Shown here: positions 1 through 64,000 of the stretch, one piece after another
Numbering within the stretch: position 1 is the stretch's first letter
Layout of the letters: each line of letters starts with the position of its first letter
From: Lota lota
Taxonomy: Eukaryota; Chordata; Actinopteri; Gadiformes; Lotidae
Assembly: GCA_026745465.1 (NCBI GenBank)
Contig: JACYXH010000266.1
Coordinates: 1 to 64,000, forward strand
Length of the DNA: 64,000 nucleotides
Reading direction: 5' to 3'
The notes under the pieces: model-generated
Databases searched by the model: none
Told to the model about the DNA's origin: nothing
The model's input: the letters and a program-made list of their open reading frames with translations, nothing else
Program-made: the position numbers and the translations under genes

Positions 1-206
1 TTTATAAAATGGAGGAAACAAAATACGGAACACAAAACGACCACATTCTGAGAGTCATAAATACGAAGAAGACGTTTCTTTGTAAAATGACATCAACACA
101 TGACATTGTTTCACAAACGTATGGTCCATGGACTTCACAACCCTCACATGTCCATTGAATAGTCCATTGGTTCTGCTCCCAGACACCCACTATCTCGAGG
201 CAGTTG
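1..206. repeat. 5' flank of the LTR-type unit (copy 1)
   Basis: This is the end of the flank that precedes each LTR-like block in the window; the same sequence recurs near 6857, 46271, 53176 and 59589. No gene is recognised in it. Confidence 0.6.
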
Positions 207-616
207 TGTCACAGTCTGACTCTGTTATGGTCTTTGGTTTCCGTTCTCCACCTGTCCACCAGATGTCCTTAGACTTTTCCCCTCACTCACAGATCCTGTC
301 TCTCCCATCTGCAATCACTTCCTTCCCCTCCCCTGAGCTTCCTTGTCAATGCTCCCACCTGCACCTCATTCCCCCATCAGTCTCTCCCTATATATACCAG
401 TTCATTTCCTTTGTTCCCTTGTCGGTTTGTTGTTTTTGTCATGTCCTTTTGTGCTTGTTGTTCTCTTGTGATTAGGCTATCTTATGCCAGTTTGTGTATG
501 TGAGATTTTTGAGTTTACTTTATTAAAAGCCTTTTTGTTTAATCACCCCATATACTAGTCTGCATTTGGGTCCTTTTCCTTTTGTTCCAGCTGCCCTGCT
601 AGCACTGGTTGTGACA
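207..616 (+). mobile_element. Solo-LTR-like fossil, copy 1 (probably Ty3/Gypsy type)
   Basis: A block of about 410 bp has short inverted ends (TGTCACA / TGTGACA). It contains a TATATATA promoter-like stretch and a later ATTAAAA/poly-A-signal-like region, in the order expected of an LTR. No internal retroviral region accompanies it, so it is a solo copy. The same block with the same flanks occurs five times, so one insertion was probably copied with the unit rather than inserted five times. The family is inferred from layout only. Confidence 0.5.
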
Positions 617-652
617 GTTCTGGTTCTTGCCACTATTGGGTTCACCTCTGTT

Positions 653-1044
653 CCTCAACCATCCACCAGCTCCAGGATGGAGTCAGGCCTGCTAGGGCCA
701 GCTCATCTCCTCAACCATCCACCAGCTCCAGGATGGAGTCAGGCCTGCTAGGCCCAGCTCATCTCCTCAACCATCCACCAGCTCCAGGGTGGAGTCAGGC
801 CTGCTAGGCCCAGCTCATCTCCTCAACCATCCACCAGCTCCAGGGTGGAGTCAGGCCTGCTAGGGCCAGCTCATCTCCTCAACCATCCACCAGCTCCAGG
901 ATGGAGTCAGGCCTGCTAGGCCCAGCTCATCTCCTCAACCATCCACCAGATCCAGGATGGACTCAGGCCTGCTAGGCCCAGCTCATCTCCTCAACCATCC
1001 ACCAGCTCCAGGATGGAGTCAGGCCTGCAAGGCCCAGCTCATCT
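653..1044. repeat. 56-bp minisatellite, 7 units
   Basis: Seven head-to-tail 56-bp units begin CCTCAACCATCCACCAGCTC and end in CAGCTCATCT. Variants include GGGCCAGC versus GGCCCAGC and AGGATGG versus AGGGTGG. The array lies just 3' of the LTR-like block. Four other copies have 4, 4, 2 and 4 units. Confidence 0.9.
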
Positions 1045-1773
1045 CCTCACCCGGTGAGATCAATCCATTTGGATCACTTTTCTCTTAATTCTCTTTCCAA
1101 AAAAATATTTATATTTTTCTATTGCTGTTGTTTATTTTACCTTTTTTTTTAAAGCAGCTATGTTTGAATTATATGTGTAGAACTTAAAGGAATTGAAAGG
1201 TATTCTGTTGGGACTTGGTCTCTTTAAACAGACATTGAACTGATCTTTAATTTGCATTAGACTGATGAAGAAAACATTTTAATTGCCAATCCAGTGTTTC
1301 ATCAGCTTTAATTATTTTAAATGCAATGTTTGCACTGAACTTTTCTCATGATGACAATCCTTTTTTTTTTTTTTATCATTGATATCAAAAATTATATAAT
1401 CTTTCACTCTTAATAAATTGTAAATGAAACACTATTTAGAAAACACATAACCTTTTTCTTAACTTTACCATTTTATTTTGGCATAAGTCTATGGCAATAA
1501 GTATTACAAGAATGTCTTAATGTATATTTGGTCCATTTGATGGAGGGAAAATAATCAACCTTACTGTTATGACCCTAAGTGATGCAGCGCACATACCACT
1601 GACACACTGTCTCTAGAAGCAGAAGTGGAAAATAGAATCAGCTTAAAATACTTCCTTTTTGATTAAAGTGGCTCTTAAGACTTTGACATGATGTCATACA
1701 TAACTCTCAGAAAGACCAAGCACACCAAGTAGGACGATAAGATAAACTCTGTGAAAACAGTTTTGACCAGAAT
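1045..1773 (+). promoter_or_regulatory. LTR-type 5' flank and presumed promoter of CTL-1
   Basis: This AT-rich spacer leads into a conserved block of about 200 bp (GATGCAGCGCACATACCACT, then an AGAAGCAGAAGTGGAAA stretch) ahead of the receptor ATG. The block is shared by almost all copies, so it probably holds the core promoter. No transcription start can be fixed from sequence. Confidence 0.45.
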
Positions 1774-2253
1774 ATGGCTGAGGAGATTTACGCCAGGCCC
1801 AACATGATGACCAAGGCCAGGTATACACAAGGAGAGAGAGATGAGAGGATAGTGGACATCTTGGTTAGTCCTGGGAGCCTCAGACATCAACACCAGGACC
1901 ATGTGGGGACAGAGGAGTCCTCCAAGTCTCTGAGAACAGGAAGAAGTCAGCGGCCGGACGCTGTGAGCCCTCCTAGGTGTCCGATCAGGGCTGTGGTGGT
2001 GCTTCTGGGCCTGCTGTCTGTTGTCCTGCTGGCTAGACTGCTTGGGTTGGCAGTGCAGTACAAGACCGTCATGGAGAAGACCATCATGGAGAAGACCATC
2101 ATGGAGAAGACCATCATGGAGAAGACTGTAAGCATGGACAGAGACATGGAGCAACTTCTCCAAAGGCTTGTAGGTCTGCACTTGGACTCTTTCAGCGGCT
2201 CCACATTGAACCGATCTTTTATTTGCTTTGGGACTGATGAAGGTTTCTGTTGA
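1774..2253 (+). pseudogene. CTL-1: C-type lectin receptor lacking its lectin domain
   Basis: The frame starts at the standard ATG (MAEEIYAR) and encodes the cytoplasmic tail (ILVSP type), a membrane span with an internal Arg, and a stalk with four TIMEK-like repeats. After ATGGAGCAACTTCTCCAAAG it jumps into the 3' flank sequence (GGCTTGTAGGTCTGCACTTG), adding about 30 unrelated residues before a stop. The CTLD and 3' UTR are deleted. The 5-bp AGGCT is present at both parental sites, pointing to a microhomology deletion. It could still encode a membrane-anchored stalk, but no ligand-binding domain. Confidence 0.85.
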
Positions 2254-2729
2254 AAGACCACTATTTCTTCAGCTTCAATCATTTTAATTGCAGTGTTTGC
2301 CCTGAACCTTTCATACAATTAAATTTTTTAAATCTTTAAAACCAAACATTATATAATATCTCTCACTCTAAACAAATTATACAATAAACCATATTTTGAA
2401 ATCATTTAATTAACATTTTATTTTGGAATAGGCCGATGGCAAACGTATGTAATTCAACCATGTCTTAATATATATTTTGATCCCTTTTAAATAAGTAAAA
2501 CAATCTGAACATTGCTGGTATGACACTAAGTGATGCAGCGCACACACCACTGACACACAGTGCCTCTATAAGCAGAAGTAGGAAGTAACATCTGGTTAAA
2601 ATACTTCCTGATTGTTCTAAGTGAGTGTTAAAACTTTGGCATGCTGGCATACAGAACGCACAGAAAGACCAAGCACTCATACGAGGAGAACGATAAGATC
2701 AACTCTGTGAAAACAGTTTTGACAAGAAT
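2254..2729 (+). promoter_or_regulatory. Inter-gene spacer and presumed promoter of CTL-2
   Basis: The 3' flank module of CTL-1 runs into the internal-type promoter block. Near 2570-2610 this has a TATA-like CTCTATAAGCAG, then AGGAAGT and ACTTCCTG, which are ETS/PU.1-type cores. The motif reading is inference. Confidence 0.4.
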
Positions 2730-3527
2730 ATGGCTGAGGAGATTTACACCAGACCCAACAAGATGACCAAGGTCAGGTATACACAAGGAGAGAGAGAGGA
2801 GAGGATAGTGGACATCTACGCTAGCCTTGAGAGCCTCAGAGATCAACACCAGGACCATGTGGGGACAGAGGAGTCCTCCATGTCTCTGAGAACAGGAAGA
2901 AGTCAGCGGCCGGACGCTGTGAGCCCTCCTAGGTGTCCGATCAGGGCTGTGGTGGTGCTTCTGGGCCTGCTGTCTGTTGTCCTGCTGGCTGGACTGCTTG
3001 GGTTGGCAGTGCAGTACAAGACCAACATGGAGAAGACCGTCATGGGGAAGACTGTAAGCATGGACAGAGACATGGAGCAACTTCTCCAAAGGCTGAAGTA
3101 TGTGACAGAACAGAGAGACGCACTGCTTTGTCAACAGAGCTGTCCAATTGGTTGGAATAAGTTTGGTTGTAAATGTTACAGGCTTTCTGATGTGTATGGA
3201 TCCTGGAATGAGAGCAGGAAGTTCTGTATTTCCCAGGGAGCAGATCTGGTGGTTGTGGACAGTAAAGAGGAGATGGACTTCATTAGCAGGAACGTCTCGT
3301 CCTTCTGGCTCGGAGCGACAGATGAGGCCAGAGAAGGGATGTGGAGATGGGTTGATGGAACCGTCCTGTCAGTGGATAAACCCTCCTGGAGCAGAGGGGA
3401 ACCTGACGGTGGTGAGGACAAGAACTGCCTCATGCTAAAGGTCTCGGAGGAGACCAAATATAAATGGAAAGGTGAGAGATGTGAAGTCCAAAGACAGGGG
3501 ATTTGTGAACGTGATTTAGTAAAATGA
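2730..3527 (+). CDS. CTL-2: C-type lectin receptor, Tyr-type, intact
   Basis: A single-exon, 265-residue type II membrane protein. The tail (1-72) has Tyr6, Tyr17 and Tyr30; Tyr30 sits in IYASL (YxxL). The hydrophobic span is about 73-95 with Gly at the variable position (LLAGLLGL). A short stalk follows (about 96-134, MEKTVMGKT then TVSMDRDMEQL). The CTLD is about 138-260: CPIGWNKFGCKCY, WLGATD, GEPDGGEDKNC, and C-terminal alpha cassette KWKGERCE...ICERDLVK. The six canonical CTLD cysteines are present, plus Cys134 and Cys147. EPD replaces EPN/QPD and the WND motif is missing, so Ca2+-dependent sugar binding is doubtful. It resembles group II/V lectin receptors (CD209-like or NK-lectin-like); the exact orthologue is not recognised. 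It lies 476 bp after CTL-1, with a TTI1 fragment converging from the - strand. Confidence 0.9.
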   Translation: MAEEIYTRPNKMTKVRYTQGEREERIVDIYASLESLRDQHQDHVGTEESSMSLRTGRSQRPDAVSPPRCPIRAVVVLLGLLSVVLLAGLLGLAVQYKTNMEKTVMGKTVSMDRDMEQLLQRLKYVTEQRDALLCQQSCPIGWNKFGCKCYRLSDVYGSWNESRKFCISQGADLVVVDSKEEMDFISRNVSSFWLGATDEAREGMWRWVDGTVLSVDKPSWSRGEPDGGEDKNCLMLKVSEETKYKWKGERCEVQRQGICERDLVK

Positions 3528-5057
3528 TTGATGAAAACATTTCTTTGTACCTATTTTGTACGTCATAATGCAAACAGACGTTGGCTGTTTCTTTCAATAG
3601 TTTTTGGGTTCCGCCATTCGATAAGACCTGTGATTGGCTGCAAGGTGTTCCTTAAAAGGAGATGACATGAATACTTCACTGTTTACTGCAGGAGCTGTAC
3701 ATACTTGCTGCTCTTTTTACTCTTTTATTATTATTATTTTTCAATGTTTCCACAGTTGCTCTTGGTGCTGGAGGCTGAGGTTAGGTGGTAAAGAGTCATG
3801 ACATCATTGGTTGGTTTTCAGTCGCTGTAAACCACACTAGTTCTCTATCTAGGGCCGCCTTTGTCCCCTCAACGGTGTCAAGATCACCCTTCAAAATATG
3901 AAATCGACATTTACAACGAATGTGTTCAATGTAGACGTTTAAAAAATATGTTAAATGTTGAATTGTATTTTGACTTTGGTACCACGTGGTGTGACCACCA
4001 CAAAACACTTATGTAAATGATCTAGTTGTTCCACGGTGTTCAGAAAGCAGAACAGTAGACTTGTGTCCTGGTGTCTGAACAGGCTTGGAGGTCTTTACTT
4101 GGACTCTTTCAGCGGCTCCAAGAGACTGATTTTACAAGCTGTACAAGTCTGAACCCAAGTGGTCAAACAAGACGTTGTCGCTTCAAAAATGCTAGCAATT
4201 TAGTTTTGTGTTACTGAAGGAACACTGTTGAATGTATACGGTATATGCATTCACACACATTCAGAGTAAATTGCAATGAAGTCCGTAAATCTACTGTATA
4301 TTGAGGTGTGTTTGATTTAGTGAATATATATATGTATTTTTAAAGAATCTCTTGAGTTATATATTTTGCTTATTTCATTATTTGGATTTGGTTAAGCCTT
4401 TGTCTCTTTGAACAGACATTGAATTGATATTAAACTACTTTTGGGTCTGGTGAATAAATAATTACTATTGCCAATCAAATGTTTCATCTGTAATATTTTT
4501 AATGGCAGTGTTTACCCTGAACTTTTCTGATCTTTTCAAAACACCACTTAGCATATGTTATTTCTATATGTTTGTATATAAATTATTAACCAAAAGTTTT
4601 GTACAATCTCTTGAATGTCTTAACCCTATTCTCTGTCAAATCAATAATAAAATGTGTATGAAACAATAATTTGAAATCCTCTAACCTTTTTATTAACAAC
4701 AAATATTAATATTAAATGTTTTAAGGTCCTGTGTTTCTTCTCTTCAAGCAGAGAATCAAGTTCTGCTATGTAACTCATTTCTGAGTAAATCAGGATATCA
4801 AGGTGTACAAACATGGTAACACATCATTGATATCAGCTACCTGATCACAAGCCATGTTGGAGCGACTAATGCTTGTTTTATATTCACACTTTCATCTTCA
4901 TTGCAATGAATGACGACGTGCCCTTGAGCAAGTGTCTTCAGAGCAGCAGGTTGCTGGTGTGTCTATGAAACCACAGCAGCAGTTCCACAACACCAGTTTG
5001 ACCAGTCAGTAACGTGATGACCTGACGGAACAGCACAGCACGCGTCCACACTGGGCT
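3528..5057. repeat. Receptor 3' flank module (copy after CTL-2)
   Basis: Conserved non-coding DNA follows every receptor. It has a TGATTGGCTGCAAGG stretch, a perfect CArg-type CCTTAAAAGG at 3650-3659, GAGGCTGAGGTTAGGTGG, and AT-rich sequence up to the TTI1 fragment. No credible gene is seen. Confidence 0.6.
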
Positions 5058-5709
5058 TCATCTGATTGGTCGTCCATCCGCCCATCCTCCCAGAGACCCG
5101 GGGGTCTGGGAGCCGGGGGCCCCGAAGGCGTCCCTCAGCAGGCGGTCCAGGTTGTGTGTGTACTGGTCCCGGGTGGGGCCCGCCCCGCCCAGCTGGAGGG
5201 GCTGGAGGTGTGGATGGGGTGGGGCGTACGGGAAGGGAGCGTGCAGCTGGCTCAGCGTCAGCCAGAAGGCGTCCGGGTCCACCTGGATCAGGTGACGGAA
5301 CACGCTGGCAGGGAGCAGGAAGGGGAGGGGTCAGCCACACACGGAGCCACCTTTTCACTTGGGTGCAGGATCTCAATAGGATTTCATGTGTTCATATTTC
5401 ACCCATCGTGCTCGCTTGGCTTGAATCCAACTGGTGGGACTTTGCAACATTTCTTGACCCTCACCCATTTCTTGGCCAAATTACTTTGCAACACGAAGTG
5501 AATCACATGCAGGCCATGAGATATACCATTTTATGAAGAGTGTGTGTGTGTGTGTGTGTGAGTGAGTGAGTGAGTGAGTGAGTGAGTGTGTGTGAGAATC
5601 AGTTGACTGTAGCGCTGCTACCTTAGACACGCCTCCTGAAGGCTGATTGGTTGTCTACAGCTCAGGTAGGGAAGGCAGGCATCACAGACAGCATCCAGGT
5701 CAGCCTCAC
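5058..5709 (-). pseudogene. TTI1-like 3' end, last two exons, copy 1
   Basis: Read on the - strand. An 88-nt exon (5709 to 5622) encodes EADLDAVCDACLPYLS and then CRQPISLQEAC. It follows an AG acceptor and ends in a GT donor. A 317-bp intron (5621-5305), holding a short TG/GAGT tract, separates it from the last exon (5304-5058). The splice joins in phase as ...EACLS|VFRHLIQVDPDAFWL. The end resembles the C-terminus of TELO2-interacting protein 1 (TTI1, TTT complex, stabilising PIKK kinases): CLPYLS..QP..LQEA, then VDPD.. W.L..L, then TPPHP-like and YTxN..LLxxL. I match this from memory of the family. No earlier exons lie in the window, so this is an orphan 3' end carried by segmental duplication. 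Confidence 0.75.
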
Positions 5710-5768
5710 CTGAACCACACGGTAACACAGAGGAATAAAGACGTGTGTATTAATACATGTGTATGTAC

Positions 5769-5830
5769 GGGGGCGGGGTTAGTCTAGTGGTTAGGGTGTC
5801 CAAAGGGTCCGGGTTCGATCCCAGAGGTCC
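5769..5830 (+). repeat. tRNA-like SINE-type sequence, copy 1
   Basis: An A-box-like TTAGTCTAGTGGTTAGG precedes a B-box-like GGGTTCGATCC, as in tRNA-derived SINE heads. It does not fold into a full tRNA and no SINE tail can be defined. The following 365 bp or so up to the MITE is AT-rich spacer with nothing recognised. Confidence 0.55.
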
Positions 5831-6195
5831 TCTGCTTCTCTCTCCAGGTTGATGGCAGCTATATGTAGGAGTAAGACCCAGACATAAAAATGTTTTTAGT
5901 AATTAATACTAATATTTTTCAGAAGCTCAGTTTTCTCCTTTGAATTTGTTTTTGCCACAGTGTACACTCAAGAACACAAAACCCAGCTTGTGGAGTTAAT
6001 TTAGAAATTACAAACTCTTGTTTGACCACCAGGGGTCAGACTTGTACAGCATATAAAGTCAGGCTGTTGGAGCAGAACCACAAGCCTAATAGCAGAATAC
6101 AAGTCTACTGTTCTGTTATCTGCTCACCAGATACCAGAAGCACACAGTTTTGAACAGACACCAATGTTGCTAACAGTATTTATTTGTTGTATTTG

Positions 6196-6444
6196 TTAAA
6201 GGAACAGTAGGCAATTTTTCTGTAAACAATTAAGTAAAAAAAAGAGCAAATGATTCATAACATTCCAGCATTTATCTGAAAAGTAAATTGTTCTAAAATA
6301 ATAAACAAAATTCAAGGAGTTTGCTTGATTGTAGTTGGCTGTCCAAAAATGGTCAACCTGCCGGTCAGAAAACTACTAATCAGTCTTATCAAATTCCTGT
6401 CAGTTAGTTGAATTTCTTCTAAATCTTGTCTATTGCTCCTTTAA
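6196..6444. mobile_element. TTAA-ended MITE-like element, copy 1
   Basis: A 249-bp block is bounded by inverted ends TTAAAGGAACAGTAGGCAA and its imperfect complement ending CTATTGCTCCTTTAA. There is no coding capacity. The TTAA at both ends would suit a piggyBac-type target site. All eight complete units carry one at the same place. Confidence 0.6.
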
Positions 6445-7062
6445 GGAAAACTCAGATAACAGGCTCTGAGAACAATTAAAGTCAGATATTTAAACAAAGT
6501 GGATTGTTACAGTTGACTTCTCAATATTGGAATCGGTTTAAGAGAGAAAGTTGGCATTACAAGATAGTTTTTGCTACAGTGATCTCACTACATGGTACCA
6601 AGGTCTATTCAATTCTAAATGAAATATGTTGTATATTTTTGCTGAAATTGAAGTCTAAACGTCTTGCATTTTCTAAAAGTACAATAATCTAGCTTGATCT
6701 TAAAGTCCAGCACGAAGAGGAACTGTGGAAATATTAATAAGAGACAAAAGACCAGAATAGCATCGATGTACAGACCCAGCAGTGAAGAACCTATTGCTGT
6801 TATCTCCTTAAGTGTGGGCTCCTTCTCAACACTTTGCAGCCAGCTACAACATGTGGTTCTTTATCAAATGGAGGAAACAAAATACGGAACAAAACGACCA
6901 CATTCTGAGAGGCATAAAGAAGAAGAAGAGGTTTTTTGTAAAAGGACATCAATAGATGACATTATTTCACAAACGTATGGTCCATGGACTTCACAGCCCT
7001 CAAATGTCCATTGAATAGTCCATTGGTTCTGCTCCCAGACACCCACTATCTCGAGGCAGCTG
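6445..7062. repeat. LTR-type 5' flank (unit 2)
   Basis: This spacer is shared with units 1, 7, 8 and 9 (AGACAAAAGACCAGAATAGC, then TCCATTGAATAGTCCATTGG). Short frames here are not conserved as proteins. No gene is recognised. Confidence 0.5.
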
Positions 7063-7471
7063 TGTCACAGTCTGACTCTGTTATGGTCTTTGGTTTCCGT
7101 TCTCCACCTGTCCACCAGATGTCCTTAGACTTTTCCCCTCAGTCACAGATCCTGCCTCTCCCCTCTGCAATCACTTCCTTCCCCTCCCCTGAGCTTCCTT
7201 GTCAATCCTCCCACCTGCACCTCATTCCTCCATCAGTCTCTCCCTATATATACCAGTTCACTTCCTTTGTTCCCTTGTCGGTTTATTGTTTTTGTCACGT
7301 CCTTTTGTGCTTGCTGTTCTCTTGTCATTAGTCTCTCTTATGCCAGTTTGTGTATCTGAGATTTTTTAGTTTTCTTTATTAAAAGCCTTTTTCTTGAGTC
7401 ACCCCGGTTTTCGTCCGCATTTGGGTCTTTTTCCTTTTGTTCCAGCTGGCCTGCTAGCACAGGTTGTGACA
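7063..7471 (+). mobile_element. Solo-LTR-like fossil, copy 2
   Basis: Same TGTCACA...TGTGACA block, with the same flanks as copy 1, upstream of CTL-3. Confidence 0.5.
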
Positions 7472-7507
7472 GTTCTGGTTCTTGCCACTATTGGGTTCAC
7501 CTCTGTT

Positions 7508-7730
7508 CCTCAACCATCCACCAGCTCAGGGTGGAGTCAGGCCTGCTAGGCCCAGCTCATCTCCTCAACCATCCACCAGCTCCAGGATGGAGTCAGGCCT
7601 GCTAGGCCCAGCTAATCTCCTCAACCATCCACCAGCTCCAGGATGGAGTCAGGCCTGCTAGGCCCAGCTCATCTCCTCAACCATCCACCAGCTCCAGGGT
7701 GGAGTCAGGCCTGCTAAGCCCAGCTCATCT
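7508..7730. repeat. 56-bp minisatellite, 4 units
   Basis: Four units; the first is one base short (CCAGCTCAGGGTGG). It follows LTR copy 2 directly. Confidence 0.88.
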
Positions 7731-8465
7731 CCTCAACCGGTGAGATCAATCCATTTGGATAACTTTTCTCTTCATTCTCTTCATAAATTGTTATTTTTCT
7801 GTTTCTATTGCTGTTGTTTATTTTACCTTTTTTAAAAGCAACTGTTTGAATTTTATTTGTAGCACTTAAAGGAATTGAAAGGGATTCTGTTGGGACTTGG
7901 TCTCTTTAAACAGACATTGAACTGATCATTTATTTGCATTAGACTGATGAAGAAAACATTTATTTTGCCAATCCAGTATTTCGTCAGCTGTAAGTATTTT
8001 AATCGCAACATTTGCCCTGAACTTTTCTCATGACAATCAAACTTTTTATTTAATTTTAATTATTAATATCAAATATTGTACAATATCGCTCACTCTTAAC
8101 AAATTGCATTTATAAATTGTATTAATATTTAGAAAACATACAATCTTTTAACATTTTATGTTTGAATAGGCCCATGGCAGCAACATGTATTTCAAAAATG
8201 TCTTAATGTACAGAATATTTGGTCCATTTGATGGAGGGAGAACAATTAACCTTATTGTTATGACCCTGAGTGATGCAGCGCACATACCACTGACACAGTG
8301 TCTCTAGAAGCAGAAGTGGAAAATAGAATCAGCTTAAAATACTTCCTTTTTTATCAAAGTGGGTGTTAAGACTTTGGCATGCTGTCATACAAAACGCACA
8401 GAAAGACCAAGCTCTCATAGGAGTAGGACGATGAAATAAACTCTGAAAACAGTTTTGACCAGAAT
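7731..8465 (+). promoter_or_regulatory. LTR-type 5' flank and presumed promoter of CTL-3
   Basis: AT-rich spacer ending in the conserved block of about 200 bp before the receptor ATG (GATGCAGCGCACATACCACT at about 8272). The promoter role is inferred from conservation and position. Confidence 0.4.
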
Positions 8466-9314
8466 ATGGCTGAGTCAAGGCCGAACATGATGACCGAGGC
8501 CAGAAATACACAAGGAGAAAGAGAGGAGAGGATAGTGGACATCTTGGTTAGTCCTGAGAGCCTTAGAGATCAACACCAGGACCATGTGGGGACAGAGGAG
8601 TCCTCCATGTCTCTGAGAACAGGAAGAAGTCAGCGGCCGGACGCTGTGAGCCCTCCTATGTGTCCGATCAGGGCTGTGGTGGTGCTTCTGGGCCTGCTGT
8701 CTGTTGTCCTGCTGGCTAGACTGCTTGGGTTGGCAGTGCAGTACAAGACCGTCATGGAGAAGACTGTAAGCATGGACAGAGACATGGAGAAGACCATCAA
8801 GGACAAGACCATCATGGAGAAGACCATCATGGAGAAGACTGTAAGCATGGACAGAGACATGGAACAACTTCGCCAAAGGCTAAAGAATATGACAGAACAG
8901 AGAGACTCACTGATTTGTCAACAGTGCTGTCCAAGTGGTTGGGATAAGTTTGGTTGTGAATGTTACTGGCTTTCTGATGTGTATGGATCCTGGAATGAGA
9001 GCAGGAAGTTCTGTGTTTCCCAGGGAGCAGATCTGGTGGTTGTGGACAGTAAAGAGGAGCTAGACTTCATTAGCAGGTACGGCTCGTCCTTCTGGCTCGG
9101 AGCGACAGATGAGGCCAGAGAAGGGATGTGGAGATGGGTTGATGGAACCGTCCTGTCAGTGGATAACCCCTCCTGGAGCGAAGGGAAACCTGACGGTGGT
9201 GAGGACAAGAACTGCCTCATGCAAAAGGTCTCGGAGGAGACCAAATATAAATGGAAAGGTGAGAGATGTGAAGTCCAAAGAAAGGGGATTTGTGAACGTG
9301 ATTTAGTAAAATGA
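8466..9314 (+). CDS. CTL-3: C-type lectin receptor, Arg-type, intact
   Basis: A single-exon, 282-residue type II protein. The tail begins MAESRPNMM, so it lacks the usual EEIYAR; it also has RNTQ for RYTQ and ILVSP for IYASL. It therefore has no tyrosine at all before the membrane. The span (about 70-92) contains an Arg in VVLLARLLGL. The stalk is long: two VSMDRDMEK/Q blocks flank TIKDK, TIMEK and TIMEK pentads. The CTLD has CCPSGWDKFGCECYWL, WLGATD, GKPDGGEDKNC and the alpha end (KWKGERCE...ICERDLVK). Lys replaces Glu before PD at the sugar-site position. An uncharged tail with an Arg in the span is the layout of activating receptors that pair with an ITAM adaptor; that pairing is inference. 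Confidence 0.9.
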   Translation: MAESRPNMMTEARNTQGEREERIVDILVSPESLRDQHQDHVGTEESSMSLRTGRSQRPDAVSPPMCPIRAVVVLLGLLSVVLLARLLGLAVQYKTVMEKTVSMDRDMEKTIKDKTIMEKTIMEKTVSMDRDMEQLRQRLKNMTEQRDSLICQQCCPSGWDKFGCECYWLSDVYGSWNESRKFCVSQGADLVVVDSKEELDFISRYGSSFWLGATDEAREGMWRWVDGTVLSVDNPSWSEGKPDGGEDKNCLMQKVSEETKYKWKGERCEVQRKGICERDLVK

Positions 9315-10835
9315 TTGATGAAAACATTTCTTTGTACCTATTTTGTACATCATAATGCAAACAGACGTTGGCTGTTTCTTTCAATAGTTTTTGGGTTCCG
9401 CCATTCGATAAGAGCTGGGATTGGCTGCAAGGTGTTCCTTAAAAGGAGATGACATGAATACTTCACTGGTCAATGCAGGAGCTGTACATAGATGCTGCTC
9501 TTTTTATTTAATTTTTTTTTCAATGTTACCACAGTTGCTCTTGGTGCTGGAGGCTGAGGTTAGGTGGTAAAGAGTCATGACATCATTGGTTGGTTTTCAG
9601 TCTCTGTAAACCACACTAGTTCTCTATCTAGGGCTGCCTTTGTCCCCTCAACGGTGTCAAGATCACCCTTCAAAATATGAAATCGACATTTACAACAAAT
9701 GTGTTCAATGTAGACGTTTAAAAAATATGTTAAATGTTGAATTGTATTTTGACTTTGGTACCACGTGGTGTGACCACAACAAAACCCTTATGTAAATGAT
9801 CTAGTTGTTCCACGGTGTTCAGATAGCAGAACAGTAGACTTGTGTCCTGGTGTCTGAACAGGCTTGTAGGTCTTTACTTGCGACTGTTTCAGCGGCTCCA
9901 AGAGCCTGATTTTACAAGCTGTACACGTCTGAACCCAAGTGGTCAAACAAGACGTTGTCGCTTCAAAAATGCTAGCAATTTAGTTTTGTGTTACTGAAGG
10001 AACACTGTTGAATGTATACGGTATATGCATTCACACACATTCAGAGTAAATTGCAATGAAGTCCGTAAATCTACTGTGTATTGAGCTGTGTTTGATTTAG
10101 TGAAAATATATATGTATTTTTAAAGAATCTCTTGAGTTATATATTTTGCTTATTTTTTTATTTGGATTTGGTTAAGCCTTTGTCTCTTTGAACAGACATT
10201 GAATTTATATTAAATTACTTTTGGGTCTGGTGAATAAATAATTACTATTGCCAATCAAATGTTTCATCTGTAATATTCTTAATGGCAGTGTTTACCCTGA
10301 ACTTTTCTGATCTTTTCAAAATACCGCTTAGCATATGTTATTTCTATATGTTTGTATAAATTATTAACCAAATGTTTTGTACAATCTCTTGAATGTCTTA
10401 ACCCTATTCTATGTCAAATCAATAATAAATTGTATATAAAACAATAATTTGAAATCGTCTAACCTTTTTATTAACAACATATATTAATATTAAATGTTTT
10501 AAGGTCCTGTGTTTCTTCTCTTCAAGCAGAGAATCAAGTTCTGCTATGTAACTCATTTCTGAGTAAATCAGGATATCACGGTGTATAAACATGGTAACAC
10601 ATCATTGATATCAGCTACCTGATCACTAGCCATGTTGGAGCGACTAATGGTTGTTTTATATTCACACTTTCATCTTCATTGCAATGAATGACGACGTGCC
10701 CTTGAGCAAGTGTCTTCAGAGCAGCAGGTTGCTGGTGTGTCTATGAAACCGCAGCAGCAGTTCCACAACACCAGTTTGACCAGTCAGTAACGTGATGACC
10801 TGACGGAACAGCACAGCATGCGTCCACACTGGGCT
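9315..10835. repeat. Receptor 3' flank module (after CTL-3)
   Basis: Homologous to the module at 3528-5057, with CCTTAAAAGG at 9437-9446. No gene is seen. Confidence 0.6.
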
Positions 10836-11355
10836 TAATCTGATTGGTCGCCAATCAGCCCATCGTCCCAGAGACCCGGGGGTCTGGGAGCCGGGGGCCC
10901 CGAAGGCGTCCCTCAGCAGGCGGTCCAGGTTGTGTGTGTACTGGTCCCGGGTGGGGCCCGCCCCGCCCAGCTGGAGGGGCTGGAGGTGTGGATGGGGTGG
11001 GGCGTACGGGAAGGGAGCGTGCAGCTGGCTCAGCGTCAGCCAGAAGGCGTCCGGGTCCACCTGGATCAGGTGACGGAACACGCTGGCAGGGAGCAGGAAG
11101 GGGAGGGGTCAGCGACACACGGAGCCACCTTTTCACTTGGGTTCAGGATCTCAATAGGATTTCATGTGTTCATATTTCACCCATCGTGCTCGCTTGGCTT
11201 GAATCCAACTGGTGGGACTTTGCAACATTTCTTGACCCTCACCCATTTTTTTTTGCCAAATTACTTTGCAACACGAAGTGAATCACATGCAGGCCATGAG
11301 TTATACCATTTTAAGAATAGTGCTAGTGCGTGTGGTTGTGTGAGTGTGTGTGAGA

Positions 11356-11392
<37 letters not shown>

Positions 11393-11505
11393 AATCTGTT
11401 GACTGTAGCGCTGCTACCTTAGACACGCCTCCTGAAGGCTGATTGGTTGTCTACAGCTCAGGTAGGGAAGGCAGGCATCACAGACAGCATCCAGGTCAGC
11501 CTCAC
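10836..11505 (-). pseudogene. TTI1-like 3' end, copy 2
   Basis: The penultimate exon (11505-11418) and last exon (from 11082 downward) keep splice sites and frame. The usual TGA is TTA here, so the frame reads on to 10716, giving about 40 extra residues. The intron carries a (TG)n tract. Confidence 0.72.
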
Positions 11506-11564
11506 CTGAACCACACGGTAACACAGAGGAATAAAGACGTGTGTATTAATACATGTGTATGTAC

Positions 11565-11626
11565 GGGGGCGGGGTTAGTCTAGTGGTTAGGGTGTCCAAA
11601 GGGTCCGGGTTCGATCCCAGAGGTCC
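11565..11626 (+). repeat. tRNA-like SINE-type sequence, copy 2
   Basis: Same A-box/B-box-like head as copy 1, followed by about 365 bp of unit spacer with no recognised feature. Confidence 0.55.
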
Positions 11627-11991
11627 TCTGCTTCTCTCTCCAGGTTGATGGCAGCTAAATGTAGGAGTAAGACCCAGACATGAAAATGTCTTTAAGAATT
11701 AATACTTATATTTTTAAGAAGCTCAGTTTGCTCCTTTGAATTTGTTTTTGCCACAGTGTACACTCAAGAACACAAAACTCAGCTTATGGAGTTTCTTTAG
11801 AAATGACAAACTCTTGGTTGACCACCAGGGGACAGACTTGTACAGCATATAAAGTCAGGCTGTTGGAGCAGAACCACAAGCCTAATAGCAGAATACAAAT
11901 CTACTGTTCTGTTATCTGCTCACCAGATACCAGAAGCACACAGCTTTGAACAGACACCAATGTTGTTGACAGTATTTGTTTGTTGTATTTG

Positions 11992-12240
11992 TTAAAGTAA
12001 CAGTAGGCAATATTTCTGTAAACGATTAAGTAGAAAAAATATCTAATTACTCGTAACATTCCAGCATATATCTGAAAAGAACATTTTTCTAAATTGAAAA
12101 CTAAATTCTAGGAGTTTCATTTGACTGTAGTAGGCTGTCTGAAAATTGTCAACCTGCCGGTCAGAAAACAACTAATCAGTCTTTACAAATTGATGTCAGT
12201 TTGTTTAATTTTCTCTTTACCTTGCCTACTGCTCCTTTAG
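11992..12240. mobile_element. TTAA-ended MITE-like element, copy 2
   Basis: A 249-bp copy. The right end reads GCCTACTGCTCCTTTAG, so its terminal TTAA has decayed by one base. Confidence 0.58.
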
Positions 12241-13000
12241 GGAAGACTCAGATAACAGGCTGTGAGAACAAACGAAGTCAGATATTTAAACACAAAGTGG
12301 ATTCTTACAGTCGACTTCTCAGTATTGGAATCGGTTGAAGTGAGAAAGTTGGCATTACAAGATAATTTGTGCTGTAGTGATCACAGTACATGGTACCAAG
12401 ATCTATTCAATTCAACAATAAATATGTTATATATTTTACACCTTCCCTTCACTCTTTATTATATGCATTGGTGTTGTACTATCCCATCATAAGTCATTGC
12501 TGAGCTCATTGATATAGTTTGCCCTTGCTTAAACATTGAAATCCAGCTTGATACTTGAATTATTCAAAACACAATGGCCGGTTTGCCTGCTCCCTTATGT
12601 AATTTGTGTTTGACAAAGTATTTGTTTGATCTTCTGGGTGGAGACGCCATTTCAAACCAACAGTTTTGCATGTTAATGTGCCTTTGTTTACATCTAGTTT
12701 GACTATATTACAGCATTTGTAATCAAAATGAAAATAATCAATATGAAGTAGTCCGTTGTGCTGCCGTGTTACTTATGAAGCGCTCAACACATGACTAGTG
12801 AACTGAACTCATTACTTCCTGTTGTGTCTTGGTGCTGGGGGCTCTGTGCTTCAAATTAGACTGGAGCTTTATTATTCTACGTTAAATATACAAGCTTTGA
12901 CACAGAAAAAGACTAGTCAACTAAAGAAAAAAACACAAATGTGGATATGATTGTTTTCTAGAAAAACAATTGTATTGCGGTTGTTTAATCATCCCCTGCG
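12241..13000. repeat. X-box-type 5' flank (unit 3)
   Basis: A second kind of upstream region, shared by units 3-6 (ATGGCCGGTTTGCCTGCTCC, then GGTGGAGACGCCATTTC, then ATGAAGCGCTCAACACATG). It contains no LTR block or 56-bp minisatellite. No gene is recognised. Confidence 0.55.
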
Positions 13001-13014
13001 GTTGCCTTGGCAAC
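13001..13014. promoter_or_regulatory. RFX/X-box palindrome upstream of CTL-4
   Basis: GTTGCCTTGGCAAC is a perfect two-half-site match to the RFX consensus (GTNRCC N0-3 RGYAAC). It lies about 220 bp before the CTL-4 frame. RFX proteins include RFX5, which drives MHC class II genes; binding here is not shown. Confidence 0.6.
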
Positions 13015-13223
13015 ACCGAAGTTTTGCGATATTTCGGTCACTGCGACAGCCCATCCTGTTAGACAGACTTCCTGTTTGGTGATAGTAGGTGTTAAGACTT
13101 TGGCATGCTGTCATACATAACGCACAGGAAGACCAACCACTCGTAGGAGTAGGACGATAAGATAAACTCTGTGAAAACACTTTTGACCAGAATATAGAGG
13201 AGGCAATTTACGCCAGGCCCAAC

Positions 13224-13976
13224 ATGATGACCAAGGTCAGGAATACACAAGGAGAGGTCGAGGAGAGAATAGTGGACATCTTGGTTAGTCCTGAGAGCCT
13301 CAGAGATCAACACCAGGACCATGTGGGGACAGAGGAGTCCTCCATGTCTCTGAGAACAGGAAGAAGTCAGCGGCCGGACGCTGTGAGCCCTCCTAGGTGT
13401 CCGATCAGGGCTGTGGTGGTGCTTCTGGGCCTGCTGTCTGTTGTCCTGCTGGCTAGACTGCTTGGGTTGGCAGTGCAGTACAAGACCGACATGGAGAAGA
13501 CTGTAAGCATGGACAGAGACATGGAGCAACTTCTCCAAAGGCTGAAGAATGTGACAGAACAGAGAGACACACTGTTTTGTCAACTGTGCTGTCCAAGTGG
13601 TTGGGATAAGTTTGGTTGTAAATGTTACCGGCATTCCGACGTGTATGGATCCTGGAATAAGAGCAGGGAGTTCTGTGTTTCCCATGGAGCAGATCTGGTG
13701 GTTGTGGACAGTAAAGAGGAGATGGACTTCATTAACAGGAACCTCTCGAACCTCTGGCTCGGAGCGACAGATGAGGCCAGAGAAGGGATGTGGAGATGGG
13801 TTGATGGAACCGTCCTGTCAGTGGATAAACCCTCCTGGAGCAGAGGGAAACCTGACGGTGGTGAGAACAAGAACTGCCTCATGCTAAAGGTCTCGGAGAA
13901 GACCAAATATAAATGGAGAGGTGAGAGATGTGAAGTCCAAAGAAAGGGGATTTGTGAACGTGATTTAGTAAAATGA
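13224..13976 (+). CDS. CTL-4: C-type lectin receptor, Arg-type, shifted start
   Basis: The usual start codon is lost (ATGGCTGAGGAG reads ATAGAGGAGGCA at 13194). The first in-frame ATG is codon 11 (MMTKVRNTQ), giving 250 residues. The remaining tail has RNTQ and ILVSP and no tyrosine. The span carries Arg (LLARLLGL). The stalk is short: TDMEKTVSMDRDMEQLLQRL. The CTLD has CCPSGWDKFGCKCYRHS, WLGATD, GKPDGGENKNC and an alpha end. CTL-7 shares the same start loss, so it predates their separation. Whether the downstream ATG is used is unknown; if not, this is a pseudogene with an otherwise perfect frame. Confidence 0.78.
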   Translation: MMTKVRNTQGEVEERIVDILVSPESLRDQHQDHVGTEESSMSLRTGRSQRPDAVSPPRCPIRAVVVLLGLLSVVLLARLLGLAVQYKTDMEKTVSMDRDMEQLLQRLKNVTEQRDTLFCQLCCPSGWDKFGCKCYRHSDVYGSWNKSREFCVSHGADLVVVDSKEEMDFINRNLSNLWLGATDEAREGMWRWVDGTVLSVDKPSWSRGKPDGGENKNCLMLKVSEKTKYKWRGERCEVQRKGICERDLVK

Positions 13977-15503
13977 TTGATGAAAACATTTCTTTGTACC
14001 TATTTTGTACATCATAATGCCAACAGACGTTGGCTGTTTTGTTCCATCGTTTTTGGGTTCCGCCATTCGATAAGAGCTGTGATTGGCTGCAAGGTGTTCC
14101 TTAAAAGGAGATGACATGAATACTACACTGGTCACTGCAGGAGCTGTATATAGATGCTGCTCTTGTTGCCTTTAAAAAAAAAATGTTTCCACAGTTGCTC
14201 TTGGTGCTGGAGGCTGAGGTTAGGTGGTAAAGAGTCATGACATCATTGGTTGGTTTTCAGTCTCTGTAAACCACACTAGTTCTCTATCTAGGGCTGCCTT
14301 TGTCCCCTGAAAAGTGTCAATATCACCCTCCAAAATATGAAATCGACATTTACAACAAATGTGTTCAATGTAGACGTTTAAAAAATACATTAAATGTTGA
14401 ATTGTATTTTGACTTTGGTACCACGTGGTGTGACCACCACAAAACACTTATGTAAATGATCTAGTTGTTCCACGGTGTTCAGATAGCAGAACAGTAGACT
14501 TGTGTCCTGGTGTCTGAACAGGCTTGTAGGCCTTTACTTGCGACTGTTTCAGCGGCTCCAAGAGCCTGATTTTACAAGCTGTACAAGTCTGAACCCAAGT
14601 GGTCAAACAAGACGTTGTCGCTTCAAAAATGCTAGCAATTTAGTTTTGTGTTACTGAAGGAACACTTTTGAATGTATACGGTATATGCATTCGCACACAT
14701 TCAGATTAAATTGCAATGAAGTCCGTAAATCTACTGTATATTGAGCTGTGTTTGATTTAGTGAATATATATATATATATATGTATTTTTAAAGAAGCTCT
14801 TGAGTTATTTATTTTGCTTATTTTATTATTTGGATTTGGTTTAGCCTTTGTCTCTTTGAACAGACATTGAATTGATATTAAATTACTTTTGGGTCTGGTG
14901 AATAAATAATTACTATTGCCAATCAAATGTTTCATCTGTAATATTCTTAATGGCAGTATTTGCCCTTAACCTTTCTGATCTTTGCAAAATACCACTTAGC
15001 ATATTTTATTTATATATGTTTGTATAAATTATTAACCAAAAGTTTTGTACAATCTCTTGAATGTCTTAACCCTATTCAATGTCAAATCAATAATAAATTG
15101 TATATGAAACAATAATTTGAAATCGTCTAACCTTTTTATTAACAACAAATATTAATATTAAATGTTTTAAGGTCCTGTGTTTCTTCTCTTCAAGCAGAGA
15201 ATCAAGTTCTGCTATGTAACTCATTTCTGAGTAAATCAGGATATCACGGTGTATAAACATGGTAACACATCATTGATATCAGCTACCTGATCACAAGCCA
15301 TGTTGGAGCGACTAATGCTTGTTTTATATTCACACTTTCATCTTCATTGCAATGAATGACGACGTGCCCTTGAGCAAGTGTCTTCAGAGCAGCAGGTTGC
15401 TGGTGTGTCTATGAAACCACAGCAGCAGTTCCACAACACCAGTTTGACCAGTCAGTAACGTGATGACCTGACGGAACAGCACAGCACGCGTCCACACTGG
15501 GCT
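13977..15503. repeat. Receptor 3' flank module (after CTL-4)
   Basis: Homologous non-coding module with CCTTAAAAGG at 14099-14108 and a short (TA)n near 14765. No gene is seen. Confidence 0.6.
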
Positions 15504-15944
15504 TCATCTGATTGGTCGTCCATCCGCCCATCCTCCCAGAGACCCGGGGGTCTGGGAGCCGGGGGCCCCGAAGGCGTCCCTCAGCAGGCGGTCCAGGTTG
15601 TGTGTGTACTGGTCCCGGGTGGGGCCCGCCCCGCCCAGCTGGAGGGGCTGGAGGTGTGGATGGGGTGGGGCGTACGGGAAGGGAGCGTGCAGCTGGCTCA
15701 GCGTCAGCCAGAAGGCGTCCGGGTCCACCTGGATCAGGTGACGGAACACGCTGGCAGGGAGCAGGAAGGGGAGGGGTCAGCGACACACGGAGCCACCTTT
15801 TCACTTGGGTGCAGGGTCTCAATAGGATTTCATGTGTTCATATTTCACCCATCGTGCTCGCTTGGCTTGAATCCAACCGGTGGGACTTTGTAACATTTCT
15901 TGACCCTCACCCATTTCTTGGCCAAATTACAATTACATTTTAAG

Positions 15945-16015
<71 letters not shown>

Positions 16016-16120
16016 GACTGTAGCACTGCTACCTTAGACAAGCATCCTTAAGGCTGATTGGTTGTCTACAGCTCAGGTAGGGAAGGCAGGCATCACAGAC
16101 AGCATCCAGGTCAGCCTCAC
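15504..16120 (-). pseudogene. TTI1-like 3' end, copy 3
   Basis: Exons 16120-16033 and 15750-15504, with intact splice sites. The penultimate exon reads SLKDACL instead of SLQEACL. The intron is dominated by a long (TG)n run. Confidence 0.73.
15945..16013. repeat. (TG)n microsatellite in the TTI1 intron
   Basis: About 34 TG dinucleotides. Each TTI1 copy has a tract here, of very different length. Confidence 0.9.
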
Positions 16121-16179
16121 CTGAACCACACGGTAACACAGAGGGATAAAGACGTGTGTATTAATACATGTGTATGTAC

Positions 16180-16241
16180 GGGGGCGGGGTTAGTCTAGTG
16201 GTTAGGGTGTCCAAAGGGTCCGGGTTCGATCCCAGAGGTCC
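16180..16241 (+). repeat. tRNA-like SINE-type sequence, copy 3
   Basis: Same A/B-box-like head, followed by unit spacer without recognised features. Confidence 0.55.
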
Positions 16242-16604
16242 TCTGCTTCTCTCTCCAGGTTGATGGCAGCTAAATGTAGGAGTAAGACCCAGACATGAAA
16301 ATATCTTTAAGAATTAATACTTATATTTTTAAGAAGCTCAGTTTGCTCCTTTGAATTAGTTTTTGCCAGTGTACACTCAAGAACACAAAACTCAGCTTGT
16401 GGAGTTTCTTTAGAAATGACAAACTCTTGGTTGACCAACAGGGGTCAGACTTGTACAGCATGTAAAGTCAGACTGTTGGAGCAGAACCACAAGCCTAATG
16501 GCAGAATACAAATCTACTGTTCTGTTATCTGCTCACCAGATACCAGAAGTACACAGCTTTGAACAGACACCAATGTTGCTAACAGTATTTGTTTGTTGTA
16601 TTTG

Positions 16605-16863
16605 TTAAAGGAACAGTAGGCAATATTAATTAATTAATTCTGTAAACGATTAAGTAGAAAAAAGATCTAATTACTCATAACATTCCAGCATCTATCTGAA
16701 AATAACCTTTTTCTAAATTGAAAACTAAATTCTAGGAGTTTCATTTGACTGTAGTAGGCTGTCTGAAAATGGCAAACCTGCTTGGTCAGAAAATAACTAA
16801 TCAGTCTTTACAAACTTGTCCGTTTGTTGAATTTCCTCTAAATCTTGCCTACTGCTCCTTTAA
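16605..16863. mobile_element. TTAA-ended MITE-like element, copy 3
   Basis: A 259-bp copy with good ends. It has a small internal TTAATTAATTAAT expansion near the left end. Confidence 0.6.
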
Positions 16864-17627
16864 GGAAGACTCAGATAACAGGCTGTGAGAACAAACGAAG
16901 TCAGATATATAAACACAAAGTGGATTCTTACAGTTGACTTCTCAATATTGGAATCGGTTGAAGTGAGAAAGTTGGCATTACAAGATAATTTGTGCTGTAG
17001 TGATCACAGTACATGGTACCAAGGTCTATTCAATTCAACATTAAATATGTTGTATATTTTACACCTTCCCTTCACTCTTTATGCAATGCATTGGTGTTGT
17101 ACTATCCCATCATTATGAGTCATTGCTGAGCTCTTTGATATAGTTTGCCCTTGCTTAAACATTGAAATCCAGCTAAATACTTGAATTATTAAAAACACAA
17201 TGGCCAGTTTGCCTGCTCCCTTATGTAATTAGTGTTTGACAAAGTATTTGTTTGATCTTCTGGGTGGAGACGCCATTTCAAACCAACAGTTTTCCATGTT
17301 AATGTGCCTTTGTTTACATCTAGTTTGACTATATTACAGGATTTGTAATCAAAATGAAAATAATCGATATGAAGTAGTCTGTTGTGCTGCCGTGTTACTT
17401 ATGAAGCGCTCAACACATGACTAGTGACCTGAACTCATTACTTCCTGTTGTGTCTTGGTGCTGGGGGCTCTGTGCTTCAAATTAGACTGGAGCTTCATTA
17501 TTCTACGTTAAACATACAAGCTTTGACACAGAAAAAGACTAGTCAACTAAAGAAAAAACACTGAAATGTGGATATGGTTGTTTCTTAGAAAAACAACTGT
17601 ATTGCGGTTGTTTAATCATCCCCTGCG
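16864..17627. repeat. X-box-type 5' flank (unit 4)
   Basis: Homologous to 12241-13000. No gene is recognised. Confidence 0.55.
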
Positions 17628-17641
17628 GTTGCCTTGGCAAC
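17628..17641. promoter_or_regulatory. RFX/X-box palindrome upstream of CTL-5
   Basis: GTTGCCTTGGCAAC, identical to the site before CTL-4, about 190 bp before the ATG. Confidence 0.6.
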
Positions 17642-17820
17642 ACCGAAGTGTTGCGATATTACGGTTACCGCGAAACCCCATCCTGTTAGACAGACTTCCT
17701 GTCCGGTGATAGTAGGTGTTAAGACTTTGGCATGCTGTCATACAGAACACACAGAAAGACCAACCACTCGTAGGAGTAGGACGATAAGATAAACTCTGTG
17801 AAAACACTTTTGACCAGAAT

Positions 17821-18582
17821 ATGGCTGAGGAGATTTACGCCAGGCCCAACATGATGACCAAGGCCAGGTATACACAAGGAGAGAGAGAGGAGAGGATAGT
17901 GGACATCTACGCTAGCCTTGAGAGCCTCAGAGATCAACACCAGGACTATGTGGGGACAGAGGAGTCCTCCACGTCTCTGAGAACAGGAAGAAGTCAGCGG
18001 CCGGACGCTGTGAGCCCTCCTAGGTGTCCGATCAGGGCTGTGGTGGTGCTTCTGGGCCTGCTGTCTGTTGTCCTGCTGTCTGGACTGCTTGGGTTGGCAG
18101 TGCAGTACAAGACCGACATGGAGCAAGTCCTCAAAAGGCTGAAGAATGTGACAGAACAGAGAGACGCACTGTTTTGTCAACAGTGCTGTCCAAGTGGTTG
18201 GGATAAGTTTGGTTGTAAATGTTACAGGCATTCTGATGTGGATGGATCCTGGAATAAGAGCAGGAAGTTCTGTGTTTCCCACGGAGCAGATCTGGTGGTT
18301 GTGGACAGTAAAGAGGAGATGGACTTCATTAGCAGGTACCGCTCATCCTTCTGGCTCGGAGCGACAGATGAGGCCAGAGAAGGGATGTGGAGATGGGTTG
18401 ATGGAACCGTCCTGTCAGTGGATAACCCCTCCTGGAGCGAAGGGGAACCTGACGGTGGTGAGGACCAGAACTGCCTTGTGCTAACGGGGGTCTGGGAGCA
18501 GAACCATTATAATTGGACTCGATGGGCAGATGAGAGTTGTGAAGTCAGTATGACGGGGCTTTGTGAACAGAACTTAATGTAG
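17821..18582 (+). CDS. CTL-5: C-type lectin receptor, Tyr-type, intact
   Basis: A single-exon protein of 253 residues with the standard start. The tail has EEIYAR, RYTQ and IYASL. The span carries Gly (LLSGLLGL). It has the shortest stalk of the intact copies: after YKTDMEQVLKRL there are no MEKT pentads. The CTLD has CCPSGWDKFGCKCYRHSD, WLGATD and GEPDGGEDQNC. Its beta C-terminal cassette, GVWEQNHYNWTRWADESCE...GLCEQNLM, is about four residues longer than alpha. It contains WAD in place of WND, so one of the two usual Ca2+ ligands is kept. Confidence 0.9.
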   Translation: MAEEIYARPNMMTKARYTQGEREERIVDIYASLESLRDQHQDYVGTEESSTSLRTGRSQRPDAVSPPRCPIRAVVVLLGLLSVVLLSGLLGLAVQYKTDMEQVLKRLKNVTEQRDALFCQQCCPSGWDKFGCKCYRHSDVDGSWNKSRKFCVSHGADLVVVDSKEEMDFISRYRSSFWLGATDEAREGMWRWVDGTVLSVDNPSWSEGEPDGGEDQNCLVLTGVWEQNHYNWTRWADESCEVSMTGLCEQNLM

Positions 18583-19731
18583 TGACTGATAAAAACATTT
18601 ATTTATGCCAATTTTATACATGTACCTTTTCACTTAATGCCAACAGACGTTGGCTGTTTTGTTTCATACTTGTTGGGTTCCGCCATTCAATAAGAGCTGT
18701 GATTGGCTGCAAGGTGTTCCTTAAAAGGAGATGACATGAATACTTCACTGGTCACTGCAGGAGCTGTACATACTTGCTGCTCTTTTTACATTTATTTTTT
18801 TCAATGTTTCCACAGTTGCACTTTGTGCTGGAGGCTGAGGTTAGGTGGTAAAGAGTCATGACAGTCATTGGTTGGTTTTCAGTCGCTGCAAACCACACTA
18901 GTTCTCTATCTAAGGCTGCCTTTGTACCCTGAACGGTGTCAAGATCACCCTTCAAAATATGAAATGGACATTTATATCATAAGATGTGTTATAAAAGTAA
19001 ACCTTTAAACAAGATTTTATTTGATTGAGAAAATAAAATCGTGTGATCACTATAAAACGCTTGTTAGTAAAGGATCTAGTTGTTCCACGGTGTTCAGATA
19101 GCAGAACAGTAGTCTTGTGTCCTGGTGTCTGAACAGGCTTGTAGGTCTGCACTTGGACTCTTTCAGCGGCTCCACATTGAACCGATCTTTTATTTGCTTT
19201 GGGACTGATGAAGGTTTCTGTTGAAAGTCCACTATTTCTTCAGCTTCAAAACTTTTAATTGCAGTGTTTGCCCTGACCTTTTCATATATATATATATATA
19301 TATACATATATATCTCTATCTCTTTATTTAATCTTTAATACCAAATATTGTATAGTATCTCTCACTCTAAACAAATTGTATATTAAACCATATTTTGAAA
19401 TCATCTAACCTTTACCATCTTATTTTGGCATAGGTCTATGGCAAACATATGTATTTCAACCATGTCTTAATGTATATTTTGATCCCTTTTAAGTATGTAG
19501 AACAATCTGAACATTGCTGATATGACACTAAGTGATGCAGCGCACAAACCACTGACACAAAGTTACTCTATGAGCAGAAGTAGGAAGTAACATCTGGTTA
19601 AAATACTTCCTGTTGGTTCAAAGTGAGTGTTATGACTTTGGCATGCTGGCATACAGAACACACAGAAAGACCAACCACTCGTAGGAGTAGGACGATAAGA
19701 TAAACTCTGTGAAAACTGTTTTTACCAGAAT
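18583..19731. repeat. Spacer between CTL-5 and CTL-6
   Basis: A 3' flank module, then a (TA)n near 19285-19310, then the internal-type promoter block. No other gene is seen. Confidence 0.5.
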
Positions 19732-20447
19732 ATGGCTGAGGAGATTTACGCCAGGCCCAACATGATGACCAAGGCCAGGTATACACAAGGAGAGAGAGAG
19801 GAGAGGATAGTGGACATCTACGCTAGCCTTGAGAGCCTCAGAGATCAACACCAGGACCATGTGGGGACAGAGGAGTCCTCCATGTCCCTGAGAACAGGAA
19901 GAAGTCAGCGGCCGGACTCTGTGAGCCCTCCTAGGTGTCCGATCAGGGCTGTGGTGGTGCTTCTGGGCCTGCTGTCTGTTGTCCTGCTGGCTGGACTGCT
20001 TGGATTGGCAGTGCAGTACAAGACTGACATGGAGCAAGTCCTCCAAAGGCTGAAGAATGTGACAGAACAGAGAGACACACTGCCTTGTCAACCGTGCTGT
20101 CCATATCGTTGGGATAAGTTTGGTTGTAAATGTTACCGGCTTCCGACGTGAAGGGATCCTGGAATAAGAGCAGGGAGTTCTGTGTTTCCCAAGGAGCAGA
20201 TTTGGTGGTTGTGGACAGTGAAGAGGAGATGGACTTCATTAGCAGGAACGTCTGGAACTTCTGGCTCGGAGCGACAGATGAGGCCAGAGAAGGGATGTGG
20301 AGATGGGTTGATGGAACCGTCCTGTCAGTGTATAACCCCTCCTGGAGCACAGGGGAACCTGACGGTGGTGAGGACCAGAACTGCCTCAAGGTAAAAGTCT
20401 CGGAGGAGACCAAATATAAATGGAGAAGTGAGCGCTGTGAAGACTAA
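19732..20447 (+). pseudogene. CTL-6: C-type lectin receptor, Tyr-type, frameshifted
   Basis: Standard start and tail (IYASL), Gly span, and the short DMEQVLQRL stalk. A one-base loss in the CTLD (GGCTTCCGACG for GGCTTTCCGACG, about 20145) ends the first frame at RLPT. The rest continues in another frame from about 20150. A second lesion turns CAA to TAA after CED (20445-20447). The same TAA occurs in CTL-12, so the copies share a dead ancestor. The C-terminal cassette is alpha-like. Confidence 0.85.
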
Positions 20448-21683
20448 AACAAGGGGATTTGTGAACGTGATTTAGTAAAAATGATTGATGAAAACATTTC
20501 TTGATACCTATTTTTTGTACAAAAAAAAAAAAAAAAAATATGTTAAATGTTGAATTGTATTTTGACTTTGGTACCACGTGGTGTGACCACCACAAAACAC
20601 TCATGTAAATGATCTAGTTGTTCCACGGTGTTCAGATAGCAGAACAGTAGACTTGTGTCCTGGTGTCTGAACAGGCTTGTAGGTCTTTACTTGGACTCTT
20701 TCAGCGGCTCCAAGAGACTGATTTTACAAGCTGTACAAGTCTGAACCCAAGTGGTCAAACAAGACATTGTCGCTTCAAAAATGCTAGCAATTTAGTTTTG
20801 TGTTACTGAAGGAACACTGTTGAATGTATACGGTATATGCATTCGCACACATTCAGAGTAAATTGTAATGAAGTCTGTATATCTACTGTATATTGAACTG
20901 TTTGATTTAGTGAATATATATATATATACATATGTATTTGTAAAGAAACTCTTGAGTTATTTACTTAGCTTATTTTATTATTTGGATTTGGTTTAGCCTT
21001 TGTCTCTTCGAACAGACATTGAATTGATATTAAATTACTTTTGGGTCTGGTGAATAAATAATTACTATTGCCAATCAAATGTTTCATCTGTAATATTTTT
21101 AATGGCAGTGTTTGCCCTGAACTTTTCTGATCTTTGCAAAATACCACTTAGCATATGTTATTTCTATATGTTTATATAAATTACTAACCAAAAGTTGTGT
21201 ACAATCTCTTGAATGTCTTAACCCTATTCATTGTCAAATCAATAATAAATTCTCTATGAAACAATAATTTGAAATCGTCTAACCTTTTTATTAACAACAA
21301 CTATTAATATTAAAAAAATTTAAGGTCCTGTGTTTCTTCTCTTCAAGCAGAGAATCAAGTTCTGCTATGTAACTCATTTGTGAGTGAATCAGGATATCAC
21401 GGTGTATAAACATGGTAACACATCATTGATATCAGCTACCTGATCACAAGCCATGTTGGAGCGACTAATGCTTGTTTTATATTCACACTTTCATCTTCAT
21501 TGCAATGAATGACGACGTGCCCTTGAGCAAGTGTCTTCAGAGCAGCAGGTTGCTGGTGTGTCTATGAAACCACAGCAGCAGTTCCACAACACCAGTTTGA
21601 CCAGTCAGTAACGTGATGACCTGACGGAACAGCACAGCATGCGTCCACACTGGGCTTCATCTGATTGGTCGTCATTCCGCCCA
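20448..21683. repeat. Shortened 3' flank module (after CTL-6)
   Basis: The module lacks its first 400 bp or so (including CCTTAAAAGG) and jumps at a poly-A run (about 20521-20538) to the TATGTTAAATGTTGAATTG part. CTL-12 has the same short form. No gene is seen. Confidence 0.6.
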
Positions 21684-22234
21684 TCATCCCAGAGACCCGG
21701 GGGTCTGGGAGCCGGGGGCCCCGAAGGCGTCCCTCAGCAGGCGGTCCAGGTTGTGTGTGTACTGGTCCCGGGTGGGGCCCGCCCCGCCCAGCTGGAGGGG
21801 CTGGAGGTGTGGATGGGGTGGGGCGTACGGGAAGGGAGCGTGCAGCTGGCTCAGCATCAGCCAGAAGGCGTCCGGGTCCACCTGGATCAGGTGACGGAAC
21901 ACGCTGGCAGGGAGCAGGAAGGGGAGGGGTCAGCCACACACGGAGCCACCTTTTCACTTGGGTGCAGGATCTCAATAGGATTTCATGTGTTCATATTTCA
22001 CCCATCGTGCTCGCTTGGCTTGAATCCAACTGGTGGGACTTTGTAACATTTCTTGACCCTCACCCATTTCTTGGCCAAATTACAATTACATTTTAAGAAG
22101 TGTGTGTGTGTGTGTGGGGCGGGGGGGTTGACTGTGGCACTGCTACCTTAGACACGCCTCCTGAAGGCTGATTGGTTGTCTACAGCTCAGGTAGGGAAGG
22201 CAGGCATCACAGACAGCATCCAGGTCAGCCTCAC
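21684..22234 (-). pseudogene. TTI1-like 3' end, copy 4
   Basis: Exons 22234-22147 and 21903-21684. The last exon stops nine codons early (GSLG then TGA), as in copies 5 and 7. Splice sites are kept. Confidence 0.73.
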
Positions 22235-22293
22235 CTGAACCACACGGTAACACAGAGGAATAAAGACGTGTGTATTATTACATGTGTATGTAC

Positions 22294-22355
22294 GGGGGCG
22301 GGGTTAGTCTAGTGGTTAGGCTGTCCAAAGGGTCCGGGTTCGATCCCAGAGTTCC
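22294..22355 (+). repeat. tRNA-like SINE-type sequence, copy 4
   Basis: Same A/B-box-like head, followed by featureless spacer. Confidence 0.55.
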
Positions 22356-22719
22356 TCTGCTTCTCTCACCAGGATGATGGCAGCTAAATGTAGGAGCAGG
22401 ACCCAGACATGAAAATGTCTTTAAGAATTAATATTAAACTTTTTGAGAAGCTCAGTTTGCTCCTTTGAAATATTTTTTGCCAGTGTACACTGAAGAAGAC
22501 AAAACTCAGGTTGTGGAGTTTCCTTCAGAAATGACAAACTCTTGGTTGACCACCAGTGGTCAGACTTGTACAGCTTGTGAAGTCAGGCTGTGGGAGCAGA
22601 ACCACAAGCCTAATAGCAGAATACAAATCTACTGTTCTGTTTTCTGCTCACCAGATACGAGAAGCACACAGCTTTGAACAAACACCAATGTTGTTAACAG
22701 TATTTGTTTGTTGTATTTG

Positions 22720-22967
22720 TTAAAGGAACAGTAGGCAAAATTTCTGTAAACGATTAAGTAAAAAAAAGAGCAAATGATTCATAACATTCCAGCATCTATC
22801 TGAAAAGTAAATTGTTCTAAATTAAAAAACAAAATTCAAGGAGTTTGCTTGATTGTAGTTGGCTGTCCAAAAATGGTCAACCTGCCGGTCAGAAAACAAC
22901 AAATCAGTCTTATCAAATTCCTGTCAGTTAGTTGAATTTCCTCTGAATCTTGCCTTTGCTCCTTTAA
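22720..22967. mobile_element. TTAA-ended MITE-like element, copy 4
   Basis: A 248-bp copy with inverted TTAAAGGA-type ends. Confidence 0.6.
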
Positions 22968-23727
22968 GGAAGACTCAGATAACAGGCTGTGAGCACAAAC
23001 GAAGTCAGATATTTAAACACAAAGTGGATTCTTACAGTTGACTTCTCAATATTGGAATCGGTTGAAGTGAGAAAGTTGGAATTACAAGATAATTTGTGCT
23101 GTAGTGATCACAGTACATGGTACCAAGGTCTATTCAATTCAACAATAAATATGTTGTATATTTTACACCTTCCCTTCACTCTTTATGCTATTTATTGGTG
23201 TTGTACTATCCCATCATAAGTCATTGCTGAGCTCTTTGATATAGTTTGTTCTTGCTTAAACATTGAAATACAGCAAAATACTTGAATACTTAAAACACAA
23301 TGGCCGGTTTGCCTGCTCCCTTATGTAATTAGTGTCTGACAAAGTATTTGTTTGATCTTCTGGGTGGAGACGCCATTTCAAACCAACAGTTTTTTATGTT
23401 AATGTGCCTTTGTTTACATCTAGTTTGACTATATTACAGCATTTGTAATCAAAATGAAAATAATCGATATGAAGTAGTCCGTTGTGCTGCCGTGTTACTT
23501 ATGAAGCGCTCAACACATGACTAGTGACCTGAACTCATTACTTCCTGTTGTGTCTTGGTGCTGGGGGGCTCTGTGCTTCAAATTAGACTGGAGCTTTATT
23601 ACTCTACATTAAATATACAAGCTTTGACACAGAAAAAGACTAGTCAACTAAAGAAAAAAACACAAATGTGGATATGATTGTTTTCTAGAAAAACAATTGT
23701 ATTGCGGTTGTTTAATCATCCCCTGCG
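22968..23727. repeat. X-box-type 5' flank (unit 5)
   Basis: Homologous to 12241-13000. No gene is recognised. Confidence 0.55.
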
Positions 23728-23741
23728 GTTGCCTTGGCAAC
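23728..23741. promoter_or_regulatory. RFX/X-box palindrome upstream of CTL-7
   Basis: GTTGCCTTGGCAAC, identical to the sites before CTL-4, CTL-5 and CTL-10. Confidence 0.6.
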
Positions 23742-23950
23742 ACCGAAGTGTTGCGATATTGCGGTCACTGCGACAGCCCATCCTGTTAGACAGACTTCCT
23801 GTTTGGTGATAGTAGGTGTTAAGACTTTGGCATGCTGTCATACAGAACGCACAGAAAGACAAACCACTCGTAGGAGTAGGACGATAAGATAAACTCTGTG
23901 AAAACACTTTTGACCAGAATATAGAGGAGGCAATTTACGCCAGGCCCAAC

Positions 23951-24742
23951 ATGATGACCAAGGTCAGGAATACACAAGGAGAGGTCGAGGAGAGAATAGT
24001 GGACATCTTGGTTAGTCCTGAGAGCCTCAGAGATCAACACCAGGACCATGTGGGGACAGAGGAGTCCTCCATGTCTCTGAGAACAGGAAGAAGTCAGCGG
24101 CCGGACGCTGTGAGCCCTCCTAGGTGTCCGATCAGGGCTGTGGTGGTGCTTCTGGGCCTGCTGTCTGTTGTCCTGCTGGCTAGACTGCTTGGGTTGGCAG
24201 TGCAGTACAAGACCGACATGGAGAAGACCATCAAGGAGAAGACCGCCATGGAGAAGGCCATCATGGAGAAGACTGTAAACATGGAGCAACTTCGCCAAAG
24301 GCTAAAGAATGTGACAGAACAGAGAGACTCACTGCTTTGTCAACAGAGCTGTCCAAGTGTTTGGGATAAGTTTGGTTGTAAATGTTACCGGCTTTCCGAA
24401 GTGAAGGGATCCTGGAATAAGAGCAGGAAGTTCTGTGTTTCCCACAGAGCAGATCTGGTGGTTGTGGACAGTAAAGAGGAGCTGGACTTCATTAGCAGGT
24501 ACTTCTCATACTTATGGCTCGGAGCGACAGATGAGGCCAGAGAAGGGATGTGGAGATGGGTTGATGGAACCGTCCTGTCAGTGGATAACCCCTCCTGGAG
24601 CAGAGAGGAACCTGACGGTGGTGAGGTTAAGAACTGCCTCAAGGTAACGAGGGTGTGGGAGGAGAACCATTATAAATGGGCATCTGAGAGCTGTGAGGAC
24701 CAAAACAAGGGGCTTTGTGAATACAATTTAATAAATGATTGA
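23951..24742 (+). CDS. CTL-7: C-type lectin receptor, Arg-type, shifted start
   Basis: The usual ATG is lost exactly as in CTL-4 (ATAGAGGAGGCA). The first in-frame ATG gives 263 residues (MMTKVRNTQ). The tail lacks tyrosine (RNTQ, ILVSP) and the span has Arg (LLARLLGL). The stalk has TIKEK, TAMEK, AIMEK and TVNMEQL. The CTLD has SCPSVWDKFGCKCYRLS, WLGATD and EEPDGGEVKNC. It ends in the gamma cassette (RVWEENHYKWASESCEDQNKG, then LCEYNLIND). CTL-4 and CTL-7 share 5' region and start loss but differ in stalk and C-terminal cassette, so the genes recombine internally. Confidence 0.78.
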   Translation: MMTKVRNTQGEVEERIVDILVSPESLRDQHQDHVGTEESSMSLRTGRSQRPDAVSPPRCPIRAVVVLLGLLSVVLLARLLGLAVQYKTDMEKTIKEKTAMEKAIMEKTVNMEQLRQRLKNVTEQRDSLLCQQSCPSVWDKFGCKCYRLSEVKGSWNKSRKFCVSHRADLVVVDSKEELDFISRYFSYLWLGATDEAREGMWRWVDGTVLSVDNPSWSREEPDGGEVKNCLKVTRVWEENHYKWASESCEDQNKGLCEYNLIND

Positions 24743-25330
24743 TGAAAAGATTTCTTTGTGGCTATTTTGTACATCAGTTGTTTTGTTCAAAGCTTTTTGG
24801 GTTACACCATGCAGTAAGAGTGATTGGCTGCAAGGTGTTCCTTAAAAGGAGATGACATGAATACTTCACAGGTCACTGCAGGAGCTGTACATACATGCTG
24901 CTCTTGTTGCCTCTTTTTTATTCAATGTTACCACAGCTGCTCTTGGTGCTGGAGGCTGAGGTTAGGTGGTAAAGAGTCATGACAGTCATTGGTTGGTTTT
25001 CAGTCGCTGTAAACCACACTAGTTGTCTATCTAGGGCCGCCTTTGTCCCCTCAACGGTGTCAAGATCACCCTTCAAAATATGAAATGGACATTTATATCA
25101 TAAGATGTGTTATAAAAGTAAACGTTTAAACTAGATTTTATTTTATTGAGAAAATAAAATCGTGTGATCACTACAAAACACTTGTTTATAAAGGATCTAG
25201 TTGTTCCACGGTGTTCAGATAGCAGAACAGTAGTCTTGTGTCCTGGTGTCTGAACAGGCTTGTAGGTCTTTACTTGGACTCTTTCAGTGGCTCCAAGAGC
25301 CTGATTTTACAAGCTGTACAAGTCTGACTC
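24743..25330. repeat. 3' flank module (after CTL-7), cut short
   Basis: The module runs to about 25350 (CAAACAAGACCGTGC) and then stops. The expected TTI1 fragment is missing here. Confidence 0.55.
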
Positions 25331-25521
25331 CAAGTGGTCAAACAAGACCGTGCTAAGTTTTGTGTTTTTGAATGGACCCTTATATAGATCTAAAACCTTC
25401 TTCTGTATCTATCCATAGATGTATACACATGCATATAAATGCTATTGCACACGTACAGTAATACAGTAGAGTAACTTCTGCAATGTAGTTGCTGAAGGCG
25501 TCATGATCCTGCTCAACTCAA

Positions 25522-25553
<32 letters not shown>

Positions 25554-26129
25554 GAGATCCGGAGGGGTCTGTGTATAATGGGAGAAATGTTACATTATTG
25601 TTGCAAGTACTTGTGTTTACCATCCTATTTGAGTAGACCGTGGCATGTAAAGCCTCCAAAGCCCCCTGTTCCGTTTCCTCTTATTAAGAACTATATTCTA
25701 CCACAATACAGCACAGCTCAGCATTTGCATTCATTGTGTGGCACATTCATGTATTTATGTATTTATGTATATACATTTAGTAACGTTAGGATCAGACGTT
25801 ACGTTAGATCGTGACGTTACGGTCAGATGATCTGGAAGTGGAGGGAAAATGTAACCCGAGGGAGTAAATGTGTTCGGTGTTTCTGCTCTTTTTGGCAGGA
25901 AGCACTAGTGCGCGTTGCTCCGAGATTCAGTGCATCTGCGAAACCTGACAGGAAATGACACCCAACCCAGAACTACTAGCAAATACATCCGAGTTGACTC
26001 AACGGTAAATAGGGATGTCGCAGTGAAACGTGGCAACCCGCCTGTGGTCCACAGAGGACAATCGTTAGTGAGAGATCGTCACGGTCCCCTGTGTTTAGTC
26101 TAGTACATCAGACCGGTTTCTTTATATTG
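25331..26129. other. Single-copy island inside the array
   Basis: This sequence recurs nowhere else in the window. It has a (TG)n near 25525-25551 and clustered ACGTTA words near 25785-25820. No protein of known type is recognised. It may be inserted DNA or flank from another locus. Confidence 0.4.
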
Positions 26130-26890
26130 CGTTTACATAAAGTATTAAGACCCTTAACTGGGTACTTTGTTGAGGCAGTGATCACAGCCTCAAGCCCTCT
26201 TGGGTTTTCAGCTAAAGGCTGAAGGGGGGGGGGGGGGGGTTCTCCTAATCTTCTCTGCACATCCTCTCGAGTCCCGCTACGTTGGACGGAGAGCGTCGCT
26301 GCAGAGCGAGTCTCCGGGTCTCTCTCTCTGTCCCACGGGGTTCAATCCAGACTCTGGCTCTGCACAGACCCTCAGAGGTGACGCCACTAGGCTTCACCCT
26401 AGGGAAGGTGTTCGCCAGGGGGGGTGAGCGGTGCCGGGCTTCCCCCCGGACACGGCACCTCATGGGTCAGGTCGGATAATTCGCCGCAGAGGATCTCTGT
26501 CAAGAGTGATCGGAGATCCATGAGACCCGTTGTTGGTCACCTGTCTGAACCAGACTCCCCCTTTCGCTCAGTTTTGCCAGGTCTCTCCAGAGATGTTCGA
26601 TCGGGTTCGGCAGTCAGGCTTTGGGGAGTCTTGGTGGTTCAGAACGATTGGATGCCACTGTGCTCTTGGGGACCTTTTAATCTGCAGAAATGTCTTTTTA
26701 TTTATTTATTTATTTTTAGTTGTTTTTGTCTCCAGATATGTAGCCTCAACACAATCCTGTCCTGTTCAGTCCAAGTACAATTCCTCAGACTTCATGGCTT
26801 GTTTGTTGGTCTGACATGCACGGTCAAAGCGTGAGGCCTCACATGGACAGTGCCTGTCCAGATCATGTCCAATCCGTTGAATTAGGCCAT
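26130..26890 (-). mobile_element. Decayed Tc1-like DNA transposon
   Basis: The + strand shows the familiar fish Tc1 end (AAGTATTAAGACCCTTAACT, then CAGTGATCACAGCCTCAAG). Later it has GTCTCTCCAGAGATGTTCGA and CACAATCCTGTCCTGTTCAG. The - strand reads LALQRRSPSNVAGLERMCRE, close to the Tc1 transposase C-terminal region (VQRRSPSNLTELERICREEW). Large parts are missing or reordered and it holds a 17-G run near 26223-26239. It is a dead remnant. Confidence 0.75.
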
Positions 26891-27173
26891 CCGGTTGTTT
26901 TGTTAGTTTGTTTCCCTGAGTGACGGTGACGTTTACAATACTCTAATGAGCTGTGGTGGGAATCGCTAATTCTCTAGACCAATCATGTGCCGAGAACTGG
27001 AGCAACCAATCAGCACGACGGCACAACAAAGTGTGTGCACAATGGCACAGAGACAGCAAGACATGAAAATCCTGCCTTCGGCTGTAGCGTGTTGCACTGC
27101 AATATGCTAAATGACAAAATAACTAAAATAGTATGCGAGCTCAGCCTACACTATCTGAACACATGTGTCAGGT
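26891..27173. other. Single-copy spacer
   Basis: Not repeated elsewhere in the window; nothing recognised. Confidence 0.4.
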
Positions 27174-27268
27174 GCAGGGCAGGTGAGAGGTTAAGCATGG
27201 GGCAGGTGAGAGGTCAGCATGGGGCAGGTGAGAGGTCAGCATGGGGCAGGTGAGAGGTCAGCATGGGG
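27174..27268. repeat. 22-bp minisatellite
   Basis: About four units of AGGTGAGAGGTCAGCATGGG plus GC. It abuts the CTL-8 fragment. Confidence 0.85.
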
Positions 27269-27273
27269 TAGTT

Positions 27274-27686
27274 TGACAGAACAGAGAGACGCACTGCTTT
27301 GTCAACAGAGCTGTCCAAGTGTTTGGGATAAGTTTGGTTGTAAATGTTACAGGCTTTCTAAAGTGAAGGGATCCTGGAGTAAGAGCAGGGAGTTCTGTGT
27401 TTCCCAAGGAGCAGATCTGGTGGTTGTGGACAGTAAAGAGGAGATGGACTTCATTAGCAGTTACAGCTCGTCCTTCTGGCTCGGAGCGACAGATGAGGCC
27501 AGAGAAGGGATGTGGAGATGGGTTGATGGAACCGTCCTGTCAGTGGATAACCCCTCCTGGAGCAGAGGGAAACCTGACGGTGGTAAGGACAAGAACTGTC
27601 TCATGGTAACGAGGGTCTGGGAGCAAAAGCAATATAAATGGGCATCTGAGAGCTGTGAAGGCCAAAACAAGAGGCTTTGTGAATAA
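27274..27686 (+). pseudogene. CTL-8: orphan lectin domain
   Basis: Homology to the receptors starts at TGACAGAACAGAGAGACGC, so tail, span and most of the stalk are gone. The CTLD is uninterrupted: SCPSVWDKFGCKCYRLS, WLGATD, GKPDGGKDKNC and a gamma cassette ending RLCE. The stop comes slightly early. The upstream minisatellite is in frame and supplies ATGs (27200, 27219), so a chimeric cytosolic protein is possible on paper. No signal peptide is seen, so a 5'-truncated pseudogene is more likely. Confidence 0.8.
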
Positions 27687-28795
27687 AATTTAATAAAATG
27701 ATTGATGAAAATTTTTATTTGTGCCTATTTTGTACATCAGATGTTTTGTTCAAAGCTTTTTGGGTTACACCATGCAGTAAGAGCTGTGATTGGCTGCAAA
27801 GTGTTCCTTAAAAGGAGATGACATGAATACTTCACTGGTCACTGCAGGAGCTGTACATACTTGCTGCTCTTTTTACTCTTATTTTCAATGTTACCACAGT
27901 TGCTCTTGGTGCTGGAGGCTGAGGTTAGGTGGTAAAGAGTCATGACAGTCATTGGCTGGTTTTCAGTCGCTGTAAACCACACTAGTTCTCTATCCAGGGC
28001 CGCTTTTTCCCCTTCTACGGTGTCAAAATCACCCTTCAAAATATGAAATGGACATTTATAACAGATGCTTTTAAAGCAGACGTTTTAAACTAGATTGATT
28101 TGTATGTTGAATTGTATTTATCCTTTGGTACCATGTGGTGTGATCACTATAAAACGCTTGTTTATAAAGGATCTAGTTGTTCCACGGTGTTCAGATAGCA
28201 GAACAGTAGTCTTGTGTCCTGGTGTCTGAACAGGCTTGTAGGTCTGCACTTGGACTCTTTCAGCGGCTCCACATTGAACCGATCTTTTATTTGCTTTGGG
28301 ACTGATGAAGGTTTCTGTTGAAAGTCCACTATTTCTTCAGCTTCAATCCTTTTAATTGCAGTGTTTGCCCTGAACTTTTCATTTATATTTCTTTTAATCT
28401 TTAAAACCAAACATTATATAATATCTCTTACTCTAAAGAAATGCTACAATAAACCCTATTTTGAAATCATCTAACCGTTAACATCTTATTTTGGCATAGG
28501 CCTACAGCAAATATGTATTTCAACTATGTCTTAATGCGTATTATGATCCCTTTTAAGTAAGTAGAACAATCTGAACATTGCTGATATGACACTAATTGAT
28601 GCAGCGCACAAACAACTGACACAAAAGGCCTCTATAAGCAGAAGTAGGAAGTAACATCTGGTTAAAATACTTCCTGTTGGTTCAAAGTGGGTGTTATGAC
28701 TTTGGCATGCTGGCATACAGAACGCACAGAAAGACCAACCACTCGTAGGAGTCGGATGATAAGATAAACTCTGTGAAAACAGTTTTGACCAGAAT
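27687..28795. repeat. Spacer between CTL-8 and CTL-9
   Basis: A 3' flank module followed by the internal-type promoter block (CTCTATAAGCAGAAGTAGG at about 28631). No gene is seen. Confidence 0.5.
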
Positions 28796-29671
28796 ATGGC
28801 TGAGGAGATTTACCACAGACCCAACATGATGACCAAGGCCAGGTATAAACAAGGAGTGGTCGAGTAGAGTATAGTGGACATCTTGGTTAGTCCTGAGAGC
28901 CTCAGAGATCAACACCAGGACTATGTGGGGACAGAGGAGTCCTCTATGTCTCTGAGAACAGGAAGAAGTCAGCGGCCGGACGCTGTGAGCCCTCCTAGGT
29001 GTCCGATCAGGGCTGTGGTGGTGCTTCTGGGCCTGCTGTCTGTTGTCCTGCTGGCTGGACTGCTTGGGTTGGCAATGCAGTACAAGACCGTCATGGAGAA
29101 GACCATCAAGGAGAAGACTGTAAGCATGGACAGAGACATGGAGAAAACCATCAAGTAGAAGATCATCATGGAGAAGACCATCATGGAGAAAACTGTAAGC
29201 ATGAAACGAGACATGGAGCAGCTTCACCAAAGGCTGAAGAATGTGACAGAACAGAGAGACTCACTGCTTTGTCAACAGTGCTGTCCAAGTGGTTGGGATA
29301 AGTTTGGTTGTAAATGTTACCGGCTTTCCGACGTGAAGGGATCCTGGAATAAGAGCAGGGAGTTCTGTGTTTCCTAAGGAGCAGATCTGGTGGTTGTGGA
29401 CAGTAAAGAGGAGATGGACTTCATTAGCAGGTACGGCTCGTACTTCTGGCTCGGAGCGACAGATGAGGCCAGAGAAGGGATGTGGAGATGGGTTGATGGA
29501 ACCGTCCTGTCAGTGGATAACCCCTCCTGGAGCAGAGGGGAACCTGACGGTGGTAAGGACAAGAACTGCCTCAAGGTAACGAGTGTCTGGCAGCAGAACC
29601 ATTATAAATGGGCATCTATAAGCTGTGAAAACCAAAACTTTGTCCTTTGTGAATCCAACTTAGCAAAATGA
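28796..29671 (+). pseudogene. CTL-9: C-type lectin receptor with three in-frame stops
   Basis: The frame is kept throughout from the standard ATG (MAEEIYHRP), but TAG at 28865, TAG at 29156 and TAA at 29375 interrupt it. The tail is ILVSP with Gly in the span, a mixed combination not seen in any intact copy. The stalk is long with VSMDRDMEK and TIMEK pentads. The CTLD has EPDGGKDKNC and a gamma end (SVWQQNHYKWASISCENQNF, then VLCESNLAK). Confidence 0.88.
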
Positions 29672-31217
29672 TTGATGAAAACATTTCTTTGCGCCTATTT
29701 TGTACATCATAATGCCAACATACATATTTTGTTTTGTTTCATACTTGTTGGGTTCCGCCATTCGATAGAGCTGTGATTGGCTGCAAGGTGTTCCTTAAAA
29801 GGAGATGACATGAATACTTCACTGGTCACTGCAGGAGCTGTACATAGATGCTGCTCTTTTTATTTAATTTTTTTTCAATGTTTCCACAGTTGCTCTTGCT
29901 GCTGGAGGTTGAGGTTAGGTGGTAAAGAGTCATGACAGTTGGTTTTCAGTCGCTGTAAACCACACTAGTTCTCTATCTAGGGCTGCCTTTGTCCCCTCAA
30001 CGGTGTCAAGATCACCCTTCAAAATATGAAATGGACATTTATAACAAATGTGTTCAAAGCAGAGGTTTTAAGCTATACTGATTTTTACATTGAATTGTAT
30101 TTATCCTTTGGTACCATGTGGTGTGATCACTATAAAACACTTGTTTATAAAGGATCTAGTTGTTCCACGGTGTTCAGATAGCAGAACAGTAGTCTTGTGT
30201 CCTGGTGTCTGAACAGGCTTGTAGGTCTGCACTTGGACTCTTTCAGCGGCTCCACATTGAACCGATCTTTGATTTGCTTTGGGACTGATGAAGGTTTCTG
30301 TTGAAAGTCCACTATTTCTTCAGCTTCAATCCTTTTAATTGCAGTGTTTGCCCTGAACTTTTCATATATATATTTTTTAATCTTTAAAACAGAACATTAT
30401 ATAATATCTCTCACTCTAAAAAAGGTATACAATAAAGCATATTTTGAAATCATCATCTAATATATATATCTGTATTTTTAAAGAAGCTCTTGAGTTATTT
30501 ATTTTGTTTATTTTATTATTTGGATTTGGTTTAGCCTTTGGCTCTTTGAACAGACATTGAATTGATATTAAATTACTTTTGGGTCTGGTGAATAAATAAT
30601 TACGATTGCCAATCAAATGTTTCATTTGTAATATTTGTAATGGCAGTGTTTACCCTGAACTTTTCTGATCTTTTCAAAATACCACTTACCATAATTTATT
30701 TCTATATGTTGGTATAAATCAGTAAGATTTTTTTTTATGTTTGTTTCCACTCTTAACCCTATTCTATGTCAAATCACTAATAAATCGAATATGAAACAAT
30801 AATTTGAAATCCTCTAACCTTTTTATTAACAAAAAATATTAATATTAAATGTTTTAAGGTCCTGTGTTTCTTCTCTTCAAGCAGAGAATCAAGTTCTGCT
30901 ATGTAACTCATTTGTGAGTAAATCAGGATATCACGGTGTATAAACATGGTAACACATCATTGATATCAGCTACCTGATCACAATACATGTTGGAGCGACT
31001 AATGCTTGTTTTATATTCATACTTTCATCTTCATTGCAATGAATGACGACGTGCCCTTGAGCAAGTGTCTTCAGAGCAGCAGGTTGCTGGTGTGTCTATG
31101 AAACCACAGCAGCAGTTCCACAACACCAGTTTGACCAGTCAGTAACGTGATGACCTGACGGAACAGCACAGCATGCGTCCACACTGGGCTTCATCTGATT
31201 GGTCGTCCATCCGCCCT
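29672..31217. repeat. 3' flank module (after CTL-9)
   Basis: Homologous non-coding module up to the TTI1 fragment. Two versions of the AT-rich part are joined near 30460. No gene is seen. Confidence 0.55.
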
Positions 31218-31631
31218 TCATCCCAGAGTCCCGGGGGTCTGGGAGCCAGGGGCCCCGAAGGCGTCCTTCAGCAGGCGGTCCAGGTTGTGTGTGTACTGGT
31301 CCCGGGTGGGGCCCTCCCCGCCCAGCTGGAGGGGCTGGAGGTGTGGATGGGGTGGGGCGTACGGGAAGGGAGCGTGCAGCTGGCTCAGCGTCAGCCAGAA
31401 GGCGTCCGGGTCCACCTGGATCAGGTGACGGAACACGCTGGCAGGGAGCAGGAAGGGGAGGGGTCAGCGACACACGGAGCCACCTTTTCACTTGGGTGCA
31501 GGATCTCAATAGGATTTCATGTGTTCATATTTCACCCATCGTGCTCGCTTGGCTTGAATCCAATTGGTGGGACTTTGTAACATTTCTTGACCCTCACCCA
31601 TTTCTTGGCCAAATTACAATTACATTTTAAG

Positions 31632-31682
<51 letters not shown>

Positions 31683-31787
31683 GACTGTGGCATTGCTACC
31701 TTAGACATGCCTACTGAAGGCTGATTGGTTGTCTACAGCTCAGGTAGGGAAGGCAGGCATCACAGACAGCATCCAGGTCAGCCTCAC
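31218..31787 (-). pseudogene. TTI1-like 3' end, copy 5
   Basis: Exons 31787-31700 and 31437-31218. The last exon ends early at GTLG. Small changes (GGEGPTRD, LLKDAFG) make it one of the more divergent copies. The intron has a long (TG)n at about 31634-31679. Confidence 0.72.
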
Positions 31788-31846
31788 CTGAACCACACGG
31801 TAACACAGAGGAATAAAGACGTGTGTATTAATACATGTGTATGTAC

Positions 31847-31908
31847 GGGGGCGGGGTTAGTCTAGTGGTTAGGGTGTCCAAAGGGTCCGGGTTCGATCCC
31901 AGACGTCC
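31847..31908 (+). repeat. tRNA-like SINE-type sequence, copy 5
   Basis: Same A/B-box-like head, followed by featureless spacer. Confidence 0.55.
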
Positions 31909-32273
31909 TCTGCTTCTCTCTCCAGGATGATGGCAGCTAAATGTAGGAGTAGGACCCAGACATGAAAATGTGTTTAAGAATTAATACTAATGTTTTTAAG
32001 AAGCTCAGTTTGCTCCTTTGAATTTGTTTTTGCCACAGTGTACACTCAAGAACACAAAACTCAGCTTATGGAGTTTCTTTAGAAATGACAAACTCTTGGT
32101 TGACCACCAGGGGTCAGACTTGTACAGAATACAAAGTCAGGCTGTTGGAGCAGAACCAAAAGCCTAATAGCAGAATACAAATCTACTGTTCTGTTATCTG
32201 CTCACCAGATACCAGAAGCACACAGCTTTGAACAGACACCAATGTTGTTGACAGTATTTGTTTGTTGTATGAG

Positions 32274-32522
32274 TTAAAGGAACAGTAGGCAATGTTTCTG
32301 TAAACGATGAAGCAGAAACAATATCTAATTACTCATAACATTCCAGCATATATCTGAAAAGTAAATTTTTCTAAATTGACAACTAAATTCTAGGAGTTTC
32401 ATTTGACTGTAGTAGGCTGTCTGAAAATGGCCACTCTGCCGGTCAGAAAACAACTAATCAGTCTTTCCAAATTGATGTCAGTTTGTATAATTTCCTCTTA
32501 ATCTTGCCTACTGCTCCTTTAA
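32274..32522. mobile_element. TTAA-ended MITE-like element, copy 5
   Basis: A 249-bp copy whose ends TTAAAGGAACAGTAGGCAA and TTGCCTACTGCTCCTTTAA (last bases at 32521-32522) form the clearest inverted pair. Confidence 0.62.
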
Positions 32523-33285
32523 GGAAGACTCAGATAACAGGCTGTGAGAACAAACGAAGTCAGATATTTAAACACAAAGTGGATTCTTACAGTCGACTTC
32601 TCAATATTGGAATCGGTTGAAGTGAGAAAGTTGGCATTACAAGATAATTTGTGCTGTAGTGATCACAGTACATGGTACCAAGGTCTATTCAATAAAACAA
32701 TAAATATGTTGTATATTTTACACCTTCACTTCACTCTTTATGCAATTTATTGGTGTTGTACTATCCCATCATTATAATTCATTGCTGAGCTCTTTGATAT
32801 AGTTTGCCCTTGCTTAAACATTGAAATACAGCTAAATACTTGAATTACTTAAAACACAATGGCCAGTTTGCCTGCTCCCTTATGTAATTAGTGTTTGACA
32901 AAGATTTGTTTGATCTTCTGGGTGGAGACGCCATTTCAAACCAACAGTTTTGCATGTTAATGTGCCTTTGTTTACATCTAGTTTGACTATATTACAGCAT
33001 TTGTAATCAAAATGAAAATAATCGATATGAAGTAGTCCATTGTGCTGCCGTGTTACTTATGAAGCGCTCAACACATGACTAGTGACCTGAACTCATTACT
33101 TCCTGTTGTGTCTTGCTGCTGGGGGGCTCTATGCTTCAAATTAGACTGGAGCTTTATTACTCTACATTAAATATACAAGCTTTGACACAGAAAAAGACTA
33201 GTCAACTAAAGAAAAAAACACAAATGTGGATATGATTGTTTTCTAGAAAAACAATTGTATTGCGGTTGTTTAATCATCCCCTGCG
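32523..33285. repeat. X-box-type 5' flank (unit 6)
   Basis: Homologous to 12241-13000. No gene is recognised. Confidence 0.55.
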
Positions 33286-33299
33286 GTTGCCTTGGCAAC
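33286..33299. promoter_or_regulatory. RFX/X-box palindrome upstream of CTL-10
   Basis: GTTGCCTTGGCAAC, about 190 bp before the ATG. Confidence 0.6.
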
Positions 33300-33478
33300 A
33301 CCGAAGTGTTGCGATATTGCGGTCACTGCGACAGCCCATCCTGTTAGACAGACTTCCTGTTTGGTGATAGTAGGTGTTAAGACTTTGGCATGCTGTCATA
33401 CATAACGCACAGAAAGACCAACCACTCGTAGGAGTAGGACGATAAGATAAACTCTGTGAAAACACTTTTGACCAGAAT

Positions 33479-34318
33479 ATGGCTGAGGAGATTTACGCCA
33501 TGCCCAACATGATGTCCAAGGTCAGGAATACACAAGGAGAGAGAGAGGAGAGGATAGTGGACATCTTGGTTAGTCCCGAGAGCCTCAGAGATCAACACCA
33601 GGACCATGTGGGGACAGAGGAGTCCTCCATGTCTCTGAGAACAGGAAGAAGTCAGCGGCCGGACGCTGTGAGCCGTCCTAGGTGTCAGATCAGGGCTGTG
33701 GTGGTGCTTCTGGGCCTGCTGGCTGTTGTCTTGCTCGCTAGACTGCTTGGGTTGGCAGTGCAGTACAAGACCGACATGGAGAAGACCATCAAGGAGAAGA
33801 CCGCCATGGAGAAGACCATCATGGAGAAGACTGTAAGCATGGAACGAGACATGGAGCAACTTCTTGAAAGGCTGAAGAATGCGACAGAACAGAGAGACAC
33901 ACTGCTTTGTCAACAGTGCTGTCCAAGTGGTTGGGTAAAGTTTTGTTGTAAATGTTACTGGCTTTCTAATGTGCAGGGATCCTGGAATGAGAGCAGGAAG
34001 TTCTGTGTTTCCCACGGAGCAGATCTGGTGGTTGTGGACAGTAAAGAGGAGATTAACTTCATTAGCAGTTACGGCTCGTACTTCTGGCTCGGAGCGACAG
34101 ATGAGGCCAGAGAAGGGATGTGGAGATGGGTTGATGGAACCGTCCTGTCAGTGGATAACCCCTCCTGGAGCAGAGGGGAACCTGGCGGTGGTGAGGACAG
34201 GAACTGCCTCGTTCTAACGTGGGTCTGGGAGCAGAACCAATATAAATGGACTCGATGGGCAGATGAGAGTTGTGAAGTCGGTATGAGGGGGCTTTGTGAA
34301 CAGAATTTAATGAAGTGA
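33479..34318 (+). CDS. CTL-10: C-type lectin receptor, Arg-type, intact
   Basis: A single-exon protein of 279 residues with the standard start (MAEEIYAMP). The tail keeps Tyr6 but has RNTQ and ILVSP. The span carries Arg (VVLLARLLGL). The stalk has TIKEK, TAMEK, TIMEK and TVSMERDMEQLLERL. The CTLD reads CCPSGWVKFCCKCYWLS, with one extra cysteine (FCC for FGC). It has WLGATD and GEPGGGEDRNC, where PD has become PG. It ends in the beta cassette (WVWEQNQYKWTRWADESCE, then GLCEQNLMK). The PG change and odd cysteine suggest altered ligand binding or pairing. Confidence 0.9.
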   Translation: MAEEIYAMPNMMSKVRNTQGEREERIVDILVSPESLRDQHQDHVGTEESSMSLRTGRSQRPDAVSRPRCQIRAVVVLLGLLAVVLLARLLGLAVQYKTDMEKTIKEKTAMEKTIMEKTVSMERDMEQLLERLKNATEQRDTLLCQQCCPSGWVKFCCKCYWLSNVQGSWNESRKFCVSHGADLVVVDSKEEINFISSYGSYFWLGATDEAREGMWRWVDGTVLSVDNPSWSRGEPGGGEDRNCLVLTWVWEQNQYKWTRWADESCEVGMRGLCEQNLMK

Positions 34319-34735
34319 CTGATAAAAACATTTATTTCTGCCTATTTTGTACATGTACCTTTTTACTTAATGCCAATATACATCAACAGTTTTGTTTCAC
34401 ACTTGTTGGGTTCCGCCATTCGATAAGAGCTGTGATTGGCTGCAAGGTGTTCCTTAAAAGGAGATGACATGAATACTTCACTGGTCACTGCAAGAGCTGT
34501 ACATAGATGCTGCTCTTGTTGCCTTTTTTCAATGTTTCCACAGTTGCTCTTGGTGCTGGAGGCTGAGGTTAGGTGGTAAAGAGTCATGACAGTTATTGAT
34601 TGGTTTTCAGTCTCTGTAAACCACACTAGTTCTCTATCTAGGGCCGCCTTTGTCCCCTCAACGGTGTCAAGATCACCCTCCAAAAGCTTCATTGACATTT
34701 TTACCATGTAGTGTGATCACTACAAAACACTCGTA
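34319..34735. repeat. 3' flank module (after CTL-10), short
   Basis: Starts like the other modules (ATTGGCTGCAAGGTGTTCC, CCTTAAAAGG) and stops near 34740. No gene is seen. Confidence 0.55.
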
Positions 34736-35100
34736 CATAAATGATCTTGTAACACAACAGTGTATAAATGTATAAACGTGGACAACCTGGTGAAAAAGAC
34801 AACTTCATTACCAAGGTTGGAATTGAAAAAAAATAAGAAAGGAATATAGGCTGTCAGTCACAAAAGTGAAACATTGAGAATGGTTGCTCAGCCTCACTGG
34901 TCCACCCATATTTAGCGACATGAATCCCAATTAGTAAAATGGTCTGAAATAATTGTCGGTCATGTGTGACTCTTTAAATGTTCCCGCCGCAAGGAATTGT
35001 GGGACGGCATTATCTCCGTTCACACCGTATCCGTGGTTTGCAGAAACGTACAAATAGCTACATTTCCTTCTGGCGACTGGGTTGATCATAAACACTTACA
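34736..35100. other. Single-copy spacer
   Basis: Sequence not repeated elsewhere in the window; nothing recognised. Confidence 0.4.
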
Positions 35101-35718
35101 TGTATATACAGTTAGACTAGATGTATGTATAAGGTTATAGGCTGTATTGTATATACAGTTAGACTAGATGTATGTATAAGGTTATAAGCTGCATTGTATA
35201 ATTAGTTATAGGCTGTATTGTGTATACAGTTAGACTAGATGTATATATAAGGTTATAGGCTGTATTGTGTATACAGTTAGACTAGATGTATGTATAAGGT
35301 TATAGGCAGTATTGTGTATACAGTTAAACTAGATGTATGTATAAGGTTACAGGCTGTATTGTGTATAGTTAGACTAGATGTACTGTATGTATAAGGTTAT
35401 AGGCTGTATTGTGTATACAGTTAGACTAGATGTATGTATAAGGTTACAGGCTGTATTGTGTATACAGTTAGACTAGATGTATGTATAAGGTTATAGGCTG
35501 TATTGTGTATACAGTTAGACTAGATGTATGTATAAGGTTATAGGCTGTATTGTGTCTACAGTTAGACTAGATGTATGTATAAGGTTACAGGCTGTATTGT
35601 ATAATTAGTTACAGGCTGTATTGTGTATACAGTTAGACTAGATGTATGTATAAGGTTATAGGCTGTATTGTATAATTAGTTATAGGCTGTATTGTGTATA
35701 CAGTTAGACTAGATGTAT
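35101..35718. repeat. About 47-bp minisatellite, about 12 units
   Basis: Units contain GTTAGACTAGATGTATGTAT and AAGGTTATAGGCTGTATTGT. Some units are shortened (TATAATTAGTTATAGGCTG). It sits exactly between single-copy spacer and a receptor 3' flank module. Confidence 0.9.
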
Positions 35719-36475
35719 AGATGCTGTTCTTGTTGCCTTTTTTTTAAATCAATGTTGCCACGGTTGCTCTTGTTGCTGGAGAATGAGGTTAGGTGGTAAA
35801 GAGTCATGACAGTCATTGGTTGGTTTTCAGTCGCTGTAAACCACACTAGTTCTCTATCTAGGGCCGCTTTTTCCCCTTCTACGGTGTCAAAATCACCCTT
35901 CAAAATATGAAATGGACATTTATAACAGATGTGTTCAAAGCAGACGTTTTGAACTAGATTGATTTTTATATTGAATTGTATTTATCCTTTGGTACCATGT
36001 GGTGTGATCACTATAAAACACTTGTTTATAAAGGATCTAGTTGTTCTACGGTGTTCCGATAGCAGAACAGTAGTCTTGTGTCCTGGTGTCTGAACAGGCT
36101 TGTAGGTCTGCACTTGGACTCTTTCAGCGGCTCCACATTGAACCGATCTTTTATTTGCTTTGGGACTGATGAAAGTTTCTGTTGAAAGTCCACTATTTCT
36201 TCAGCTTCAATCATTTTAATTGCAGTGTTTGCCCTGAACTTTTCATATTTATATTTTTTTAATCTTTAAAACCAAACATTATATAATATCTCTCACTCTA
36301 AACAAATTATACAATAAACCATATTTTGAAATCATCTAACCTTTAACATATTATTTTGGCACAGGCCTATGGCAGACATATGTATTTCAACCATGTCTTA
36401 ATGTATATTTTGATCTCTTTGAAGTAAGTAGAACAATCTCAACATTGCTGATATGACCCTAAGTGATGCAGCGCA
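35719..36475. repeat. Orphan 3' flank module and start of CTL-11 promoter block
   Basis: A 3' module without a receptor in front of it (GATGCTGTTCTTGTTGCC, then GGTTAGGTGGTAAAGAGTC) marks a lost gene. It runs into the promoter block of CTL-11, which the hAT element splits at 36483. Confidence 0.55.
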
Positions 36476-36483
36476 CATACCAC
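36476..36483. repeat. hAT target-site duplication, left
   Basis: CATACCAC, identical to 40383-40390. The uninterrupted sequence GCGCACATACCACTGACAC exists upstream of CTL-1, 3 and 13. Confidence 0.95.
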
Positions 36484-37163
36484 CAGAGGTGGGTAGAGTA
36501 GCCAAAAATTGTACTCAAGTAAAAGTACTGTTACTTCAGAATAATATGACTCAAGTAAAAGTAAAAAGTAGTCATCCAAATAATTACTTGAGTAAGAGTA
36601 AAAAAGTACTTGGTGAAAAAACTACTCAAGTACTGAGTAACTGTTGAGTAACGTCTGATTAATTTTTTAACACAAGACAACAATCAAACAGACAAAAATA
36701 ATACAAAATAATCATCTTTAGGCAAATTATAGTTAATCCAATCAATAAAATACATTTAAATATAGAAATAAATTACAAAATAGCTTAAATTCAAATAATT
36801 CAGGTAAATTAAAAAATACAATAAATAAAATAATAAAAAATAATAAATAAATAAGCACAAGTAACACAAATTTCCAAACCTTTATACTTTTTTTACCAGG
36901 CAGAACTAGAACGAGGCAGCCCATAAACTCTCATAAACTGTGTGTGTGTGTCTCCAGTGACAGAACAACAGAAGGAAACACACACACATTTCATACCAGG
37001 CATGCAGAACAGAAAAAGCACCTCAAAACTCCCACAGATAGACAACAGATTTGGCAATATTCTAACCTTTAGGCTGACACTGGCCCTTTACATAGCGGAG
37101 TCAACACTCCAGGAACTCTTTGGCACAGTAACATGAGAACCCTTTTATATTGAAGGCCCCACT

Positions 37164-37334
<171 letters not shown>

Positions 37335-37368
37335 AAAACATGCAGAAACAAACTATTTCACCAAAGAA

Positions 37369-39911
37369 TCACTCAGTGATGTCACTATTAAGCTTCAACA
37401 GTAGCTGGCTCTCAAGGTTCTTGCTGTGAAGCTGTGATCGTTTAGCAGTGAACAGGAGTCCTGCATGACTGAAAAGTCTCTCACAGGCTGCAGATGCAGG
37501 AAGACCTGTGTTGACTTTGAGTGACAGCTTCTTGATGCGAGGAAAGGTGTTGAGTAGATCCATACCTGCAGGGGACAGACATGAAAGGTACCTCTCCAGC
37601 TCTCCTACTTGTGATTTTCCCAAATCCATAGATGCAAAGAAGTCGTCTTCATCAGAGAGGCCGCTGTTTGCGCTGGTGACATCATCCAAGTCGGTGTCGA
37701 GGTGATTTCTGATGTAGTCAAGGCCTGTGGGTTTTAAGGGAAGATAAATCGTTTTTCAAACGAATTAAGTCTGCACATTATTCTTACCCTTCTAATGTAT
37801 AGGCTGTCAAGCTGCTGATGTTTGACATTAAAAGCTACCTGAGCTTCTAACTATATTGCCACCCTGTGGTTTGTCACTGACACACTATAATCCTAAATGA
37901 CAGTAATATTATACAGAGTTGTATAGGTCAATGTCTACTGCTTCACATTTGAATTGATAAACAAGTATATTTACCAGCATTTAAGATGTTCTCCTCTGTG
38001 GTCCAGGAGGTTCTGAATCTTGGTAGGAATATTGCTGCTGCAATCAGCTCAGGCTCTTTCATGACGTCTCCAAAACGTTTCTGGATCCCTTGCTGCAGGG
38101 CGTGAACAAGCGTTGTACACATTTTGCAAGTTGACTCCAACCTCTTCAGCTTGTCCCGCAACTGGTAAAGTGTTGGCAGCAGGAGGCCCATATGCACAGA
38201 TGATTCCCCTTGGAGGATATTAAGGGCCATGGCAACAGGCTTCATCACAGCAGCATACTCGACCAAAAACCCCATTTCAGCTGGATTGAACCTATAAAAG
38301 ATGTAACGATAAGAAAATTACTTATAGCTATTTCTGGTACAATGTCTTTATTATGCATTGTAGATGTTTAATACACAAATAAATATAAATAAATTAGTTA
38401 AATTATTTAATTGAAGTCATCCACAATTGTCACACCACCATGCAAAGAAAACTTAGTTACTTGAGACAAGTGGATTCACCCATTAATCAGCAAGGCTTAT
38501 TTATTTTTATTATTCTTTAAAAACAAAATATAAATTTTGTCAACTTACATCTTTATCTTTAATGCTGTGCAGACATTGCGAATTGCTTGTTCTCCTTGCT
38601 CTCGGTGAATGCGCACAATCCTTTCTACAGCGAGGAACAGGGAGCTCCAGCGTGTCTGATTGGGTCGGAGAAACTGCAGCTTGCATTCACGTTCCACTGT
38701 TTCATGAGCCATGGTTGACCTGCTGGTTTTATTCCAAAGAGCATGAGATTTTGCAAAAGCAGACCGAGACAGCCTCTTGTAGGTTTCGTTTGCAGCTCCT
38801 CCTGCAGCAGTGGCATCAACTGTGGATATAAGATTGAGGAGATGGCATGCACACTTTTGGTGCCTTGGAAGTTGGTACTCAAGGCCTGTGTTGTCATCCA
38901 GAATAGCGGACACATCTTGATACTCCACCTCTGACTCACTCTGATCTTCTGTTGCATCATCAAGGGTGGAGTCACTCTCCTCTTGTACATTGATGGCTTC
39001 CTCCTCTTTCTCCTCACCATATAATCGAAAGGCCTTCAGGAAGTTTGAGCCACTGTCTGTTGTCGTCCTGGTCACTTTTTCCCTAATGTGGTACTCAGAA
39101 TGTATTTCCTCTAATGCAGCAGCAAGGACATCAAACGTGTGCGAGCCTTTGACAGGTCTACAAACCAATGCAGCGGAGTGCCTCTTCAGTGAGGTGTTGT
39201 CTATCCAGTGACAGGTGACACCTAAGTAGCTACGTTGTCTGGCAGACCAGCAGTCTGTTGTGGTAGCAACATAGTTCACAGCACTCAGCTTTTTTGATGA
39301 TTATGCTCTTCTTCTGTTTTGCAGCTTCTTGTATTCTTGTGCATAACGTTTTCCTTGTCATTACTGTATGAGGTTGCAAGGTTTCTATCAAAGTCTTGAA
39401 GGATAGCGTCTCAACCACAGAAAATGGTTGGTGGGCCTCACATACAAAATTTAGCACCAGCTTGTCAAGTGTTGCTTGTGTTACCCGCCCTGGGGCAGCG
39501 AATGCTGTGATTTTTTCATTTTTCACAAGAGTATCACTGGAAGAGGAGGTCTTACGCTTTCTGTGGTTCTCTAGTAAGTCTGTGTACTTTGCCAGTTTGT
39601 TGGGGGTGAACCCTCTGTGGACAAAAAAAAATCTGTGAGGCTACAGGGAGATCAAGACATTAAAAGAGACTTATGATCACATCAAATTTGGATATATATA
39701 TATAGAAAATGTTTAAAACATATGTAACCTAAAAGACAAACATTCGCCTATCCACAGCAACAAAAAACAAATAATTTAGGAAACTTACCGCTACATGTTT
39801 CCTCAAGTTAGACGTTGAGTTCTTGAATGCTGAAATGTCTTTTTGTTTTGGTAGACACAGAAGACACCGCATAATGCAGCTGCTCTTTCGCACGTTTACT
39901 AAGGCAAACAT
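37369..39911 (-). pseudogene. hAT transposase (BED finger, catalytic region, dimerisation domain)
   Basis: On the - strand, exon 1 (39911 to about 39790) encodes a BED-type finger (CLLC...STSNLRKHVA) and ends in GTAAGT. A second exon (about 39610 to 38549) holds NYVATTTDCWSARQRSYLGV, then GSHTFDV, TTDSGSNFLKAF and CHLLNLI. It ends KIKD|GTAAGT. A third (about 38293-37977, FNPAEMGFLVEY...TTEENILNA) and a fourth (about 37720-37369) follow. The last contains the hAT dimerisation signature LPASAACERLF and LLLKLN. One frameshift at an A-run near 39290 splits exon 2, and upstream of the BED finger I see no clear ATG. It is probably inactive. Splice sites are read by eye. Confidence 0.82.
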
Positions 39912-40382
39912 GCTTTCAATATGAGGCCAGGGGTGCGGGTGTTCCTCCTCGTCTGTGTCTGCATTGCCGACGGCTAATTCTGACGTTTTTGTGTTGCTAC
40001 GACTGTAAAGCTAACCCGTCCCGCCACTAAGCTTGAGTTTGGTAACGTGACGAGACAGCACAACTACTTTGATTGGTGAAACACAGTCACGTGGTAGAGC
40101 CTTAGCGGAAGTCTCTCTCTGTCAAAATAAAATATTAAAATGAGGCGTACGCGGGGGGATAAAGACAATGACGCGTAGAATACCAAAGAGGTCAAAAGAA
40201 AAGTAACGAGCTCATTGTAGCCTAATGTAGCGGAGTAAGAGTACCGTTTCTTCTTCACAAATCTACTCAAGTAAAAGTAAAAAGTATAGTGATTTAAAAC
40301 TACTCCTAGGAGTATAATCTTTTCAAAAACTTACTCAAGTAAATGTAACGGAGTAAATGTAGCGCGTTACTACCCACCTCTG

Positions 40383-40569
40383 CATACCACTGATACACAG
40401 TGCCTCTATGAGCAGAAGTAGAAAGTAACATCTGGTTAAAAGGCTTCCTGTTTGTTCAAAGTGAGTGTTACAACTTTGGCATGCTAGCATACAGAACGCA
40501 CAGAAAAACCAACCACTCGTAGGAGTAGGACGATAAGATAAACTCTGTGAAAACAGTTTTGACCAGAAA
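40383..40569 (+). promoter_or_regulatory. CTL-11 promoter block, 3' part, after the hAT insertion
   Basis: The right target duplication CATACCAC (40383-40390) is followed by the rest of the conserved block up to the ATG. The region 5' of the TATA-like part (CTCTATGAGCAG) is now 3.9 kb away. Confidence 0.6.
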
Positions 40570-41484
40570 ATGGCTGAGGAGATTTACGCCAGGCCCAACA
40601 TGATGACCAAGGCCAGGTATACACAAGGAGAGAGAGAGGAGAGGATAGTGGACATCTACGCTAGCCTTGAGAGCCTCAGAGATCAACACCAGGACCATGT
40701 GGGGACAGAGGAGTCCTCCATGTCTCTGAGAACAGGAAGAAGTCAGCGGCCGGACGCTGTGAGCCCTCCTAGGTGTCCGATCAGGGCTGTGGTGGTGCTT
40801 CTGGGCCTGCTGTCTGTTGTCCTGCTGGCTGGACTGCTTGGGTTGGCAGTGCAGTACAAGACCGTCATGGAGAAGACCATCAAGGAGAAGACCGCCATGG
40901 AGAAGACCATCATGGAGAAGACTGTAAGCATGGACAGAGACATGGAGAAAACCATCAAGGAGAAGACCGCCATGGAGAAGACCTTCATGGAGAAGACTGT
41001 AAGCATGGACAGAGACATGGAGCAACTTCGCCAAAGGCTGAAGAATGTGACAGAACAGAGAGACGGACTGCTTTGTCAACAGTGCTGTCCAAGTGGTTGG
41101 GATAAGTTTGGTTGTAAATGTTACAGGCTTTCCGACGTGAAGGGATCCTGGAATAAGAGCAGGAAGTTCTGTTTTTCCCAAGGAGCAGATCTTGTGGTTG
41201 TGGACAGTAAAGAGGAGATGGACTTCATTAGCAGGCATCGCTCATCATTCTGGCTCGGAGCGACAGATGAGGCCAGAGAAGGGATGTGGAGATGGGTTGA
41301 TGGAACCGTCCTGTCAGTGGATAACCCCTCCTGGAGCAGAGGGAAACCTAACGGTGGTGAGGACCAGAACTGCCTCGTTCTATCGGGGGTCTGGGAGCAG
41401 AACTATTATAAATGGACTCGATGGGCAGATGAGAGTTGTGAAGTCAGTATGAGGGGGCTTTGTGAACAGAATTTAATGAAGTGA
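40570..41484 (+). CDS. CTL-11: C-type lectin receptor, Tyr-type, longest stalk
   Basis: A single-exon protein of 304 residues, the longest copy. The tail has EEIYAR, RYTQ and IYASL; the span has Gly (LLAGLLGL). The stalk (about 96-169) carries two copies of a 22-residue block: MEKTIKEKTAMEKT, then I/F, then MEKTVSMDRD. This is a stalk-length expansion by block duplication. The CTLD has CCPSGWDKFGCKCYRLS, WLGATD and GKPNGGEDQNC (PN, as in mannose-type EPN, but with Lys before it). It ends in the beta cassette with TRWADESCE. Of all copies this is nearest to a Ca2+-binding pattern (KPN plus WAD), though Glu is missing. Confidence 0.9.
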   Translation: MAEEIYARPNMMTKARYTQGEREERIVDIYASLESLRDQHQDHVGTEESSMSLRTGRSQRPDAVSPPRCPIRAVVVLLGLLSVVLLAGLLGLAVQYKTVMEKTIKEKTAMEKTIMEKTVSMDRDMEKTIKEKTAMEKTFMEKTVSMDRDMEQLRQRLKNVTEQRDGLLCQQCCPSGWDKFGCKCYRLSDVKGSWNKSRKFCFSQGADLVVVDSKEEMDFISRHRSSFWLGATDEAREGMWRWVDGTVLSVDNPSWSRGKPNGGEDQNCLVLSGVWEQNYYKWTRWADESCEVSMRGLCEQNLMK

Positions 41485-42188
41485 CTGATAAAAACTTTTA
41501 TTTGTGCCTATTTTGTACATATACCTTTTCACTTAATGCCATTATACATCTTCTGTTTTGTTTCATACTTGTTGGGTTCCGCCATCAGAAAAGAGCTGTG
41601 ATTGGCTGCAAGGTGTTCCTTAAAAGGAGATGACATGAATACTTCACTGGTCAATGCAGGAGCTGTACATACTTGCTGCTCGTTTTACATTTAGTTATTT
41701 CAATGTTTCCACAGTTGCTCTTGGTGCTGGAGGCTGAGGTTAGGTGGTAAAGAGTCATGACAGTCATTGGCTGGTTTTCAGTCTCTGTAAACCACACTAG
41801 TTCTCTATCTAGGGCCGCCTTTGTCCCCTCAACGGTGTCAAGATCACCCTTCAAAAAAATGAAATGGACATTTATATCATAAGATGTGTTATAAAAGTAA
41901 ACGTTTAAACTATATTTTATTTTATTGATAAAATAAAATCGTGTGATCACTATAAAACACTGGTTTATAAATAATCTAGTTGTTCTACGGTGTTCAGATA
42001 GCAGAACAGTAGTCTTGTGTCCTGGTGTCTGAACAGGCTTGTAGGTCTGCACTTGGACTCTTTCAGCGGCTCCACATTGAACCAATCTTTTATTTGCTTT
42101 GGGACTGATGAAGGTTTCTGTTGAAAGTCCACTATTTCTTCACCTTCAATCATTTTAATTGCAGTGTTTGCCCTGAACTTTTCATATA

Positions 42189-42257
<69 letters not shown>

Positions 42258-42620
42258 CCAAACATTGTATATTAAACCATATTTTGAAATCATCTAACCT
42301 TTACCATCTTATTTTGGCATAGGCTTATGGCAAGCATATGTATTTCTACCATGTCTTAATGTGTATTCTGATGTCTTTTCAGTAAGTAGAACAATCTGAA
42401 CATTGCTGATATGACACTAAGTGATGCAGTGCACAAATAACTGACACAGAGTGCCTTTTTAAGCAGAAGTAGAAAGTAACATCTGGTTAAAAGACTTCCT
42501 GTTTGGTGATAGTGGGTGTTAAGACTTTGGCATGCTGGCATACAGAACGCATAGAAAGAACAACCACTCGTAGGAGTAGGACGATGAGATCAACTCTGTG
42601 AAAACAGTTTTGACCAGAAT
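41485..42620. repeat. Spacer between CTL-11 and CTL-12
   Basis: A 3' flank module, an (AT)n at 42190-42253, then the internal-type promoter block. No other gene is seen. Confidence 0.5.
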
Positions 42621-43337
42621 ATGGCTGAGGAGATTTACGCCAAACCCAACATGATGACCAAGGCCAGGTATACACAAGGAAAGAGAGAGGAGAGGATAGT
42701 GGACATCTACGCTAGCCTTGAGAGCCTTAGAGATCAACACCAGGACCATGTGGGGACAGAGGAGTCCTCCATGTCTCTGAGAACAGGAAGAAGTCAGCGG
42801 CCAGACGCTGTGAGCCCTCCTAGGTGTCCGATCAGGGCTGTGGTGGTGCTTCTGGGCCTGCTGTCTGTTGTCCTGCTGGCTGGACTGCTTGGGTTGGCAG
42901 TGCAGTACAAGACCGTCATGGAGCAAGTCCTCCAAAGGCTGAAGAATGTGACAGAACAGAGAGACGCACTGCTTTGTCAACAGTGCTGTCCAAGTGGTTG
43001 GGATAAGTTTGGTTGTAATTGTTACTTGTTTTCCAGTGTGTGGTGATCCTGGAATAAGAGCAGGGAGTTCTGTGTTTCCCAAGGAGCAGATTTGGTGGTT
43101 GTGGACAGTGAAGAGGAGATGGACTTCATTAGCAGGAACGTCGCGAACTTCTGGCTCGGAGCGACAGATGAGGCCAGAGAAGGGATGTGGAGATGGGTTG
43201 ATGGAACCGTCCTGTCAGTGGATAACCCCTCCTGGAGCAGAGGGAAACCAGACGGTGGTGAGGACCAGAACTGTCTCAAGGTAAAAGTCTCGGAGGAGAC
43301 CAAATATAAATGGAGAAGTGAGAGCTGTGAAGACTAA
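42621..43337 (+). pseudogene. CTL-12: C-type lectin receptor, Tyr-type, two stops
   Basis: Standard start, IYASL tail, Gly span and short VMEQVLQRL stalk. A G-to-T change makes TGA at 43044-43046 (SSVW then stop; CTL-16 has GGA). The frame then continues to TAA at 43335-43337, the same CED-TAA lesion as CTL-6. The CTLD otherwise has WLGATD, GKPDGGEDQNC and an alpha-like end. Confidence 0.87.
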
Positions 43338-44545
43338 AACAAGGGGATTTGTGAACGTGATTTAGTAAAAATGATTGATGAAAACATTTCTTGATACCTA
43401 TTTTTTGTACATCATAATGATGTAAAAAATATGTTAAATGTTGAATTGGATTTTGACTTTGGTACCACGTGGTGTGACCACCACAAAACACTTATGTAAA
43501 TGATCTAGTTGTTCCACGGTGTTCAGATAGCAGAACAGTAGACTTGTGTCCTGGTGTCTGAACAGGCTTGTAGGTCTTTACTTGAGACTGTTTCAGCGGC
43601 TCCAGGAGCCTGATTTTACAAGCTGTACAAGTCTGAACCCAAGTGGTCAAACAAGACATTGTCGCTTCAAAAATGCTAGCAATTTAGATTTGTGTTACTG
43701 AAGGAACACTGTTGAATGTATACGGTATATGCATTCGCACACATTCAGAGTAAATTGTAATGAAGTCTGTATATCTACTGTATATTGAACTGTTTGATTT
43801 AGTGAATATATATATATACATATGTATTTGTAAAGAAACTCTTGAGTTATTTACTTAGCTTATTTTATTATTTGGATTTGGTTTAGCCTTTGTCTCTTCG
43901 AACAGACATTGAATTGATATTAAATTACTTTTGGGTCTGGTGAATAAATAATTACTATTGCCAATCAAATGTTTCATCTGTAATATTTTTAATGGCAGTG
44001 TTTGCCCTGAACTTTTCTGATCTTTGCAAAATACCACTTAGCATATGTTATTTCTATATGTTTGTATAAATTACTAACCAAAAGTTGTGTACAATCTCTT
44101 GAATGTCTTAACCCTGTTCTATGTCAAATCAATAATAAATTGTATATGAAACAATCATTTGAAATCGTCTAACCTTTTTATTAACAACAAATATTAATAT
44201 TAAATGTTTTAAGGTCCTGTGTTTCTTCTCTTCAAGCAGAGAATCAAGTTCTGCTATGTAACTCATTTCTGAGTAAATCAGGATATCACGGTGTATAACC
44301 ATGGTAACACATCATTGATATCAGCTACCTGATCACAAGCCATGTTGGAGCGACTAATGCTTGTTTTATATTCACACTTTCATCTTCATTGCAATGAATG
44401 ACGACGTGCCCTTGAGCAAGTGTCTTCAGAGCAGCAGGTTGCTGGTGTGTCTATGAAACCACAGCAGCAGATCCACAACACCAGTTTGACCAGTCAGTAA
44501 CGTGATGACCTGACGGAACAGCACAGCATGCGTCCACACTGGGCT
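43338..44545. repeat. Shortened 3' flank module (after CTL-12)
   Basis: Short form as after CTL-6, with the same AT-rich details (TACATATGTATTTGTAAAGA). No gene is seen. Confidence 0.6.
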
Positions 44546-45123
44546 TCATCTGATTGGTCGTCCAGCCGCCCATCCTCCCAGAGACCCGGGGGTCTGGGAG
44601 CCGGGGGCCCCGAAGGCGTCCCTCAGCAGGCGGTCCAGGTTGTGTGTGTACTGGTCCCGGGTGGGGCCCGCCCCGCCCAGCTGGAGGGGCTGGAGGTGTG
44701 GATGGGGTGGGGCGTACGGGAAGGGAGCGTGCAGCTGGCTCAGCGTCAGCCAGAAGGCGTCCGGGTCCACCTGGATCAGGTGACGGAACACGCTGGCAGG
44801 GAGCAGGAAGGGGAGGGGTCAGCGACACACGGAGCCACCTTTTCACTTGGGCGCAGGATCTCAATAGGATTTCATGTGTTCATATTTCACCCATCGTGCT
44901 CGCTTGGCTTGAATCCAATTGGTGGGACTTTGTAACATTTCTTGACCCTCACCCATTTCTTGGCCAAATTACAATTACATTTTAAGAAGTGTGTGTGTGT
45001 GTGTGGGGCGGGGGGGTTGACTGTGGCACTGCTACCTTAGACACGCCTCCTGAAGGCTGATTGGTTGTCTACAGCTCAGGTAGGGAAGGCAGGCATCACA
45101 GACAGCATCCAGGTCAGCCTCAC
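44546..45123 (-). pseudogene. TTI1-like 3' end, copy 6
   Basis: Exons 45123-45036 and 44792-44546, splice sites intact. The intron shares a GTGGGGCGGGGGGGTTGAC stretch with copy 4 only. Confidence 0.73.
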
Positions 45124-45182
45124 CTGAACCACACAGTAACACAGAGGAATAAAGACGTGTGTATTATTACATGTGTATGTAC

Positions 45183-45244
45183 GGGGGCGGGGTTAGTCTA
45201 GTGGTTAGGGTGTCCAAAGGGTCCGGGTTCGATCCCAGAGGTCC
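45183..45244 (+). repeat. tRNA-like SINE-type sequence, copy 6
   Basis: Same A/B-box-like head, followed by featureless spacer. Confidence 0.55.
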
Positions 45245-45608
45245 TCTGCTTCTCTCTCCAGGTTGATGGCAGCTAAATGTAGGAGTAGGACCCGGACATG
45301 AAATTGTCTTTAAGAATTAATATTAATGTTTTTAAGAAGCTCAGTTTGCTCCTTTGAATTTGTTTTTGCCACAGTGTACACTCAAGAACACAAAACTCAG
45401 CTCATGGAGTTTCTTTAGAAATGACAACTCTTGGTTGACCACCAGGGGTCAGACTTGTACAGCTTGTAAATTCAGGCTGTTGGAGCAGAACCACAAGCCT
45501 AATAGCAGAATACAAATCTACTGTTCTGTTTTCTGCTCACCAGATACCAGAAGCACACTGTTTTGAACAGACACCAATGTTGTTAACAGTATTTGTTTGT
45601 TGTATTTG

Positions 45609-45857
45609 TTAAAGGAACAGTAGGGATTTTTTCTGTAAATGATTAAGTTAAAAAAAGAGCAAATGATTCATAACATTCCAGCATCTATCTGAAAAGCAAA
45701 TTGTTTCAAAATAAAAAACAAAATTCAAGGAGTTTGCTTGATTGTAGTTGGCTGTCCAAAATTGGTCAACCTGCCGGTCAGAAAACAACTGATCAGTCTT
45801 ATCAAATTCTTGTCAATTAGTTGAATTTCCTCTGAATCTTGCCTATTGCTCCTTTAA
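45609..45857. mobile_element. TTAA-ended MITE-like element, copy 6
   Basis: A 249-bp copy with inverted TTAAAGGA-type ends. Confidence 0.6.
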
Positions 45858-46476
45858 GGAAGAGTCAAATAACAGTCTGTGAGAACAAACGAAGTCAGAT
45901 ATTTAAACAAAGTGGATTCTTACAGTTGACTTCTCAATATTGGAATCGGTTTAAGAGAGAAAGTTGGCATTACTAGATAGTTTTTGCTACAGTGATCTCA
46001 CTAAATGGTACCAAGGTCTATTCAATTCAAAATTAAATATGTTGTATATTTTTGCTGAAATTGAAGTCTAAACGTCTTACATTTTCTAAAAGTACAATAA
46101 TCTAGCTTGATCTTAAAGTCCAGCATGAAGAGGAACTGTGGAAATATTAAAAAGAGACAAAAGACCAGAATGGCATCGATGTACAGACCCAGCAGTAAAG
46201 AATGTATTGCTGTTATCTCCTTAAGTGTGGGCTCCTCCTTAAGACTTTGCAGCGAGCTACAACATGTGGTTCTTTATCAAATGGAGGAAACAAAATACGG
46301 AACAAAACGACCACATTCTGAGAGGCATAAATACGAAGAAGACGTTTCTTTGTAAAATGACATCAATACATGACATTGTTTCACAAACGTATGGTCCATG
46401 GACTTCACAGCCCTCACATGTCCATTGAATAGTCCATTGGTTCTGCTCCCAGACACCCACTATCTCGAGGCAGTTG
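45858..46476. repeat. LTR-type 5' flank (unit 7)
   Basis: Homologous to 6445-7062. No gene is recognised. Confidence 0.5.
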
Positions 46477-46886
46477 TGTCATATTCTGACTGTGTTATGG
46501 TCTTTGGGTTCTGTTCTCCACCTGTCCACCAGATGTCCTTAGACTTTTCCCCTCAGTCACAGATCCTACCTCTCCCATCTGCAATCACTTCCTTCTCCTC
46601 CCCTGAGCTTCCTTGTCAATCCTCCCACCTGCACCTCATTCCCCCATCAGTCTCTCCCTATATATACCAGTTCACTTCCTTTGTTCCTTTGTTGGTTTGT
46701 TGTTTTTGTCATGTCCTTTTGTGCTTGTTGTTCTCTTGTGATTAGGCTATCTTATGCCAGTTTGTGTATCTGAGATTTTTGAGTTTACTTTATTAAAAGC
46801 CTTTTTGTTTAATCACCCCGAATACTAGTCTGCATTTGGGTTATTTTCCTTTTGTTCCAGCTGCCCTGCTAGCACTGGTTGTGACA
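46477..46886 (+). mobile_element. Solo-LTR-like fossil, copy 3
   Basis: Same block and flanks as the other copies, upstream of CTL-13. Confidence 0.5.
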
Positions 46887-46922
46887 GTTCTGGTTCTTGC
46901 AACTATTGGGTTCACCTCTGTT

Positions 46923-47146
46923 CCTCAACCATCCACCAGCTCCAGGATGGAGTCAGGCCTGCTAGGCCCAGCTCATCTCCTCAACCATCCACCAGCTCCA
47001 GGATGGAGTCAGGCCTGCTAGGCCCAGCTCATCTCCTCAACCATCCACCAGCTCCAGGATGGAGTCAGGCCTGCTAGGCCCAGCTCATCTCCTCAACCAT
47101 CCACCAGCTCCAGGGTGGAGTCAGGCCTGCTAGGCCCAGCTCATCT
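46923..47146. repeat. 56-bp minisatellite, 4 units
   Basis: Four full units after LTR copy 3. Confidence 0.88.
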
Positions 47147-47874
47147 CCTCAACCGGTGAGATCAATCCATTTGGATCACTTTTCTCTTAATTCTCTTCAT
47201 AAATTGTTATTCTTCTGTTTCTATTGATGTTGTATATTTCACCTTTTTTAAAAGCAACTGTTTGAATTATATTTGTAGCACTTAAAGGAATTTAAAGGTA
47301 TTCTGTTGGGACTTGGTCTCTTTAAACAGACATTGAACTGATCTTTAATTTGCATAAGACTGATGAAGAAAACATTTATATTGCCAATCCAGTATTTCAT
47401 CAGGTTTAATTATTTTAAATGCAATGTTTGCACTGAAATTTTCTCATAATGACGGTCCATTTTAAATTTTTTAATCATTAATATCAAAAATTCTATAATA
47501 TCTTTCACTCTTAATAAATTGTAAATGAAACAATATTTAGAAAACATATAACCTTTTACTTAACTTTATCATTTTATTTTGGCATAAGCCTATGGCAATA
47601 AGTATTTTAAGAATGTCTTAATGTATATTTGGTCCATTTGAAGGAGGGAGAATAATCAATCTTACTGTTATGACCCTAAGTGATGCAGCGCACATACCAC
47701 TGACACACTGTCTCTAGAAGCAGAAGTGGAAAATAGCATCCGCTTAAAATACTTCATTTTTTATTAAAGTGGGTGTTAAGACTTTGACATGATATCATAC
47801 TTAACTCACAGAAAGACCAAGCACACCAAGTAGGACGATAAGATAAACTCTGTGAAAACAGTTTTGACCAGAAT
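47147..47874 (+). promoter_or_regulatory. LTR-type 5' flank and presumed promoter of CTL-13
   Basis: AT-rich spacer ending in the conserved pre-ATG block (GCGCACATACCACTGACAC, intact target site for the hAT seen at CTL-11). Confidence 0.4.
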
Positions 47875-48696
47875 ATGGCTGAGGCCAGGCCGAACATGAT
47901 GACCGAGGACAGAAATACACAAGGAGAGAGAGAGGAGAGGATAGTGGACATCTTGGTTAGTCCTGAGAGCCTCAGAGATCAACACCAGGACCATGTTGGG
48001 ACAGAGGAGTCCTCCATGTCTCTGAGAACAGGAAGAAGTCAGCTGCCGGACGCTGTGAGCCCTCCTAGGTGTCCAATCAGGGCTGTGGTGGTGCTTCTGG
48101 GCCTGCTGTCTGTTGTCCTGCTGGCTAGACTGCTTGGGTTGGCAGTGCAGTACAAGACCGTCATGGAGAAGACCATCAAGGAGAAGACCGCCATGGAGAA
48201 GACCATCATGGAGAAGACTGTAAGCATGGACAGAGACATGGAGCAACTTCGCCAAAGGCTAAAGAATGTGACAGAACAGAGAGACTCACTGCTTTGTCAA
48301 CAGTGCTCTCATAGTGGTTGGGATAAGTTTGGTTTTAAATGTTACCGGCTTTCTGATGTGCAGGGATCCTGGAATAAGAGCAGGGAGTTCTGTGTTTCCC
48401 ACGGAGCAGATCTGGTGGTTGTGGACAGTAAAGAGGAGATGGACTTCATTAGCAAGTACCGCTCGTACTTCTGGCTCGGAGCGACAGATGAGGCCAGAGA
48501 AGGGATGTGGAGATGGGTTGATGGAACCGTCCTGTCAGTGGATAACCCCTCCTGGAGCAGAGGGAAACCTGACGGTGGTGAGGACAAGAACTGTCTCTTG
48601 GTAACGAAGGTCTGGGAGCAGACCTATTATAAATGGGCAGATGAGAGATGTGAAGTCAGTATGAGAGGGCTTTGTGAACAGAATTTAATGAAGTGA
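47875..48696 (+). CDS. CTL-13: C-type lectin receptor, Arg-type, intact, altered cysteines
   Basis: A single-exon protein of 273 residues. The tail starts MAEARPNMM (no EEIYAR), with RNTQ and ILVSP, so it has no tyrosine, like CTL-3. The span has Arg (LLARLLGL). The stalk has TIKEK, TAMEK, TIMEK and TVSMDRDMEQL. The CTLD start reads CSHSGWDKFGFKCYRLS: compared with CCPSGW...GCKCY, two cysteines are replaced (by Ser and Phe) together, keeping an even count. It has WLGATD and GKPDGGEDKNC, and a short beta-like end (KVWEQTYYKWADERCE, then GLCEQNLMK). Confidence 0.9.
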   Translation: MAEARPNMMTEDRNTQGEREERIVDILVSPESLRDQHQDHVGTEESSMSLRTGRSQLPDAVSPPRCPIRAVVVLLGLLSVVLLARLLGLAVQYKTVMEKTIKEKTAMEKTIMEKTVSMDRDMEQLRQRLKNVTEQRDSLLCQQCSHSGWDKFGFKCYRLSDVQGSWNKSREFCVSHGADLVVVDSKEEMDFISKYRSYFWLGATDEAREGMWRWVDGTVLSVDNPSWSRGKPDGGEDKNCLLVTKVWEQTYYKWADERCEVSMRGLCEQNLMK

Positions 48697-49767
48697 CTGA
48701 TAAAAACATTTATTTATGCCTATTTTGTACATGTACCTTTTTACTTAATGCCAACAGACGTTGGCTGTTTTGTTTCATACTTTTTGGGTTCTGCCATTCG
48801 ATAAGAGCTGTGATTGGCTGCAAGGTGTTCCTTAAAAGGAGAGGACATGAATACTTCACTGGTCACTGCAGGAGCTGTACATACTTGCTGCTCTTTTTAC
48901 ATTTATTTTTTTCAATGTTTCCACAGTTGCTCTTGGTGCTGGAGGCTGAGGTTAGGTGGTAAAGAGTCATGACATCATTGGTTAGTTTTCAGTCGCTGTA
49001 AACCACACTAGTTCTCTATCTAGGGCCGCCTTTGTCCCCTCAACGGTGTCAAGATCACCCTTCAAAATATGAAATGGACATTTACAGCGAATGTGTTCAA
49101 TGTAGACGTTTAAAAATATGTTAAATGTTGAATTGTATTTTGACTTTGGTACCACATGGAGTGACCACCACAAAACACTTATGTAAATGATCTAGTTGTT
49201 CCACGGTGTTCAGATTGCAGAACAGTAGACTTGTGTCCTGGTGTCTGAACATGCTTGTAGGTCTTTACTTGCGACTGTTTCAGCGGCTCCAAGAGCCTGA
49301 TTTTACAAGCTGTACGCGTCTGAACCCAGGTGGTCAAACAAGACGTTGTCGCTTCAAAAATGCTAGCAATTTAGTTTTGTGTTACTGAAGGAACACTGTT
49401 GAATGTATACGGTATATGCATTCGCACACATTCATAGTAAATTGCAATGAAGTCCGTAAATCTACTGTATGTTGAGCTGTTTGATTTAGTGGACATAAAT
49501 ATATATGTATTTTTAAAGAATCTCTTGAGTTATATATTTTGCTAATTTTATTATTTGGATTTGGTTAAGCCTTTGTCTCTTTGAACAGACATTGAATTGA
49601 CATTAAACTACTTTTGGGTCTGGTGAATAAATAATTACTATTGCCAATCAAATGTTTCATCTGTAATATTTTTAATGGCAGTGTTTGCCCTTAACTTTTC
49701 TGATCTTTTCAAAACACCACTTAGCATATGTTATTTCCATATGTTTGTATAAATTCTTAACCAAAAG
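48697..49767. repeat. 3' flank module (after CTL-13)
   Basis: Homologous module with CCTTAAAAGG near 48830. It breaks off at TTAACCAAAAGT and jumps into CTL-14. Confidence 0.55.
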
Positions 49768-49955
49768 TGGGTTGGGTTGATGGAACCGTCCTGTCAGTGG
49801 ATAACCCCTTCTGGAGCAGAGGGGAACCTGACGGTGGTGAGGACAAGAACTGCCTCGTTCTAACGTGGGTCTGGGAGCAGAACCAATATAAATGGGCAAG
49901 TGAAAACTGTCAGCGCCTCAACAAGGTAATTTGTGAACGTGATTTAATAAAATGA
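49768..49955 (+). pseudogene. CTL-14: C-terminal lectin-domain fragment
   Basis: Only the last 62 codons or so remain: GWVDGTVLSVDNPFWSRGEP, DGGEDKNC, then WVWEQNQYKWASENCQRLNK and VICERDLIK. It is a gamma-type cassette. Everything 5' of the second half of the CTLD was deleted. Confidence 0.85.
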
Positions 49956-51227
49956 TTTATAAAAACATTTCTTTGTGCCTATTTTGTACATCATAATGCC
50001 AATAAACATCAACTTTTTTGTTTCATACTTGTTGGGTTCCGCCATCCCATAAGAGCTGTGATTGGCTGGTTTTCAGTCTCTGTAAACCACACTAGTTCTC
50101 TATCTAGGGCTGCCTTTGTCCCCTCAACGGTGTCAAGATCACCCTTCAAAATATGAAATGGACATTTATAACAGATGTGGTAAAATATGTTTTGAACTAG
50201 ATTGTTTTTTAATATTGAATTGTATTTCGACCTTGGTAACATGTAGTTTGATCGCTAAAAAACACTTGGATATCAATGATGTTGCAATGCTACTTTGTTA
50301 AGATAGAGCCTGATTTTAAAAGCTGTAAAAGTCTGACCCGAAGTGGTCAAACAAGACATTGTCGATTCAAAAATCCTAGAAGCTTAATTTTGTGTTATTG
50401 AAGGAACACTTTTGAAGGTACATATGCATATACATGCATTCACACACATAGAGAGTAAATCTAGTGTCTATTCAGCTGTGTTTGCTTCGGTGAATTTTTT
50501 CTTTTATTTTAAAATAGCTTTTGGGCTTATTTTATTTGGATTTAGTTTGGACTTGGTCTCTTTGACATGGAACTGATATTAAATTACTTTTGGGACTGAA
50601 TAAACAATTAATATTGCCAATTAATTGTTTCATCTGTAATATTTTTAATGGCAGTGTTTGCCCTGAACTTTTCTGATCTTTGCAAAATACCACTTACCAT
50701 ATTTTATTTCTATATGTTGGTATAAATCATTAAGAATGTTTTTTCAATGTTTGTTCCCACTCTTAACCCTATTCATTGTCAAATAAATAATAAATTGAAT
50801 ATGAAACAATAAATTGAAATCGTCTAACCTTTTTATTAACAACAAAAATTAATATTAAATGTTTTAAGGTCCTGTGTTTCTTCTCTTCAAGCAGAGAATC
50901 AAGTTCTGCTATGTAACTCATTTGTGAGTAAATCAGGATATCACGGTGTATAACCATGGTAACACATCATTGATATCAGCTACCTGATCACAAGCCATGT
51001 TGCAGCGACTAATGCTTGTTTTATATTCACACTTTCATCTTCATTGCAATGAATGACGACGTGCCCTTGAGCAAGTGTCTTCAGAGCAGCAGGCTGCTGG
51101 TGTGTCTATGAAACCACAGCAGCAGTTCCACAATACCAGTTTGACCAGTCAGTAACGTGATGACCTGACGGAACAGCACAGCATGCGTCCACACTGGGCT
51201 TCATCTGATTGGTCGTCCATCCGCCCA
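49956..51227. repeat. 3' flank module (after CTL-14), older version
   Basis: A more divergent module with an internal deletion (it goes from ATTGGCTG directly to GTTTTCAGTCTCTGTAAACC). No gene is seen. Confidence 0.5.
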
Positions 51228-51626
51228 TCATCCCAGAGACCCGGGGGTCTGGGAGCCGGGGGCCCCGAAGGCGTCCCTCAGCAGGCGGTCCAGGTTGTGT
51301 GTGTACTGGTCCCGGGTGGGGCCCGCCCCGCCCAGCTGGAGGGGCTGGAGGTGTGGATGGGGTGGGGCGTACGGGAAGGGAGCGTGCAGCTGGCTCAGCG
51401 TCAGCCAGAAGGCGTCCGGGTCCACCTGGATCAGGTGACGGAACACGCTGGCAGGGAGCAGGAAGGGGAGGGGTCAGCGACACATGGAGCCACCTTTTCA
51501 CTTGGGTGCAGGATCTCAATAGGATTTCATGTCTTCATATTTCACCCATCGTGCTCGCTTGGCTTGAATCCAACTGGTGGGACTTTGTAACATTTCTTGA
51601 CCCTCACCCATTTCTTGGCCAAATTA

Positions 51627-51658
<32 letters not shown>

Positions 51659-51770
51659 ATCAGTTGACTCTAGCGCTGCTACCTTAGACACGCCTCCTGA
51701 AGGCTGATTGGTTGTCTACAGCTCAGGTAGGGAAGGCAGGCATCACAGACAGCATCCAGGTCAGCCTCAC
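51228..51770 (-). pseudogene. TTI1-like 3' end, copy 7
   Basis: Exons 51770-51683 and 51447-51228. The last exon ends early at GSLG. The intron is shorter (235 bp) with a small (TG)n. Confidence 0.73.
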
Positions 51771-51829
51771 CTGAACCACACGGTAACACAGAGGAATAAA
51801 GACGTGTGTATTAATACATGTGTATGTAC

Positions 51830-51891
51830 GGGGGCGGGGTTAGTCTAGTGGTTAGGGTGTCCAAAGGGTCCGGGTTCGATCCCAGAGGTCC
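51830..51891 (+). repeat. tRNA-like SINE-type sequence, copy 7
   Basis: Same A/B-box-like head, followed by featureless spacer. Confidence 0.55.
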
Positions 51892-52261
51892 TCTGCTTCT
51901 CTCTCCAGGTTGATGGCAGCTATATGTAGAAGTAAGACCCAGACAGGAAAATGTCCGTTAGAATTAATACTAATGTTTTTAAGAAGCTCAGTTTGCTCCT
52001 GGTAATCTCGCCTGTGCCAAAGCGTTCACTCAAGAACACAAAACTCAGCTTCTGGAGTTTCTTTAGAAATTACAAACTCTTGGTTGACCACCAGGGGTCA
52101 GACTTGTACAGCATATAAACTTAGGCTGTTGGAGCAGAACCACATGCCTAATAGCAGAGTACAAATCTACTGTTCTGTTATCTGCCCACCAGATACCAGA
52201 ATCACACAGCTTTGAACAGACATTAATGTTACGAACAGTATATATATATTTTTTGTATGTA

Positions 52262-52844
52262 TTAAAGGAACAGTAGGGAATTGTGGAGTGTGTGTGTGCG
52301 TGTGCGTGTGTGTGTGTGTGGATGATGGCTGGTGTAAGCAGTCTCACCTGGCCCGAGTCAGACTGATTGGACTCTGGGGCTGGGTGGGGCTTCACACCTG
52401 TTGCTCAATGAGTTATCAATGTGCACAGGTTAAACCAGCCATCACCCACCCACTCAAGGACATCTCCTGCATGGCAACATGGAGCACCAGGTCATGTATC
52501 ATTGTCTGCTAACTTTTACAATAAACCAGTTTTCCAACATCACCACCCTGTGTCCTTGTCTGGAGGAGTCCAGTAAAAGTCACTTAGGTGGAGTGTGGCA
52601 TTGTCTTTGTGGCAGCAATATTTCTGTAAAACAATCAAGTACAAACTACAAAATGAGGCTTAACATTATAACAGCTATCTGTAAAGTCAATTGTTCTACA
52701 AAAAAACCTAACTTCTATGAATGCCTCATGACTGTAGCAGGCTGTCAAATTGTCGACCTGCAGGCCAAAAAACAACCAGTCAATCTTTTAAAATGTCTTG
52801 TCGGTTTGTGGATTTCCTCTAAATCTTCACCACTGCTCCTTTAA
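52262..52844. mobile_element. MITE-like element, copy 7, with an insertion
   Basis: Both ends are present (TTAAAGGAACAGTAGGGA and CTGCTCCTTTAA). The element is 583 bp, against about 249 bp elsewhere, because of extra DNA at about 52278-52615. The insert starts with a TG tract and includes CTCACCTGGCCCGAGTCAG and an AATAAA. Its family is not recognised. Confidence 0.6.
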
Positions 52845-53384
52845 GAATGACAACCACATTTTTCTGGTTGACTATCTATATCGGAATCAGTTGAAATTAG
52901 AAAGTTGTCACTACGAGATCATTTGTGCTGTAGTGACCACACTACATGGTACCAAGTCAATTCAACATAAAACATGGTGTATATGTTTGCTGAAATTGAT
53001 GTTTTTATTTAATACATTTGCTAAAACGTACAATAATCTAGCTTGATCTCAACCTCCAGCACAAAGAGGAACTGTGGAAAGCTTTAAACGAAAGACCAGA
53101 ATAGCATCGATGTATTGCTGTTATCTACGTAAGTGTTGGCTCCTTCTCAACACTTTGCAGCCAGCTACAACATGTACTTCTTTATCAAATGGAGGAAACA
53201 AAATACGGAACAAAACGACTACATTCTGAGAGGCATAAAGAAGAAGAAGACGTTTCTTAGTATAATGACATCAATACATGACATTGTTTCACAAACGTAT
53301 GGTCCATGGACTTCACAGCCCTCACATGTCCATTGAATAGTCCATTGGTTCTGCTCCCAGACACCCACTATCTCGAGGCAGCTG
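52845..53384. repeat. LTR-type 5' flank (unit 8)
   Basis: Homologous to 6445-7062, somewhat divergent. No gene is recognised. Confidence 0.5.
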
Positions 53385-53793
53385 TGTCACAGTCTGACTC
53401 TGTTATGGTCTTTGGTTTCCGTTCTCCACCTGTCCACCAGATGTCCTTAGACTTTTCCCCTCAGTCACAGATCCTGCCTCTCCCATCTGCAATCACTTCC
53501 TTCCCCTCTCCTGAGCTTCCTTGTCAATGCTCCCACCTGCACCTCATTCCCCCATCAGTCTCTCCCTATATATACCAGTTCACTTCCTTTGTTCCCTTGT
53601 TGGTTTATTGTTTTTGTCACGTCCTTTTGTGCTTGTTGTTCTCTTGTCATTAGTCTCTCTTATGCCAGTTTGTATATCTGAGATTTTTTGTTTTCTTTAT
53701 TAAAAGCCTTTTTCTTGAGTCACCCCGAGTTCTCGTCTGCATTTGGGTTATTTTCCTTTGGTTCCAGCTGCCCTGCTAGCACTGGTTGTGACA
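53385..53793 (+). mobile_element. Solo-LTR-like fossil, copy 4
   Basis: Same block and flanks as the others. Confidence 0.5.
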
Positions 53794-53829
53794 GTTCTGG
53801 TTCTTGCCACTATTGGGTTCACCTCTGTT

Positions 53830-53940
53830 CCTCGACCATCCACCATCTCAGGGTGGAGTCAGGCCTGCTAGGCCCAGCTCATCTCCTCAACCATCCACCA
53901 GCTCCAGGATGGAGTCAGGCCTGCTAGGCCCAGCTCATCT
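53830..53940. repeat. 56-bp minisatellite, 2 units
   Basis: The shortest array; the first unit is one base short, as in the array at 7508. Confidence 0.85.
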
Positions 53941-54629
53941 CCTCAGCCGGTGAGATCAATCCATTTGGATCACATTTCTCTTAATTCTCTTCCAGAAATT
54001 GTGTTGGTATTTTTCTGTTTCTGTTGCTATTTGTAGCACTTAAAGGAATTGAAAGGGATTCTGTTGGGACTTGGTCACTTAAAACAGACATTGAACTGAT
54101 CTTTAATTTGCATTGGACTGACGAAGAAAACATTTATATAACCAATCTAGTATTTCGTCAGTTTAAAGTATAATCGCAATGTTTGCCCTGAACCTTTCGC
54201 ATGACAATCAAACTTTTTAAAATTGTATCATTAATATCAAATATTGTACAATATCTCTCACTCTTAACAAATACTATTTATAAATTGTATTAATATTGAG
54301 AAAACATATAATCTTAACATTTTATTTTGAAATAGGCCCATGGCAGCAATATGTATTTCAAGAATTGTCTTAATTTATATTTGGTCCATTTGATGGAGGG
54401 AGAACAATGAACCTTCTTGTTATGACCCTAAGTGATGCAGCGCACATACCACTGACACACTGTCTCTAGAAGCAGAAGTGGAAAGTAACATCGACTTAAA
54501 AGACTTCCTGATTGTTCTAAGTGAGTGTTAAAACGTTGGCATGCTGTCATACAGAACGCACAGAAAGACCAACCACTCGTAGGAGTAGGACGATAAGATA
54601 AACTCTGTGAAAACAGTTTTGACCAGAAT
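53941..54629 (+). promoter_or_regulatory. Mosaic 5' flank before CTL-15
   Basis: Begins as LTR-type flank and ends as internal-type promoter (AAAGACTTCCTGATTGTTC), suggesting a crossover near 54480. Confidence 0.4.
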
Positions 54630-54736
54630 ATGGCTGAGGAGATTTACGCCAGGCCCAACATGATGACCAAGGCCAGGTATACACAAGGAGAGAGAGAGGA
54701 GAGGATAGTGGACATCTACGCTAGCCTTGAGAGCCA
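54630..54736 (+). pseudogene. CTL-15: N-terminal tail fragment
   Basis: The standard ATG and 35 codons of a Tyr-type tail (MAEEIYARP, RYTQ, IYASLES) are followed by a jump into the AT-rich part of a 3' flank module (ATATTTTATTTCTATATG). Confidence 0.88.
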
Positions 54737-55093
54737 TATTTTATTTCTATATGTTTGTATAAATTATTAACCAAAAGTTGTGTACAATCTCTTGAATGTC
54801 TTAACCCTATTCTATGTCAAATCAATAATAAATCGAATATGAAACAATAATTTGAAATCCTTTTTTTATTAACAAATATTAATATTAAATGTTTTAAGAT
54901 CCTGTGTTTCTTCTCTTCAAGCAGAGAATCAAGTTCTGCTATGTAACTCATTTCTGAGTAAATCAGGATATCATGGTGTATAAACATGGTAACACATCAT
55001 TGATATCAGCTATCTGATCACAAGCCATGTTGGAGCGACTAATGCTTGTTTTTACGATAAGATAAACTCTGTGAAAACAGTTTTGACCAGAAT
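54737..55093. repeat. Displaced flank piece between CTL-15 and CTL-16
   Basis: About 315 bp of the region that normally precedes a TTI1 fragment. It is cut at GCTTGTTTTT and joined to the last 40 bp of a receptor promoter (ACGATAAGATAAACTCTG). Confidence 0.75.
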
Positions 55094-55963
55094 ATGGCTG
55101 AGGAGATTTACGCCAGGCCCAACATGATGACCAAGGCCAGGTATACACAAGGATAGGTCAAGGAGAGGATTGTGGACATCTTGGTTAGTCCTGAGAGCCT
55201 CAGAGATCAACACCAGGACCATGTGGGGACAGAGGAGTCCTCCATGTCTCTGAGAACAGGAAGAAGTCAGCGGCCGGACGCTGTGAGCCCTCCTAGGTGT
55301 CCGATCAGGGCTGTGGTGGTGCTTCTGGGCCTGCTGTCTGTTGTCCTGCTGGCTGGACTGCTTTGGTTGGCAGTGCAATACAAGACCGTCATGGAGAAGA
55401 GCATCAAGGAGAAGACCGCCGTGGAGAAGACCATCATGGAGAAGACCGCCATAGAGAAGACCATCATGGAGAAGACTGTAAGCATGGACAGAGACATGGA
55501 GCAACTTCGCCAAAGGCTGAAGAATGTGACAGAACAGAGAGACGCACTGCTTTGTCAACAGTGCTGTCCAAGTGGTTGGGATAAGTTTGGTTGTAAATGT
55601 TACAGGTTTTCCAATGTGTGGGGATCCTGGAATAAGAGCAGGAGGTTCTGTGTTTCCCACGGAGCAGATCTGGTGGTTGTGGACAGTAAAGAGGAGATGG
55701 ACTTCATTAGCTGGTACGGCTCGTCCTTCTGGCTCGGAGCGACAGATGAGGCCAGAGAAGGGATGTGGAGATGGGTTGATGGAACCGTCCTGTCAGTGGA
55801 TAACCCCTCCTGGAGCAGAGGGGAACCTGACGGTGGTAAGGACAAGAACTGCCTCGTTCTAACGTGGGTCTGGGAGCAGAACCAGTATAAATGGAGTCGA
55901 TGGGCGGATGAGAGTTGTGAAGTCAGTATGAGGGGGCTTTGTGAACAGAATTTAATGAAGTGA
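55094..55963 (+). pseudogene. CTL-16: C-type lectin receptor with one early stop
   Basis: The frame is whole except for TAG at codon 21 (55154-55156). The tail is ILVSP but the span has Gly (AGLLWL), a mixed class. The stalk is long (SIKEK, TAVEK, TIMEK, TAIEK, TIMEK, TVSMDRD). The CTLD has CCPSGWDKFGCKCYRFS, WLGATD, GEPDGGKDKNC and a beta end (RWADESCE). An in-frame ATG at codon 51 (55244, MSLRTG) could give a short-tailed receptor, so loss of function is not certain. Confidence 0.85.
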
Positions 55964-56510
55964 CTGATAATTTTTTTTAATTTGTGCCTATTTTGTACAT
56001 ATACCTTTTCACTTAATTCCATTATACATCTTCTGTTTTGTTTCATACTTTTTGGGTTCCGCCATCAGATAAGAGCTGTGATTGGCTGCAAGGTGTTCCT
56101 TAAAAGGAGAGGACATGAATACTTCACTGGTCACTGCAGGAGCTGTACATACTTGCTGCTCTTTTTACATTTATTTTTTTCAATGTTTCCACAGTTGCTC
56201 TTGGTGCTGGAGGCTGAGGTTAGGTGGTAAAGAGTCGTGACAGTCATTGGTTGGTTTTCAGTCGCTGTAAACCACACTAGTTTCTATCTAGGGCTGCCTT
56301 TTTCCCCTCAACGTTGTCAAGATCACCCTTCAAAATATGAAATGGACATTTATAACAGATGTGTTCAAAGCAGACATTTTAAACTAGATTGATTTTTATG
56401 TTGAATTGTATTTAGCCTTTGGTACCATGTGGTGCCTGTCAACTAGACCAATCGTGTGAACTCATGTTTAATTTGCTCTTCAGCAGTCTGCAAGTAGTCT
56501 GTCAGGCTAC
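55964..56510. repeat. 3' flank module (after CTL-16)
   Basis: Homologous module up to about 56435, then sequence leading into an older receptor scrap. Confidence 0.5.
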
Positions 56511-56559
56511 AGATAAGGGATATGAAGCCCAAAACGTGGTCCTTTGTGAAAAGAATTGA
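56511..56559 (+). pseudogene. Old receptor C-terminal scrap
   Basis: The frame reads DKGYEAQNVVLCEKN then stop. This matches the receptor C-terminus pattern (CE.QN..LCE.NL). It is followed by a divergent 3' flank module, so it is the tail of an older lost copy. Confidence 0.55.
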
Positions 56560-57818
56560 ATACAATTATTGATAAAATTATTTAGTTGTGCTTATTTTGA
56601 ACATGTTCCTCTTCACTTAATGCCAACATACATCAACCTTTTTGTTTCATACTTGTTGGGTTCGACCATCCCATAAGAGCTGTGATTGGTTGGTTTTCAG
56701 TCTCTGCAAACCACACTAGTTCTCGAGGGCTGCCTTTGTCCCCTCAACGGTGTCAAGATCACCCTTCAAAAAAGGAAATGTACATTTCTTAACACATGTG
56801 GTAAAATACGTTTTGAACAAGATTGTTTTTTTAAATATTGAATTGTATTTCGACCTTGCTACCATGTAGTGTGATCACTACAAAACACTTGGATATCAAT
56901 TATCTTGTAACGCTACTGTGTTAAGATGGAGCCTGATTTTAAAAGCTGTAAAAGTCTGACCCCAAGTGGTCAAACAAGACATTGTTGTTTCAAAAAAATT
57001 AGAAGCTTTGTTTTGTGTTATTGAAGGAACACTTTTGAAGGTACAAACGCATATACATGCATTCCCACGCAATCAGAGTAAAGCTGTTTGCTTCAGTGAT
57101 TATTTTTTTTAAAGCTCTTGAATAATATTGTTTGCTTATTTTATTTGGATTTAGTTTGGACTTGGTCTCTTTGAACAGACAATGAACTGATATTTTATTA
57201 CTTTTGTGACTGATAAATAAAAATTTATTGTTGCTAATCAAATGTTTCATCTGTAATATTTTTAATGGCAGTGTTTGCCCTGAACGTTTCTGATCTTTTC
57301 AAAATACCACTTAGCATATGTTATTTCTATATGTTTGTACAAAACCTTTGGTTAATAATTTATACAATCTCTTGAATGTCTTAACCCTATTCTATGTCAA
57401 ATCAATAATAAAATGTGTATGAAACAATAATTTGAAATCCTCTAACCTTTTTATTAACAACAAATATTAATATTAAATGTTTTAAGGTCCTGTGTTTCTT
57501 CTCTTCAAGCAGAGAATCAAGTTCTGCTATGTAACTCATTTCTGAGTAAATAAGGATATCACGGTGTGTAAACATGGTAACACATCATTGATATCAGCTA
57601 CCTGATCACAAGCCATGTTGGAGCGACTAATGCTTGTTTTATATTCAAACTTTCATCTTCATTGCAATGAATGACGACGTGCCCTTGAGCAAGTGTCTTC
57701 AGAGCAGCAGGTTGCTGGTGTGTCTATGAAACCACAGCAGCAGTTCCACAACACCAGTTTGACCAGTCAGTAACGTGATGACCTGACGGAACAGCACAGC
57801 ACGCATCCACACTGGGCT
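56560..57818. repeat. Divergent 3' flank module before TTI1 copy 8
   Basis: Older version, like 49956-51227. No gene is seen. Confidence 0.5.
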
Positions 57819-58455
57819 TCATCTGATTGGTCGTCCATCCGCCAATCCTCCCAGAGACCCGGGGGTCTGGGAGCCGGGGGCCCCGAAGGCGTCCCTCAGC
57901 AGGCGGTCCAGGTTGTGTGTGTACTGGTCCCGGGTGGGGCCCGCCCCGCCCAGCTGGAGGGGCTGGAGGTGTGGATGGGGTGGGGCGTACGGGAAGGGAG
58001 CGTGCAGCTGGCTCAGTGTCAGCCAGAAGGCGTCCGGGTCCACCTGGATCAGGTGACGGAACACGCTGGCAGGGAGCAGGAAGGGGAGGGGTCAGCGACA
58101 CACGGAGCCACCTTTTCACTTGGGTGCAGGATCTCAATAGGATTTCATGTGTTCATATTTCACCCATCGTGCTGGTTTGGCTTGAATCCAATTGGTGGGA
58201 CTTTGTAACATTTCTTGACCATCACCCATTTTTGCCAAATTACTTTGCAACATGAAATGAATCACATGCAGGCCATGAGATTCACCATTTTATGAAGTGT
58301 GTGTGAGAAGTGAATCTGTGCAGAGTGAATCTGTGCAGAGTGAATCAGTTGACTGTAGCACTGCTACCTTAGACACGCCTCCTGAAGGCTGATTGGTTGT
58401 CTACAGCTCAGGTAGGGAAGGCAGGCATCACAGACAGCATCCAGGTCAGCCTCAC
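57819..58455 (-). pseudogene. TTI1-like 3' end, copy 8
   Basis: Exons 58455-58368 and 58065-57819. The long TG tract of the other introns is missing; instead there is a small AGAGTGAATCTGTGC repeat. Confidence 0.73.
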
Positions 58456-58514
58456 CTGAACCACACGGTAACACAGAGGAATAAAGACGTGTGTATTAAT
58501 ACATGTGTATGTAC

Positions 58515-58576
58515 GGGGGCGGGGTTAGTCTAGTGGTTAGGGTGTCCAAAGGGTCCGGGTTCGATCCCAGAGGTCC
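58515..58576 (+). repeat. tRNA-like SINE-type sequence, copy 8
   Basis: Same A/B-box-like head, followed by featureless spacer. Confidence 0.55.
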
Positions 58577-58921
58577 TCTGCTTCTGTCTCCAGGTTGATG
58601 GCAGCTAAATGTAGGAGTCATGAAAATAACTTTAATAATTAATACTAAGATGTTTAAGAAGCTCAGTTTGCTCCTGGGAATCTCATCTGTGCCAGTGTTC
58701 ACTCAAGAACGCAAAACTCAGCTTATGGAGTTTCTTTAGAAATGACAGTCTGGTTTGACCACTAGAGGGCAGACTTGTACAGCGTATAAAGTCAGGCTGT
58801 TGGAGCAGAATCTAGAAGCAGAATACAAATCTACTGTTCTGTTATCTGCTCACCTTATACCAGAAGCACACAGCTTTGAACATACACCAATGTTGCTAAC
58901 AGTATTTGTTTGTTGTATTTG

Positions 58922-59170
58922 TTAAAGGAACACTAGGATTTTTTACTGTAAACAATTAAGTAGAAATAAATATGAAATTTTTCATAACATTCCAGCATCT
59001 ATCTGAAAGGTAAATTGTTTTGCAATTGAAAACTAAATTCTAGGAGTTTCATTTGACTGTAGTAGGCTGTCCAAAAATGGTCAACCTGCATTAAACAAAT
59101 CAACAAATCAGTCTTTTCAAACTTGTCCGTTTGTTGAATTCCTTCTAAATCTTGCCTACTGCTCCTTTAA
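58922..59170. mobile_element. TTAA-ended MITE-like element, copy 8
   Basis: A 249-bp copy; left end TTAAAGGAACACTAGG, right end CTACTGCTCCTTTAA. Confidence 0.6.
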
Positions 59171-59794
59171 GAAAGACTCAGATAACAGGCTGTGAGAACA
59201 AATGAAGTCAGATATTTAAACACAAAGTGGATTCTTACAGTCGACTTCTCAATAGTGGAAACGGTTGAAGAAGTGAGAAAGTTGGAATTAAGGGATCATT
59301 TGTGCTGTAGTGATCACACTACATGGTACCAAGGTCTATTCAATTCAACATTAAATACGTTATATCTTTTTGCTGAAATTGAGGTCTAAATGACTTACAT
59401 TTTCTAAAATTACAATAATCTAGCTTGATCTTAAAGTATAGCACGAAGAGGAACTGTGGAAATATTAATAAGAGACAAAAGACCAGAATAGCATCGATGT
59501 ACAGACCCAGCAGTGAAGAACCTATTGCTGTTATCTCCTTAAGTGTGGGCTCCTTCTCAAAACTTTGCAGCGAGCTACAACATGTGGTTCTTTATCAAAT
59601 GGAGGAAACAAAATACGGAACAAAACGACCACATTCTGAGAGGCATAAATACGAAGAAGACGTTTCTTTGTAAAATGACATCAATACATGACATTGTTTC
59701 ACAAACGTATGGTCCATGGACTTCACAGCCCTCACATGTCCATTGAATAGTCCATTGGTTCTGCTCCCAGACACCCACTATCTCGAGGCAGTTG
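59171..59794. repeat. LTR-type 5' flank (unit 9)
   Basis: Homologous to 6445-7062; its last 200 bp are nearly identical to 1-206. No gene is recognised. Confidence 0.5.
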
Positions 59795-60204
59795 TGTCAC
59801 AGTCTGACTCTGTTATGGTCTTTGGTTTCCGTTCTCCACCTGTCCACCAGATGTCCTTAGACTTTTCCCCTCACTCACAGATCCTGTCTCTCCCATCTGC
59901 AATCACTTCCTTCCCCTCCCCTGAGCTTCCTTGTCAATGCTCCCACCTGCACCTCATTCCCCCATCAGTCTCTCCCTATATATACCAGTTCACTTCCTTT
60001 GTTCCCTTGTCGGTTTGTTGTTTTTGTCATGTCCTTTTGTGCTTGTTGTTCTCTTGTGATTAGGCTATCTTATGCCAGTTTGTGTATGTGAGATTTTTGA
60101 GTTTACTTTATTAAAAGCCTTTTTGTTTAATCACCCCATATACTAGTCTGCATTTGGGTCCTTTTCCTTTTGTTCCAGCTGCCCTGCTAGCACTGGTTGT
60201 GACA
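59795..60204 (+). mobile_element. Solo-LTR-like fossil, copy 5
   Basis: Almost identical to copy 1 at 207-616 and closer to it than to the other three. Confidence 0.5.
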
Positions 60205-60240
60205 GTTCTGGTTCTTGCCACTATTGGGTTCACCTCTGTT

Positions 60241-60464
60241 CCTCAACCATCCACCAGCTCCAGGATGGAGTCAGGCCTGCTAGGGCCAGCTCATCTCCTC
60301 AACCATCCACCAGCTCCAGGATGGAGTCAGGCCTGCTAGGCCCAGCTCATCTCCTCAACCATCCACCAGCTCCAGGGTGGAGTCAGGCCTGCTAGGCCCA
60401 GCTCATCTCCTCAACCATCCACCAGCTCCAGGGTGGAGTCAGGCCTGCTAGGGCCAGCTCATCT
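60241..60464. repeat. 56-bp minisatellite, 4 units
   Basis: Four units showing the GGGCCAGC variants also found in the array at 653. Confidence 0.88.
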
Positions 60465-61195
60465 CTTCAGCCGATGAGATTAATCCATTTGGATCACTTT
60501 TCTCTTAATTCTCTTACCAAAAAAATATTTTAATTTTTCCATTGCTGTTGTTTATTTTACCTTTTTTTTTTAAAGCAGCTATGTTTGAATTATATGTGTA
60601 GAACTTAAAGGAATTGAAAGGTATTCTGTTGGGACTTGGTCTCTTTAAACAGACATTGAACTGATCTTTAATTTGCATTAGACTGATGAAGAAAACATTT
60701 ATATTGCCAATCCAGTGTTTCATCAGCTTTAATTATTTTAAATGCAATGTTTGCACTGAACTTTTCTCATTATGACAATCCTTTTTTAATTTTTTTATCA
60801 TTTATATAAAAAATTATATAATCTTTCACTCTTAATAAATTGTAAATGAAACACTATTTAGAAAACACATAACCTTTTTCTTAACTTTACCTTTTTATTT
60901 TGGCATAAGCCTATGGCAATAAGTATTACAATAATGTCTTAATGTATATTTGGTCCATTTGATGGAGGGAAAATAATCAACCTTACTGTTATGACCCTAA
61001 GTGATGCAGCGCACATACCACTGACACACTGTCTCTAGAAGCAGAAGTGGAAAATAGAATCAGCTTAAAATACTTCCTTTTTGATTAAAGTGGCTCTTAA
61101 GACTTTGACATGATGTCATACATAACTCTCAGAAAGACCAAGCACACCAAGTAGGACGATAAGATAAACTCTGTGAAAACAGTTTTGACCGGAAT
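60465..61195 (+). promoter_or_regulatory. LTR-type 5' flank and presumed promoter of CTL-17
   Basis: Nearly identical to 1045-1773, the flank of CTL-1. Confidence 0.45.
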
Positions 61196-61905
61196 ATGGC
61201 TGAGGAGATTTACGCCAGACCCAACATGATGACCAAGGCCAGGAATACACAAGTAGAGAGAGAGGAGAGGATAGTGGACATCTTGGTTAGTCCTGAGAGC
61301 CTCAGAGATCAACACCAGGACTATGTGGGGACAGAGGAGTCCTGCTTGGGTTGGCAGTGCAGTACAAGACCGTCATGGAGAAGATCATCAAGGAGAAGAC
61401 TGACATGGAGAAGACCGCCATGGAGAAGACTGTAAGCATGGACAGAGATATGGAGCAACTTCCTGAAAAGCTGAAGAATGTGACAGAGCAGAGAGACACA
61501 CTGCTTTGTCAACTGTGCTGTCCAAGTGGTTGGGATAAGTTTGGTTGTAAATGTTACCGGCTTTTCGACGTGAAGGGATCCTGGAATAAGAGCAGGAGGT
61601 TCTGTGTTTCCCAAGGAGCAGATCTGGTGGTTGTGGACAGTAAAGAGGAGATGGACTTCATTAGCAGTTACGGCTCGTACTTCTGGCTCGGAGCGACAGA
61701 TGAGGCCAGAGAAGGGATGTGGAGATGGGTTGATGGAACCGTCCTGTCAGTGGATAACCCCTCCTGGAGCAGAGGGGAACCTGACGGTGGTGAGGACCAG
61801 AACTGCCTCAAGGTAAAAGTCTAGGAGAAGACCAAATATAAATGGAGAGGTGAGAAATGAGAAGACCAAAACAAGGGGATTTGTGAACGTGATTTCATAA
61901 ATTGA
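61196..61905 (+). pseudogene. CTL-17: C-type lectin receptor without a membrane span
   Basis: The standard ATG and an ILVSP tail read to GTEES. A deletion then joins GAGGAGTCCT to GCTTGGGTTGGCAG, removing the end of the tail and nearly all of the span and shifting the frame. The stalk and CTLD continue in another frame (61351 on): CCPSGWDKFGCKCYRLF, WLGATD, GEPDGGEDQNC. TAG (TCGGAG to TAGGAG, about 61823) and TGA near the end give further stops. The C-terminus is alpha-like. Confidence 0.87.
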
Positions 61906-63021
61906 TTGATGAAAACATTTCTTTGTACCTATTTTGTACATCATAATGCCAACAGACGTTGGCTGTTTTGTTCAATAGTTTTTGGGTTCCGCCATTCGAT
62001 AAGAGCTGTGATTGGCTGCAAGGTGTTCCTTCAAAGGTGATGACATGAATACTTCACAGGTCACTGCAGGAGCTGTACATAGATGCTGCTCTTGTTGCCT
62101 CATTTTTGTTCAGTGTTTCCACAGTTGCTCTTGGTGTTGGAGGCTGAGGTTAGGTGGTAAAGAGTCATGACAGTCATTGGTTGGTTTTCAGTCGCTGTAA
62201 ACCACACTAGTTCTCTATCTAGGGCCGCCTTTTTCCCCGCAACGGTGTCAAGATCACCCTTCAAAATATGAAATGGACATTCATAACAAATGTGTTCAAT
62301 GTAGACGTTTTGAACTAGATAGATTTTTATATTGAATTGTATTTAGTATTCGGTGCCATGTGGTGTGATCACTATAAAAACACTTGTTTATAAAGGATCT
62401 AGTTGTTCTAAGGTGTTCAGATAGCAGAACAGTAGTCTTGTGTCCTGGTGTCTGAACAGGCTTGTAGGTCTGCACTTGGACTCTTTCAGTGGCTCCACAT
62501 TGAACCGATCTTTTATTTGCTTTGGGACTGATGAAGGTTTCTGTTGAAAGTCCACTATTTCTTCAGCTTCAATCCTTTACATTGCAGTGTTTGCCCTGAA
62601 CTTTTCATGTATATATTTTTTAATCTTTAAAACCAAACATTATATAATATCTCTAACTCTAAACAAATTGTATATTAAACCATACTTTGAAATCATCTAA
62701 CCTTTACCATCTTATTTTGGCATTGGCCTACAGCAAATATGTATTTCAACTATGTCTTAATGCGTATTATGATCCCTTTTAAGTAAGTAGAACAATCTGA
62801 ACATTGCTGATATGATCTTAAGTGATGCAGTGCACACACCACTGACACACAGTGCCTCTATAAGCAGAAGTAGGAAGTAACATCTGGTTAAAAGACTTCC
62901 TATTTGTTCAAAGTGAGTGCTATGACTTTTTTATGCTGTCATACAGAACGCACAGAAAGACCAACCACTCGTAGGAGTAGGACGATAAGATAAACTCTGT
63001 GAAATCAGTTTTGACCAGAAT
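61906..63021. repeat. Spacer between CTL-17 and CTL-18
   Basis: A 3' flank module (the CArG-like site reads CCTTCAAAGG here), then the internal-type promoter block (CTCTATAAGCAGAAGTAGG at about 62854). No gene is seen. Confidence 0.5.
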
Positions 63022-63879
63022 ATGGCTGAGGAGATTTACGCCAGGCCCAACATGATGACCAAGGTCAGGTATACACAAGGAGAGAGAGAGGAGAGGATAG
63101 TGGACATCTACGCTAGCCTTGAGAGCCTCAGAGATCAACACCAGGACCATGTGAGGACAGAGGAGTCCTCCATGTCTCTGAGAACAGGAAGAAGTCAGCG
63201 GCCGGACGCTGTGAGCCCTCCTAGGTGTCCGATCAGGGCTGTGGTGGTGCTTCTGGGCCTGCTGTCTGTTGTCCTGCTGGCTGGACTGCTTGGGTTGGCA
63301 GTGCAATACAAGACCGTCATGGAGAAGACTGTAAGCATGGACAGAGACATGGAGAAGATCATCAAGGAGAATACCATCATGGAGAAGACCATCATGGAGA
63401 AGACTGTAAGCATGGAACGAGACATGGAGCAACTTCGCCAAAGGCTGAAGAATGTGACAGAAGAGAGAGACTCACTGCTTTGTCAACAGTGCTGTCCATT
63501 TGGTTGGGATGAGTTTGGTTGTAAATGTTACCGGCTTTCCGACGTGAAGGGATCCTGGAATAAGAGCAGGGAGTTCTGTGTTTCCCACGGAGCAGATCTG
63601 GTGGTTGTGGACAGTAAAGAGGAGATGGACTTCATTAGCAGGTACGTCTCGTCCTTCTGGCTCGGAGCGACAGGTGAGGCCAGAGAAGGGATGTGGAGAT
63701 GGGTTGATGGAACCGTCCTGTCAGTGGATAACCCCTCCTGGAGGGGAGGGAAACCTGACGGTGGTGAGGACAAGAACTGTCTCAAGGGAAAAGTCTCGGA
63801 GAAGACCAAATATAAATGGAGAGGTGAGAGATGTGAACAGCAAAACAAGGGGATTTGTGAACGTGATTTAGTAAAATGA
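63022..63879 (+). CDS. CTL-18: C-type lectin receptor, Tyr-type, intact
   Basis: A single-exon protein of 285 residues. The tail has EEIYAR, RYTQ and IYASL; the span has Gly (LLAGLLGL). The stalk has TVSMDRDMEK, IIKEN, TIMEK, TIMEK and TVSMERDMEQL. The CTLD has CCPFGWDEFGCKCYRLS, WLGATG (Gly for the usual Asp) and GKPDGGEDKNC. The alpha end carries an unusual CEQQNKGICERDLVK, intermediate between alpha and gamma. Confidence 0.9.
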   Translation: MAEEIYARPNMMTKVRYTQGEREERIVDIYASLESLRDQHQDHVRTEESSMSLRTGRSQRPDAVSPPRCPIRAVVVLLGLLSVVLLAGLLGLAVQYKTVMEKTVSMDRDMEKIIKENTIMEKTIMEKTVSMERDMEQLRQRLKNVTEERDSLLCQQCCPFGWDEFGCKCYRLSDVKGSWNKSREFCVSHGADLVVVDSKEEMDFISRYVSSFWLGATGEAREGMWRWVDGTVLSVDNPSWRGGKPDGGEDKNCLKGKVSEKTKYKWRGERCEQQNKGICERDLVK

Positions 63880-64000
63880 TTGCTGAAAACTTTTCTTTGT
63901 ACCTATTTTGTACATCATATTGCCAACAGACGTTGGCTGTTTTGTTCCATAGTTATTGGGTTCCGCCATTCGATAAGAGCTGTGATTGGCTGCAAGGTTT
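63880..64000. repeat. Start of 3' flank module (after CTL-18)
   Basis: The module is cut by the window end at ATTGGCTGCAAGG, so the array continues beyond it. Confidence 0.6.

Follow-up and report, generated by a model that had tools for sequence, protein, structure and literature searches.

Two coupled tail and membrane-span states in a tandem array of C-type lectin receptor genes of Lota lota

Lectin receptor genes in the window

The window, a stretch of 64,000 nucleotides of Lota lota DNA (contig JACYXH010000266.1), features a tandem array of closely similar single-exon genes for type II C-type lectin receptors (Table 1). All four copies compared with Pfam (CTL-2, CTL-3, CTL-11, and CTL-13) match Lectin_C with E values of 5.9e-18 to 8.6e-19 (1.8e-18 for CTL-2) and 66 to 68.7 bits against a cut-off of 22.6, and a hydrophobic span lies N-terminal to the stalk and the CTLD, as in type II C-type lectin receptors. 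Among PDB chains, NKG2D is the top match of CTL-5, and CLEC4C, CLEC4E, CLEC4D, CLEC6A, and CLEC4A are among the best 60 of 150 matches; these include members of both CTLD group II and group V. NCBIfam profiles gave matches far below the cut-off only (two copies), and none of the 99 pattern matches in viral contigs or the 53 in prokaryote genome contigs was confirmed as a relative. The predicted structure of CTL-5, based on the nine-copy alignment, has a mean pLDDT of 37.1 and was not used. Kept out of the counts were CTL-8 (no tail), CTL-17 (no span), the tail-only fragment at 54630, and the fragments 49773-50068, 56542-56692, and 35749-35832.

Table 1. Receptor gene copies and their span and tail features (positions in the window)
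Copy	Position	Strand	Frame	Span/tail	Tail motif	Span codon	Remarks
CTL-1	1774..2253	+	cut off ahead of lectin domain	Arg/ILVSP			Tyr17 with ILVSP and Arg, within-block hybrid
CTL-2	2730..3527	+	open	Gly/IYASL	2814	2991-2993	single-exon type II C-type lectin receptor
CTL-3	8466..9314	+	open	Arg/ILVSP	8541	8718-8720	deletion removes distal Tyr
CTL-4	13224..13976	+	open from 13224	Arg/ILVSP	13278	13455-13457	usual ATG at 13194 is ATA
CTL-5	17821..18582	+	open	Gly/IYASL	17905	18082-18084	5' flank class of CTL-4/7/10
CTL-6	19732..20500	+	dead, lost within lectin domain	Gly/IYASL
CTL-7	23951..24742	+	open from 23951	Arg/ILVSP	24005	24182-24184	usual ATG at 23921 is ATA
CTL-9	28796..29650	+	dead (in-frame stops)	Gly/ILVSP			mixed
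CTL-10	33479..34318	+	open	Arg/ILVSP	33563	33740-33742	distal Tyr6 retained
CTL-11	40570..41484	+	open	Gly/IYASL	40654	40831-40833
CTL-12	42621..43390	+	dead, lectin-domain stop	Gly/IYASL
CTL-13	47875..48696	+	open	Arg/ILVSP	47950	48127-48129	distal Tyr deleted; without two ectodomain Cys
CTL14/14Y	54630..54760	+		IYASL			tail-only fragment
CTL-16	55094..55963	+	dead (tail stop)	Gly/ILVSP			mixed
CTL-17	61196..61890	+	dead	ILVSP			membrane span mostly deleted
CTL-18	63022..63879	+	open	Gly/IYASL	63106	63283-63285

Span residue and tail motif

The first-pass annotation assigned Arg in the span and ILVSP in the tail to CTL-3, CTL-4, CTL-7, CTL-10, and CTL-13, and Gly in the span and IYASL in the tail to CTL-2, CTL-5, CTL-11, and CTL-18. 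Both groups are found in the sequence as claimed (the CTL-5 span reads LLSGLLGL), as are Arg/ILVSP in CTL-1 and Gly/YASL in CTL-6 and CTL-12; mixed states are limited, as it had said, to the dead copies CTL-9 and CTL-16, both of which read Gly/ILVSP. The combination Arg/YASL occurs in none of 14 copies. The two sites, described as 40 to 60 codons apart, occupy codons 30–33 and 88, i.e., they are separated by 55 to 58 codons. The span consists of 22 residues with a mean hydropathy of 2.67 to 2.85 in all nine open copies, and in the five open Arg copies the Arg is at position 16—a basic residue inside the span, as in receptors coupled to ITAM adaptors. The open Gly copies CTL-2, CTL-5, CTL-11, and CTL-18 carry 3, 4, 3, and 3 tail tyrosines, and the open Arg copies CTL-3, CTL-4, CTL-7, CTL-10, and CTL-13 carry 0, 0, 0, 1, and 0, the tyrosines having been lost by differing lesions.

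The Arg copies had been called intact, and all five do have open frames; in CTL-4 and CTL-7, however, ATA replaces the usual ATG, and the first in-frame ATG belongs to a Met-Met ten codons downstream of the usual start. These two copies are open frames whose intactness is not clear. Both were scored as open even though the usual ATG is lost; leaving them out changes the split to three Arg and four Gly copies. The statement that the two states never mix holds for every one of the nine open copies, but it covers few independent events and two Arg copies without a normal start, and mixed-state receptors are described in mammals, namely KIR2DL4 and NKG2F. The two-state pattern is confirmed as a description, and the counts alone do not establish an evolutionary association.

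The ectodomains, previously termed near-identical, are closely similar only, but they are equally alike between types (pN 0.0995, pS 0.0852) and within types (pN 0.1090, pS 0.0887). Two lectin-domain classes are common to both types, {2,18 | 3,4} and {5,11 | 10,13}, with CTL-7 standing separate. Similar ectodomains are combined with differing signalling regions, as is characteristic of paired receptors.

Type-diagnostic sites and descent

Linkage to type and splits were counted in gap-free columns of the nine open copies (linkage also in 13 copies, without CTL-1), a two-allele site being gap-free with the minor allele in at least two copies. The stalk is mostly absent from these counts because of gaps, and the 3' flank is represented by approximately its first 120 bases, since CTL-18 ends near the window end. 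From −500 to +1400, seven of 158 two-allele sites track the type perfectly: +48 (Tyr17/Asn); +88, +89, +91, +95, and +97 (YASL/LVSP); and +261 (Gly88/Arg). The runner-up sites −172 and +676 reach an r2 of 0.64, bins across the lectin region average 0.09, 0.24, and 0.04 for type linkage, and there is no perfectly type-linked site in the 5' flank, the stalk plus lectin domain, or the 3' flank of these copies in gap-free columns. Gly|Arg is the sole split among 126 four/five splits with perfect sites in tail and span (seven), and the main splits of the flanks and of the stalk plus lectin domain cut across it. Further splits with perfect tail and span sites are {4,7} with seven and {3,13} with three, which points to shared descent within the Arg group. 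No difference separates CTL-4 from CTL-7 over 0–290, and CTL-3 and CTL-13 have a tail deletion in common; hence, the five Arg copies represent fewer lineages.

The association of the two sites gives a Fisher p of 0.0079 when the nine open copies are used and 0.0097 when 14 are, both with no phylogeny correction. Correction by independent pairs was based on five trees of 14 or 13 copies from four stretches (two lengths of the 5' flank, and the lectin domain either alone or extended by its 3' flank). At most two independent pairs are obtained on well supported branches and at most four on all branches, too few for a sign test to reach 0.05. The lectin-domain tree requires a minimum of four changes for YASL/LVSP and five for Gly/Arg. 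When the seven sites are removed, the 0–290 tree leaves the types ungrouped and features four changes per trait, with 110 and 115 of 300 shuffles equally low; with the seven sites kept, the YASL copies fall into one clade on the tail and span tree (100/97). Synonymous distances over +99..291 are 0.0245 between types versus 0.0282 within types. Little neutral variation is present in this stretch, and the non-grouping of the types there is, therefore, weak evidence. Two old lineages as the origin of the types are not favored by distances and tree in +99..291, but over the whole tail (0–207) pS still rises from 0.0727 within types to 0.0996 between them. Shared ancestry alone does not fully account for the types, although little variation exists in the block.

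Neutral spread of two short tail–span variants by gene conversion, in tracts longer than approximately 213 bases and with a coupling devoid of function, would agree with the few independent events, the single YASL clade on the block tree, the greater whole-tail pS between types, and CTL-5, which resembles one coupled transfer onto a different flank class. The diagnostic site +95 is synonymous and likewise perfectly linked, which also fits hitchhiking in a small tract. This account is, however, rather improbable, given that no further type-specific difference turned up in the block or the adjoining regions and that five of the six diagnostic codons alter the protein. Two of these codons fall at the three tail tyrosines common to the four Gly copies (hypergeometric value of 0.006, post hoc); the value of 0.0019 with the YASL cluster counted once is not relied on because this cluster spans four codons. 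The block was also broken internally in CTL-1, CTL-9, and CTL-16, yet all three of these copies are dead or truncated, versus two of 11 others (p = 0.027, uncorrected, for a grouping picked after seeing the data).

Two further candidates were rejected. The class of the 5' flank is not the cause of the type, as CTL-5 and the 54630 fragment pair YASL with flanks that otherwise accompany ILVSP (read by eye). Protein or stalk length was dropped as a correlate of type since the ranges overlap.

Signalling readings and known systems

By analogy with DCAR and DCIR, the array probably joins a signalling cassette with two states to ectodomains common to both, with one state coupled to an adaptor via Arg and the other signalling for itself via Tyr. 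The Arg type would pair with an acidic-span ITAM adaptor of the FcR-gamma or DAP12 kind. The Tyr type, with its uncharged span and a tail that holds three or four tyrosines, that of DIYASL among them, would become phosphorylated at Tyr and signal via its own tail—perhaps as the dampening member. Gene conversion or unequal exchange may move the 5' flank, the signalling cassette, and the lectin domain independently. A Gly and ILVSP hybrid would be left without an obvious signalling route and an Arg and YASL hybrid would have both, and selection may act against either. The paired-receptor reading of the first-pass annotation is borne out as far as two signalling types on common ectodomain classes and type-tracking sites that fall in tail and span, with none found in the lectin domain, are concerned.

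The same annotation took YASL for a YxxL that is no strict ITIM, which is correct: in VDIYASL, the Tyr follows Ile at −1 and Asp at −2. The residue set of the ITIM applies to position −2. This set is described as I/V/L/S, and Asp does not belong to it. The hemITAM rule, as described, places a tri-acidic run and Gly ahead of YxxL, with the Tyr mostly at residue 7; the array has VDI ahead of a Tyr at residue 30. Tyr6, in the context AEEIYARP, is preceded by AEE-I but is followed by Pro at +3 in place of Leu. As DIYASL fits neither the ITIM nor the standard hemITAM rule, opposing receptors are not supported as stated, and the opposite sign of the two types is unproven. DIYASL resembles the atypical hemITAM of DNGR-1 (CLEC9A; EEEI-Y), which is described as signalling through SYK and recruiting SHIP1: both have an acidic residue before Ile, Ile next to Tyr, and YxxL. 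In DNGR-1, however, the Tyr is residue 7 after EEEI, unlike Tyr30 after VDI with an additional Tyr6. Both types might thus be activating, the Arg type via an ITAM adaptor and YASL via a hemITAM-like Tyr30 and SYK (possibly SHIP1), i.e., two routes of the same sign. The DNGR-1-like residues and the Asp at the ITIM position speak for this possibility, but a single acidic residue directly precedes Ile-Tyr instead of a tri-acidic run, and Ile at −1 is described as limiting activation in DNGR-1; same-sign types seem unlikely. The cassette reading in its fullest form is likewise doubtful: conversion would mix flank and ectodomain, selection would hold Tyr6, Tyr17, the Tyr30 motif, and the span charge together in two states with hybrids culled, and the Tyr state would act like DNGR-1 through SYK and SHIP1, with no classical ITIM.

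In published descriptions of the Dectin-2 family, a span Arg links both DCAR and Mincle to FcR-gamma, Dectin-2 pairs with this adaptor independently of its own span Arg, and DCIR, a postulated paired receptor, has an ITIM. The array shares with DCIR, DCAR, and Mincle the type II single-CTLD architecture with a Tyr-motif member and Arg-in-span members, the latter using FcR-gamma in that family. In contrast to DCIR with its consensus ITIM, the array motif is not an ITIM, and unlike the Dectin-2 family, the array frame is one exon with several closely similar copies per type. The cichlid cKLR clusters of tilapia and Paralabidochromis are, by the descriptions of later papers, likewise tandem type II lectin receptors of bony fish. 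KIR and Ly49 are different receptor families, but their activating forms are also described as combining span charge with an absent tail Tyr motif; mouse Ly49 has the ITIM in exon 2 or the Arg in exon 3, hence in separate exons. In cattle, the activating KIR are described as having gained a single short tail by recombination and five of six are dead, whereas five of six Arg copies are open here (the usual ATG being absent from two).

Inferences of paired receptors usually draw on few diverged genes. The closely similar copies of the array, whose flanks and ectodomains are shuffled, constitute a natural recombination panel, and the rule "charge or tyrosine, never both or neither" can be counted via hybrids across haplotypes and species. 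If the cassette reading is true, the logic of KIR and Ly49 would have arisen within one exon of a fish lectin family, and the residues defining both states would be identified.

Receptor architecture and coupling of the two sites

The window carries type II C-type lectin receptor genes (CTL-1 to CTL-18) in a tandem array on the plus strand. The receptors feature a tail of 62–72 residues, a 22-residue membrane span, a stalk of 15-bp repeats, and a single C-type lectin domain, with a Pfam Lectin_C match in 4/4 copies tested. The coding frame is uninterrupted from start to stop and, hence, the coding part needs no intron. The usual start is ATA in CTL-4 and CTL-7, the surrounding change being identical in both, and their earliest in-frame ATG is a Met-Met ten codons downstream. 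The stalk repeats are MEKTI-like units varying in number by copy: EKT units range from 0 (CTL-5) to 8 (CTL-11).

Two sites occur in two states each: codons 30–33 of the tail are YASL or LVSP, and codon 88, at position 16 of the span where it encodes Arg, is Gly or Arg. Among the 14 copies with both sites, six are Arg/LVSP, six Gly/YASL, and two Gly/LVSP (CTL-9 and CTL-16, both dead); Arg/YASL is absent, against 2.6 expected by arithmetic under site independence. The first-pass annotation had assigned these states correctly to every copy it named, as judged by sequence motifs and frames. The uncorrected Fisher p is 0.0079 for the nine open copies (Arg type, CTL-3, 4, 7, 10, 13; Tyr type, CTL-2, 5, 11, 18), counting CTL-4 and CTL-7 with their ATA start, and 0.0097 for the 14 copies.

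The split extends beyond these two sites. The nucleotide alignment was scanned between −500 and +1400 for r2 with type. Of the 158 two-allele sites in the nine open copies, seven track the type perfectly; the highest r2 beyond them is 0.64, at single sites. In 13 copies (without CTL-1), +48 and +261 agree in every copy; dead CTL-9 and CTL-16 hold the r2 between YASL/LVSP and Gly/Arg down to 0.54. CTL-1, which is truncated, has Tyr17 together with Arg. The Arg copies, in the order listed, carry 0, 0, 0, 1, and 0 tail tyrosines, and the Gly copies 3, 4, 3, and 3; Tyr-free tails occur in 4/5 versus 0/4 (p = 0.048, uncorrected). Tyr6 (EEIYARP) is absent from CTL-3 and CTL-13 via a common in-frame deletion and from CTL-4 and CTL-7 via the lost start, and is retained in CTL-10.

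Coordinates of repeats, elements, and perfect type sites
Feature	Position	Remark
Flank module	4720-5019; copies at 10498, 15166, 21319, 30853, 44208, 50863, 57481	ninth match at 54893
56-bp minisatellite	652-1049, 7507-7738, 46922-47154, 53829-53945, 60240-60469	
Stalk 15-bp repeats	2062-2126, 24209-24273, 40858-41022, 55382-55476, and others	
Transposase-like frames	36900-40000	minus strand
GT run	37166-37333	168 bases
CTL-13	47875-48696	
Perfect type site	+48 (alignment)	Tyr17 of RYTQG to Asn
Perfect type sites	+88, 89, 91, 95, 97 (alignment)	YASL/LVSP
Perfect type site	+261 (alignment)	Gly/Arg

Possible shared descent and mosaic structure

Shared descent alone could underlie the coupling: The tail+span tree built with the seven sites places the YASL copies in a single clade (100/97), whole-tail pS between types (0.0996) exceeds the within-type value (0.0727), and a phylogeny-corrected pair test on five trees yields at most two usable pairs on well supported branches, leaving significance out of reach. 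However, the types are ungrouped once the seven sites are removed from the same block, with four changes per trait, matched by 110 and 115 of 300 label shuffles, and over +99..291 the synonymous distance is 0.0245 between types, no greater than the within-type 0.0282. Since variation there is low, this support is suggestive only. Breaks within the block occur in CTL-1 (Tyr17, LVSP, Arg) and in CTL-9 and CTL-16 (Tyr17, LVSP, Gly); 3/3 of these copies are truncated or dead versus 2/11 others (p = 0.027, uncorrected, with post hoc grouping). The block tree without the seven sites groups CTL-4/7 with CTL-9/16 (86/92, not starred), the Arg copies being open and the Gly copies dead, in a comparison of only two versus two.

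Outside the block, bin-mean r2 with type along the 5′ flank is 0.08, 0.17, and 0.14, and along the lectin domain 0.09, 0.24, and 0.04; in the small usable part of the 3′ flank it is 0.01. Gly|Arg is the sole four/five split of 126 with perfect sites in tail+span (seven), and has none in the 5′ flank, stalk+lectin, or 3′ flank of the nine open copies. The 5′ flank features the splits {2,18,3,13} (31 perfect sites) and {5,4,7,10} (26), and stalk+lectin {2,18,3,4} (6) and {5,11,10,13} (4). As the splits differ by region, each gene is a mosaic of flank, signalling, and ectodomain classes. The lectin-domain tree contains at least four YASL/LVSP and at least five Gly/Arg changes. Descent inside the Arg group is also visible in tail+span from splits of other sizes, {4,7} (seven perfect sites) and {3,13} (three).

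Lectin domain and proposed signalling

The lectin-domain pN/pS is 1.17 between types and 1.23 within types, both above 1, and the nearly invariant +680..760 adjoins the most variable region, +760..915 (CTL-11 coordinates). Diversifying pressure on ligand binding, common to both types, would fit this pattern. Sugar binding by C-type lectins follows a tripeptide motif rule; the tripeptide varies across copies (EPD, KPD, KPN, EPG), which makes classical sugar binding doubtful. In CTL-13, two lectin-domain Cys are lost together (CCPSGWDKFGCKC to CSHSGWDKFGFKC), perhaps as one disulfide.

The Tyr type probably signals directly via Tyr30 of the VDIYASL motif, to which Tyr6 and Tyr17 may contribute. 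The ITIM rule concerns the residue at −2 of Tyr, and Asp at this position violates the rule, in line with the earlier remark that YASL is not a strict ITIM. In published descriptions, the hemITAM features a tri-acidic run with Gly usually preceding Tyr, a pattern from which VDIYASL departs, and the nearest described logic is that of DNGR-1, where Ile preceding Tyr accompanies SYK plus SHIP1 and limited activation. We lean toward inferring that the Tyr type would be the dampening member. In the Arg type, the basic span residue probably pairs with an acidic-span ITAM adaptor, by analogy with Mincle and DCAR, whose span Arg pairs with FcR-gamma; in Dectin-2, the span Arg is not used.

The design of the two types is similar to that of the mammalian DCIR/DCAR, Ly49, and KIR pairs, and the array stands alongside the fish cKLR clusters, known through later papers' descriptions. 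The receptor kind and these clusters would fit a bony fish as the source. Mammals also have mixed receptors (KIR2DL4, NKG2F), which would make a strict no-mixing rule here notable. No fish lectin receptors with such an Arg/Tyr split appeared among the literature matches listed for fish or paired receptors, taken as titles and abstract openings, and this is weak evidence of absence since the original cichlid cKLR descriptions lie outside the survey.

Neighbouring repeats and elements

The eight flank-module copies share 98–99% identity and are far closer to each other than the adjacent lectin genes are; the ninth match has just 62–63%. An exon-like frame (VFRHLIQVDPDAFWLTLSQLHAPF...) lies near the module on the minus strand. 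The broken transposase-like frames presumably resemble a hAT/ZBED element, and the GT run is close to them. The minisatellite occurs 5′ of several gene copies in 2–7 units.
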